From contig JABSSW010000041.1 of assembly GCA_018902385.1 (NCBI GenBank), forward strand, positions 62,001 through 126,000: DNA of 64,000 nt. The letters run 5' to 3'. Origin of the DNA: Physcia stellaris. Its lineage: Eukaryota > Ascomycota > Lecanoromycetes > Caliciales > Physciaceae. Made by a program: the position numbers and the translations under genes. The notes beneath the pieces are model-generated. The model searched no databases. It was not told where the DNA came from and worked only from the letters and a program-made list of their open reading frames with translations. This document shows, piece by piece, positions 1 through 64,000 of this stretch (the stretch's first letter is position 1; each line of letters opens with the position of its first letter).

Positions 1-539
1 ATATATTTTTTTACGTTGATAAGATTCACTGTTGATACGATTGAATATTCTCTAAATGAACACAACGCAATTGTTTTTATGAATAAATACGATACGATAC
101 ATCAATCGAGTCTCGAAATCCGATAGAAATTCCGAAAAAGAACAAAATTTCAAAATTTCGAACAAATTCGATCGCTGATTCGATCGAGCTCAATCTTATC
201 ACGTTGAAATTATCTTTTTTGTGATGACTTCAAGATCGATTTTGAAGTTTTTATATCTGTCGTAAACATTGAAATGACAAAGCATTTAAATCGATTCAAT
301 AAAAAAAAAAAAGCAAAAATCGACAAAACACAAAAAAAATCGAATCGTCGATTCTTGCATTCAAAAACGAAAACATTTCATGACTTTTCCGAATCAAGTT
401 CGCAAAATCTTGAAAGATTCTTGAAACAATATTTTATTTTCAATTTTGATACAACAGAAAATTTCAAAAATTATATGAAAATTGATCATCGAATCAAACT
501 TCAAATTCGAATTTGTCGACTTAATTCGATTTGCAAGTC

Positions 540-930
540 GAAAATCTCGACTTGAATCAAGTTCAAATTTTCAATTCAATTTCAAAGTTTGATTTGATCA
601 AGTTTCAAACTCAACTTTGAAACTTGCATTTGATTTGAAAATAACTTCATATATTAATTATAGTATAGAATTTTCTTAAAATAGAAAATTGTTGATAAAT
701 GCATTACTTTTCTGCATTACTTTTTCTTCAAACGTAGTGTTTACTTCAAATTTCAATATTTAAAAAAATCAAGTCAAGTCAAGCAAATCAAGTCAAGCTT
801 CAAATTCGATCACAAAGTTTGACTTGATGTCAAAACAAATTTCAAACTCAATGTTCAAAGTTTGATTTGATTTTTTCGAATCAAATTCTTGATTTTTTCA
901 AGTTCTCGACTTGACGCGATCAATTTAATT
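540..930. repeat. CAAGT/TTTGA low-complexity tract with many short inverted repeats
   Basis: The text is dominated by TCAAGTC, CAAACTT, AAGTTTGA and their complements, for example the CAAGTCAAGTCAAGC run near 770-785 and TTTGACTTGA near 820. Many short self-complementary pairs result. It looks like the remnant of a pentanucleotide or minisatellite repeat. It carries no convincing open frame. Confidence 0.5.
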
Positions 931-1364
931 ATTATTATTGTCTATATCAATGCAATCGTTGTTTTTCTTGATTTATTATGCAAATAAAATTTCTTTGATT
1001 TTTTTATTCTATATTATCTTTCAATCATCAAATTCTCGTACGATTAACATTAAACAATATGTCGTGAAATCAATTCGAATTTTTGCTCGATCGAACGATG
1101 AAACTTGTCAGTCTTTCATCGAATTTTTTTTTTCTCAATCACGTTTTTCTCGACGCGATCTATTTATGCGCTCGCACGTTTGAACGATGAAAATTTCAAA
1201 TCTCGTGTCTCATATGTAATCATGTCTTTTTCGTTGATTTCTAATTTTTTGTCTTTTGTCTTGTTTGTTTAATCTAACATTTATCGCGTAAAAATTTCAA
1301 ATCGTTCATAACTCAATGAATACATTGAAAATTGCATTCGGATTTGAGTTCTGATCTATCGAAC

Positions 1365-1745
1365 TGATACAATATCAACGAAATCTCGAAACTTGATGAA
1401 AAGCTCGAAATACAAAGACTTAAAATTCTTTGTAAAATCGATCGTTGATTCGATCGAGTTTCATCATTTTTTTTAATTGCATTTCTTGCATCGATTTCAG
1501 TTTTGATTTTGAAATTTTCTCACGCGTCAGATTCATTGAGAAGACAATACGATATCAACAGAAATCTCGAAATTCGATAAACATTTCGAAAAACAACAAT
1601 TCAAAATCCGATATAAAATCAATCGTTGATTCGATCAAGTTCAATCTTATCACGTTTCAATTGCAAATTCTGCGTCAATTGCCAAATCGATTTCAGATTT
1701 CTCATACATGAATCTTTTGTCGACAAATCGATACGATATCAACGA
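1365..1745. repeat. Two adjacent decayed ~181-bp satellite units
   Basis: This is the clearest fossil pair of the satellite. The two units share, in order, a 'gatacaatatcaacgaaatc'-type start, 'ctcgaaa', 'ttcaaaat', the 'atcgttgattcgatc' anchor (1,441 and 1,622), and a 'gatttcag' segment. Against preserved units at 62-64 kb, most differences are C-to-T or G-to-A changes. The last C of each CC/CCC run, next to a purine, is usually still C. Confidence 0.6.
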
Positions 1746-3099
1746 ATTTCCGAAACATAGTAATTGTCTATTTCATCAATCGCTCGTTCGATGAAGACGT
1801 TTCGACTGTAAAAATAATTCAAATTCTTTGATCGATTGTGCAAAACTGTTTTCGAGATCGAGCTGAATTTCAATTTACGCTCGATACGAAGTTTGATAAT
1901 TTTCTTCTCGAATTTCTATGACACGACATCGCGAATTTCGTCAACGCTATATCAATCGTTTGTATATCGAACAAAAGAAATCGTGATCGTGAATTGTGTT
2001 TCTTTCTTGCATATGAAAACATGTTGAAATTAAATAAATCATTTTTTGAAACTTTCTTGACCTTCTTTTTCCAAAAAAAAAACAAAGAAACAACAACAAA
2101 GAAAACAACTCACATCGAAAATCCAATCGTCAATCTTTGACGTGAAAAGACAGAATATTTCAAGAATTTTCCGAATCAGATCCGAAAACACTTGTAACAT
2201 GATTGAAGCAAAACTCTTTTATTACTATATACACAACAACGATTCAATAAATAGTATCAAATCAATTATGATTTTTATCGAATTATTTTGCAAATAAAAC
2301 TTATTTGATGAAAATTTCGAAAATAAAATTCGAAAATTTAAAACTAAAATTACACAATCAGCGACTCACTCAATCGAAATCATTTTTATGTCTTCTCAAT
2401 TGAAATTGTTACACTGATTTCGATCAGATTTCACGCTTTTTATGAGTATATCGTTTCGTGAAAATTCGAATCAAAATCAACGAAAATTTCCGAAATTTGT
2501 AACAATTTCGAAATACAGAATTCGGAAAATTTGAAATCAGTCGTTATTTCGATCAGATTTCATTATATCATTGTTTATCTATATACAAATTTGTTCGAAA
2601 TTTTTTTAAAAAAAATTCTTTCGAGCGATTTCAAACACAAATTTGACAATAACGAAATTTTTGAAATTTTAAAATTATTGCAATAATCAATTGATTTTTG
2701 TCATTTTTGCAACGTTGAAATGCGTTTATTCTGTTTTACAATTTCGATTAAATGAGTAAAAATCATATGTGATTGTTGATTGATGTGTAAATTGCGAAAA
2801 AATTGAACAAAAATTTTGATGTTTTTCGTCAAAATCAATTTAACTCAATGAGATAATAAAATTTTCAAAGAGAAAACGATGTACTTTTTTTTATAAAAAG
2901 TGTTTTATTTCGCGCTGATTTCACATTCGGATTGACAATTTTCACGAATATAATAATTGTCGAAACATTGTCACGATATCGACAAAAACTCGAAATCGAA
3001 AATGAAAATGCGATATATAAAATGAATCAAATGATATCAAATCAATCGCTGATTTGATCGAGAAACTATGCATGAACAAATCAGATAACAAAATCAAAC

Positions 3100-4094
3100 G
3101 AACAACAAATATCATGAAAAAAAAAAAATGTGATTTTCCGTTCGTGAATTGTTTTCAATTTAACACGACGTCATAAAAATCAACATGATGTTGATTGTTT
3201 TTCATTCATTCGTCTTTTGTTGAAAATTCGAATGATAATAAAAACGTTTCGCAACGATTTGTCGCTTTCGTTTCATGTGACTTTTAGAATTAGAATTCGC
3301 GCTAATCTGATCGAGATTTCGAAATATCTTAAAGTGAAACTATCGATTTTCCAATTCGTAATTTTGACGTTATTAGAGTCGACATTGTCGAAAGTCTTTT
3401 TTTTTCTTTTTCGATCATGAATATCGAACGAAAAAAAGACAAAAGAAAAAGACAAAAAAATGATCAAAAACGAATTCGAACTCTCGACGTCAAACAATTC
3501 GAATTCGAGATTTGTCGTTTTAATCACTGAGTTATTCGATCGATTATTGATTTCAAATTTCAAAATTCTAATATATATATATCAAACTCGCAACGAAGAC
3601 GAAAACAGTCTGCAAAATATGACAAATCGTGTGCATTTTTCACATTTCGACATATTTTTCGTCAAAACAACAACAATTGTTTCAAACTTGTAATATATTC
3701 GTCGTTTATCGCGAAATCGAGCGAACGAATTCTCGATGAACTCTTTCAAAATTGACGTTAACTCGATTGAATGATAATATGTTTCAAAACTGACAAAATA
3801 CAAATTTCTCATATCGATGAATAAAATTTCTTATTCGAAATCTTCTTTCGAAGCGATTCTCGCTCTCGCGAAACTCAGTTCGAAAATTCTTTCATTCTCA
3901 TTTTCTGTCAAGAATCTATTTTGCCGTACAACAAGAATCTTTTCGATCGAAATATTCGATTCTTTCGACGATTCACGTTATTGTTCGAAATAATTGCGAA
4001 AATAAAATCCGAATTGAATGCGAAACATGCATTGTCGATGTAATCATCTTTTACATCGTTTATCAATCTGTTATCACATTCATTTGTTCATTCA
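3100..4094. other. Gene-free AT-rich decayed DNA
   Basis: Short overlapping open frames occur on both strands (3,217-3,812), but they are rich in Ser, Phe, Ile and Lys, contain no motif I recognise, and follow the local dinucleotide bias. I see no promoter, splice or terminator signal that would support a gene. Confidence 0.5.
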
Positions 4095-6450
4095 TCAAAA
4101 TGAACAGACAGATAGATAAATGAACGAAGAAATCAATAAAAAGTTGAAAAAAAAAAAAAAAAAACAAATATATAAATTGAAAAATAAAAAAATAAAGCGA
4201 TAAAAAGATAAAAAGATACTACGAATTAACGAGACAGAAAGATAAAAAGTAAAGAAATAAAAAAATAAAGAAGTGCTACGAGATAAAAAAAATAAAGAAA
4301 TAAAAAAAAAAAAAAAAACTAAAAAAGATAAAAAAAAAAAAATAAAGAAAAAGACAATAAGAAAGTAAAAAAATGAAAAAATGAAAATGAAAAAATAAAA
4401 AAAAAAAAAAATAAAAAGTAAAAAAATAAGAGTTTTAAAAAATATCGCACAAGATAAAAAAATAAGAAAAAAAAAATAAAAATAAAAAAACAAAAAAACA
4501 CAAAGATGAAAAGATAAAAAAATAAAATAATAAAAAGAAAAAGAAATGAAAAAGTCAAAAAATAATACGAGACGAAAAGATAAAAAAAGTCAAAAGATAA
4601 AATGATTGAAACATAAAGAAATACTATGAAATAAAAAAAAATAAAAAATAAAAAGTGAAAACAGATAAAAAATCAAAGAAATACTACAAAATAATGAAAT
4701 AAAAAAACTTCGTAAAAAGTGATTTCGAATGATCGAATCGTATTGTTGAAAATTCTATCTATCGATCAACAAAAGACGATATATATACACGTTCGATTTG
4801 TTGTTGTAACGTGTACAACGACAATTTGATACATCGCATGTCATGCGTATGTCGCACATGCGAATGTATTTTATTGTTGACGAAATCATTAATTTTACGA
4901 TATAACGATTTGATGTTTCGAGTTTGTATAACTCGATGTTTCGAGTTTGTATAGTCTGAAAAATAGAATGTTATCGCTGTTTCGAATGAAAGATAAAAAA
5001 ATGAACAAATAAAAAAATAAATAAAAAAATAGAAAAATACTACGAGAAAGAAAAATACAACGACAAAAAAAATAAAGAGATAAAAAAATGAAAAAATAAA
5101 AAAATGAACAAACAAAGAATGTATCGCATTCAGAATTCAGATTAACGAAACATTGCGAATCGAATCTCGATCAAATTATATCAAGCAATTCGATCATTTC
5201 GAAAATCAACTTGATCAAATCAACAACAAATTTTCGATTCAATTCGAAATGCATGTTCGTATTTTCGAACGTGCTCCGAAATGCGTGTACGATTGAACGA
5301 ATTGATTGATCATATAATCGAAAATTTGCAAAATCGTGAATTTTGCAAAGTTTGATTTAGTCATATCATCATTTCTGCTATATCGTTCTGATGTCATATT
5401 TCTTGAATATCAAAAAGACATCACAAGATAAAGAAATAAAAAACTAAAAAGATAAAAAAATAAAAAAATAAACAAATTACGAAATAAAAAGATAAAAAAA
5501 TATTACGAAATCATCAGATAAACAAAAAGAAAATTCGAAAAATCGAACAGTGAAAAAATGAAAAAATAAAAAGATAAAATTATGAAAAAAAAAAAAAAAA
5601 AAAAGACGAAAAGATCAAGAAATGAAAAAATGAAAAATAAAAAAATAGAAAACGAAAAAAATAAAAAAGTAAAAAAATAAAAAGAAACTGTCGAATGAAA
5701 CGATGAAAAAGTTCGAAAATCAGAAAATAAAAAAATGAAAAAATAAAAAAATGATGAACAAAAGAACAAAAAAATAAAAACAAAAAAATGAAAAGAAAAA
5801 AAAAACTAAAAAGATAAAAAAAACTGCGAAATAAAAAGATAAAAAAAAAATACGAACGTGCAAAAGTAAAAAAGAATTACAAATTAAAAAAAATGAAAGA
5901 TAAAAAGATAAAAAGATGTTTCGAAATAAAAAAACAAAAATGTCGAAAGACAAAAAGATAAAAAAAAAAAAAAAAATAAAAAGACAAAAAAACGAAAAAA
6001 TAAAAAAGTAAAGAAATATCACGAGATAAAAATGTGAAAAAATAAAGAAATGAAAAGATAAAAACATTGTAAAATGAAAAAATAAAAAAATGAAAAAGTA
6101 AAAAAATAAAGAAGTAAAAAGATATTACAAAATGAAAAAATAAAAAATAAAAAAATAAAAGAATGAACAACTAGAAAAACGAAAAAATAAAACGATAAAG
6201 AAATATCATTACGAAACAAAAAGATAAAAAGATGAAAAGATAAAAAGCTACAAAGATATAAAAACAGACATATAGAAAAGTAAAAAGATGAAACACTAAA
6301 AAATGAAAAGTTAAAAAGATAAAAAGATAACGAGACCGAAAAATAAAAAGATATCACGAAATAAAGAAATGAAAAAATAAGAAACTATCATCAAATAAAG
6401 CGATAAAAAGACAAAAAAATAGAAAAATAAAGAAATAAATAAACAACTGA
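4095..6450 (+). repeat. 2.3-kb purine-strand tract, (A)nGATAAAAA type
   Basis: The plus strand is almost pure A/G with scattered T: AAAAAGATAAAAAAATAAA and variants, interrupted by short inserts such as 'tactacgagac' and 'atactac'. Three dense blocks are visible, about 4,095-4,720, 4,985-5,115 and 5,425-6,450, separated by ordinary decayed sequence (4,720-4,985 and 5,120-5,420). The minus strand reads as long Phe/Leu/Ile/Ser frames, which are translations of the pyrimidine strand and not membrane proteins. It is probably an expanded and decayed microsatellite. The strand asymmetry over more than 2 kb is unusual. Confidence 0.8.
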
Positions 6451-9400
6451 ATAGTAAATGAATTGTCATGAAATATTTTCAACAAAAAAATCACTGTCGT
6501 AAGACAAATGATTAAGCGAGCGCAAAATGTTCATTTGTCAAAACGAAAAATTCGTAAACTGTTAATTTCTATTGATATAAAACAATATTTTATGTAAATT
6601 TTAAATTCGATTTCGATTGTTCGATACGTGCGATGTTTGTAAACGACAAATAACTTCGATGACGCGAAAATCGCGAAATTTGATCGAGTTTAAGAAATCT
6701 GAAAATCGAATACAATCGATTGTTTATTCGATTCGATTCAATCTTATCATCGTTCGTTTGCATTTTCTATCGACTTTGTTACGACTGTATTGACGTGATT
6801 TTGTTCTGATTTGACTTTGATTCATCTGATACGATGTTGTGAATATGTGTTTCAAATAACAAAGAGTTGAAAGTCTGTTTGCATCAACGTGTCTGTTATG
6901 TCAACAATTATCGATATTCGAAACGTGAAAATGAAAAAAAATTCACAATAATCCAAATGAAGTTCGAACTCTTATCGCGAAAAGTCATTAATCACGTGTC
7001 ATTCGAACTTTTCTCGTCTAAGATTTTTTCATTCGTCTAAATCAAACAGTGAATTTCGCACGCAAATCGAATTTATATCGTCTCAAACGATTTTATCTGT
7101 TCATGATACTCAACAAAATGTGAATGCAATCGATGATATACGATTTGAATTGACGATTGATGATTGAATTTTTATCATCAATCACATATATCTGATTCAA
7201 CAATCACGAATCAAAGTTTCGTGAAACACAACGAAAACGAAACGACGTTTGCAAAAATCTGTCAATCTTGAGAAAAAAAAATTGCATTGATTCGAATATT
7301 GAAATCATGAAACAGCGTGACTTTCAAGTTTGTAAATTTCATTCTCGACGATTTTTTGACGAGCGAAAATTGACTTGATTTCGTATTCAATCGTGTATTT
7401 TTTTCTATCAAGTAAAAAGAATTGTAGAAAATGCTAAAGAATATTGATGTGCTTGTATATACATTCACGATTGTTTATCAATCACGCGAAAGTTGTGATT
7501 TTCGTCTATGATGAAATTGCAATTTCAATTTATCGTCGCATGTTCGACGAAAACGATGCAAAATCAATTTGAATTCTTTTTCAAAAACAAATTCATCGTT
7601 TTTCTGAACATGTCGACAAATGAAAAAAAAAATGATTGATGTTTTCGTGATCACAAAAATTCGTTTTTTGTCATATGTATCATTCATCGCAACAGATTCG
7701 TTGAATGTTTTTCGTGACATGTCGATGAATTCGATCGTGAACATCACGTCAAGCAAACACGACATTGCTGCGAAAAATCGACAGCTTCGAATGTTTTCAA
7801 ATATTCAAAAAAATTCGTCGAACGATCAACGATCGTGTGTAAGTGATCAGAAATGTTGCAAACAATCGATCGATGATCGAAACATGTTGAACAACAAAAA
7901 TAAAATTCAACGATTCGAAAACGAATCGTATCGTAAACGATTGAGCAAAATCATCAATCTCGAAATCTATTTCTCGATAAATGAACGAATGATTCAATTT
8001 GAATGTGTCGATCGATTGAATCGCGAAACAATCATCATCACGAGAAATCTCGTTGTACGACGAAAAAGAATCGTTGAAATTGATTGTCTCGATTTCGTCG
8101 AACAAAACATATCGAAAAATAGCAATTAAACATATCAAATCAGTGATTATGCTTGATCGTTGTTGTCGAATCATTCGATAAAATTCATCACGCAATTGAT
8201 GATTTCACGATCATTTGACGATTCTGAATTCGAAAACGACAAAAACATTTCATCGTCACGAATGAAAATCGAATTGATAATGTCGAGCGAAAACAAACAT
8301 GATCGAAAACACAACTGAACGTAAATTTGTTGAACTTGTCGTCATGTCGACACACAAAATTCGATGATTTTGAAATAACGATTGTGCGAATTCGTTTGCA
8401 CATGCGAACGAATCACTGTGTCTTTCTGATGTCGAATAATATTCAGAAAAAGATCGAAATCAAGAAACAAACACATGATTTCAAACGAATTGAAAGTATT
8501 GTCGTGATATGCGTACTTCTGACAAGTAGAACAATTGTAATCAGACATGTCGAACATTGATCGTTTGTTTGTTGATTTCTGTCAATTGAATCGTGAATGA
8601 TGTGATGTCATCAATACTCAACGAAAGCAAAAGACAACGAGAATTTCAACTTACGAAAATTTCGAGCTGTGCGAAGAATTGTCACAATCAAATAATCGAT
8701 CATCGCGATCAATTTTAGTCGAAAGATGAATTTTAGCCGATCGTGTGTATGTACGAAACAATGAAAATCGAATTGCAATCAAGAAACACTATTCTTGAAT
8801 GTAAGTTGTAAAGATCGCAACAGAATAATCATGTCAAACTTCGAAATTGAAATTGAAAATCAAGAAAGATGAAAAAAATTCAATTTTGCGAAAAAGAAAA
8901 ATCGACGATATATAACAATCGTTCAAAAACGAATTGATTGATTATTTTACTTTGATGAATTGTGTCAAAATTCACGCATTGACAAAACAAAAATCGCGTA
9001 ATTCAAGTCATGCATACGTTTTTGCCGAAACAAAATTCAGATGCTTGAAAAATGTCAAAAATGAAACGAAAAAACATCGTACAAAATTTGAGAATTTAGT
9101 TTCAAAGAGAAATCACATTTGTTCACAAAATTGAAACGCGAATGTGTTTTTGAAAAATCGATTTGTTTCGAGCGTTTTCATATATGTCTGCAATTCGATT
9201 CGCATAAACGACGAGTTTGATTTCGAATTCTATCAATACGCAACTTTCAGAATTCAGTTTTTTTGATTCGAAAAACGATCGATGATTTAACAAAATCGAT
9301 TATCTTATCATCAGATTCTGAGACGTCTTTCAAGTCATGCATTGTCAACATCGTGAATCAATATTACGTTTGAATCGATCATTCTCGATCTTGATCGAAT

Positions 9401-11150
9401 ACAAACAATGACAATTCACAAACACGATTAGCGATAAACAAACAAAATCGTGCATAAATGACTTTGTATTGCGATCAAGCAAATGCAAACTGTATGCAGA
9501 AAAATTTCTCGAAACATGAGTGAAAAGTCATAACAGCAATTGATTGATATTTGTCGTCGAGAATGCAAAAAAATCGCTTTGTGATCGTGCACGACGAAAA
9601 CAAACAAAAAATGACGTGATTGAAAAGTTCGTGTTATGAAATTGCAAGCTGATCTGAACAGATGATCATGTAACAAAACATTGAAAATTCGAAACGAGAA
9701 TTTGAAGTCGTTGCAAGCTTCTGACTGTTCGAATGCATTTTCTGAAAAAATCTGCAAAACGAAAAGTCACAGAAATGATTTGATAACATCGATTGATAAA
9801 CGTGACAGATAAAAGCGAGTCAAACATCGTGCACAAGAATGTCGACATTCGCGTACGCTTGATATCTGTGACGTGAAAAAGTTGCAAATGAAACGAAAAT
9901 GAAAAGTCAATTGATCGAAAATGATGTATGACGATCAAATCAAAAAATCTGATGATCAATAATAGAATTTTAATCAGTTTCGTAACGATATCAAAACTAA
10001 TTTGAACAAATTTTGCTGTCGTTGATTGATGAAACAGCAAACGAATTTGAATGTGTCGATGAAATCGAATCGACAAATGATGATCGACTGAAAAACATCG
10101 CTTGAGAAAATTCGATTCGAAATGTGCAAGACAAAAAATGTAATTTGAAAAAAATAATGAAAAGAAATAATTTGAACGATGATGATTTATGAAATGTGCT
10201 AATGTTGTGTATTTTTTCATTGTCGTGTGCAATTATCATGATGTTTTGAATTCGATCGATTTGTAAATTTTCTGCATGAGCGAAATCAACAACTCGACGA
10301 AGTCGCTTTGAGAATCTGATTGATTTTTCTGTCTTTGCGATCGAATTCTGAAACGAAAAGAAAAGAACGAAATCTCATGAGAAGATGAAAACGCCGAAAA
10401 AAACCAAAAAGTGAATGAACGAAACAAAAAAAAAAAAAAAAAAAAAAAAAAATGAAAAGAGTGAAAGTATTGATCTTTTATTTAACGATAAAAATCAGTT
10501 TTCTCAAGTCTGTTTGAATTTGTTATTTCTGTATTAACATTCACGTTTAGTCTGAACAAAACTTGATCGTGCGATCGAAAATCTTTCACGAATGATGTTA
10601 TGATTGAAAATGTCAAACGAAAAGTTGTGATCTGAGAAATACAAATTGAAAATGAGAAGAAACGAGTGATGACAAATCGAAAAATGCAATTTAGAAATAG
10701 ACAGTTCACGAAATGTAAATTCATGATAACTTAAATCTTCGTCTGATTTTGTGAAATGTGACAAGCGACAAAAATCGAATATTCGATGATGTGATAAATA
10801 GTAAAATTCAATTACTGTTTGTCAAGAATTGATTGAATGATCGACAAATGTCGATATTGATTTGTCAACGAGTTGAAAAATCGAGCGACAAACGAAATTC
10901 GAACTTTGACTGAACGTGAACAATGAAATTTGATTAATAATCAAATCATTTCATCTTGATTTCTGAAAGATGATAAAATTCGACGATTGAAACATTACAA
11001 ATTCAAACTGATGCGAAAAATATCAGACTTGATCGTGAATACATTATTGAATTTGACTGACAATGCATTGTGAAATGTGAAGAAAAATGAATGACAAATC
11101 TTGACGATTGATGATTTCGAAATGACTGTTCGATGATTGATCATGAAATC
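6450..11150. other. Gene-free decayed DNA with one satellite relic and a poly-A run
   Basis: The longest open frames (7,620-8,129 plus; 9,666-10,232 minus) have no recognisable domain and the low-complexity composition expected from TCGA-rich, CC/GG-free DNA. A satellite-like anchor ('ttcgattcgattcaatctta') lies near 6,725-6,750. An A-run of about 25 bases lies near 10,427-10,451. A hand count at 8,221-8,400 gave 28 cytosines followed by a purine and 3 followed by a pyrimidine. The stretch may contain transposon remains eroded past recognition, but I cannot name any. Confidence 0.5.
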
Positions 11151-11156
11151 TGATCG

Positions 11157-11900
11157 ATGATAAAATGCTTTCGATGCATTCAAATATTCGATTGCATGCA
11201 ATGTTTGCAAACATTCATTTCGTGCAATCAATTCATTGCATGCAGTCAATTCATTGCATGCAATCAATTCATTGCATGCAATCAATTCATTGCATGCAAT
11301 CAATTCATTGCATGCAGTCAATTCATTGCATGCAATCAATCATTGCATGCAGTCAATTCATTGCATGCAGTCAATCATTGCATGCAATCAATTCATTGCA
11401 TGCAGTCAATCATTGCATGCAATCATTCATTGCATGCAATCAATTCATCGCAAACAGACATTTCATCGCAAGCAGACATTTCATCACATGCACGCAGATT
11501 TTTGCATACATTTTTCGTTGCATGTCGCTTGTGCGTTTTGAAAATCACGAAAACATATAACACAATCAAAAACGAATCCTGTTGTTAACTCAATCGTGAG
11601 AAAATCGAGATCGAACTGAAACGATTTCATCAAAAAAACACTTCAAACAGATCAAGAAACGATGAAATCGAAAATGCACTTTCGTAACTCATTCACTCAT
11701 CGAGTATTTTTGACTGATTTAAGACAACATTTTCAAAAAACACTGAACATTGTGTTCGATTCACGATCATTCGCCGAAAAATTGAAACACTGTTTCGAAT
11801 TCATCGCAAAAAGCATTTCTTTTGACGAGACGATCGACTAATCGAACACTGAATGAAATATTCGCGATATGTGAATAACTGTAATAACAAAAAAATCGAT
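11157..11900 (+). repeat. Dispersed repeat, copy 1, with internal TTGCATGCAA array
   Basis: This segment matches 13,480-14,030 in order and orientation: a TTGCATGCAA array, a 'gtgtttcgaa' or 'gcgttttgaaaatc' segment, then a shared ~250-base block with 'ttcactcatcgagtattttt', 'gattcacgatcatt', 'acactgtttcgaa' and 'tattcgcgatatgtga'. The two copies have diverged mostly by transitions. The family is unknown to me, and the terminal boundaries are not clear. Confidence 0.55.
11219..11450 (+). repeat. 18-bp minisatellite with palindromic core TTGCATGCAA
   Basis: About 12 units of 17-18 bases, with consensus ATTCATTGCATGCA(A/G)TCA. The core TTGCATGCAA is a perfect 10-base palindrome. The main variation between units is AG versus AA just after the core, which is a CpT-type site on the other strand. 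Open frames of Ile-His-Cys-Met-Gln-Ser or Leu-His-Ala-Val-Asn repeats across it are by-products of the period being divisible by three. Cytosines of the core all precede A on both strands. Confidence 0.9.
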
Positions 11901-13475
11901 TTCATTTCATTCGAACGTTTCTATCACATCAAGAAAACAATTTGATTCACGAAATTTTGAGTTTTATATTTTACATTGTCTTTGTCAATTAAAAAAATCA
12001 ACATCGTTTCATTTTGAAACGCTCGATTTTGTGACAATATTTATATAATCGATGACATCAATGTTTTTTCACGATCAGATATACGCTTTTTCAAAACATT
12101 TCGAAATTTTTGTTTCAATTTACTCAAATCATTCATGTAAAACAACGTCTATTTGCAAAGAGATTTTCAGATTTCGAGTTCGAATCTTTTAATAACGTTT
12201 AATGCTCGTCGCGCACGCGCGAGATCATCGAGAATTGAAACAAAATTATCAATAATAAAACAACATGTTTTCAAAATCGTTACAAATAACGTCGCAAATC
12301 ATTGAATTCGAAATAAAAAAATGTTTTATTTCACATCGAATCGATGAAGCTTGACAGAACAAACATTTTTCGTGTTCACGACGAGTTGTGTCAAAACAGA
12401 AATTTCTCATTTTTCAAAATGCGAACTATTCAACGAATCAAGTCATTCGTAAAAAAAAAAGAACGAATTTATTCAGACGTATGTATTTCATGTAACGTTC
12501 GAAATCGACAAACACGATGCTTCGTGTCATACGAAAACGAAAACATTTTCGAAGAATTTTTCATTTCGAACATTCTTTCATTTCGAAGTTTTTTTTTTTT
12601 TTTCGAAGTTTTTTTCATTTCGATTCGCGATGAAAAGAAATAGCATGATATGAAATTCGATCATTCGTTTATGCGAAAAAATTCAGATGAATCAGACGAA
12701 GATTTTAGAAAATTGTCGTTGATAAATCGATATCGACGAAAACAATCGTGTCGATGTTCGTTCTGATTTATTCGTTTCATTCGATCGTATATTTGTCAAA
12801 CGATCAATCTGATCATTCACATCGAATCGATGACGAACGAGTATCAATAATCGATCGAAAAGCAAACTTTGTCTTTGAAAGACTGAATAAATATCACGAC
12901 TTTCTTAGATGTCATCTATTGATGAAATGTTTTGAAAAAAAAATCATATGATTTGCAAAAACAAAGACGAAAATCGAGAAAATCAAAAATTGTTGAAAAC
13001 AAGATTGAAAGTTACATTATATTCTCATTCGCAAACAAAATCTATATTTTTTATCAAAAAATAAATAAAAAAGTCAATATTTGCGTAATCAAAAAAAGAT
13101 ATCACGATTTCATCGAATAGTTCACGAAAATGATGATTGTTTTTGTCAATTTTGACATCGAATGATTTGATAGAAAAAAGTTTACTGATTTGTGAAATAT
13201 TAGATCGATAAAATAAAAAATATTAAAACGTGATGCAAACATTGATATTTCTCAATCAACGTCGAGTAAAAAAATCAATACAAAGCATTGTGTTTAACAT
13301 TCGACTTTTTGACACGCACAAACACGATTTTATACTCACGACTGTCGATGAGAAGAATATTGACAGCAAAAAATATCCGATTCTGATCATTTGTTTTTGA
13401 TCAAAAATCACTCAACAAACAAGAAATAAAGCAAGAAAATGAGAACAAAACGACTAAAACTTCATGTCATGATAG
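11900..13475. other. Gene-free decayed DNA
   Basis: Only short frames are present (12,344-12,643, 12,748-12,951 and 12,932-13,120), and none has a recognised motif. A T-run lies near 12,589-12,602. CC/GG dinucleotides are nearly absent, as in the neighbouring DNA. Confidence 0.45.
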
Positions 13476-13479
13476 ATTG

Positions 13480-14030
13480 AGAACTCAATATAAGCAAAAC
13501 ATTCACGTTGAGTCAATTCACGAAAAGAAATTCGAAAAATCATTGCATGCAGTTCTTTTATTGCATGCAAATTTTCATCGCATGCAGATTTTTCTTGCGT
13601 GCAAATTTTCATTGCATGCAAATTTCCATTGCATGCAATTTGTGTGTTTCGAAGAACATTTAACACGCAAAACAGTAACAAGAGAACAATTGTCGTTGTG
13701 ATCGTTCGATTCAAAGAAAATCGCAATCGAATTCAAACGACGTCATCGAAAATATATCTTAAACAAATCAAGAAAGCAAACAAAGACGAACATCACACAT
13801 TTTGACGATTCGTTCATTCATCGAATATCTTTGAACGATTTAAAGTCATATTCACAAATTATATCGAAAACTTTGTTCAATTCACGATCATTTGCGACGA
13901 AATGAAAACATTGTTTCGAACTCATCGCGCGAAACATCTTTTCTGATGAAACAATTTTGCGATCAGACATCGAATCAAGTATTCGCGACATTTGAGTAAA
14001 CGTAACATCGAAACAATCGATTTTGTTTTT
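13480..14030 (+). repeat. Dispersed repeat, copy 2
   Basis: This is the second copy of the family seen at 11,157-11,900, in the same orientation. Shared landmarks are the TTGCATGCAA array, 'ttcattcatcgaatatcttt', 'ttcaattcacgatcatttgc', 'acattgtttcgaactcatcg' and 'tattcgcgacatttgagtaa'. The array here is shorter than in copy 1, so the array has changed copy number inside an otherwise collinear repeat. Confidence 0.55.
13540..13645 (+). repeat. TTGCATGCAA-type minisatellite, short array
   Basis: Five to six units of about 20 bases, consensus TTTTCATTGCATGCAAA, with variants CATCGCATGCAGA and CTTGCGTGCAAA. It has the same palindromic core as the arrays at 11.2 and 16.1 kb. Confidence 0.85.
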
Positions 14031-14039
14031 TACAAACAC

Positions 14040-16115
14040 TTTTATTTCATCGCAACGAATTTTTTTTCAAATCATACATTAATTTTGTGATTTGTTTAGT
14101 ATCGCATCGAGCAGCATACAAATGTATTTAGCATCGAGAATGTCAGCAGACAGCTTGTCGAAAAACAATATGATCACATTAAACAAACATTTTCAATTTA
14201 TCGAATGATCATCATTATTTTTGACTGAATATTGAATTCATTTGATCGAATCAGATAAAATCGCCGAAATGCAATTTCTCGCTATCGATGAACGTGCAAT
14301 GAATGAAAATATTGATGTCGATTACGAGACTTTGAAAGAAAAAAAGAAAAACACGAACGTTTTGTCAGATTGTCGTATTCGTTCGCAATTCGATTCTGTC
14401 GAGATGATGACATGTTCAAATTTTTATTACAAACACGAGTCGTTTCATCGAATTGATACAGATTCTCAAAAAAAAACACTGACATCAAAATGATGTTGCT
14501 CGAAACATAATCAAAACGATATTTCGAAACATATTCGTCTTTTAGAAAATCGAAATAAGAATGATAATTGTCAAACATCGACTTTCGATAATACTCATAT
14601 CACTATTTGTCGCTCAAAAAATCATAGTCAAGCGAAAATCGAAAATCACGCAATATTCGAAAAATCATTGTCAATGTTGTTTTTCTATATTCGATTTCGA
14701 AATTCGACAATGTCGTCATTGAATGCTTGATCATCAAAATGATGCTGTTCGATTTTGCGATCGAAACAAAAAAACATGAATCACTCATCATTAATGTCAA
14801 TTTCTTGAATTTCACATTTGAACAAAACATGCTTGTCGATATCGTAAAGAATTTGAAAAATCAAAATTCGTTCGTCAAACGCGAGTTTAATCAAATCTCG
14901 AATCTTTTAAATACGCGAAAATATCAAAACAATAAATCAATTATTGAATCGAACTTTGATTTCGAAATCGAGAATATGTCAATCAGAACGAGTCGAAAAA
15001 ATAAATAAATCAGAACAAATTCAACAACTTCGATTTTGACAGACTTTCAATCGCGATTTGAATGACAGAATTGTTACTGTTATTGTGTTTTTGTTTGTCT
15101 CTTTTACATCGACATCTCGCAAGATATTCAAGACATCGATGTTCGGAAATCGTCGTCTGACATGACATCTGTTCGTTTGATCGCGTTATTTGAACATCTA
15201 GAGATTTTTGAATAAAATGACGAAAAGAATGAAAATGACGCAAAAAGCTCGAAAAATGACACGTCGAAATTGTTATATGTATTCAAAAATGAAATACACA
15301 TTATACGAATACGATCGATTGCGAATACATTGCTTTCGAACGTCGTATCATTCGATTTTCGTGCAACATTCTGATATTACGAACAGTGACAAAGCAAGTC
15401 GAATATGACAGTCAATGATAAAATAGAAAAAGATAATCACAAATATTTCTGAAATTGTCGATTTTCGCTTTTGATCGTTTGAAAGAAAATTCGTTCAGCG
15501 TTCATGCTCGAGAAAACAAAAATATGTTTTTTTATCTCGAATTTCTTACAGTTTTGTGATTATGATTTAATCGTATTTCTTGTCGTCTGATGATTTCGAG
15601 ACATGTGTGATTTCGAGAACGCGAAAATGATGTTTGTGAATGCAAAACGATTCATGTCGAAAACGAAAATGCATGAAATTGCGAAAAAGTGAAAAGTTTT
15701 TCGAAAAAGAAAAAATGCGAAAAAGAAACAGAAAAATGATGAAAAAGTTATCTAAATCGTGAAAAAAAACAACAGTGATTTCTTGACAATGCTTTCGCTT
15801 TTTTTTTTTTTTTACTGTTTTTTTTTTCGTGTTTAAACATGATGCAATCATCGCAAATCAAATCACATTGTACGTGTTCATTCTCATCGACGTTTATAAT
15901 TTTAAATTTCGTTTTCGAAATAACTCAGAAACAATCGACAAAAATAAATGTTCGTTAGCAAAACAAAAACGAATTTCTTGACGACAAAATGTATCGAATC
16001 GTTACAATGATCGATGTCGATAATATTGTAATACTATTGCGTAACAAAAATTGAATATGAACAAGAAAAAAACACTCTGACTTATTCGACTTACAAAAGC
16101 ATCAATCTAATTTTT
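14040..16115. other. Gene-free decayed DNA
   Basis: Short frames on both strands (14,242-14,493, 14,727-15,008, 15,010-15,243 and 15,567-15,851) show no domain. The text is TCGA-rich and almost free of CC and GG. I see nothing that supports a gene. Confidence 0.45.
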
Positions 16116-16116
16116 T

Positions 16117-16396
16117 ATTGCATGCAGAACTTCGTTGCATGCAAATCATTCATTGCATGCAAACATTTCATTGCATGCAGATTTTCGTTGCATGCAAATC
16201 TTCGTTGCATGCAAACTTTTCATTGCATGCAAACTTTGATTGCATGCAAATCATTCATTGCATGCAAATTTTGATTGCATGCAAATCATTCATTGCATGC
16301 AAATCATTCATTGCATGCAAATCATTCATTGCATGCAAATCATTCATTGCATGCAGATCATTCATTGCATGCAGATCATTCATTGCACGCAGATCG
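16117..16396 (+). repeat. 18-19-bp minisatellite with TTGCATGCAA core
   Basis: About 15 units. The left half is irregular (spacers of 8-11 bases between cores). The right half is regular, consensus CATGCAAATCATTCATTG at 18 bases. The last three units carry CAG in place of CAA after the core. The core is the same as at 11.2 and 13.5 kb, but the flanks do not obviously match copies 1 and 2 of the dispersed repeat. Confidence 0.9.
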
Positions 16397-16399
16397 GAA

Positions 16400-19350
16400 A
16401 TTTCTCGAGAATGTTTCAGTTCTTGCTGAAACAAAAATCGAAAATGACGAAAAGAAAATCAAAAAACAAAAAAATCGAATTTAACGACGTCAAATTGATC
16501 ACTTTCATGTCGTTCAAACTGAAAATTAAATTCAAATAAAAAATATAGCTTGTTTTCGATCAAGACATCATCGAATCAGTCATCATGTCTCTCGAGTTCG
16601 AGAAAAAGCTGAGCAAAAAGTTATCAAGATTGATTTGTCAAACACAACAATATTACAGAATTCAATCACACAGTCTAGCTGATTGAATATTTTAATCAAG
16701 TATGTCACATATCGACAACAACGAAAATTTCCGAATGAAATTGATTCAACTTTAATTCATTCATTCGATTTTTGTTTTATTTTTCATTGTTGAATTATTT
16801 CTTGCTGTCAATCGTACAAGATTGATCGACAATTGATATCGCGTTTCATCATCGATCAATCAAATGATTTCAACAATTGATGTCGTATTTTCGTGTCAAT
16901 TTCTTCTTTGAACATGTCAATGAATGAAAATGTATAATCAATATTCTCATGTTTGCAAACCGTTCGTCGAATATCGAAAAATTCATTCGTTATCACTGTT
17001 TCGATTGAAATTTCTTTGAATATTCGACGATTGATATATTCTCGACAATTCTGATTGACATACACAGTTGAGCTGTTCGTGATTGATCGTTTCAAACGTT
17101 TTCAGATTTTCAACAGAATTTCTTTAGATTTCAAACGACGTTTTTTGAAAACGATCGATTAAACAAATGATTGACGATCAAACACGAATTTAATTAAATT
17201 GAAAAAAACATGAAAATCATTTGCAAATATAATGAGATTTTTATTGTCGTGATCGTCGTTTGTGCTTTCGTCTGTCGAACAACTTGATGTTACGAACGTG
17301 AAAATTGCAAAAAAAAAATCGAACAAATAATGATTAGATTGAGTCGTGAAAATGAATTTGTTTTCGTGATCAATCAAAATGTTCGACGTGAAATTCGACG
17401 ATATCGAATCACAATTCGCAAAACGAAAAAAAAAATAACGAATCGTCGATGTTGACAAAATCACAATTAATTTTTGTGATAACAATGATTTTATCAATCG
17501 TAAAATTTGATATCACAAACTTGTCAAATTTAAAAACAAAATTAAACGATCGACAATCGATATGATCGATTGAAATAAAATTCTTTTTGCTGTTTTTTTC
17601 TCGAACGACAAATTGTGATGTTTTGAATGAACGAAATTCAAAATGAAAATTCGAAAAAAATATGTCGATATTGTTGAAAACAAAAAAATTTTTTTTAAAC
17701 ATGAAAATGTTTGTCGCAATGTCGTCGATCATCGCGAATTTTGAAAATTCAATATCGAATCGCATCGTTGAATTTGTCACGACAAAAACAACTTTTTGAA
17801 TTCGTTGTTGATTCATAAACGACGATTTCGAAAAAAAATGTGTTATAAACGATTGTAAATTGATCAAAAATTGACTCGATTTATTGTCGACAATTATATT
17901 TTTCGAAACGATTACATACGAACGATTCGACATTGCAAAAAAAATAACAATCGCAAATCGAAAAACAAACGACGAAATGATATTTTTCGTCGATATGATG
18001 ATATAAACATCATCGTAAATCGCGAAAAAAAATGATTACGAAAAACGAACGAGTGATTGCTGAAGCGAAAAAATCGAAAATTGAAACACTGAATGATTCA
18101 ACAACGACAAAAGCATTCAAGTCAAGAAATTTGAATTCGATGACGTGTTCGACGATATTCACAAACTAATCGAAATGCACGAAAAAAATTTCGTCGTCAA
18201 ACGAATCGTCGTTAATGAGAAAATTCTTTTCAATGATAAATTTTTTGAAAAAAAAACAAAATTGATGATCGATTTTTCAAAAAAATGAATCAATATTCGA
18301 ACGTTATGTCGACATTGAATCAATAATAATTTCTGTCAAAATAAAACGAAAAATCGAATTTTTTATTATATTGACAAGCGTTTCAACTTTTCATGATTTC
18401 GAAAAATTTCGACGCAACGAATGCGTTTCATCGACGATGTGAATGATTTCGTCAACGTTGAATCAATTTGAACATTTTCGACGAGAACAAAATTCGATAA
18501 ACGATGTTGATTTGATTTATTGTCGATATTCAAAATTCAATCGTGACAAAAAACGCGTTCGATTTTCGAAAATACACGTGAACAAACATTCGTTGAAATT
18601 GATAATGCAATGTATTTATGAAAAGAAAAATAAAATTTGATGACAAAAAAAAAATTTCAAACGAATTGAATTGATCGTTGTAATTTGCGTCAAATATCGA
18701 AAACGAAAATGAACAAAATTGATCGACTCAATTCGAATCAAAAATGACAAAACAAGATGAAATCATGCTAAAAATAAATTGTAAATGAGAAAACTTTTAA
18801 ATTTAAATCAATTTTTGAAAAAAAATTTTGTCAATTTGACAAACAATATCGAACGTTCGAGACGAAATTCAGAAAAAAAATTCTCGCAATTTCAATGTTG
18901 AAAAAAACAAACAAAACAAAAATCGAATTGTTTTGAAAAGCGATTGAAACGTCATTGTTGATGAGAAAAAATCGATATGATGAATTTTGCGCGTCGATTT
19001 AACGATATCGTGAAAAAATAATCAGAAAAATGCGATTTTCGACGTGATAATAACTCACTTACGACAATTTTGATTTTTTATTGAATAAAAAAAAATCAAG
19101 AAAAAGTTGACGTCAAAAAAATTTCAAATATCGAAAAAAAAACGAAAATGAAAAAACAATAAATGATGAAAATCGTCGAAATAATATGAAATTTATCATC
19201 GAATCATGAAAATAAACAATGTGTCAAAACGAATACGATACGTTTTGAGCAAATCGAATAACGCACAAATTATTTGACAAATCGATTCATTTTGAAATGT
19301 CGCGATTTGAATAAACTTTGACAAAATCGATTTTAAAACGACGTTTGTAA
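16400..19350. other. Gene-free decayed DNA
   Basis: Minus-strand frames at 17,159-17,497 and 17,409-17,933 reach 112 and 174 codons but are Phe/Ile/Ser/Asn-rich with no motif. The region 17,900-19,200 is especially rich in CGAAAA and TCGA words. I see nothing beyond decayed DNA. Confidence 0.45.
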
Positions 19351-19359
19351 CAATTGATG

Positions 19360-19880
19360 TTAAATTGCATGCAATCGTGTCGATAATCGATTTAAAATTA
19401 CATGCGATAAATAACGATTGCATGCGATCACGATTCGAAATGACAAAAAAAATTTTGTCGATCAAAGCGTGCAAATAATGTCGTCAACATAATCAATTCG
19501 AATTATGACAATCACGAAAAATTGCGATTTTGCGCGCGTTTACATCATAATGTTATTTTGATTCGATTTTTGATTTTCATGATACAATATTGTAATTGTA
19601 ATATACAAATAACACAAATTCGAAAAATTGATAACATTATCGATTTCGAAAATGCGAACATGATCGAAATTGCGAAAATTCGAAAAATGTTTGACATTTT
19701 GACACGAAAAAAAAAAACGCATGCAATTTCAATTGCACGCAATTTCAATTGCATGCAATTTCAATTGTATGCAATTTCAATCGCATGCAATTTCAAATGC
19801 ATGTCGTTTTTATCGTTTGTAATTTTTATCGCATGCAATCAATTATCGTTGCACGAAATTGATTGCATGCGATTTGAATT
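19360..19880 (+). repeat. Degenerate GCATGCAA minisatellite
   Basis: A cluster at 19,362-19,432 has widely spaced GCATGCAAT/GCATGCGAT cores. A tighter array at 19,718-19,875 has a 16-base period with consensus AATTGCATGCAATTTC, then irregular units. Unit differences include GCATGC to GTATGC and GCATGC to GCACGC. This is the same palindrome family as the other arrays. Confidence 0.75.
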
Positions 19881-20214
19881 CATTCGTTTGAAAATTTGTC
19901 ATTTGTTTATTTCGATAAAGAAAACAAAATCAAACGTTGTTTGTTGTATACAATGTGAATCGAATTAAATTGATTGTATCGTTTTTATCGTTCATTTCTG
20001 TTCGTTCAATTGATCATGAACGAAAATGTCAAAAAAAAAACGACGATAAACAAAAAATGTCGAATTTTGCAAACTTTGATCGATTGTGAAATTCAAAAAT
20101 TGAAAAATTGAAAATTTTGACAAGTAAAATGAAATATCGAATTTGATCGTTGTCGTGAATTTTGATAAATGAATGAATGAGAAAATTTGACGATAATTGT
20201 TGTCAAAAAACGAA

Positions 20215-20580
20215 TTAATGATTGATATCGAAATTGAATCGAAAATATGTTGTGAATTTCGATGATTGATAATTGATAATATTTGAATAAAAATCGATTG
20301 AAATAGCGATTTGATAATAAATGATGCTATTTGATAATGAATAATAATGAATGATAAAATTCGATCGAAATCGATAAATTTTGATCAATGACGATTTGCG
20401 ATGATAATTCGTGAATAAATCACGAAATTCGATCGATGACAAAATGTGAAATTTGATTATCGATAATACATGAAATTTGATTAATGATGAATCGCATTGA
20501 TTGTTTGACGATGAATAATAAAACGCGATTGAAATTGATGAAGTTTGATCGTTAATGAATCGTGAAATTTAATCGATATC
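20215..20580 (+). repeat. Degenerate GAAATTTGATNATGAT repeat
   Basis: Words such as GAAATTTGAT, GATAATGAAT and TTGATAAT recur every 23-45 bases (for example near 20,417, 20,449, 20,472 and 20,564). Almost no CC, GG, CT or AG occurs in the whole stretch. It is likely an old minisatellite reduced to a few word types, with no gene. Confidence 0.45.
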
Positions 20581-20589
20581 GACTTGTTG

Positions 20590-23500
20590 TTTTTTTCGAA
20601 CAATTACATTTTTTTTTTATTTTTGTGTCGTTCGATTTCACGTTCGCATTGTTATGATCGAAATAACACGATATTATGTTCGTTCGCAAATCGCAAAAAC
20701 AACGACAATTTATATAAAAAAAATACAACGATTGATTATTTTCGCGTGATCACGAACGTTGTAAATATTTCGATACGATAAACGATAAATTGAATTTGAT
20801 GATTGTTTTCATTTTGTCGCAATCGTTGTCGTTCATTTCGAATTGCGATTGATTATCGATTTTCGAACAAAACGACAACATTCGTTTGTAATCAATTGAT
20901 GTGAAATGTGAAACAAAATTTCAATCGACAAATTGAAAAATATTTTTTCAACGAAAAAATCGCACGTCGATTGTGAATCAATTTGAAACATATATGTTTT
21001 GAATTTGTTACAATTTATCGAAACGATGAATGATGAACGATGAACAATAAAATGTTTTTGTTGATCAAATCGAAACAACGTCGATTTGAAATCGAAAAAA
21101 ATCAACGATTGACATGAATGAATGTCAAATACGTTACAAAATGCATCGACGATAATTACGCGTTCGTTTTGAATGAAACTTTGTCAAACGTTGAGTTTTT
21201 TCGAATCGAAATGAACGACGTACGCAAAAAAAATGACGAAAACTCGACGCATTCGAAAAAATTGAACGAATTTCGTCGAATTGTGAACATCAAAAATTTT
21301 TCACATTTTGCTTGATGAAAAAAACGCAAAAAATAATAACGATTACGAAAAAATATCAATTCAACAAATTGCAAACATTCGCGTTCAATTGTATGAAAAC
21401 GACAAACGAAAAAATTTTTACGAATTAAAAAAGTAATCGAATGATAAATAAAAAATTATTTTTGAATGTTTTGATTTCGAATCAAAATCGAAATTTCAAT
21501 CGAAAAAAAAAAATGACAAAACAAAAATTCAAAAACGATCGATGAATTCGAATTCAAATAAATAACGTGACAATTTGTTGTTGATGTTATTTCAATTTTA
21601 TTGCGATTGTTTTCGATGCGCAAAAATCGAATCAGAACAATGCAAACGATGAAAAGATCTGATAGTGATCGAAAGTGAAATGAAATTGCGTTGATGATCG
21701 AAAAACATAATATTGATTATCGTATTGCAATTGTGCGTCAATCGAAATTTCTGAAAATCATTAACAATTCAATCTTTTTTCAATTCACGTTTTTTTCTGA
21801 CAGCAAATTGAACAATGATTGACATTACGAAAATGAATGTTCGTTCGATCAATCATCAATTACAATTGTGTGTTACTTGTTTTGCAATGTGCAAAAATTT
21901 GAAAATGTGAAATTTGATCGAAAAAACAAATGTCGTCTATCGAATTGTTTCAAATTTCTGTATCATATGATGAATGACAACGAAAAATTGTGCATGCAAA
22001 TCGTTGTACATAATTCAAATAAATTTTGATTTGTCGTTCATGAATCGTCGATTTCGTGTATTCAATGAAACGATCAAAATTTCGATTTTCATCAAAGCAC
22101 GAATGATGAACACGAATTTACGATTGTTTGCAAATTTTTCAAACAGAAATTGATACGATCGAATTCAAAAATATACAATGATTTTGCATTGAATCAATGT
22201 TGAATTTATTGTGTCAAAAAACTATTTAAATGAACAATGTCGATTTGACAATTTTCGATTTTTTCAATCAATGCAACGTTTGAAATATATTTCGTTTTTC
22301 GATTTTGTGACAATCACACTCGTCAAATTTAACGAAAAATGAACAAGTTTAATCGATCATGCGAAATGTTTCGTTTCGAATCGATCAATAATCATTGCAT
22401 CGATTAACATGATTTCAAATTTGTCGATTGACGACATTTGTTCTGTTCATTTCGAACATTCTCATTCACATTACAACTCGATGAAAAAAATTCTTTTGTG
22501 CACATGATAATCATTTGATGTTGATGATTGAATGAATATCGCGAAACGAAACGACAATTTTCGTTCATTTTCGCTGTTCGAAATGATCGATTTCGAAACA
22601 CGCGAAATCGATATTCGATTCGCAAATCATTCGATTTCGAAATCTGATACGAATCGAAAAAACGAACTACAAAAAGAAAACGAATTGCGAAACATTTTTA
22701 ACGCGTCGATGATGCGATACTCGACGATTTGTAATTCTGTGACGAATTGACAATCAAACGTATCACGTGCGATCATTGAAATCAATCGTTAATTTTCGCG
22801 TATCAATTGAAAATGAAAAATCGTCGTTCTTCTCGTAAATGACATCTTTTCGCGAATGACATGATTGACATCTTCAGATTTCTTTGCAATCGTAAAAACG
22901 AATTTTGCATTTCTGTTTGCGTGACAAAGATAAACTCTGAAATCAATTACGAATCGAACAGTTTCTGCTCCGCAACGCTGCTGAAAAAAAAAAGTCGAAA
23001 AAAAAAATTCGATGAGAACTGAAATGAAAAAAGACTGAATCATTGTATTGTTTCGACAATGAATCGTCGAGTCTGATGCAAATTTGTGATAAATTGACAA
23101 TCAACGATATTGAAATAAAATGAACAAAACTTATCATCAAAGATTGCGAATCAGTTCGAATTTAGCGTGTTTTCGCTCTCACGATCGATGCGATGCATGA
23201 CGATGTTCAGATCGTTTTGCAATCGTAAAAACGAATTTTGTATTTTCGAGTGTTCATGAAAATTAATAAAACGACATCGTATACACGACGAGAAATGCAA
23301 CAAAGAATGATCATGTTGTTGACAAAAACGATGATTTGCAAACGTTTCGAAAATGAATATGATGAATGAAAAAAAATGAAAAATCGATTTTCTATTTAAC
23401 GAATGTTCGAATTTTCGATGCAAATGATTGAAACACGTTAATCGACATCAAATTCGTTTTTGAAATCGATTTGATTTTAATTTGTTTCACGACAAAAATT

Positions 23501-23870
23501 TCAAACGAACGTTTGAATTTTCACAAATTTTCATGATCGAATTTTTTTTTCGTTCGAATGATTTTTATCAATGTTATATCGACAATTGATGAAATGTGAT
23601 AATGAAAATCGTCAAAAAACGATCATGAACGAATTGTGTACAATTTTTGAATTTTGTCATCGTCAAACAACGTGCGATAATTGAAACATTTCAATAATTA
23701 TTTTCAATTCATCAAATCTTAATGAAATTGATCGAAAATTTATGTGATTTTGTTGTTATGTTTCGATTCGTTTCGTTCAACGAAAATTTCAGAATTCATC
23801 TTGATGACAAAAAGATGTATTCAGAATCGTCAAAACGAATGCAATAAATTTTCAATATCTCGATATGATG
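20590..23870. other. Gene-free decayed DNA
   Basis: Only frames under about 105 codons occur and none carries a motif. A single TGCATGCAAATCG word occurs near 21,992. Adjacent frames at 22,789-23,100 and 23,151-23,423 share the phrase 'caatcgtaaaaacgaatttt', which hints at a local duplication of about 330 bases, too weak to call. Confidence 0.4.
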
Positions 23871-23879
23871 TGAAAGTCA

Positions 23880-24780
23880 GAAAAGACGAATCAGAAGCGA
23901 TAAAATTGTGAAAATTTGCGTGACGAAAAATGCAAAAAAATGAAAAAAACACGATAAATGTGTGAGATATTTCTGTGAGAAATAATGAACGAAAGCGATG
24001 AAAATTCGATAAGCGTGTCGAATATCTGCGTGAAATATCATCAAAAAATCAGAAAGAAAAAATAAAAAAATCCAGATTGTACGCGTGAAAAATAATCGAA
24101 TGCGATATGAATGAAACATTTCAAGATAGAAAAACGATGAATTCTGAAAAATGTGCGAAAAGTATAGCTCGAAAAGACAAAAGAAAAACGATAAACGCAT
24201 GACATGATTGTGTGAAAAATATAGTTAGAAAAGACGAAAAAAAAAATGAGAAAATTTTAAGATATTGATGAGAATTAGAACTCGAAAAAATGACAAGAGC
24301 GCGACAAACGCATGAATGACTGAATAACAAATTTGTGAAAAAAATCAAAAAAAAATCTTAAACAAATGAAATCTGTGTGTCGAATGAATTTGAAAAACGA
24401 AAAAAAAAAACGATAAATTCACACGATTGTTGACGTGAACATTGATTCAAAAATGCGAAAAAAAAACGATAAATACGTGCAAAATGTGTGTGCGATGTAA
24501 TCGAAACTCGCGAAAAAAAACGCAAAAAATTGATGAAAACTTTGTCGAAAATGCGATTCGACGAAATAAAAAAAAAACGATGATCGTGTAAAATATTCGT
24601 GCGAAACATGCTCAAGAAAAACGAAAAAAAGACAGAAAATTCATGAAACTTGAATCTGTCTTGAGAACTGCAAAGAATGAAGAAAAAACAATTGATTTGT
24701 GAAATATTTGTGTTCATCGAAATCGAAAAAAAGCAAGAAAAGAACGATAAATTTCTGACGTATAAACGAGACAATGTCAA
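23880..24780 (+). repeat. Degenerate ~55-70-bp minisatellite
   Basis: A loose unit of the form CGATAAACGCGTGAAATATTNGTG followed by 10-25 bases and an A-rich GAAAAAACGAAAAAAA segment repeats about 12 times. Starts of the CGATAAA element lie near 23,951, 24,008, 24,190, 24,300, 24,410, 24,469, 24,578 and 24,748. Units are strongly diverged and spacing is irregular. Minus-strand frames rich in Phe and Ser here are by-products. Confidence 0.6.
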
Positions 24781-27700
24781 TGAAAAACGAACGAGACGAA
24801 TGCACATCGACAATCATCGTGAGACAAAATCGATAATTTCGAGTTTCAATTTTCTAACAGATGTCGAAAATCGATGAAAGTAACGACGATGACGAAAAAC
24901 GACGTTTGCGAAAAATCAGAATGTTTGTCGTTTTCGAAAGTGATTCGACTTGATTTTCTTTTTATCGTTTTTGATTTTGAAACTTCTTTTGAGCTTGACA
25001 ATGTTTGTTTTGAAAATTTCTAATTTCGTTTTGATTGTGTTAAGACGATCAAAAAGCGATTGTTTCTTGAAATCGATGTTGTCATTCGATCGTCTCGACG
25101 ATTTTCTGTTGATTTTTGACGATATTGAAAATGTCAAAAAGATTGAAAGCGAATGAATCAGACTTGCAAGAACGAAACGTGTCGTGATCATTGAAATCGA
25201 TCAATAGAGATCCGAATGTACAGCATCACGATACATGTTTTCTGAATCGAATTTCTTATCATTCATTTTCATCATAATCTGATCGCGTGATGAGAATGCA
25301 TCGATTGAATTCGATAACATCGCGATGTTTTTCTTCTTGATTCGATTTAGTGAAATGAACTATCTGCGTTCGATTGAAAATGAGATTTCTAATGAAAATC
25401 GATTTTTTGTCATAATTCGTTTCGAAATGAAGTGATGATCAACACAGACTCTTGAACGAACGACAAAAAAGACAAAATCAATAAAGAGAACAATTCAGAA
25501 ATCAATCGCGAAATCGTCATCAGTTCTGAAATGCCCGATTAATTCAAGAAAAAAAAAAAACTTCGATGAAGTGAACAGATCGTTCAGTTTTGCGTTTCAA
25601 TTCACATCGAATGTCTTGTCAATCTTATTTGCAATGAACTCGATCAGAATATACAAAACAATTTTCAGTTGAACAAGCAAGTATCGTGTTTCGAATTGTT
25701 GAAACTTTTTCATCAAACGATGTAACAGACTCAAATGCGCACAAAAAGAAATGTTGATGAACATGTCGAATCAAAAAATTGTCAGAAACGAAGAAAACAA
25801 AAATGATTTGAATCAAAAAAAAACTTTGAGTGTCGAATGAGCAGATTTAGCAAACTGAAATCGAATGAAATCGTCAATCGATAAATGACATGAAATGAGA
25901 ATGATGAATTTTCATATTTTAATTGAATTTTCGTGATCATTGTGAACAAAGAATGCGAAATTGATCGAAAAGAAAGTCACGATAACACATCAAATGCGAA
26001 TGATTGAATTTCTGTCGCTCAAACTCATCAACGCGAACGCAGATAAATCAGAGAAACGAGACTGAAAATTAAAATAGAAACTAATGCAGAGACGATGCGA
26101 ATCATCGAAAAATCGATGCTTGATCGAAATGTCTTGATAATAACAGAATGACAAATTCAACTCGACATGATAAACAGATTAAACTAACTGAAAAAGACTG
26201 ATTTTCGAATTCGTCACGATCGATTCTGATGTCAGTTTCGCGAATAAAATGATACAAAATGAAAACATCAAACAGTCGAGAATTGAAAACGAAAAAATTT
26301 CTGATTAGACAGACGATGAATTTTCTTTGCATTGTTCTTTTTTTCGTGATTGATTCAACAAAATGCTCGACTTGTGTCTTTGCAAACATGAAACTTTCAA
26401 AATCGATATTCAAGTATCGAAATTGACGATGATTCAATAACGACATCGTTTGTCGCGATGTATGATGTGATTTTGTTTCTTGATTTTTCTTATTTCAGAT
26501 TTTCATTTTTTCATTTTTTTCGTTCACGATCGACGACGACAAAACTGATTTCTGTGATCAAGATCGATTTCGAACTCGTTGAATGACGTGTCGTTGAGCG
26601 AAAAGCGATCTGAACGTAAAACAAAAACGACAAACGAAAAAATGACGTGATCGTTGTTCGAAAATGTTGTCTGAATTAACGTGAATCCGAAATCGATGAG
26701 CGACGCAATCTGCTTTGAACGATTAAAATATTGAATGTGATGTTGAGTGAATTGAAACAAATCGAAAATACGACATCAGAATTGCTCTCGAGAATCGTGA
26801 ATTGCGACATATGCACGATCGAAAAATGACTGATTTTTTGTGAAAAAGAAAAACTGTGCGATTAACGACCGTTGAAAAATACGACGAATGAAAAAACTTC
26901 TTGAAAAAACAACGACGATGATCGAATTAATAATTGACTCAATTGTATGATCAGAATCACGACGTGAAATAATTCTGTGATACAATCGTGATCAATCGAA
27001 AAATGTGATTCATGAACAAACACAAATCGCTCATTTTGATTTCCGATTCGTCGAAAAAAAAAACTGATGATCGATTTTTGTTGATTGAAAATGTATGAAA
27101 CGAACAAAAAAATTTGCAATCGCAAAAATAATTTTTGAATTTTCGTTTGATGTCGAAATTTCATCAACATCGAACAATATCAACGAATATGATTATCATC
27201 GAATTCGTTCATGTCGTTGTGTGTTGAACACGTCGAAACGAATTTATGAAAACAAAAAAATTTCGAAAATTGACAACAAAAAAATGTTATGCAACAAAAG
27301 ATTGATCGTGAAAAAAACTGTATTTGTATCTGATCTGTAAAAAGAAAAATACGAAATCGAACTGAATTAAAACTATCGTGATAAATGAATGCTAATTGAA
27401 AAAACTTTGATGAAAATTATTTTTTTTGCTTGATTTCGTTCGTGTTTCAATGTTCTTTTCACATGATTCGCGATTTGATCTGATCTGATCGTCTGATTAA
27501 CGAAATGATAAAAACGACGATTGAAAATCATACGACAAACATCATGCTAGTCGAAACAAATTCGTTCATGATGCATTGAAATTTCAAATCATGTTAAACT
27601 TGTCGCAAGTCTGAAATCAAACGAATTTCGAATCGAATTTTTTCAACGTGATTTGCAAAAAGAATTGAACAACATGAACAGCTGAATATTTTTGCTTTCG

Positions 27701-28735
27701 CGCTAAAAAATAGCGATTTTACAATATCAAGCAATCATCGCGAAATTATGCGATCGAACAAAGATAATAAAATGAATTTGTTGACTCAACAATCGAACAA
27801 ATCTCGAACTTTTTGAATAAACATGTAAAATTCTTCATTCGATGTATTCTTAATGAAATTCGACTGTTGAGTCGAAATCTGTTCGAACTTGACTGTTTTG
27901 ATGAAAGTTTCGTCGTGATTGATCGATTTTGATACGATCGAAAATGCAAATTCTGACTCGACAACAGCACAGAACATTGCTGAGATATCGACAAAACGAA
28001 TGAATTTTCTGATCGAAATCAAGAAATCGTCTAATGAGATCTGATTCGATGAAGAAACAAAGAAAACGAAAACAAAAAGCGCGTTGCGAGTTTGAAATCG
28101 TGTGATTCGATTTTGTTTCAAACGAGTTTTTTTTTTCAGTCGATTGATTTTTTGACGACGTTTTTTTTTGAAAACGTTCGACTCGAACGTTCAATATTGC
28201 ATTACGTTTCATGATGCGAATTTCTTTTGTCGAGAATTTGAAAGATTTTCTTTTTTGATATGCACGACGAGCTTGACGAAAAATTTGAAAACGAATAAAT
28301 GATATCGAGTCAGACATGTCAAATCGAAAATCGAAAAAAAAAAATATTTGAAAAAAAATTTTGACGAATCGATCGACACGATATTGCAACGTTTGCAAAA
28401 CAAATGTTGATTGATTTCGAACATATCAATTGCAATGATCATGATCGAAAAACGATGATATCTTGTGAAATGATGCGTGAATTAACGAAAAATTACAACA
28501 AGATAAATCGAAATTTACATATCAACTCGAAAAAATGTGAAGTTTTCAAAATCAACGATTGTCTGATCGCTGAATCAAAACGCTGTGAAAACTGTGTAAA
28601 AAAAAACGTGAAAAGATGATTGACGTTCTCGATACGATTCATTAATTCTAAACAAATTGTTTGTTTAATTTTAATGTTGAAAATTGACGACGATGTCGTT
28701 CGATGATCGATTGAATGAATCAAAAACAAACGATG
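24780..28735. other. Gene-free decayed DNA
   Basis: The longest frame (27,850-28,398 minus, 182 codons) and those at 26,102-26,446 and 26,862-27,170 show no motif I know. CC/GG is nearly absent and CG is abundant. There is no RNA gene or regulatory signal that I can support. Confidence 0.45.
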
Positions 28736-28737
28736 CG

Positions 28738-28862
28738 TTGTATGCGATTCGTTGCATGCAATTTACAATCATGAAATTCACGAAATTTCAATCGTTCGCG
28801 TTGTTTCAAAAAAATTGCATGAAATTCGTGACATGCAATTTGTTGCATGCAATTTCGTTTGA
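28738..28862 (+). repeat. Scattered GCATGCAATTT cores, decayed array
   Basis: Four related cores occur in 120 bases: GTTGCATGCAATTT, ATTGCATGAAATT, GACATGCAATTT and GTTGCATGCAATTT. They look like a decayed fifth site of the palindromic minisatellite family. Confidence 0.6.
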
Positions 28863-28869
28863 TAACGTT

Positions 28870-31670
28870 CGATAAATATGTTAATGCAATATGTTATAAA
28901 CGATATATTTTGCGCGTTGCGAAAACGTTACAGCTTGCAAATCATGATTGATTTTAAAACTCGATGATGATTGATTTTTGCATATTACAATCGATGTTTT
29001 GAACATGATTTGTCGCGAAATTTTACAACACTTACAACGTGTTGCGATTTGAAATTAAAAATTATTTTGTGATTGTTTTGAAGCATGTCGTCAAACTCTT
29101 GTGAAAATAAATTTTCATTGTCGAAATTCAATATCGATACACGTTCAAATTTCGACGAAGATTCGACGATCGCGCTTGAATCAATGTCGAATTCAAATCA
29201 AATATCAATCAGCACGTCGATAAATGCATTGCTCATGAACACGTCGTCGTGCACGTCGTCGTGCATCTCATTCGTGACAATTTCGAAAAGCACATCGCTG
29301 AACACGATATCGATGAGCACGTCATCGTGAATGTTGAAATTTGTCGAAAAATTTCGAATATCGATATGTTATGATCGACGAAATGTTAAAAACAATCAGA
29401 AAATCATGATCGAAAAAGTATCGAAAAAAAAAAAAAAATTCACAACAACTTGTTTGATGAAAAAAATGCGATTTCTGATTTTTCATGTGACGAGAAGACG
29501 ATACAGCGAAAACGTCGACTGAAAAGATGAATATCATGAATTTTTACGATGATGAAATGATCAAGTAACGATTTGTGATTTAGAAATCGAAATTCGATAT
29601 CAACATTTGTCACACAGAAAGTTTCGAACGTGTGAAGTTGTGAAAAAATACAAATGAATTCGAAAAAAAAAGCGAAAAAACAGACGATGACTATGAAATC
29701 AATCTCGAACGAAAAAAAGAAAGTGTGAATGAAATATCGAACAATATTCGATTCAATTATTGACATTTCATGTTACAGAAAACAGAAATCAATTTTGACA
29801 TTTTTTTTATCAAATTCTTCAATAGATTCGATGAAAAAAACAGTCAACAAGAAAAAACTTTGAATCAAAAACAGAAAAAACAAACGACAAAAGAAAACTT
29901 GATCACGCAAATACGAATATTGATAATGAAAATTTGTCGTTGATGAAAATCTTGTGAACACGACATAAGTCTGAGAAACGACGATGTGAAATCGAAAAAA
30001 ATTGAATGTTAAAACGAATTCAATTGATCGAACATGAAAATTTGAACGATGTCGAAACTCGATGCGATAAAGATGATATGAATAAACAGACGAAATTCAT
30101 GTGTTGCGTTTTTATGCTTCTGAAACGATTCAGATGAAAATATATAAAAAATCGATCGTTCAATTTTGAATTGAACGACAATTATTTGCTCAAGTAATTT
30201 TGAAAATCAAAAGACGATTTCAGACACTGATCGATGACATTTTTTACGCAAAATAATCGATGCATTGTTTATAATCGATTTCACGATTTTTTTGACCGAT
30301 CGAAACAGCCTGTTACATGAACAGTTTCGTGAATTTAAGATATGAATGAAAGCATATTCGCGATACATTACGTGATTCTGTACACGTTTCGATCACAAGT
30401 TCGACAAACTTGATGTATGAAAATTAAAAAAAAAAAGTTCTTATCAAGCTGTAAAGATTTCGATGATGACGTTTTTTTCGCAATTTCGACTCACATGATT
30501 TTTGTTTATTGAATTGAAATTTAAAATCGATTACGTTTGTGCGAAAAAAATCTGTCGCGAGACAACAGATTTTGTCGTGTCTGTTTTTCACTCTTCATTG
30601 TTATCGATCGGAAAACTTGTCGTTGTCGTTGTCTTTCTTTTTTTTTCGTCGATCGTTTTTGTTTCGATCTCTGTAAAGCTTGTAATTCTTTTTGTTTTCG
30701 AACGACAATTTTAAGTTTGCGCTTTCGCGCTTTTTGTTTTCGTTGTTTTTTCAATCTTTCGTGACTTCGTGCAAATTGTCGAGAAGTCAACATTTTTCGA
30801 TTCTTTATTCGTCGAAATTTCAGCTTCTGTTCGAAGTGGTTGTTTTTGAAATATCGAATGCTGAATTGAATTTTTTTTTTTTTGACGAAACGCTTGAGAA
30901 ATGAAATCGTGTTTCAATTGCGAACTTGAACATCAAATCGAAAAATCAGTTCTTGAATTTTGATCATTTCTTTCAAGATGTCAAGATCATTTGACGCGAA
31001 ATATCGTTCGATTCGACATCGCAATGCTGTTTCTAACATAAAAATCATGATTGAAATGACACGAGCATACATGTTTCGAGCGAGCAAGTTTGATAAATTG
31101 TCGTGTTCGACAACAGACAAAATTGCAAATTCAACGATCGACGTCTTGAGAATTCTGAATTGAATTCGAAAATTGTGTTTCGCGACGTTCATGTCGATTG
31201 ATTTGTTTGTGATCGACGATATTGTTTCGTAAATGAATTGAATTTTTCGAATAAACATGATCAAATGCAGTTCGATATCGATGTTGATTTCGAATTTCTT
31301 AATTACTATTCGATTTGATAACGTGATCATATCAATTTTTTTGACATTTTCGAATGCTTTGACTCAATGATGAATTTTTCCGAACAGCTCAATTTCAAGT
31401 TTTTTTTGCTTTTTCGCTATCGTTGCTCACATGATCATCATCTCAAATCTGATCGATATCATCAGAATTATCGAAATTTGAAAATGTATCATGATCAATC
31501 GTCTGTTTCTCATTCACGATATCGAAATACGCGAAAGAATTGTTTCATTGACTGTTCTCGTTATCGAACATTTCGATATTTTCAATTTCATTTCTTAAAT
31601 TGTCATGCTCGATTGCTTCATCATTCGTGACATCGTCTGATATAGAAATAAATGCGAAGAAATGTCTCAA
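28870..31670. other. Gene-free decayed DNA
   Basis: A Ser/Thr-rich frame at 29,085-29,330 contains repeated ACGTCGTCGTG words, which also appear at 34,390-34,560; this may be a shared repeat. Overlapping frames at 30,500-30,920 on both strands are Lys/Arg/Gln-rich or Phe/Cys-rich with no motif. No gene is supported. Confidence 0.4.
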
Positions 31671-31672
31671 GA

Positions 31673-32083
31673 CGTTACTTTGTCGTGATTTTTGATTTGT
31701 TTAATTGACGATTGTCGTGTTTGACGTGTTCGTACGAATCGAAATGAATGAATTGAACATGTCGTTTTGTAAAGAATCTGAAACTCGATATTAGATACGA
31801 TTCAAAGAAACAAAATGATGATCGCGACGAATTGCTTATGAGATTGATTTATTTGTTTTGAAAATAATTTTGATTGCGTTACTCTGTCGTGATTTCTGAT
31901 TTGTTTGATTGACGATTGTCGTATTTGACGTGTTTTTACACGTCGAAATGAATAAATTGAACATATCGTTCTGTAAAAAATTTGAAATTCGATATTAAAT
32001 ACGATTCAGAAAAACAAAATGATGATTGCGATGAATTGTTTGTGAAATTGATTTATTCGTTTTGAAAACAGTTTTGATTGCGT
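31673..32083 (+). repeat. 204-bp tandem duplication
   Basis: Unit 1 is 31,673-31,876 and unit 2 is 31,877 to about 32,083. Both start at GTTACT(T/C)TGTCGTGATTT and end near TTTTGATTGCG. By my count they differ by about 22 transitions plus a short cluster of transversions; roughly 12 transitions are at CpT/ApG sites, 6 at CpA/TpG sites and 4 at CpG sites. No coding potential is seen. Confidence 0.85.
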
Positions 32084-32089
32084 GATGAT

Positions 32090-35000
32090 TTATTGTCGTG
32101 ACAATGATTTTATCGTCGATCAAAACATGTGATTCAAATCGATAAAATTGACTGAATAAAACATGATTATCGATATTCGAACTTCGAATGTTTCGATTTG
32201 ATTGAATTACGAATTTCATGTTCGTCATATGTGTGATCGTGATTTGTAATAATTTTAACGATGATTGATGTTGAGCGAATCGACGTGATACAATAAAATC
32301 AATCGCGAGTTTTCGATTTTCATATATTGATTGACACGAGAATTTAGTTTTGCGAAAATTGTCAATCTTTAAGTGATTTCTCGCACGAACGTTGACTTAC
32401 AAAAACGTGCACATAAACATGAAAAACAATGCTTGAAAATTCTTGACATCGTCGATTTGAAATCGTTTCTTGTTACGACGATTTTCGTTTATCGATATCG
32501 ATAAGCCTGACAACTTCTTGACAATTGTGATGAAAATTTGATGTTTATAATTCAATCACGTGATGATTTTTAGACAACGATCGTCACTCGAATACATACA
32601 GAACAGATACAAACGATGTTGTAAAAATGAAATCAAATTTCGACAATGCAATCATCGATCGCATGTTTCGTGAATCAATTGATATATACAGACAAACATA
32701 ACAGTGCAAACGACGATTTTCTTGTTCAAGATTGTTTTTCATGACATCGATTTGTGAGATGCTGATAAATGAAGTCGAACAAAATTTCGTTTTTGCTTGA
32801 ACTACTCGATCTCGAAATCTTGAATGAGAAGTCGAATGAACTGATTCGTCAATCGGATATCTGCTCGCTGTCTGACTTTCGATCGACGTTGTTTTTGCTT
32901 TTGATACAATTCTTTTCGTCATTGTTGTTGATGTTTGTTGACGAATTGCGTATTAAAACTGAATAATTGTTGATTTTCATAATCTGTTTCGTCAAATCTC
33001 GTTCAAGTTTCTTCAGACGATGTACGCGTGTTCGAAAATTTTTGCGATTTATTGCGATGTCGAATCGAGATTTGTCTGATGTTGAAGTCAAATCGAATGA
33101 AACGTTGCTAAGAATAACATTGACAGAAAAAGTGAAATCTGTTTTCTGAACATGTCGATTGAAAAATACAAAAAATAAATGAATTGTATGATTTGAACTT
33201 CGAATCTTCAAAAATAAAAGTGAAATGAAAAAGTGCTTGTCGAATGTTTCGATGACGATGATAATTGTCGAATCGCAAATAAAATAAGATTTCGATGAGC
33301 ATTGACTGAATGAGAAATTTTGTATCTCGCGTGTGATTAATTGACTGTGATGAATATGATGAAAATGAATTATTTGTTTATCGTGACGATGATTGAAATG
33401 ATGAAATTGAAAGCGAATTGTTTGAAAACAAGACTGAAATCTGACTTGAACAAAGATTGTGAAAGCGAAAAAATCGCGATTGAGTCGAAATGAGAAATAT
33501 CGAAATAAATCTGATTTTGATCGACAGACGAATTTATTTGTGTGTCTGATGTAACATCTGTCGAAAAAAAAAAACAGACGAATTTCTGCACAAAGACATG
33601 ATACATCAAGCGTGATTGTTTCTGTGAAATTGAATTGTTATTTCTGAAAAGACTTGAAGACAAAATTGAGCAAAATTGAAATCTATCGATGAAAATGTCA
33701 AAATTCGAAAAATCATCGTTCAGAAATATATACGTATGACGAAAAAATGATTGAAAAAAAAAAACGATAAAAATTCGAACGATTGCAATCACTCAATCGA
33801 ATATATGAACACTGTTGTTTGTATTAACTTGAATTGCGAAATGATGACAGAAACAACAAAATATCTTTTATCGATAGCGATTGAAATTGACGTTTGTTGT
33901 TCGGATATGAAAATTTGAATTTGACGATAGTGTCGACGATCGCATCAACGAAAAAAAACATTCGTTCGAGAATCGATCAATTCAATCGCTGTCTGAAATT
34001 TGAATATAGAATGATAGCTGAAAAATGTAACATACATTGAAATCGATCGTGAATGAAAAAAAATATGTTTGTTCGACATCATCGATGTCGTGACGTGATG
34101 CATGATTATAAGCGTTTTTGATTTGTTGATTTTGACGCGTTGCGAAAATGCTGATTGTTTGCAAATCTTTGTTTACATGCAGACATTGTGACTGTTCAAT
34201 TTCGACACGTGACAACGATTGTTGATTCGAGCAGATTGTTGTTATTTTTCAACTATTGCGAGACTGATCGTGAATTACAAATCAAAAACATTTTTTGACT
34301 TTGTCGACATGTCGAAAGCTTGTGTCAGCAAACGTGTGTTGACAGCATTCAACGTCGTTATTCGTTCAAAATCGAATATCAAATCGATAATTACGACGTT
34401 GTCGATATCAATCACGAGAAAAATCTCAATCAGTTCGTCATCGTTTTCGTCGTTGAAAAACACATCGTTGTGTTCGTCTTTGTCGAAAATATTAAAAAAC
34501 ACGTCGTTGTGCGAAAAATCGACAGACAAATCATCAAAAACTTTCGTCATCGTTCAGAAGTCTCACATTGTCACAGATGATCATCAGCGAAATATCGAGA
34601 ATAACAACGTCACAAGAACACAAGCATTGTTGAAAAAAAAATCGAAATTGTCAACAGTTCGAATTGTGACGATGCGACATTTAATAAAACAATCGATGCG
34701 AAAATGAAATCATTATGAAACAAGAAAATGTTGTGACTATTTTGAAACTTTGAAAACAATGACATCGAAAATTGATCGATCGTGATACAGACATCGAGAT
34801 TTCGTATCGATTTCATTCTCGCAAAAAGTCTTGATGACGTGAATTTTGAAAAAGACAAAACTGAATTTGAAAAAAAAGAAAATGAAAAAGAACAATATCA
34901 CAAATTTAATGCTTGACACAAAACATCGATAAGTTTGTTTTGTAATGATCATGATATTCGAAAGTAACACATTGCGCGATAAAAGTCAGAAATCGAAACG

Positions 35001-35404
35001 AATGTTCGTTGTTCAAACATTTCAAACAGATTCGAATACAGAAAAAGTCGAAACGAAAAATCAATTGAATCAAAAAACAAAAAGAAATTTCAAAAGAGAG
35101 TTCGAGTGTGTGAATGATGAAACAAATGATGTGTTTGTTTCTGTCGATTCGACGAAATGAAAAAATCCGAAAAACGTTGAATAATGAAAAATGAAAAGTC
35201 GCGAATGTTTGCTTGAAGCAATTCAAAACAAAACTCAAAAAAAAAAAAAAACAAGTTTTCAAAAATTGATGAATCGAAAAATGACAAGAATGAAAATTGA
35301 TGACGATCGAATGACAAATATTATCGATACATAATGTATTTATGCTTTACATCAAGCAAAGACAAAAACGAATTCATTTTTTTTTTTTTTACATCATTCA
35401 TGTC
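32090..35404. other. Gene-free decayed DNA left of the LTR element
   Basis: Frames at 32,849-33,211, 33,370-33,792 and 34,219-34,707 (up to 162 codons) have no recognised domain; the last is Ser-rich with repeated ACGTCGTTGTG words. A T-run at about 35,379-35,390 precedes the element. Composition changes sharply at 35,410. Confidence 0.45.
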
Positions 35405-35409
35405 TATTA
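35405..35409 (+). other. Target-site duplication TATTA, left copy
   Basis: The five bases directly before the TGTGACGAGCG start of the left LTR are TATTA, identical to the five bases after the right LTR at 41,875-41,879. A 5-base duplication is typical of LTR retrotransposon integration. Confidence 0.9.
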
Positions 35410-35603
35410 TGTGACGAGCGTGCATCGGATTGACATCTGACAAAACTAACATTCTTATCTTATCACATCGGGTGACAGGGTCGGATCTCGTCTATGATCA
35501 AATCTTCTACATATGTTCTGTCAGATTCTCATGTATTTGCTCTTCACTTCGATATTCTCGTGTAGTTATGTATTAGTACTATATCAATGCATGACATCTC
35601 ACA
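35410..35603 (+). repeat. Left LTR
   Basis: 194 bases, from TGTGACGAGCGTGCATCG to ATGACATCTCACA. It aligns end to end with 41,680-41,874 with 21 transitions, no transversion and one single-base gap. Confidence 0.93.
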
Positions 35604-36600
35604 TTATATCGAAGTCACTCATCTCGTCAGGCTGCTCGAGATACGACAGTCTATTGATAAACAAGATCTCAAATCAATCACGAAGATCTAAGACGTCACT
35701 TTCAAAGTCAGGCTGAACAAGAAGGCTCGACTCTATTCAGCGAATCAGCAAAGAGAAAACAGAGAGCAATCGCTCGCTCTAATGCTGTGCAGAACTTTCA
35801 AGAAAATGTCTATCGCGAAAGTCGATGTATCAACTCATCGAAGAACGAGTTGCAAAGGTAATCGTCAAAACAGATTTATCAGTATCAGTAGTCGGTGTAA
35901 AACCGAAAAACGAATTGCAAAGACAGTCGTCAGATTTGAGTCATCAAGAAAACATCATATCAACGGGTGACAGGAACAGGAATCAGATCGTTCATCATCA
36001 ATACTCGAAACATTCTCTTCGTCCGAGAATCAGCTCGAAAACACATCTATTGACTTTCACCAATCCACTCCACTCTCCAATATCTTCGGTGAATTCAATA
36101 TCCGATCAGAGATCGAATCAGAAACTTCGTTATTCGGTCAACACCTTTCGTTCGAATCTTCATCTCCACGGTAGAAACACGAACCATCTGCCTCCATCGA
36201 GAATTCTTCAGAATTGCTTCTATCTTATTAGCAACTCGATCATTCTCTTCTTGCTGCTCGATAGCTTCAATACTCAATTAGAAAGCTCCGAAACACTTCG
36301 TCAACTTCTCGGCATCGAAGCTATTCTATTATCTGAAGAGTCAGCTTGAACATCTACTCGTCGATCTATCAATTCAGTGTCATTCTCCTATTTCGGTGAT
36401 AGACTCGATATCCAGTCAGAAAGTCAATATCATCTCGAGTTTAGAGACTCTCAATATTCGTGTTGTCTCAATACCGAGACCATCTATCTCTTTCGAGAAT
36501 ATTGTCAAAACATACCTGTCTTCCTTACAGATCGGCCATACTCTCTGGCCTGAGCGGTAGCCTCAGTATCGATTCCAAAGATCGCTAGAACGTTCTTTCT
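35604..36600 (+). other. LTR element 5' leader
   Basis: About 1 kb between the left LTR and the first Gag-like segment, with normal CC, CT and GG content. Open frames at 35,825-36,349 and nearby are Ser/Arg/Asn-rich; they may belong to the N-terminal part of the Gag-like protein, but I cannot assign a domain. I do not recognise a tRNA primer-binding site after the left LTR. Confidence 0.5.
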
Positions 36601-36631
36601 CAGCATTCGATATTCGCATCATCTTTCTTGC

Positions 36632-37216
36632 TTGAGAACATTCCAGAATCACATCTGTTTGCCTAGCAAATCGATACTGATTCTCAGTTTCTGGGATGGC
36701 TTTAATCTTCAACATATGAGTATCTTCTATCCAGAATTCATTCTTGAAGACTCGAATGCTAGACTCTTCAATGAAGTCGAAGACTTTCTGCAACACTTTC
36801 AGCAATGTCAAAATCAATATTCGGAGTCAGACATGCTCGAATGGTTATCAGCATGTCTGGAGAAATCTGCTCTCGAATGGTTTAACGATCAACCGGAATT
36901 TACTTCCTTGTATGAGTTTGGTATAGCCTTAACGAATGCATTTCCCTCCAAGCAGGTCAACAGCTCGTCTCTCTCAGTTTCTGCATCAGAATCAACATGC
37001 GAAACCTCTGAGAACTTAGCAGTTTCTGCTTTGACCGCTTCGACTGCTCCGCAGAAACAACAAACGTCAAAGCGCTGTCAATGGTGTCAGTCAGATTACG
37101 AGGATTATTACTCGCACCGTCTTCAATATCCTTCATGTAATGCTCGAAACCAGCAAGCATACGAATCCGCCTTGCAATTTCTTGAAAGAAGACCTGCGAA
37201 ACTTTCGAGAGTTTAA
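36632..37216 (+). pseudogene. Gag-like capsid segment of the LTR element
   Basis: The open run includes FLQHFQQCQNQYSESD, then LEWLSACLEKSALEWFND and FTSLYEFGIALTNAFPS. This is the pattern of a retrotransposon Gag capsid-like helical region (aromatic, Cys and Trp positions, then a hydrophobic 'F..AL...F' end). A Cys pair and His follow (CQWC...HRLQYPSC), probably the start of the zinc-finger part. This is a fossil of a structural, nucleic-acid-packaging protein. The type is assigned from family knowledge. Confidence 0.7.
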
Positions 37217-37227
37217 CAGCTTCTACT

Positions 37228-37521
37228 TTGATTACTTCGCCTGTTTCGCCTGCTCAACAGAAACCAAATGCTCTGAGAATCGCGAAGAAGACTAAGTTCA
37301 ACGCAGTCAAGAATGCTAAACGAGTCAAGTCAAAAGCATTGAAAGTAAAACAAGTCGCAAGATCAACATCAATTGTTCAAGATGTCGATATTTTCGATTC
37401 AACTCTCACATGTGAAAATCGACGATTTAGCGACTTCGTGAACTTTTTGCAACATCTTCAGCACTGTCAGCGTCTATATCGGGAGTCAGATTTGCTCATG
37501 CTGTTGTTCACTTGTCTTTGA
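37228..37521 (+). pseudogene. Second, partial Gag-like capsid segment
   Basis: This run contains FVNFLQHLQHCQRLYRESD, which parallels the FLQHFQQCQNQYSESD phrase about 650 bases upstream. It is preceded by a Lys/Val/Ala-rich linker. It points to an internal duplication of the Gag-like module in the element. Confidence 0.6.
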
Positions 37522-37647
37522 AATTCTGTTTTCGATATTTGATTCGATAGACAAACAATCATGAACTCAACATCATTAAGTGAGTGAATTGATATCTTAC
37601 GAGTCGATTTCGCGAATGCCTCATTTGCAAAGATCAAAACTGCAAAT

Positions 37648-38838
37648 ATGATCTGCATGCGTTGCGATTCAAGCTTCAATTTCAAGAAAAAGCTTCGGAA
37701 GCACGTGCGCGAGCAGCATGCTAAGAAGTCGCTCAATCGCTCGTCTTTTTCAGTCGATACAATCAAGTCAGTATGCGAAATCAAGAAGAAGTCATTCATC
37801 ACTCTCGTTGAACCATTGACCTTCGTCACTTCCAGAAATCATATATCAGATACAGAAACATCTTTGCAGTTTGTTTCGCCGAGATGCTCGGGTCTCCAGC
37901 TACATGCACTCAATTCTGCATCAAAATCGATGAAGAGCGCATCAAATCAAGAAGTCACAAGCGTCCGAGTGACTTGCAAGCTTTGCAAGCAGAATTTCAA
38001 CTTCAACAAGAAATTATACGAGCGTATTCGCAATCATGAAGCTTTGAAAATCGTCAAGAACTCACATCTCTCGATCAATGCAGTCAATTTAGTATGTGAA
38101 GCAATGAAGATGTCGATAATTGCATGTTCGCTTGTTTCGCAGAAACTCGATATCTCTATTGCAACATCAAGACAAAAATCCGAGTTTGTCATGATCTTCG
38201 AGATCGTCATTGCATCAGAAAACTCACATCTCTCATTCATTGCATCCGAAACTGTATCAGAATCGACAGAAAACACGTCAACTCAATGTTCACCTGCTCC
38301 GCCGAGATCACCACCTCCTCAAACGGTCGAATCAGGGCCTCAAGAAATCTCTGTTTGGAAGCTTTCAGAATCCTGCTCACCTCTCTCAATCGATACAGTC
38401 AAGTCAGTATGTGAAAGCAAGAAGAATTCAGCTGTTACTTGCCCGTCTGCTCCGCTTGTTTCGCAGATATCACCTACTTTCCCTTCAGCCTTCAAGAAGC
38501 GTTGTTACAGATGCCGAACCAATGTTCTGTCAGTTCAAGAGCATTACCTCGAATCTCATTCGTTTGATGAAGCACTACGTCATCGATTAGAACAACAACT
38601 CGTTCGCCGTGCACATCAACAAGAGCAAGAGGCTCAGAAGCAAGCAGAAATTGAAAGAGCTATTAGTCGGCCACTTTCACCAGTTTGTTTGAATCTCCCG
38701 ATTGCGACACCCGAAATCAAGTCGAAATCAACTGAGAGGTCAGCAACATGCCGGCGTTGCAACAAGATATTCAACTTGATAACAAGCTTCACAAGCGTAT
38801 ACGCAAACACTATGCTCGAAAGCTCGTCAAGAACTTGA
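37648..38838 (+). pseudogene. Multi-C2H2 zinc-finger segment of the LTR element
   Basis: A long open run (396 codons) with zinc-finger-like units near its residues 4-25 (CMRCDSSF...KHVREQH), 112-130 (CKLCKQNF...RIRNH), 288-306 (CYRCRTNV...HYLESH) and 366 onward (CRRCNKIF). Linkers are rich in Ser, Pro and Lys and repeat phrases such as SIDTVKSVCE, which suggests that a finger-plus-linker module was duplicated. In the family such regions follow Gag and probably bind nucleic acid; this is an inference. Confidence 0.7.
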
Positions 38839-39845
38839 ATTTCCGAGCTTTCACATCAGAATTCACATACGAAATCATTGAGAAATCAGCAGGTATTCGC
38901 CCGTCTGTTTCGCTTACTTCGCAGAAATCATCTACCCTCTTTGCAACACCAAGAAGTCAGAAATCCTGACTTTCAACAATCTCCGAATCAGTCGTCGCAT
39001 CGACGCGTTCGGATCTCCCGATTGCATCGTACAAAATCAGCTCAAAGTCGATGAAGAGCGCAGTCGCCAATTGCTCACTCACTTCTTCATTTACTTCATC
39101 GTATACATCGATTCGAAAACATCAAAAATTTCACATCCAGAAATCTTATCTGACTATGAATGATTTGCATCGCATGTTTGCTGAGAAATTTACATCATTT
39201 GGCCTGCAACAACATCAAAATCGTTGTCGCTTTTCGCAAGACTTTGATTTTCGTCAACTCGGTCGATCATGCTTAACTTCTTCGAAAAAATCTTATCTCA
39301 TTATCGAAAATCTGTTCGAGATGTTCGATGAAAAATCCAAAAAAAAAAATCTATTTCAAAATCAAAACAACGTATTTTCTCAAGCATTCTCAAGCCAAAT
39401 GAAAATTATCTTCTATTTTAAGTTTACAATCAATCAGAAATCGTCAATTAATCAGAATTCGAAAAGCTCAAAATCGAAAAGTTCGAATCAACACATGTTT
39501 GCGAAATCAATTCGCATTGTTTTCAGCAAAAACTTGTCTGAGAAATTGATCAATTTATCGTACAAATCGACAGATGTCTTTTGCGTCAGAAACAAATCTT
39601 TGCAAATCTTAGACTTCTACAAATCGGGGTCTTCGAAGCCTCGTACTCCTGTAGAAACTCCTTCCTTAATTCTCGTACTTCTTCGCCTTCTCCCGGCCTT
39701 CCTCCTTGCTCTCGCATTCGTTTCGGCCGTTTCAGCTACAAAAACGGGCTGCATTAACGCTTACGAACAAGCCGTTTCGGCCATTGGCCGTGCCATTCGA
39801 TAAGAATAATGAATTTGTCGCTTCGGGACGAAGCTGAAAAAAGAC
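38748..39845 (+). pseudogene. Gag C-terminal module, copy 1
   Basis: Contains KSYLTMNDLHRMFAEK and SYLIIENLFEMFDEK phrases, a Ser/Lys/Gln-rich stretch, then a hydrophobic segment (LLRLLPAFLLALAFVSAVSA, with positions near 39,680-39,745) that resembles a membrane helix, and a short tail. A closing phrase near 39,808-39,845 ('tcgcttcgggacgaagctga') recurs just before the right LTR. A related module lies at 40,657-41,678. Confidence 0.6.
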
Positions 39846-39904
39846 GAAAAGTAAACGTTTACATTAATGCCTTATTATCTCATCGAAACTATCTATAAGA
39901 CTCG

Positions 39905-40320
39905 CAAGAACTATCTACTTTTCAGAAAATTTATTTCATACACGTTTTATTAGATGAATCGTACACATCGACTATCGCATGCATTCAAGTATCGATACGT
40001 TAATCGTTGTTACGCTGATTCTACTAATGTGATGAAACTGCTTGTCTCACGATATAATCGATCTGAAATTTTCGAAAATTCTCATTGTTTGCTTACTAAC
40101 TGTCGCCGAAGCTACTCGTAAAAGATTGTATGAACTGATCGTCTTTCAGAAGATTCATTACACTCACGCTCTGTTGAATGCAATGTACACATCAACTCTC
40201 GCATATGCGTAAGTATCAATGCATTAAGCGCTGTTGCGAAAATTCTATCAACATGACGAAACTGCTCGTCTCATCGTATAATCGATCTGATGTTGCAAGA
40301 ATTCAACATCTACATTATTG
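39905..40320 (+). repeat. Internal direct repeat within the LTR element
   Basis: Two ~165-base stretches (about 39,905-40,070 and 40,138-40,300) share, in order, 'ctttTcagaa', 'catacacgttttattagatg'-type text, 'gtacacatc(g)a', 'aagtatcgatacgtta'-type text and 'tgatgaaactgcttgtctca'-type text. The duplication fits the modular repeat structure of the element. The stretch 40,320-40,650 between modules holds no recognised feature. Confidence 0.55.
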
Positions 40321-40656
40321 CGAAACATTTACATTATTGCGAAACATCTACATTAATGCCTTCATTACATCCAAAAGCTCGAGTCTCCGATTCTATACAT
40401 TATTCTAGACTCTATCATATCAACTGGAATATGTCTTCGTACATGTTCTCATCATAACCGCAAGTAAGGCGTCGAATTGAGCATTGAAGCTCGTCGACCA
40501 GACCTCAATATCTGAGTCATCAACGAATCTCAATATCTCACTTCGTACATCTATCTTCGACTTTATTTACTCATTATTCTACACCCTCGTCGAGATACGC
40601 GAGTTCTAAATAAGATTTCACTTCACTACATCACATTCTTCGTCTCAATATCACTC

Positions 40657-41678
40657 GTGCGTCGAATGCTTCGCTTATTTCCCGTCGATGACTCGACTTC
40701 TGAAGCATATCAGACAAGTCAATTGTTCGAAAGTGATCTGCAAGCATTGCGAACAGAACTTCAACTCCAAGAATCAACTTCACGATCACATACGCGAACG
40801 ACATATCAAGTCGAATCTTCGATTCTCTACATCAGAATTCACGTACAAAATCAAAAAGAAATCAACAGTCATTTGCTCGTTTGCTTCGCTTGTTTCATCG
40901 ATTTTTTCTGCAACATCTACATCGATATCTGAATCAATATCATCGAAGTGTTCAAGTCTTTCGATTGCGACACATAGAATCACATCAAAATCGATGAAGA
41001 AACTATCAGTCAATTCACTTACATCTCCGGCCTCTCCTTCTCGAAGACCTGTATCAAAACATCAGAAATCTTATCTCACTATCGATGATCTGATTCGCAT
41101 GTTTCGTGGAAAGTCTAGGCCATTTGATTTACATACGCATCAAAAAGATTCTGTTTCTTCGCAACGTTTCGGCACTCGTTCATCACGTCAATCACGCTTC
41201 TTCTCTATCATCAGTCACGAATAATTTTCTACTTCATGTCTGCAGCCAATCAGAAGGCACCGATTAGTCGAGATTTGAAAAGTTCGAATTCGAAGAGTTT
41301 TCAGCAACATACGCTCGCGAAATCGATATCGCTTTGTCGTTTTGCTCTGTCAGAAAAATCGGTCATTTCATCATACAAAAAGTCAAACATCTTTTACACC
41401 TCGCTGCAGTCAAGATTTTCATCAAGATTCTCATTTCTACAGTCAAGATTCTCATTCGCATGATCTCGATCTACGTCTCCGCCTACGTCTTCGCCGTTCT
41501 TTCGATCTCTGACTTCAGATCACGTTTGTTGCATCTGCTTCGATCATTTCAACTTTCGCAATGACTCGTTCAATTACCGACGTTTTAGTCAACGATACTC
41601 CTCGAATCGCCGACCGATGAGAGAAGTGAAAGGAATGATTAGTCGCTTCGAAACGAAATTGAAAGAAAACGAAAAGTA
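40657..41678 (+). pseudogene. Zinc finger and Gag C-terminal module, copy 2
   Basis: A finger (CKHCEQNF...HIRERH) is followed by a Ser-rich linker, KSYLTIDDLIRMFRGK and SQRFGTRSSRQSRF phrases, and a C-terminal stretch with the AANQKAPISRDLKSSNSK phrase that parallels copy 1. It closes with 'agtcgcttcgaaacgaaatt', the counterpart of the phrase at ~39,815. Confidence 0.6.
41655..41676 (+). other. Candidate polypurine tract
   Basis: An A/G-rich run ending in GAAAGAAAACGAAAAG lies directly upstream of the right LTR, the expected place for the plus-strand primer of an LTR element. It also overlaps the end of the last coding module, so it may be only Lys/Arg codons. Confidence 0.4.
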
Positions 41679-41679
41679 A

Positions 41680-41874
41680 TGTGACGAGCGTGCATCGAAT
41701 TCAACATTTGACAGAATTAACACTCTTATCTTATCACATCGAGTGGCAGGATCGAGTTTCGTCTATGATCAAATCTTCTACATATGTTCTGTCAAGTTTT
41801 CATGTATTTGTTTCTCATTTCGATATTCTCGTGTAGTTATGTATTAGTATCATATCAATGCATGACATCTCACA
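41680..41874 (+). repeat. Right LTR
   Basis: 195 bases, the same ends as the left LTR (TGTGACGAGCG to CATCTCACA). Differences from the left LTR are 21 transitions and one single-base gap. Confidence 0.93.
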
Positions 41875-41879
41875 TATTA
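41875..41879 (+). other. Target-site duplication TATTA, right copy
   Basis: Identical to 35,405-35,409 and immediately next to the right LTR end. Confidence 0.9.
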
Positions 41880-44800
41880 ATCGATTAAACGTTTGAGAAT
41901 AATTCTAAACAATTTGTAATGAATCTGTGAAAAAATCGATGTGAATGCTGATGTCAACGTTGTACTGATCAACATGATTCTTGTATCGATTGTTTGTGTC
42001 GCTTGAATTTTCACGTGAAACTGAAAGTGAAATGATTTGATCGAAAAAAATTAACGTGCTTTTGCGAAATCTTGATGCAAATCGACGTCTCGCGCTTTGT
42101 TCTTTAAATAATGACGATTCACATTTCATTCGCTCATCTTACTCGAAACAAAATTAAGTTCTCAACAGAAAATATTCTGTGACAAGTTCAAAGAAGCGAA
42201 TTCTGAATCGGAAATGAGATGATGAAGAGATAACACAAATTTCAAACTTATGCTTGTCATGTAATTGCGATTGAACATGATGTAATGTTCAATGATATTA
42301 CAAAATATTCGATATTCTCGTCGTTTTTGACGATAAGTTCGAGAAGAATATATCATCGAAAGCGTGAAATACAAAATTCATCTGATCGAATTTTGCATGC
42401 AGTTCGTAATACAGTTGTAAATTATCTTGTGAAATTCGAAATGATGATTTGACATGACTTGAATTGATTAAACGTTCTTGTTCATGTTATATCTAGTCGA
42501 TGAAACGAATCGTGAAAAATATATCAATATTCATCTATTATATCGACGATGAATATATATGCTTGTGACATGTGATTCGGTCTGGAATTTCAAATCGTGA
42601 AATTCAACACAAAACAAAAATATAATTCTAAATTGCGTTAATTTTGAACAGATTAAATGTGATCGAAACACTGAATTTGAGCAAAATGATTGATGAACAT
42701 GAATCAGATTCGACAACGAAATTTCTGATGTGAAATGCTTGAATGAAATGAATAATTGATTGATGAATACAAAGTTACAACGATTGAATCAAATTTTTAT
42801 ATAAAAAGCGAAAAAACAAATACAAATTAACGCTCGAGAATTTTTTTCACGATTTTGATGAAAATGATTTTGAATTTCGACTCATCAAAATTTCTAATTT
42901 GAAAAAAAAAAAAAACGTGTCAATGCAACAAATATTCGCAAATTGTGTTCTTTGTGCTAGAAAATCAAAAAAAAACAAATTTTAATCTTGTACTGAATTA
43001 ACAAAGACTGAGTCGAACACTTTAAAAAATATCAATTCAAATCGAAATTTTTATCAAGTTCTCGTTGTGTTCGATGAAATGTTGATAATGATACGATAAC
43101 GATTGTAAATACTGATTGAACGTGACTTTATGTTCGAAAATCGTTATCGACAAATTCTTTCGACTCGATCGAATCGTCATTGAAATCGATATCGCTACTG
43201 GAAATGTCGTCACGTCGATCGTTTTTCATATCGTTCAGAAATGTCGTAATCAAATTCATGTTGTTATTTTGTTTCATTACTTTCGAATCTTTGAGCAATT
43301 CTCTTTTGATCGATTCAAGAAAATCTCTGCACAGAATTTTTATATGTTTTGAAATAAAATTCAACATTGACACACGAGTCAGAAATATCTCGTAACTTTA
43401 AGAAATAAATCGATGATGATCGGAATTTCAATCGAACTTCTCGAATTGATGAAATTGATCGACATGTTTCAAATTGCGATATGTCAAGATATTTTTCACA
43501 TTGCTTTGTAATTTCTCAAGAGCGCGAACGACAATTCATTGCGAAATTTTCACTCGATTTCGTTTCATGATAATCAGATGATCAAGATCGTAATGAGCAA
43601 TCGCTAATAAATGAAAAACGACATGATCGAACAAAATTTTCATGAAATGCTTAGCAAATCGTTGATTGATCGTGATGAGAAAAACGTGATACAAATTTCG
43701 AGTCAATTGACGAAAATCTTTTCTTTTTCATTTTCGATTGACTGAATCGATAAAATCATGTTCTTGAATGTTGAACAACGCTTTCAGTCGATCACGTCAT
43801 AAATCGATGTAATGATATTTCGAGAAACGTGTCGATCGAATTGAATTGAAATAGAAAAAACGCGTTGACATCGAAATAATCAAAAAGAAAATTTGAAAAA
43901 GACGTTCAAAAATCAAATAGTTCAAATCATGACATTTTTGTCTTTGATTCGCATTGAGTCGATCGATAATAAATTGTTTAATGATCGTTTTGTCGATGTC
44001 AAAAAGACAATATCGAAAATCGTTTTTAATTTATCATTTCTGAATTTGTGCAAACATCGTCATCACATAAACTTGAATACAGAATTCGACGACAAACGTA
44101 TACGTATTTTGAGAAAAAATGTTTTCGTTGAAAATAAAATCAACATGCAAATGTTGAATGAACAAAATAAATCTGCGCGAGAAATTGTTCAACTTGAATT
44201 GAAGTTGATTGTGTTTGAAAAAAATTGCATTCGATTGCGAGTCAAAACGAATCGTGAAATGATATGAAGTTGAAAATTAAATAAAAAAATTCAAATAATT
44301 TGATCTCGTGATAAATAAACAATCTCGTAAATGTTGACGTTTTGCTCGTAATTCAATTCAATTCGTCGTCGACGTCGCGACTGTTCGTGATCGAACAAAG
44401 TCTTGCGATAACGAAATTTTCAATGATCACGTCAAAACTCAAACATTTGTACAGAACTGATATTTTCAACAGTGAAAGTGAAATTTTTCATCATGACATT
44501 GATCATATAACTGTTTCGCTGCTGATTCTCGTAATTCGCTGATGATAAACAAGAAATCTCGTCGACGACTCGAAACGCGAATATTTCTGTCGATTCAAGA
44601 AATCGATTGAGAAAAATTGTCAGAAACTGATTGCACTTCTTGATAGAAAGAATTCAGAACATGCGATGAAATTCAGCGCGACTTTCTCGCATGAAATCGA
44701 CATTTTCGACAGACAACAATGATGAACAATTGTTTCTAATTTCGAAATCGTCGAACGATGAATTGACGACAGACGATTTCGAAAATGTCTCATGAAATGA

Positions 44801-47800
44801 TCTGATGAGTGTGACGAAATCAAACTGTTGTGCTTTTCATTCAGTTAAATCTAAACAATCATAAAGTTCGATACGAAATTCCGATCGAATTTCGTAATCT
44901 TGACATGTTTCGATCGAGAAACGAAGATTTTCATCGATACGAATTTTGACATGCAAAAAAGATTGAAATTGTTGAACGCGTCGAAAATCACGAATAAGTT
45001 TTTGAAAATTTTCGACAAAATCGATATAAACATTCGAATTCTTTCTGTTGATTTCGTATCAACGAACGATTTGATTAAAATGATAATTCAACAATTCAAA
45101 CATGAAATTTGCGAATGATTTAATGTTTTTGATGAGAATGCTGAATTGCTGTTTGAACAAAGCGTAAACTTTGATATACGCAAGCTGAAAATCTCGATGC
45201 AACGAAAATGTTGTGATGATAATCACAGAACACGACGCGACATCACGTGTCAAAACTCAAAAATATCGTTCGATTCGAATTCGTGATTTGAAAAATGAAA
45301 TGAAAAAATCACGAAATTTGATGATTCATCGTTCAAGACAGTGTTTTTTTCACAAAAGTGTAATGTTTGAAAAATCAACACATTTCGAAATGTTTTCAAT
45401 CTCAAAGTTCACTCAGACGATTTCTCGAAAAATGAAATCGAATGATCAATTAAAACAAAAATCGAAATGATTTCGAAATTTTTGCACGATTTTCTGTATC
45501 GTGTCTTGTCTGATGAAAATTTTGAAATCATGAACGAATAAAACAAAAAGAAAATTACGTCATCGATTCGAATAAGAAGTTCTGTCGAATTGATTGATAT
45601 TGCGCAAAACAAAACTTCAGAAAATTCTAAATTGTCTTGCGAAAATTGACATCTTCACAAAAAGAACGTGATCGATTCAATTCGTTTGAATTTCGTTTTT
45701 CACTTTGACAATACTGCGAACATGTGCAAACGAATTAGAATGTCTCGCGACGATGTTGATATCGCATGATTTTCTCAATGCTGAAAGCACGATGTGATCG
45801 ATTCAAAAGATTTGATCATCATTGTTCAAATGAATGATGTCTTTGAACATTCGAAATCATTGTGAAAAAAAATATGCACATGATAATTCAATTCTTTTGT
45901 CATCATTTCGACATCGATGACAAACTGTTTGATTTTGTGAATAATGACATTGTGCGATGTGACTCGCGCATTTTGTGTAATTCTGCTGAGAAAAGACGAA
46001 CAATAACAAAATTTGAAATCGTGTTTAAAAACATTCAATGTGCGAATACATGCGATGAAATTGTCGATATCATAAATGCGTCGTAAAATGACTTGAACAA
46101 AATTCGATTGACGCAAAAAGTTGTTTTCGAATTTATCAAAATTTAAAATTCAAGAAATTGAATGTTCGCATAACAGTTGTTTCAAAAAACGTTTGATATA
46201 ATCGTCGTATTGTTCATTGCGAAATAACACGTGATTTTGATGAAAAAAATCGATTCAAAAAAAACGATTGTAAAAATCGAAACATAATAAACTGTTTCAA
46301 TGATTCGTCATTTGTTTCATGTTTTTTTTGTTTTCGATTTCGATTGATCGAATAAAAATGTGAATTGTGATTTTGATAAACAGAAAATTGAAAAAATGAT
46401 CGATCGTGAAATTTATCGTTTGAACATATCAAATTTGTTGCATTAAAAAACAAACGTTTCAATTCAATTAAATTTGTTAAATTAAATCGATTGCGAAATT
46501 GTGCAATCGATACAAAATTATTGAGTTTTGAAAAGTTTTTTTCTGTCGAATGATTTGCATCATTGACAAATCATCGAATGAAATCATGATTTGATTGAAA
46601 AAACACGATTGAAAATGAAATATGATCTGAATTGTTGATAAATTTGTTGATCACAGAATTTTGCAATTCGGATCTGATAGACGAAAATGTAAAAGTGATG
46701 ACTTCTCGAAATGTTCGATATTTGAATTCAAGCGAAAAGACAGAAAATCTTGAAAAATGAACTGAAAATTGACGAGATTGATTATGTCGTTTGAAAGATG
46801 ATAAAGATTTCATTGAAAATATAATTGACGTGAATCGACAACGTTTAAGACTAAATCGTGAGAAAAAAAAAAGAATTTTGAGAAAAGAAAAACTGAAATG
46901 CCGAATTTCCGAAAAGATTTGCTGAAACGAAATTTTCGAAATGCTTTGTGAATGACGAGATAATGAATGAAAATCGAACGACATCAATATCATAAAATGT
47001 ATCAATAGCAAATTGTTCGTCGAAATCGTTCAACATGAAATTTTTTTCATTCGAGTTTAATTCAAAAATGTCAACGATAAAAAAATTGTTGAATGAAAAA
47101 AAATTAATTTCGTGAAATTCGTTTGAAATTTTTTCAAATATCAAATTTGAAAAAAATTTAAATGATGACAATGAAATATTGTGATTGTTGAAAAAAAACA
47201 ATTTGACATTTGATAAAACTGTAAAAATGACAAATAAACGATTGAAAATAAAAAACTTGAAAAACGATAAACGAAAAAATGAAATTACAATCGATACAGA
47301 TGTGTTGCGAATTGTAAAATCATCGATGTTATTTTTATGACAAAAATCGAATGTTTTGCTGAATGAAACATGTATAAAAAATTGAAACGATGTATGTTGT
47401 TGAACATTGCTTGCAATCAACATAAATATGTCATATTTAATCAATTGTTCTGAAAAACTTACAAAATGATTGTAAAATTGCGAAAGTTGCTGATGTGAAA
47501 ATCACATGATTATCGTGAAAAAATTGATAAAATAATGAAAACGATTCGATGATAATAGTGATAAATTCAGAAAAATCAAACTGATATTGAATTTTGACAG
47601 CGATTCTGATGTTGACTTGTCGTAGTTTTTTTGACGTTTTGTTGTTCACGTCTTGATACAAACTTGATCTTGATTAGAGCATTCATGAATGATGACTTAA
47701 GCATAAAAAAAAAAAAAAAAAAATGCGAAAATGAATGAAAATTGACCGTGAAATGAGATGTAATGAGATGAGAAAAATCAATGATAATAGATTATGATTA

Positions 47801-47930
47801 ATCAAATCTTCAAAAATGATGAAAAACGATTGTTTGCTTTCTAGTCAAGATTATTGTTTTGATGCGAAAAAATTCGTTGAATTGATGAGTGATTTCAACA
47901 TTTCGATAACGATGTTATTATTAAATTATT
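41880..47930. other. Gene-free decayed DNA right of the LTR element
   Basis: Frames up to 197 codons (46,851-47,444 minus) are Phe/Ser/Asn/Ile-rich with no motif. A hand count at 45,001-45,180 gave 17 CpR and 5 CpY, with no CC and no GG. A poly-A run lies near 47,706-47,722. No gene, RNA or element is recognised. Confidence 0.45.
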
Positions 47931-47939
47931 GTTATTATT

Positions 47940-49260
47940 AACTTGCACGAAGAAATTCAATGAACAGTATCTTTCTATAAGCGCGACGCTCGAAGTTTTG
48001 ATATGATGTGCAAAATTGAGCAAAAACATTCAAATCAATGAAAATTTCTGATATGTGAACGAATGTAATCAGAATTAAAATTACACGACTGTTCAAAATA
48101 AGCATGACATCAAATTTGAAACTTTTTGAAAATTCAATTATCAAAGCTCGAATCGAACGCATATTGAAATGAGTTCGATGAATTGCTATAAAACGTGAAT
48201 TGAAAAATTTCGCAAGATTTCTTTTTATCGAAAAAGATTTTCAATATCACAATATGATTATGCAATGAACATGTTTTAATATCAAATGTACAATATATTG
48301 TGATTCGATTCGAAATTACTAATTCACGACAAACGATGTTTTGTCTGAATTAAATAAAAAAAAATAATGAAATATGTTTTTTGTGATGTATGACATAAAT
48401 TCTTGATATGTGAATTGATATGACACTAAAATTTAAATTACGCGTTTGTTCAAAATGAACATGAAATTAAACATCAAATTTGCACGTTGAATCAAAACGA
48501 AATTCGAATAAAACGCGTATAATGACGATGTCGATCGACTGTTGAAAAATTTTGATTTGAAAATTGTGAAAATATTCATTTGAATGAAAATTTTGAATAA
48601 TACAAAATTATTATGCGATAAAATATATTTTCATTTTGAATATATCGTAAATTCTGATTTATATCGAGATTGTGAATTCAAAATAAACAATGCTTTATGT
48701 GAAATAATTTGTAAAAAAACAATGAATAATTTGTCATGTGACGCATGACGCGATTTCTGACAAATGAATTAATGCATGACGCAATCTCTGACAGATAAAT
48801 TAATACAACATTAAAATTTAACTCATGCATTGATTCGAAATAAACATGATATTAAGATTTTAAATTGCACGTTCAATCAGATCGAAATGCGATTTGAACG
48901 CATATTGTGACGAATTCAATCGATTGTTATTGAGTTTGAATTGACTTGAAAATTATAAAATATTTTTAAGAAAATGAAATATTGAGATATAACAATGTTA
49001 TAACAAAAAAAAAATTGTTGATGCAATATAAGCAATGCTTTATTTGAATTGATTCATGAAAATTGATTAAAAAGATTTCTATGTGATGCATAACGCAATT
49101 TCTGACAAAAAAATCAATGCAACATTAAACGTTAAATTATATGTTGATGCAAAACAATCATAACATTGAAAATTTAAATTGCATAATTAATCAAATTGAA
49201 ATTTGAATTGAACGCATATTGTGAATTCAATAAAATGAAATGCATTGAAATGTGATATCA
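47940..49260 (+). repeat. Degenerate ~350-370-bp tandem repeat, about four units
   Basis: Landmarks recur in the same order: 'cattaaaatttaaattac', 'tgttcaaaat(g)aacatga', 'aatcaaa(a)cgaaat', 'gaacgcatattgtgac' and 'caatcgattgttga'. The 'cgcatatt' landmark falls near 48,158, 48,520, 48,900 and 49,214. The extra phrase 'gacgcaatttctgacaaa' is doubled at 48,745-48,805. Units are heavily diverged and no coding is seen. Confidence 0.6.
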
Positions 49261-49716
49261 ACACGTTAATCTCAATTGATCGATTTGTACAATTGAATTT
49301 CGATTACAATATTTGAAAAAACTGTGTTGTCAACATTTTTTCACGAAATTTGTTTGTGATGTTTGTTCAAAATTTCAACAAAATCGATTTGAAATTTTCG
49401 TGTACATCTTTCTTTGAACAATAAATTTTGAAATTTTTTCAAAACGAATTTTTTCAACGATATAAATTCTGAGATTTTTTCGACAATGAATTGTTTGACA
49501 TTTTTGAACACGCTTTTTCAACATGATGAATTTGATGTAAAAAAATACAAAAACAAAAAAATCAAAATTTGATGCAACAATTGCGCGTGACTTTTTCGAT
49601 TCAAAATATTGATTTTCTTGATATTACAAATGATATAACAAATGATGTGTTCGAAAATGAAATTTTCGACATCATTTCGTGAAATTCAAATGATGTGAAC
49701 ACGAATGCTGATTCGT

Positions 49717-51715
49717 TTGATGAAAAAAATGTTGCAAAAAAAATAAATATCGTGATTTCTGAATTTGATATTGCGATTACTGAAACAAATGACTGTTTGA
49801 ATGTAAAAAAAATGTAAATATGACAATTATTGCAAACATTGATGTAAATTTTGCAAACTTGCTTGATGAAAAAAATGTTACGAAAAAAATAAATATCGTG
49901 ATTTCTGAATTTGATATTGCGATTACTGAAACAAATGACTGTTTGAATGTAAAAAAAAATGTAAATATGACGATCACTGCAAACATTGATGTAAATTTTG
50001 CAAACTTGTTTGATAAAAAAATGTTGCGAAAGAAATAAATATCGTGATTTTTGAATTTGATATTGCGATGATTGCAAAAAATGTTTGTTATGATGTAAAA
50101 AAAAATATAAATATGACGATCATTGCAAACATTGATGTAAATTTTGCAAATTTGTTTGATGAAAAAAATGTTACGAAAAAAATAAATATCGTGATTTTTA
50201 AATTTGATATTGCGATTGTTGAAACAAATGATTGTTTGAATGTAAAAAAAAATGTAAATATGACGATCATTGCAAACATTGATGTAAATTTTGCAAATTT
50301 GTTTGATGAAAAAAATGTTGCGAAAAAAATAAATATCGTGATTTTTGAATTTGATATTGCGATGATTGCAAAAGATGTCTGTTATGATGTAAAAAAAAAT
50401 GTAAATATGACGATCATTGCAAACATTGATGTAAATTTTGCAAACTTGTTTGATGAAAAAAATGTTACGAAAAAAATAAATATCGTAATTTCTGAATTTG
50501 ATATTGCGATTGCTAAAACAAATGACTGTTTGAATGTAAAAAAAAATGTAAATATGACGATCATTGCAAACATTGATATAAATTTTGCAAACTTGTTTGA
50601 TGAAAAAAATGTTGCGAAAAAAATAAATATCGTGATTTTTGAATTTGATATTGCGATGACTGCAAAAATGTTTGTTATGATGTAAAAAAAAATGTAAATA
50701 TGACGATCATTGCAAACATTGATGTAAATTTTGCAAACTTGTTTGATAAAAAAAATGTTGCGAAAAAAATAAATATCGTGATTTTTGAATTTGATATTGC
50801 GATTGTTAAAACAAATGACTGTTTGAATGTAAAAAAAAATGTAAATATGACGATTATTGCAAACATTGATGTAAATTTTGCAAATTTGTTTGATGAAAAA
50901 AATGTTGCGAAAAAAATAAATATCGTGATTTCTGAATTTGATATTGCGATGATTGCAAAAAAAATGTCTGTTATGATGTAAAAAAAATGTAAATATGACG
51001 ATTATTGCAAACATTGATGTAAATTTTGCAAACTTGTTTGATGAAAAAAATGTTGCGAAAGAAATAAATATCGTGATTTTTGAATTTGATATTGCGATTG
51101 CTGAAACAAATGACTGTTTGAATGTAAAAAAAATGTAAATATGACGATCATTGCAAACATTGATGTAAATTTTGCAAATTCGTTTGATAAAAAAAATGTT
51201 GCAAAAAATGTAAACATTGCGATCATTGAATTTGATATTGCGATTATTGAAACAAATGACTGTTTGAATGTAAAAGAAAATGTAAATATAACGATCATTG
51301 CAAACATTGATGTAAATTTTGCAAACTTGTTTGATGAAAAAAATATTGCGAAAGAAATAAATATCGTGATTTCTGAATTTGATATTACGATTACTGAAAC
51401 AAATAATTATTTGAATGTAAAAAAAAATGTAAATATGACGATCATTGCAAACATTGATATAGATTTTGCAAATTCGCTTGATAAAAAAAATGTTGCGAAA
51501 AAAATAGATATCGTGATTTCTGAATTTGATATTGCGATTGTTGAAACAAATGACTGCTTGAATGTAAAAAAAAATGTAAATATGACGATCATTGTAAACA
51601 TTGATGTAAATTTTGCAAATTTGTTTGATGAAAAAAATGTTGCAAAAGAAATAAATATTGCGATCGTTGAATTTGATGTTACGATTGCTGCAACAAATGA
51701 TTTGTGAAAAGCTTT
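49717..51715 (+). repeat. 147-bp satellite, ~13.5 units, partly dimeric
   Basis: The landmark GATGTAAATTTTGCAAA recurs at 49,841, 49,988, 50,134, 50,281, 50,428, 50,575, 50,721 and 50,868, a spacing of 146-147 bases. Two unit types are visible: A contains GAAACAAATGACTGTTTGAA, B contains ATTGCAAAAATGTTTGTTAT. Units 3, 5, 7 and 9 are type B and alternate with A, forming a ~294-base dimer core (about 50,012-51,030) flanked by A units. Common unit differences are CTTG/TTTG, TTCTG/TTTTG and AAAGAA/AAAAAA, which are CpT-type sites. Because 147 is divisible by 3, both strands stay open over several hundred codons. The array ends at about 51,715. Confidence 0.95.
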
Positions 51716-51816
51716 TAAACATAAAAAAGCAATTTGATTGCTTTGATTAATGCATAATGCATCTTGAAAAAATACAAAAATGTAAACATAAACAAAAACA
51801 TGCGATCAATGAAAAC

Positions 51817-51900
51817 TTTCGACATTGCGACACGCGTATAATTTAAATTTTTAAAACAAAATTTAAAAATTTAAATTACACGCGTGTCGCAATGTCGAAA
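51817..51900. repeat. Near-perfect hairpin, ~39-bp arms, 6-base loop
   Basis: The left arm 51,817-51,855 (TTTCGACATTGCGACACGCG, then an A/T stretch) is the reverse complement of the right arm 51,862-51,900 with one mismatch (a G/A transition). The loop is ACAAAA. It lies about 100 bases past the end of the 147-bp satellite. It could be a small foldback element, a MITE relic or a breakpoint palindrome. No coding capacity is present. Confidence 0.9.
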
Positions 51901-51904
51901 TTTC

Positions 51905-53717
51905 ATTAATCGAATCATGTTATGATTGCAAATAATTGTTATTTGTTTTTGTTAATTTGAAAATTTGAAAAAACATCACTTGAATGAATTTTGAATGTCG
52001 CAATATTGCGCAATGAAATATCTTTCAACATTGAATATACAATATATTATAATCAGATTTAAATTGTGAATCAAATGTAAAAAAACATTTTCATAAACGA
52101 AATTATGATTTCATTTTGAAAATTGCGTTTGATATGACGAGATAATCGAAATGACTGAAAAATTTTTTGAAATGTCGAAAACTTCTAAGTCCGACGAAAA
52201 TCATCTCAATCTGAACTCATTCAGCAATATGATTTGAAATGATTCGATTTCGAAAACTTATTGATATCGTTCGAAATCTCGTTCGAAAACATTACAATTT
52301 GCTTTTTATTCAATCATTATCTCAAATATTTTGCATTCATTTCATGAAATCATTTTAGAAAATTTTCACGCTCGATTGCTGCAGAGTTTTTCGTCTTCGA
52401 ATGATTCGATTTTGAGTTTTTGTTAATTGCATAATCAATCAATATATATGTACATATACGTGCATGCATAATCAATAATTTAATGCAATATTCATTGAAA
52501 ATCAATAAATTAATGCAATTTCACTAGAATATCAATAAATTAATACGAATTATATTGAAAATATTCAAATAAACTTTCAATTATTTTCGAGCAGTTTGTT
52601 TATATAATTCATGAAATTTCTCGTTCTTTTCGTCTTTATTCATGACAAAACTTTTCTGTTAACTAGTTAAATAATCAATAAAACACACATACACATACAG
52701 AAAATGTCATTTGCGTTCGAAAACTATTTTCGATTTTATGCGTTTACAGATTTCGAAATTACTTCTCAAGATTTCTGAGAAATACTCAATATTTTGTCGA
52801 TAAATGTCGAAGAGAAATTCGTTTTTGTCAGAAACGAGTGCAACAATTGAAAATCGCGTTGAGAAATGATGTCGACAATAAATTTTTCTTATTTTTAATT
52901 TCATTAATTATTGATTAATATGTCATACAATTTGTCAATTACGTCGATGACGCAATGTTGTATAACAACACGTCATTTGACGACAATTTGACGTATTAAA
53001 TTGATTCGAACGACAATTGACAAATTATTCACGTCGATACAACTGTAAATACTTTTTTTGTTTTTTCAATAATAAATCATTAACAATTGCTATAGTTCGG
53101 TCAAAATTCTGTCAATATTGACATTAATACAACTACAAATGTTGAAAATTACGAGTCGAACGAACGTCGTTTTCGAAACGTAAATAATTTTTTTTTTTTT
53201 GTAATTTTTTGTTAATTATTTACTAATTTTGTTTAGCGATTTAAAGGTTCAAAAAATCGCTCAAAATCGACTCGTACTAGTCATTCTGAAACTAGATTGT
53301 CGACTAGAATAGTCAAGAGTCAAACAATGAAGACAGAAATAAATTATTCTTGTATTAATTTTTATTTTATTATTAACGTTATTAGAAAATCTTCACTAAA
53401 ATGCAACATTGTCTCGAGCAATTCGAGATAAATCAATGTGTCATTTCACGTGATTTTTGACTAATTTCTATAGAAATGTCGTGAGAAATTGAAAGTTCTT
53501 AAACGTAATTACTAGATAGTTTCTGTAAATAGTTTACGCGAAATATTCAACATATTTCGTCAATTCATGACGCAATTAATTTTTTGTTTCTTTTTAAAAA
53601 TTCTTCATTGATTTGTGATTGTCATGTATTTTTTGCAGAATTTTAGCTTGAAAACTGATACTTTTAAAAATTTATTCGTAAAACTATTTCGTTGATATAA
53701 ATTGTAAATACAAAAAA
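51905..53717. other. Gene-free AT-rich DNA downstream of the TLH pseudogene
   Basis: At 52,430-52,570 the word AATCAATAAATTAATGCAA recurs about four times as a decayed ~35-base repeat. At 53,235-53,261 an 8-base inverted repeat (AGCGATTT / AAATCGCT) is followed to 53,330 by a small islet with several CTAG/CTAGT words and more CT/AG than its neighbours. I cannot tell if the islet is the TLH 3' region or a small element. No gene is recognised. Confidence 0.4.
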
Positions 53718-54035
53718 TTAAAAATTGACAATGTATTTAAACGCTTGACTCGCTTCTAATTTTCGAAATAAAATTTTGTCTGATAAATGATTTGCAAAAC
53801 ACGTTGATTCGTTATTGTCAACGTTGAAATTTTTAACGTTTTTTTCTTTCAAATCGTTTTTGTACGCGTGAATAACGTGTAAATATGCAAATATATCTTG
53901 ACATAAAACACATCGTTTCATTTTAGAATATTTCGATTTTCGACGAAAAATAGAACAAATTTTGAACGGCATAAAACATTCAGAACAAATCGTTTCGAAT
54001 TTTCGATTCGAATATTTTGAATCGTTAAAAATCGA
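53718..54035 (-). other. Terminal Cys-rich segment of the TLH pseudogene
   Basis: In the frame that follows 54,073, TICSECFMPFKICSIF matches the family's C-terminal 'C.KC..P..IC..W' pattern. It is followed by KRCVLCQDIF and later ESTCF. The ORF end at 53,718 is taken as the end of the pseudogene. A frame change separates this from the preceding segment. Confidence 0.65.
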
Positions 54036-54072
54036 CTCGATTGTTTTAACAATCCGTACGCAATTTGAAATT

Positions 54073-56270
54073 CTAATCTTTTAAATTTTTGCATTTTGAC
54101 GACGAATGTGAAAAATAATTTGACGATTTGTATATTTTACAAAATATACAACGTGTGATCAATCGTTGAATTTTTTTGATAATTTTCGAAAATTGTTCGT
54201 TGATTATTTCGTTTTCGATTTGATTTTTCATGTGTTGTAATAAATCGTCGTCTATATCGAATTCGTCGTCGTTTGTATCGTTGTTTTCAAGAAGTTCGAA
54301 ACGATTTCGAAATTGATATAATTGTTGAAATTTGTCGAATTTTTGTTCGTCGTCAGAATTATCAGAAAATTCAACATCGATATCGTTTGATTTTAACAAT
54401 CGATTTTTCGACGTTGTTGTGTTTTCATTTTCAGAATTTTCGTCGTCGTCAGAATTTTCGTCGTTCGAAATTTCGTCGTCGTTTGAATTTTCGTCGTCGT
54501 TTGAATTTTCGTTTGAATTTTCGTTTGATTTGTCAATTGAATTCGCACTGTTTGACAATTGTATAAATTCGTTGTTGAATATTTCATTTTTTTCAACGTT
54601 TGTCATATCAATTTCGCGTGTATTTTTGTTTTGATGTTCTTGAAATATTTTTTTCGTTTGTTGTTGATTTCGTAAATTACGTTTTTGTTGTCGAATATTT
54701 TGTGTTGAATATATTTCGCGACAACGTTTCGATTTTTCGTCGTTAATATTGTTATGAAATTCGTCGTTTTGAACGAAATCGTCAATTGATAAAATGAAAT
54801 TCATTGTTGTTGTTTTTTGTTTTCGACATTTTCGAACATATTTGTTGTATTCGTTTTGAACAAACGAATCGTACATGTTCAATGTTTTGTTTTTTCGAAC
54901 AATTTCGTCGACAATTTCGTCGTTTGAAGACGATGATATATCGTATAAATTGTTGTCATCGATTATAAATTTCGATTGTTTTTTCGTAACGTTTTGAGTC
55001 GATTTTTTATCGTGATAATAATCGTACGTTTTTTCGTCGATTAAATCGTAAAATTCTGAACTGTTTACGAAATTTTCAATTGACATTATCATGTTTTGAA
55101 TCATTGTTTTGTTTTTGACGTTTTTGCGTGTTTGTTTGACATATTTTTTGTATTTTTCTTTTACAATTTTGTTTTGTTTGTGAAAAAATGTTGTTTCAAA
55201 TTTTGAATCGATATTTGAATTCGAAATCGAATCGTGACTCGATTTCTGTATAATATTCGACGAAATTTGATTATTGTCACGTTGACTTATATTTAACGTT
55301 GATTCGAATTGTAAATGCAAAGAATCGTTTAATTTTTGACGCGATAAATCGTTCGATTTGTCGATTGATTCGTTGTTTGATTCGTCATTTGATTCGTCGT
55401 TTGAATCGTTATTTAATTCGTCGTTTGAATCGCTATTTGATTCGTCGTTTGAATCGTCATTTGATTCGTCGTTTGAATCGTTAATCGATTTGTTATTTGA
55501 ATTATCGTTGAATTGAACGTTCGATTGTTGTTTTGATTCGTTGTTTGAATTTTTCAATTGTTTTTGTCGTTCTTTGTGAGAATTGTGAATTTTCATTAAT
55601 TCTGAAATCAATCTGTCGAAGTTTTGAATAAATTCGTAAATAATATGCATAGCGTGTATGCAATCTGTATCGAATATTGAAGATTTTTGACAAAGAAATT
55701 TCGAAAACGTTAAAGAATTCGAATTCGAATTCGATTTCGAAAATTCGTTAAATACGAATTCATCAAGAATTTTTTTATGACAAAACGCAATAGTTAACAA
55801 AACGTACAAAGACGTTGTTAAATATTGACATTTGTTATTTTTTCGTGTATTGTTACACAATTTTTGCGACAATAAACAATAATAACAAGAAAATTCTTCA
55901 ACGAGTAATTTGTTTTTCTTGATTTCGTCTTTGATATTCTTTGCTAAAACTTGAAAATCGAAAAGTTTTTCATGTTTACAATTTGACGTTTCGTGTAAAT
56001 GCATATCGTCAAATTTTCTGTGACGAAAACAATTGAAACAAAAATTCGAAAATTTTTCGTAATATCGTAAAAATTTCGATTCTTCGTGAAAATTCGACGA
56101 AATTTTCGAAATTTCGTTTGTTTTTTGTTGTTGTAATTCGTTGAATCGTTTTTCACATAAATAACAAAGATTTTGATTGTGTGAACACTTTTCAGTTTTT
56201 TTATTGTCGAAATAATTGTCGAAAACACGTCGTAAACATTTTTTTCTAATAAATATGCATGTAACATATT
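54073..56270 (-). other. Cys-rich and Asn/Asp/Ser-rich C-terminal part of the TLH pseudogene
   Basis: After lobe 2 the same frame gives CLRRVFDNYFDNKKTEKC and LCYLCEKRF, like the Cys-rich segment after RecQ lobes in TLH proteins. A long open run to 54,073 then has CFNCF...HE...C, a 643-codon stretch with many repeats of Asn-Asp-Glu-Ser-Asn (two blocks, ~55,350-55,510 and ~54,430-54,560), a likely disordered acidic insert, and CIFC...H...C near its end, a zinc-knuckle-like motif. The acidic blocks are coded by TCGTCG-rich DNA, an 18-30-base repeat. The family's tail is usually shorter, so the insert is a local expansion. Confidence 0.7.
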
Positions 56271-56325
56271 TTGATCGATTCGAAAACGTCGTTTTCTTTC
56301 GTTATTTTTCGATCGATTTTATTTT

Positions 56326-56811
56326 CTATTTTTCGTGATAGAAAATTGTAAGAAACGAAAAAATCGATGTTGCATTCTCGTTATTACGACCGGCTCGTCC
56401 GATTTGTTGATCGACAATAATCATTGATTCGTGTTTTGAAACGTGTAAAACGTATTTTATTGACGAATAATCGATTTCTTCGTTAAATGCTGAAGTAGCA
56501 ATTAAAATACGTTGATTATTGTCTTGAAAAAACGATTTTTGCGTCGATTCTTTGTCGTTTTGTGTCATTTTCGCGTGATAATACAATGTTTTGTATTTAC
56601 GTGCGAAATCTTCACATTGTTGTTTTTCTTTTGTATAAATCAATATTTTTTCGTCGTTTTTTAACGTATGATAAAGTTCTTGTTGAATACAATTTTTCAA
56701 ATCTTCAAATATATCGATATTTTGTTTGTGTTCTCGAACGATATATTTGATGTTATTTCGTGTCGTTGTTGTGTGAAATATTTCATATTTTTGAATCGAA
56801 AATTGCGTCAT
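56326..56811 (-). other. RecQ-like helicase lobe 2 of the TLH pseudogene
   Basis: 161 codons with RNNIKYIV (start of lobe 2), ILIYTKEKQQCEDFA (motif IV), YYHAKM, RILIATSAFNEEID (motif V; the family's AFGMGID, with both glycines replaced), VLHVSKHESM, and QQIGRAGRNNENA (motif VI, about 56,386-56,409). Motif VI is intact, with both arginines and both glycines. The underlying DNA there keeps CC and GG, which are rare in the surroundings. Confidence 0.9.
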
Positions 56812-57780
56812 TATTTTTGTAAAATTTCTGTTGTAAAACTTGCTGATAAAAATATCAATTGAATTTTATACAAATTGATTTGTGACAGATGTTTCATGAT
56901 ATATCGAAATTGTTTATGCAAAACAATCAAATGTGTTTCGTCGAAAAAAAGTCGAATATGTTTATTTTGTCGAATTTGTAACGATAAATAATCGTAAAAC
57001 GTTGAATTTTCGAATAAATTTTCGTAAAATATTAATTGCAAATTTGACGAATGTTGTGCGTTGTTTTCGAATAATTTTGCGTGAATATTGAACGTTTTCA
57101 ATCGTTTATTCATGTCGAATTTTAACGATACAAGTGCAACGTTACAAAGTTAATTGTTTTTTCGAAATAAATGACGAAAACATAAATAACAGACTTTTTT
57201 TCTGCTTCGATTCCTGCTCGAAAAACACATTCGAAACGTTATTTTCGATTGCTTTTATTGATTCGAATTGTGCGTTTGATTTAAACGTTGCGTTTGAAAT
57301 TTTGAAAAATCGTTGTAACGATAAATTTAAATCAAGAACGTTTTCGTTAACATCTCGTGTTAATAACGACGTATTGAAAGATATTTCATTTGACGTTTTT
57401 AATTTTTTGTTTGTTGTTGTAACGTTGTCGTCGTCGTCGTTCGAATTTGAACGAATACGTTTCGTAATCGAATTTCCGTTTAAATTAAAAAATTCTTGAT
57501 ATTTTTTGCAAAATTTCAACGCTTCGAGTTGTGCATTTTTCGATGTATTTATCAACGTATGTTGATCGCGTCCGTAATGAAATTGATTCGTTTTACGAGA
57601 ATGATTCGCTTGTATAAATTGTATTGATTCGTCGTTGTCAGAATTCGACGAATCGTTGTCATTGTAATTTGAAATCAAAATTCGTTCACGAATAATATAC
57701 GTCATAACTTGACGTAACATCGCGATTCGTAACGGCGTTTGAATATATTGTAACGATTTTAATTTAATAAAATCAGACAT
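56811..57780 (-). other. RecQ-like helicase lobe 1 of the TLH pseudogene
   Basis: The frame 57,780-57,142 includes QANHSRKTNQFHYGRDQ (the family's QAGHS...YGRS phrase), FKSNAQFESIKAI (RecQ motif 0, which holds the Q that contacts ATP) and SKQKKSLLFM at about 57,190-57,220. The last is the Walker A position, with Lys-Ser kept but the glycines lost. After a frame change near 57,140, ALVSLKFDMNKRL (motif Ia/Ib), FFDETH (motif II, the DExH box, near 56,945) and FLSASF (motif III) follow. Glycine loss in Walker A would abolish ATP binding if this is the true sequence. Confidence 0.85.
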
Positions 57781-57923
57781 TGATTCAGATGTGAATATTT
57801 TGTCGTTATTTTCGAATAAATGAATCGACGATAACGTTTTCGAATCTAAATAACGAATTTGTAAAAATTCGTAAAAAGATGCACGAACAGTAAATAATAA
57901 ACGATAATTTTGAAACGCGTTCG

Positions 57924-59273
57924 TTACAAAATCGAATATTTTTGCTTTTTTCGTTGTTTCGATTGATTTTTGTGATATCGTAAATTAAACATGATTAATT
58001 TCGATGTTTCGTCGTAAAAAACTTCGCGTAAACCCGTATGTAACGAGTTTTTGAATTTTGTTTTAATAATTTCTTCGCCACGAGCAAACGCTCCGGTTGT
58101 TAAATAAATAACAATTAATAACAATTTTAAAAAGTCTTTTCGATGTTGTAAATATATCGAAATTTGATTGTTATTAATTGTTGTATTTTTGCCGTGAAAA
58201 AACGATGAAATTCAGTCGTTGTTTTGAAAAAACGTCGAATAAAAAATTGTTTCAAATGCGAAAAATCTTGATTTTTCGTGACGTGTTCAACGAAATAAAA
58301 TTGATCTTTTTGTTCGTGTAAATCGTCATAAATTTCGTTAAGATTAATTGACGTTTCGAGTTCGTTTTTGTCGATTTGTAACAAATTTTCGAATAATTGT
58401 CGTTCAAGATCGTCAATTAATTGATTGAAAAATGTTCGTAATTTGTTGATTGAAATTTCAACGTTATCGTATCGAAGAATATCGTTAGAAACGTCTGTAA
58501 TTTTAGAATTTCCAGTTTCGTTCATCGAGATTTTTCGCGTTAAAGCTCGATAATTTTGTATTGTTTCGAAACAATTTCGTGAATCGTTTGATACGTGTTC
58601 GAGTAAATTTTCGTGAAAAAACGATGACAAGTTGAAATCATTATCGTCGTCGTCGTTTGCTTGATTGTTTCGATAATTGACGTACAACATGTAAAAATAT
58701 CGAAGCATGTAAAGAAGTTTGCTGCATAATTTTTCGATCATTGACGTTTTGATAAATGTTTTATCAACAGAACTTATTGATTTGCAAACAAAAAACGTAA
58801 CAACAATACTGTCAAACGTTGCGTGTTTGTCGAGTCGTTTTTGTTCTGTTTTTTGACGTAACAATTCAAACGTTAATCGAATAATACACGTTTTAATCGT
58901 TTGTTTAAATTCGTTTGTTGTTTTTTGTCGTCAATTTCTTGATTCGAGACAAAAGTTGCGTAATTAATCGAATAATTTTCGAAATTGTCGTTGTAATAAC
59001 GATTGCGAATAATTTTGATTTTTCGATTTCGATTGAATAATAAATATAACAGATTAAATCTGCAAACGTCGAATAATAATCTTGAATTGACGACGTATTT
59101 TGCAATTCTTGAAACGAATTCATTTTTTTGTTATGTAAAGCAATATCGATTGCTTTATCTGTATGTAACAATTGTTTTAATCGAATATCGAATTTTTGAA
59201 TTAATTCGTTTGATTCGATTGCGAGTTCAAGCGTTAATTCGTGTAAACAACGTAATTGTTCGTGTTGTTTCAA
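57924..59273 (-). other. Central conserved region of the TLH pseudogene
   Basis: Three frames succeed each other. 59,273-58,905 holds YYSTFADLICYIYYS, the counterpart of the family's 'W..LLCFVWRT'-type phrase. 58,864-58,127 holds RALTRKISMNETGNSKI and IINKLRTF-like text followed by LIDDLERQLFENLL, matching the family's 'LRTYG.KI' to 'LF.ELL' block. 58,124-57,924 holds TTGAFARGEEIIKTKFKN, then REVFYDE and LRYHKNQ, matching the family's 'G.P.RGTELL...RN' and 'YHK' phrases. Residue order and spacing agree with TLH proteins from memory; no search was run. Confidence 0.75.
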
Positions 59274-59415
59274 GAATTTTGTATTGACAAATTGTATTAA
59301 ATCGTCAATATTTTTGTTTTCGAGATATTCGTGAAAAATGATTGTTGTAAAAACAAATTGTATTCTTTGAATTGCGTCGTTTCGTTTCGTTGAATCGATT
59401 GCATTTTGATATCGT

Positions 59416-59998
59416 TTAATTGTTGATTATATTCGTTGATTTGATTTGTTTCGTCGTTTGTAAAATCTGTTTGTAACGTTGAATTTTGACGTGTAACGTT
59501 GATTTGATTGTCGAATAAAACAGCGAAAAATTTTCGATATCGATTTGTTGTAAAAATTTGCGCGTAAATACGTTCGAATTATAAAACGTTTCTGTTGATT
59601 GTTTTGTTTTTTTGTCATTGTGTTTTTGATTACAATGCATACGCATTTTTTTTCGTTACGTACAACATACGAACAACTTTTACACGAAAAAGCGTCGTTA
59701 TATGTGTACAAAAACGGAAAAAAATGCTTGAAATTTTGAGAAATTTCAATATCTTTCGTTGAAACAAGTGAATAATTTTTCAAGTCGTTTATAATTGATT
59801 TTTTTCGTTGAAAGTTAAATTTCGATGTTGAACGTTAGAATTGAAATGAGTAATCGATTTGTCGTTGTTTTCGTTGTTTATAACGACGTGACATTTTGTA
59901 CAAAAAACGATTTTGAATTCTTTATTGTAATAAAGAAAATCGTTAATTTGTTCAACGTTGTCAATAACGTTAGAATTGTTAATATCGTAAAAAGACAT
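59416..59998 (-). other. OrsD-like domain segment of the TLH pseudogene
   Basis: The N-terminal part (59,998-59,789) reads FLYYNKEFKIVFCTKCHVVI and later HF...QH, like the first Cys-x2-Cys...His...His unit of OrsD (PF12013, formerly DUF3505). The next frame (59,783-59,427) has DAFSCKSCSYVVRNEKK, and another (59,646 onward) begins MRMHCNQKH, together the pattern of the second zinc unit (C-x2-C ... M-R-x-H ... H). The frame changes between these parts; the first change falls at an A-run near 59,805, the second near 59,650. Confidence 0.8.
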
Positions 59999-60023
59999 TT
60001 TGAAAAATTTTTTTCTTGAAAAT

Positions 60024-60290
60024 AAAAAGAAACAATAAAACAATAAAACAATAAAAAATAAAGCAATAAAAAATAAAAACGAAAACAATAAAACAATAAA
60101 ACAATAAAACAATAAAACAATAAAACAATAAAACAATAAAACAATAAAACAATAAAACAATAAAACAATAAAACAATAAAACAATAAAACAATAAAACAA
60201 TAAAACAATAAAACAATAAAACAATAAAATAAAACAATAAAACAATAAAACAATAAAACAATAAAACAATAAAACAATAAAAAAAAAACA
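60024..60290 (+). repeat. (CAATAAAA)n 8-bp microsatellite
   Basis: About 24 uninterrupted copies at 60,083-60,281 with one 5-base slip near 60,225, plus imperfect copies to the left. On the plus strand each unit contains AATAAA. It lies directly upstream of the TLH start. The Phe-Tyr-Cys-Phe-Ile-Val-Leu-Leu translations on the minus strand are by-products. Confidence 0.97.
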
Positions 60291-60354
60291 AAAAACAAAT
60301 TAACAAATTGAAATAAACTTAACGTTGAAAGTAATTTTTTTTTTAATTTTTGAA

Positions 60355-60600
60355 TTGTATTTCGCGTATGTAATTCGTGTGAAACGTTGTACGTGTATAT
60401 GTGTTGTGTATATGTTGCGTGTATATATTTCGTGCGTGTGTTTCGTGTTTGTGTTTTGTGTATATCGTTTGAATATGTATGTTGTATGTGTGTTTCGTAT
60501 GTGTATTTTGTAAATTTGTTGTCAATATGTGTATCGTGTGTATGTTTCGTGTGTAAATGTGTGAAAATGTGAAAAATGTGAACGATTGAAAAAGAATTAA
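60355..60600 (+). repeat. GT/purine-pyrimidine alternating low-complexity tract
   Basis: Words GTGTATATGT, GTGTTTCGTG, ATGTGTGAAA and TTTCGTGTGT recur over 240 bases, almost all built from TG, CG and TA steps, so pyrimidine and purine alternate. No cytosine in the core precedes a pyrimidine. Short Cys/Val/Tyr-rich frames here are by-products. Confidence 0.8.
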
Positions 60601-60649
60601 AGAGAAAATTTCGTTGTTTATATATTGCAAAAAGAATAAAATTTTATTA

Positions 60650-61690
60650 TTAAATTTATTAAATTTATTCGTGCATGAATATTTATTTATTCATGCACGA
60701 ATATTTATTTATTCATGCACGAATATTTATTTATTCATGCACGAATATTTATTTATTCATGCACGAATTCTTTTTTATTCGTGCGAAAATTAAATTGATT
60801 CGTGTAAAAATTAAATTGTATTGTTAAAATATTAAATTTATTCGTGCATGAATATTTATTTATTGATGCACGAATATTTATTTATTCATGCACGAATATT
60901 TATTTATTCATGCACGAATATTTATTTATTCATGCACGAATATTTATTTATTCATGCATGAATTAAATTGATTTGTGTAAAATAAATTTGTATTGTTAAA
61001 TTTAATAAATGTATTCGTGCATGAATATTTATTTATTAAATTAAAATATATTCGTGCATGAATTAAAATATATTCGTGCATGAATTAAAATATATTCGTG
61101 CATGAATTAAATTATATTCGTGCATGAATTAAAATTATATTCGTGCATGAATTAAATTATATTCGTGCATGAATTTTTATTTATTTGTGCATCAATTAAA
61201 ATTTATTCGTGCATCAATTAAAATTTATTCGTGCATGAATTAAAATTTATTCGTGCATGAATTAAAATATATTCGTGCATGAATTAAAATATATTCGTGC
61301 ATGAATTAAATTATATTCGTGCATGAATTTTTATTTATTCGTGCATGAATTAAAATTTATTTGTGCATGAATTAAAAATATTCGTGCATGAATTTTTATT
61401 TATTCGTGCATGAATTAAAATTTATTTGTGCATGAATTAAAAATATTCGTGCATGAATTAAAATATATTTGTGCATGAATTAAAATTTATTCGTGCATGA
61501 ATTAAAATTTATTCGTGCATGAATTAAAATTTATTCGTGCATCAATTAAAATTTATTCGTGCATGAATTAAATTATATTCGTGCATGAATTAAATTATAT
61601 TCGTGCATGAATATTTATTTATTCGTGCATGAATTAAAATTTATTCGTGCATGAATTAAAATTTATTCGTGCATGAATTTTGTTGATTTG
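60650..61690. repeat. ~22-bp minisatellite, TTCGTGCATGAA core, with orientation switch and 173-bp super-period
   Basis: About 45 units. From 60,685 to 60,975 most units read ATTCATGCACGAATATTTATTT; from about 61,014 they read ATTCGTGCATGAATTAAAAT, the reverse complement of the core, so the array switches orientation. The phrase TAAATTTATTCGTGCATGAA or its near copy starts a super-unit at 60,668, 60,841 and 61,014, exactly 173 bases apart. Variants include CGTGCATCAA and TGTGCATGAA. No coding is seen. Confidence 0.95.
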
Positions 61691-61739
61691 ATATTAATAT
61701 TTTTGTTATTTTATTATTTCAATTCAATTAACGTTCATG

Positions 61740-61990
61740 TACAAATTTAGAAACGATTGCGTTATCGCAAAATTCTCGAAACTTAATTAAATTTTCGAAA
61801 TAAAAAAATTCGAAAAATTCGTAAAACATTAAACATTAATTCGATTTGACTAAACATTATTTTTTATTCTATTTTTAACGTAAATTTCAAAACTGATTTC
61901 AAATTTTCGATACGTCAAATATTCATTGAAAAAAAGCATCGATATCGCAAGAATTTCGAAATTTAATCGAATTTTCGAGTTATCAAAATT
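61740..61990 (+). repeat. Decayed boundary unit of the ~183-bp satellite
   Basis: This unit aligns with the preserved units to its right, but GCCGCTAACTCGATCCGG-type text has become ACATTAATTCGATTTGACT, CTGG has become CTGA, GGAACTTAG has become GAAATTTAA, and CACCGATACC has become CATCGATATC. Nearly all changes are C-to-T or G-to-A. From about 62,000 the text abruptly keeps CC and GG. Confidence 0.8.
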
Positions 61991-64000
61991 CGAAAAATTC
62001 GTAACAAATTAGCCGCTAACTCGATCCGGCCCAACCTCACCACTTTTTTATTCAGTTTTTCTTGTAGATTTCAAAACTGGTCTCAAAATTACGATACGTC
62101 AATTATTCATCGAGAAACAGCACCGATACCGCAAAGATCTCGGAACTTAGTCGAATTTTCGAGTTATCAAAATTCGAAAAATTCGTAACAAATTAGTCGC
62201 TAACCCGATCCGGCTCAACCTCACCACTTTTTTATTCAGTTATTCTTGTAGATTTCAAAACTGGTTTCAGATTTACGATACGTCAAATATTCATCGAGAA
62301 ACAGCACCGGTACCGCAAGGATCTCGAAACTTAGTCGAATTTTCGAGTTATCAAAATTCGAAAAATTCGTAACAAATTAGCCGCTAACCCGATTCGGCCC
62401 AATCTCACCACTTTTTTATTCAGTTTTTCTTGTAGATTTCAAAACTGGTTTCAGATTTACGATACGTCAAATATTCGTCGAGAAACAGCACCGGTACCGC
62501 AAGGATCTCGGAACTTAGTCGAATTTTCGAGTTATCAAAATTCGAAAAATTCGTAACAAATCAGACGCTAGCCCGATCCGGCTCAACCCCATCATTTTTT
62601 TATTCCGTTTTTCTTGTAGATTTCAAAACTGGTCTCAAAATTACGATACGTCAAGTATTCATCGAAAAACAACACCGGTACCGCAAGAATCTCGGGACTT
62701 ATTCGAAATTTTCGAAAATCTTGCTTGAAAATTTTTTATAAAATCAACCGCTAGCTCAATCGGGACATTATATATATGAAAATGATGCGTTTTTTCATGC
62801 TGATTTCAGAACTGCTTTCAGATTTGTCATATGTTAAGTTTTCATCGAGAACTCGCACCGGTACCGCTGGCTGAACATTTCATCGATACCGGAGCTAGTC
62901 AACCCTAACCCCACCCACCAAAATTTGCGGTACCGGTGCACCGGTACCGTTAGAGTGGATGTTAGAATTTCGATACGTGTAATATTCATCGAGAAATGAC
63001 TTCACGTTCAATTAAAAGTCGAAACTTCGAGAAATTTACGAGTTCAAAAACTTCAAAAATTCGTAACAAATTAGTCGCTAGTCCGATTCGGCCCAACCTT
63101 ATCACTTTTCAATTCGATTTTTTACGTAGATTTCAGAACTGGTTTCAGATTTTCGATACGTGTATTATTCATTGAGAAACGACTTCACTTCCAACCAAAT
63201 CTCGGGACTTCGAGAAGTTTCGAGTCAGAAAAGTTTGAAAAATTCGTAACAAATTAGCCGCTAGCCCGATTCGGCCCAACCCCACCACTTTTTGATTTTG
63301 TTTTTTACGTAGATTTCAGAACTGGTTTCAGATTTTTGATACGTGTAATATTCATCGAGAAACGACTCCACTTCCAATTAAATCTCGGGACTTAGAAATT
63401 TCGAGTTAACAAAATTTCAAAAATTTGTAACAAATTAGCCGCTAGCCCGATCCGGCCCAACCCCACAACTTTTTGATTTCGTTTTTTACGTAGATTTCAG
63501 AACTGGTTTCAGATTTTTGATACGTGTAATATTCATCGAGAAACGACTCCACTTCCAATCAAATCTCGGACTTCGAGAAATTTCGAGTTAACAAAATTTC
63601 AAAAATTTGTAACAAATTAGCCGCTAGCCCGATCCGGCCCAGCCCCACCACTTTTCAATTACGTTTTTTACGCAGATTTCAGAACTGGTTTTAGATTTTT
63701 GATACGTGTAATATTCATCGAGAATCGGCTTCACTTTCAATCAAATCTCGAAGTTCTCAATTTGAAAAATTCTCAACAAATTAGCCGCTAGCCCGATTCG
63801 GCCCAACCCCACCACTTTTCAACTTCATTTTTTACGTAGATTTCAGAACTGGTTTCAAATTTTTGATACGTGTAATATTCATCGAGAAACGGCTCCACTT
63901 CCAACCAAATCTCGGGACTTCGAGAAATTTCGAGTGAACAAAATTTGAAAAATTCGTAACAAATTAGCCGCTAGCCCGATCCGGACAAACTATATGTCTT
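61990..64000 (+). repeat. ~183-bp satellite array, continuing beyond the window
   Basis: The landmark GTAACAAATTAG recurs at 62,001, 62,185, 62,369, 62,553, 63,063, 63,246, 63,427, 63,609 and 63,956, with diverged counterparts near 62,738 and 63,773. Spacing is 184 in the left subfamily and 181-183 in the right. The left subfamily (to ~62,880) has CACCGGTACCGCAAGGATCT; the right subfamily (from ~62,950) has GACTCCACTTCCAATCAAAT in that place. Both share GCTAGCCCGATCCGGCCCAA and CAGAACTGGTTTCAGATTT. CC and GG are common. It resembles a fungal subtelomeric or centromeric satellite; no telomere repeat is reached. Confidence 0.95.
62928..62949. repeat. 22-bp perfect palindrome at the satellite subfamily junction
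   Basis: The 20-base GGTACCGGTGCACCGGTACC at 62,929-62,948 is its own reverse complement, and the flanking C and G extend it to 22. It is built from two inverted copies of CACCGGTACCG, a motif present once in each left-subfamily unit (for example near 62,315 and 62,490) and again at about 62,858. Confidence 0.95.

Follow-up and report, generated by a model that had tools for sequence, protein, structure and literature searches.

Composition of the window

The whole stretch of probably fungal DNA analysed here, 64 kb in length and referred to as the window, contains two decayed AT-rich blocks, a younger LTR element, a RecQ-like helicase gene and several tandem repeats, which are arranged as follows (basis or detail of each assignment in parentheses).

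1–35400, no strand: decayed AT-rich block 1, CC/GG almost gone and CT/AG low (O/E table, C/(C+T))
about 4001–6500: poly-A-rich block inside block 1
31673–32083, plus strand: tandem duplication with a 204-bp unit, in decayed DNA (copy-to-copy differences)
35409–41875, plus strand: younger LTR element, CpY partly lost, finger-like ORFs (LTR pair, Pfam)
35409–35604, plus strand: 5' LTR (T/A at 7 of 21 differences from the 3' LTR)
41679–41875, plus strand: 3' LTR (T/A at 14 of 21 differences from the 5' LTR)
41876–53500, no strand: decayed AT-rich block 2 (O/E table, C/(C+T))
49715–51700: 147-bp tandem array
54076–59426, minus strand: RecQ-like helicase gene with interrupted reading frames (six frame pieces)
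56329–56865, minus strand: its C-terminal helicase domain, motif GRAGR retained (Helicase_C match)
61722–62019, no strand: decayed edge copies of a 184-bp satellite (comparison with neighbouring copies)
62020–64000, no strand: little decayed interior of the same satellite (internal comparison; CC O/E, C/(C+T))

The first important finding is that the depletion of cytosine before a pyrimidine (CpY) is genuine and far above chance, which our analysis confirms. The preliminary description had relied on three hand counts, all of them exact—28 CpR to 3 CpY with no CC at 8221–8400, 17 to 5 with neither CC nor GG at 45001–45180, and 19 to 16 within the LTR element at 36001–36120—and had proposed a loss of CC/GG and CT/AG that is borne out over the whole window (O/E 0.15 and 0.49 in the 1-kb table, with CA/TG at 1.25 and CG at 2.45). 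TC is enriched (O/E 1.49). TA, which had gone unmentioned, has an O/E of 0.41 over the whole window. For closer counting we used a decayed set of 41.7 kb (1–4000, 6501–35400, 41901–49700 and 52501–53500; GC 0.302), which excludes the poly-A block at 4001–6500, the LTR element, the 147-bp array and everything from 53501 onward. CC+GG number 61 in this set versus 1908 expected, and 1821–2009 in 100 mononucleotide shuffles of the same composition; CT+AG number 1923 versus 4412 expected, CC being depleted far more strongly than CT.

Expressed as C/(C+T) by 3' base, the decayed set retains 0.009 before C, 0.130 before T, 0.624 before A and 0.455 before G. Two excluded blocks are equally low for CC and CT (0.010 and 0.122 at 4001–6500, 0.019 and 0.077 at 53501–60000), and their lower CA values (0.350 and 0.459, respectively) mean that CA retention is uneven along the window. 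The LTR element at 35409–41875 retains more CC and CT (0.150 and 0.393) than the flanking decayed DNA, with CA at 0.605 and CG at 0.453. From the LTR element to the old DNA, CC and CT are the only contexts that drop (odds ratios 20 and 4.3), while CA (0.92, p 0.17) and CG (0.99, p 0.94) are unchanged. CG and CA are spared as had been claimed, but only in relative terms, since CpA and CpG changes are also present in some repeats. CG is over-represented; TCGA is left over and not gained, its 1712 occurrences comparing with 1764 expected from its own trinucleotides. CG and TCGA are a residue of decay; an active gain of either was rejected on this count and on the simulations below. The effect of the 5' neighbour is slight, the kept share of CpT being 0.119 after A, 0.154 after G and 0.144 after T; it drops to 0.006 after C, since a C in that 5' position is a CpC target in its own right.

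In simulations, a model with CpC > CpT fitted the 16 dinucleotide ratios with an rmse of 0.06 starting from the LTR element and 0.12 starting from random 48% GC DNA. Its CpC and CpT rates were derived from the shares that we observed, and nine scalings were tried (as for the other models), so the fit denotes sufficiency and not blind prediction. CpA, CpA+CpT, CpG, uniform and CpC-only models were worse from the LTR element (0.32–0.54), and the first four gave 0.59–0.72 from random DNA. The classical thresholds for repeat-induced point mutation (RIP), TpA/ApT of at least 0.89 and (CpA+TpG)/(ApC+GpT) of at most 1.03, are reached together in 0 of 127 windows; TpA/ApT ranges from 0.16 to 0.85, so that none attains 0.89, and the second ratio is low enough in 18. 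The earlier view that neither CpA-type RIP nor CpG decay fits this DNA is upheld on both grounds.

Pfam was run on two ORFs of the LTR element and eight of the decayed DNA, the eight being a minority of the 116 ORFs of at least 80 aa in the two decayed blocks (91 + 25). The ten ORFs gave two matches, both weak and unrelated (E 0.07, E 0.3), and no recognisable transposon was found in the eight decayed ones. No polymerase domain was found by Pfam in the five LTR-element ORFs scanned.

Substitutions between repeat copies

The second finding is that C-to-T change governed by a pyrimidine on the 3' side, as previously postulated, can be seen beyond composition, as substitutions between repeat copies. 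There is an excess of C/T differences at CpY, the 3' neighbour sets the rule and the rank order, and CpC is near saturation. The two LTRs (88.8% identical) differ by 21 substitutions, all of them transitions and 19 of them at CpY: 5/6 at CpC, 4/5 at sites that are CpC or CpT, 10/22 at CpT, 1/32 at CpA and 0/16 at CpG (CpY versus CpR, Fisher p 8e-9, one site with a gapped neighbour excluded). The 204-bp pair, with 24 transitions and two transversions, has changed at CpT in 12/13, CpA in 6/29 and CpG in 4/26 (p 1e-6). In the 147-bp array, leave-one-out comparison gave 22/301 for CpA, 4/104 for CpG, 4/4 for CpT and 0/0 for CpC; this procedure discards sites close to 50:50, and columns were therefore also counted unpolarised, those that vary being 14/14 for CpT, 1/1 for CpC, 16/24 for CpA and 4/9 for CpG. 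The repeat alignments of the window do not show mutation falling mainly on CpA or CpG, the outcome that would have told against the earlier proposal.

The extent of decay differs between the old flanking DNA, the younger LTR element and the satellite, inside which the signature ends: changes are dense up to 61966, and the first CC past 61700 lies at 62013. The edge copy at 61909–62019 differs from the next three copies at 5/5 CpC, 4/9 CpT, 0/7 CpA and 1/20 CpG (CpY versus CpR, Fisher p 5e-5), and the stretch at 61722–61908 has changed at 7/9, 8/14, 2/14 and 6/24, respectively. The interior has a CC O/E of 0.97–1.05 and a C/(C+T) of 0.333 before C and 0.252 before T. Satellite subfamily 2 has elevated change at CpC (19/86), but its CpT (4/84) does not exceed CpA (8/81) or CpG (5/124). 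The piece at 62645–62971 (327 bases) was omitted from one satellite comparison by a length filter.

The RecQ-like helicase gene

The helicase domain matches Helicase_C in Pfam (E 6e-17, or 4e-17 with a shorter piece), and the best solved relatives include the Bloom helicase (E 7e-11) and RecQ1 (E 4e-8). Among the 1725 residues encoded by the six frame pieces are 1 Pro, 5 Gly and 0 Trp. An open frame of 742 codons (54076–56301) compares with a maximum of 326 in Markov sequences. CpT is kept in 19/615 cases at third codon positions versus 119/1276 at first and second positions, whereas ten control ORFs show no difference (71/558 versus 169/1332). Retention of CpA likewise drops at third positions (164/411 versus 409/788, p 1e-4), so the codon effect is partly non-specific to CpT; CpG is not lower there (313/537 versus 455/804), and the comparison for CpC is non-significant (0/159 versus 9/583, p 0.22). 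The gene has decayed too, yet its codon positions suggest continued selection. It adjoins tandem arrays and the satellite, and its low GC and RecQ-type C-terminal domain recall subtelomeric RecQ helicases of fungi, such as the family with 34.7% GC described in passages on Mycosphaerella graminicola (PMC4522978). Unlike in those helicases, Pro, Gly and Trp are nearly gone. The 64-kb window holds no telomere repeat array (no TTAGGG, one CCCTAA) that would mark a chromosome end.

Candidate processes and known systems

We regard as reasonably probable a RIP-like C-to-T process that acts on both strands, chooses its target by the 3' neighbour and ranks CpC > CpT >> CpG, CpA. This process is probably coupled to a putative cytosine methyltransferase: a cytosine-5 methyltransferase of the RID or DIM-2 type that favours a 3' pyrimidine would mark or convert C, deamination would follow the methyltransferase step, and the enzyme would be recruited by repeats, namely transposons, helicase copies and the edges of satellites. 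By the genetic code, CpY-targeted decay rarely creates stops and removes Pro, Gly and Trp codons instead. Counting against a RIP-like process, no methyltransferase was seen in the window, the decayed DNA is mostly without recognisable transposons (none by Pfam in its eight scanned ORFs), the 184-bp array, though repeated, is little decayed inside, satellite subfamily 2 lacks a CpT excess, and CpA columns vary in the 147-bp array. We would give an even chance to a more complete proposal, a putative repeat-directed defence whose methyltransferase reads a 3' pyrimidine (CpC, then CpT) and largely ignores CpA and CpG, leaving DNA that is negative by RIP indices and seldom creating stops, so that a targeted gene could be stripped of Pro, Gly and Trp and yet be kept open by selection. 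Two DNA patterns found no match to the source organism or its relatives in viral contigs, two proteins gave 30 and 7 pattern matches there with none confirmed, and a scan of genome contigs gave no match.

The same CpY bias might be tied to chromatin class and not to repeats, with heterochromatin or subtelomeres, for example, undergoing slow deamination of methylated CpC/CpT or poor repair over long times. We consider this unlikely but worth weighing: decay is near uniform across tens of kilobases without recognisable repeats, and the selected-looking helicase gene is decayed as much as non-coding DNA, while the sharp boundary at 61966–62013 argues the other way, although homogenisation of the array interior could produce the same edge. 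A deaminase was raised earlier as a possible agent, but editing by a cytidine deaminase of APOBEC/AID or DddA type that recognises a 3' pyrimidine is improbable. Exclusive transitions between the LTRs would suit it, but known deaminases select their targets mostly via the 5' base, and the small 5' effect on CpT makes it less likely than a methyltransferase-coupled process. Context-specific sequencing errors are known at modified bases, and CpY might have been misread as TpY in base calling or assembly; this is very hard to reconcile with a helicase gene in which CpT survives three times more often at codon positions one and two than at position three when control ORFs show equality, and whose 742-codon frame remains open. 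Finally, classical CpA-type RIP, methylated-CpG decay, ultraviolet damage or mere AT-richness have next to no chance of accounting for the data, for although the GC of the decayed set resembles low-GC RIP blocks of other fungi (e.g., 32.9% GC in a repeat-rich block, in passages of PMC10998396) and the substrate half of the RIP index is reached in 18 windows, the simulations, TpA/ApT, the repeat alignments, the CpG enrichment, the shuffles and, for ultraviolet damage, the enrichment of TC all contradict them.

A RIP-like process invites comparison with Neurospora crassa, whose RID- and DIM-2-dependent RIP likewise makes saturating C-to-T changes on both strands by 3'-neighbour choice, is dominated by transitions between repeats (21/21 and 24/26 here), yields AT-rich DNA and strikes an LTR element. 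However, its order of preference is CpA>CpT>CpG>CpC (passages of PMC5496416), and CpA is not preferred here. By definition, RIP also strikes duplicated sequence while sparing single-copy sequence, and does so before meiosis in the sexual phase. RIP falls mainly or secondarily on CpT in Magnaporthe oryzae, Botrytis cinerea, Sclerotinia sclerotiorum and Anisogramma anomala (PMC4352252, PMC10998396), and CpT-to-TpT changes predominate in RIP-capable control fungi (PMC7882544); the passages on the four named fungi pair CpT with CpA and do not list CpC, whereas CpC leads here and CpA escapes. Decay of CpG by methylation then deamination, described for transposons of Basidiomycota and Tuber in PMC4352252, also depends on the 3' neighbour, but CpG is retained here. 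CpC is depleted alongside CpA in Stagonospora nodorum repeats (PMC2621366), CpC-to-TpT double changes accompany CpA in Monilinia (PMC8959702), and a table for Rhizoctonia solani AG8 has CpC as the commonest single C/T SNP class (one per 214 bp), its authors emphasising CpG (PMC4014442). In the passages of open-licence PMC literature on RIP and C-to-T context, we found no RIP described as hitting mainly CpC while leaving CpA alone.

If RIP is at work here, the dinucleotide that it targets can change, moving from CpA, the favourite of Neurospora, to CpC, its least favoured, which would offer a natural contrast for finding which parts of RID and DIM-2 read the 3' base. Surveys based on TpA/ApT would overlook such decay, and some "RIP-negative" genomes may therefore merit re-examination with indices built on CpC and CpT. 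If all codons are used equally, nonsense mutations make up 0.130 of coding changes at CpA, 0.042 at CpC and 0 at CpT, which predicts gene damage chiefly through loss of Pro, Gly and Trp, a mode different from that of CpA RIP.

Cytosine loss before pyrimidines

The decay signature is real and strong. The preliminary description had claimed a C-to-T decay specific to cytosines before a pyrimidine (CpY), with CG and CA spared; its three hand counts of CpY against C before a purine (CpR) were all reproduced exactly on recount, and the CG over-representation that it described is borne out by an observed/expected ratio of 2.45 across the window. Over the same 64,000 nucleotides CA/TG is also above 1 (1.25), and CC/GG, CT/AG and TA stand at 0.15, 0.49 and 0.41, respectively. 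In 41.7 kb of pooled decayed DNA (1-4000, 6501-35400, 41901-49700 and 52501-53500; the decayed set), there are 61 CC/GG versus 1908 expected and 1821-2009 in 100 shuffled versions. The share of cytosine kept there, C/(C+T), is 0.624 before A, 0.455 before G, 0.130 before T and 0.009 before C, and the CpT share is little influenced by the 5' neighbour or the +2 base. Outside this set, a poly-A block (4001-6500) and positions 53501-60000 are equally low in CC and CT, with CA also lower (0.350 and 0.459, respectively).

The misfit with CpA-type repeat-induced point mutation (RIP), a point also made in the preliminary description, holds: none of 127 windows satisfies both classical criteria, a TpA/ApT of 0.89 being reached in none and a substrate value, (CpA+TpG)/(ApC+GpT), of at most 1.03 in 18. 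As separate observations, GCATGC occurs 88 times versus 36 expected in the decayed set when both strands are counted, and four separate arrays of 16-18-bp units around the palindrome TGCATGCA lie at 11213-11492, 13540-13638, 16117-16395 and 19719-19839.

Repeat comparisons and mutation models

35409-41875, younger LTR element, embedded in decayed DNA

The decay is C-to-T mutation determined by the 3' neighbour. The kept share before C is 0.150 in this element and 0.009 in old DNA, that before T drops correspondingly from 0.393 to 0.130, and the shares before A (0.605 and 0.624, p = 0.17) and G (0.454 and 0.455, p = 0.94) are unchanged. The terminal repeats of an LTR element are identical when inserted; those of this one differ by a gap and 21 substitutions, all of them transitions, located at 5/6 CpC, 4/5 CpC-or-CpT, 10/22 CpT, 1/32 CpA and 0/16 CpG sites (CpY versus CpR, p = 8e-9, Fisher test), the remaining one of the 21 having a gapped neighbour. 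The T or A state is in the 3' copy at 14 differences and in the 5' copy at 7. The element's ORFs resemble repeated C2H2 fingers (top Pfam match E = 0.002, below cut-off), and scanning five of them revealed no polymerase domain.

The tabulation of C-to-T changes by 3' neighbour that the preliminary description had called for, made on repeats within the window, places CpY far above CpR in the LTR pair, in one satellite edge copy and in a 204-bp duplication (31673-32083). Compared with three neighbours, the edge copy at 61909-62019 has lost 5/5 CpC, 4/9 CpT, 0/7 CpA and 1/20 CpG (p = 5e-5, Fisher test), and the sites differing in the duplication are 12/13 CpT, 6/29 CpA and 4/26 CpG (p = 1e-6, Fisher test). 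The 184-bp satellite itself (61860-64000, extending to the window end) comprises two little-decayed subfamilies with CCGG- and ACCGGT-rich units. Leave-one-out counts per subfamily in its interior gave CpC 8/38, CpT 5/49, CpA 0/45 and CpG 0/72 for subfamily 1 (CpY versus CpR, p = 9e-6), and CpC 19/86, CpT 4/84, CpA 8/81 and CpG 5/124 for subfamily 2 (p = 0.02), where the fit is less good in that CpT is not raised. Also fitting less well are the edge copy at 61722-61908 (CpC 7/9, CpT 8/14, CpG 6/24, CpA 2/14) and the variable columns of a 147-bp array (CpA 16/24, CpT 14/14, CpG 4/9, CpC 1/1). Given these cases and subfamily 2, the sparing of CpA and CpG that was originally described holds in a relative sense, by comparison with CpY, and does not amount to immunity. 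The array (49715-51700) has about 13.5 copies of two interleaved sequence types, with long open frames on both strands.

A single CpC/CpT rule explains the dinucleotide table. When the LTR element was mutated by script at CpC 0.97 and CpT 0.70, the rmse over 16 dinucleotide ratios was 0.06, versus 0.32-0.54 for five other models (CpA, CpA+CpT, CpG, uniform and CpC-only); starting from random 48% GC DNA, it was 0.12 versus 0.38-0.72. The raised CG (2.74 simulated, 2.54 observed) and lowered TA (0.34 in both) are by-products of CpC/CpT mutation.

Candidate mechanism and known systems

Cytosine-5 methyltransferases and RIP typically read the 3' base; in the cytidine deaminases known so far it is mostly the 5' base that is read. 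In our judgement the best explanation of the CpY decay, and a fairly probable one, is a RIP-like process in which the methyltransferase has an altered specificity. The main rival of this explanation, an identical CpY bias directed at a chromatin class and not at repeats, appears rather unlikely.

The order of RIP preference in N. crassa is CpA>CpT>CpG>CpC, with CpC likewise last in T. reesei (PMC5496416); CpA, CpT and CpG signatures were all detected in a study of ten genomes, which tied those of CpA/CpT to RID-class enzymes (PMC4352252); a kingdom-wide k-mer study concluded that CpA preference is common to RIP-like defences (PMC12543289); and CpC and CpT indices are defined in RIPCAL (PMC2621366). 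No report of CpC-first decay with CpA spared was found in the literature searched, partly available as excerpts and including few subscription papers.

A RecQ-like helicase gene in decayed DNA

54076-59426, minus strand, RecQ-like helicase frames (Helicase_C, E = 6e-17)

The best solved relatives of this helicase are Bloom helicase (E = 7e-11) and RecQ1 (E = 4e-8); a DEAD match in the frame next to Helicase_C is weak (E = 0.03, below cut-off). Introns or frameshifts interrupt the frames, one of which stays open for 742 codons versus a maximum of 326 in Markov sequences (200 per order). Its six frame pieces total 1725 residues, with one Pro, five Gly and no Trp. CpT is kept at 19/615 third positions versus 119/1276 first and second positions (p = 2e-7), a deficit that is milder for CpA (p = 1e-4) and absent for CpG. 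No such difference is seen in ten control ORFs in decayed DNA (71/558 and 169/1332) or four LTR ORFs (148/378 and 261/694). We read this codon-position contrast as suggesting that the helicase protein was under selection while the mutation pressure acted, and the pattern, so read, speaks against a base-calling artefact. In M. graminicola, a low-GC RecQ family is located at chromosome ends (PMC4522978). The position of the RecQ-like gene next to tandem repeats, the finger-resembling ORFs of the LTR element and the AT-rich decay together point to a probable filamentous ascomycete.

Seventeen CC/GG sites survive in 53501-60000, three of them within ten bases (56390-56399) at a conserved GRAGR motif. 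Upstream of the helicase frames lies an 8-bp repeat, AAACAATA (60030-60298, about 35 copies, 92% matches), and a 22-bp repeat with the unit TTAAATTTATTCGTGCATGAAT occupies 60659-61680 in about 47 copies, part of it inverted relative to itself.
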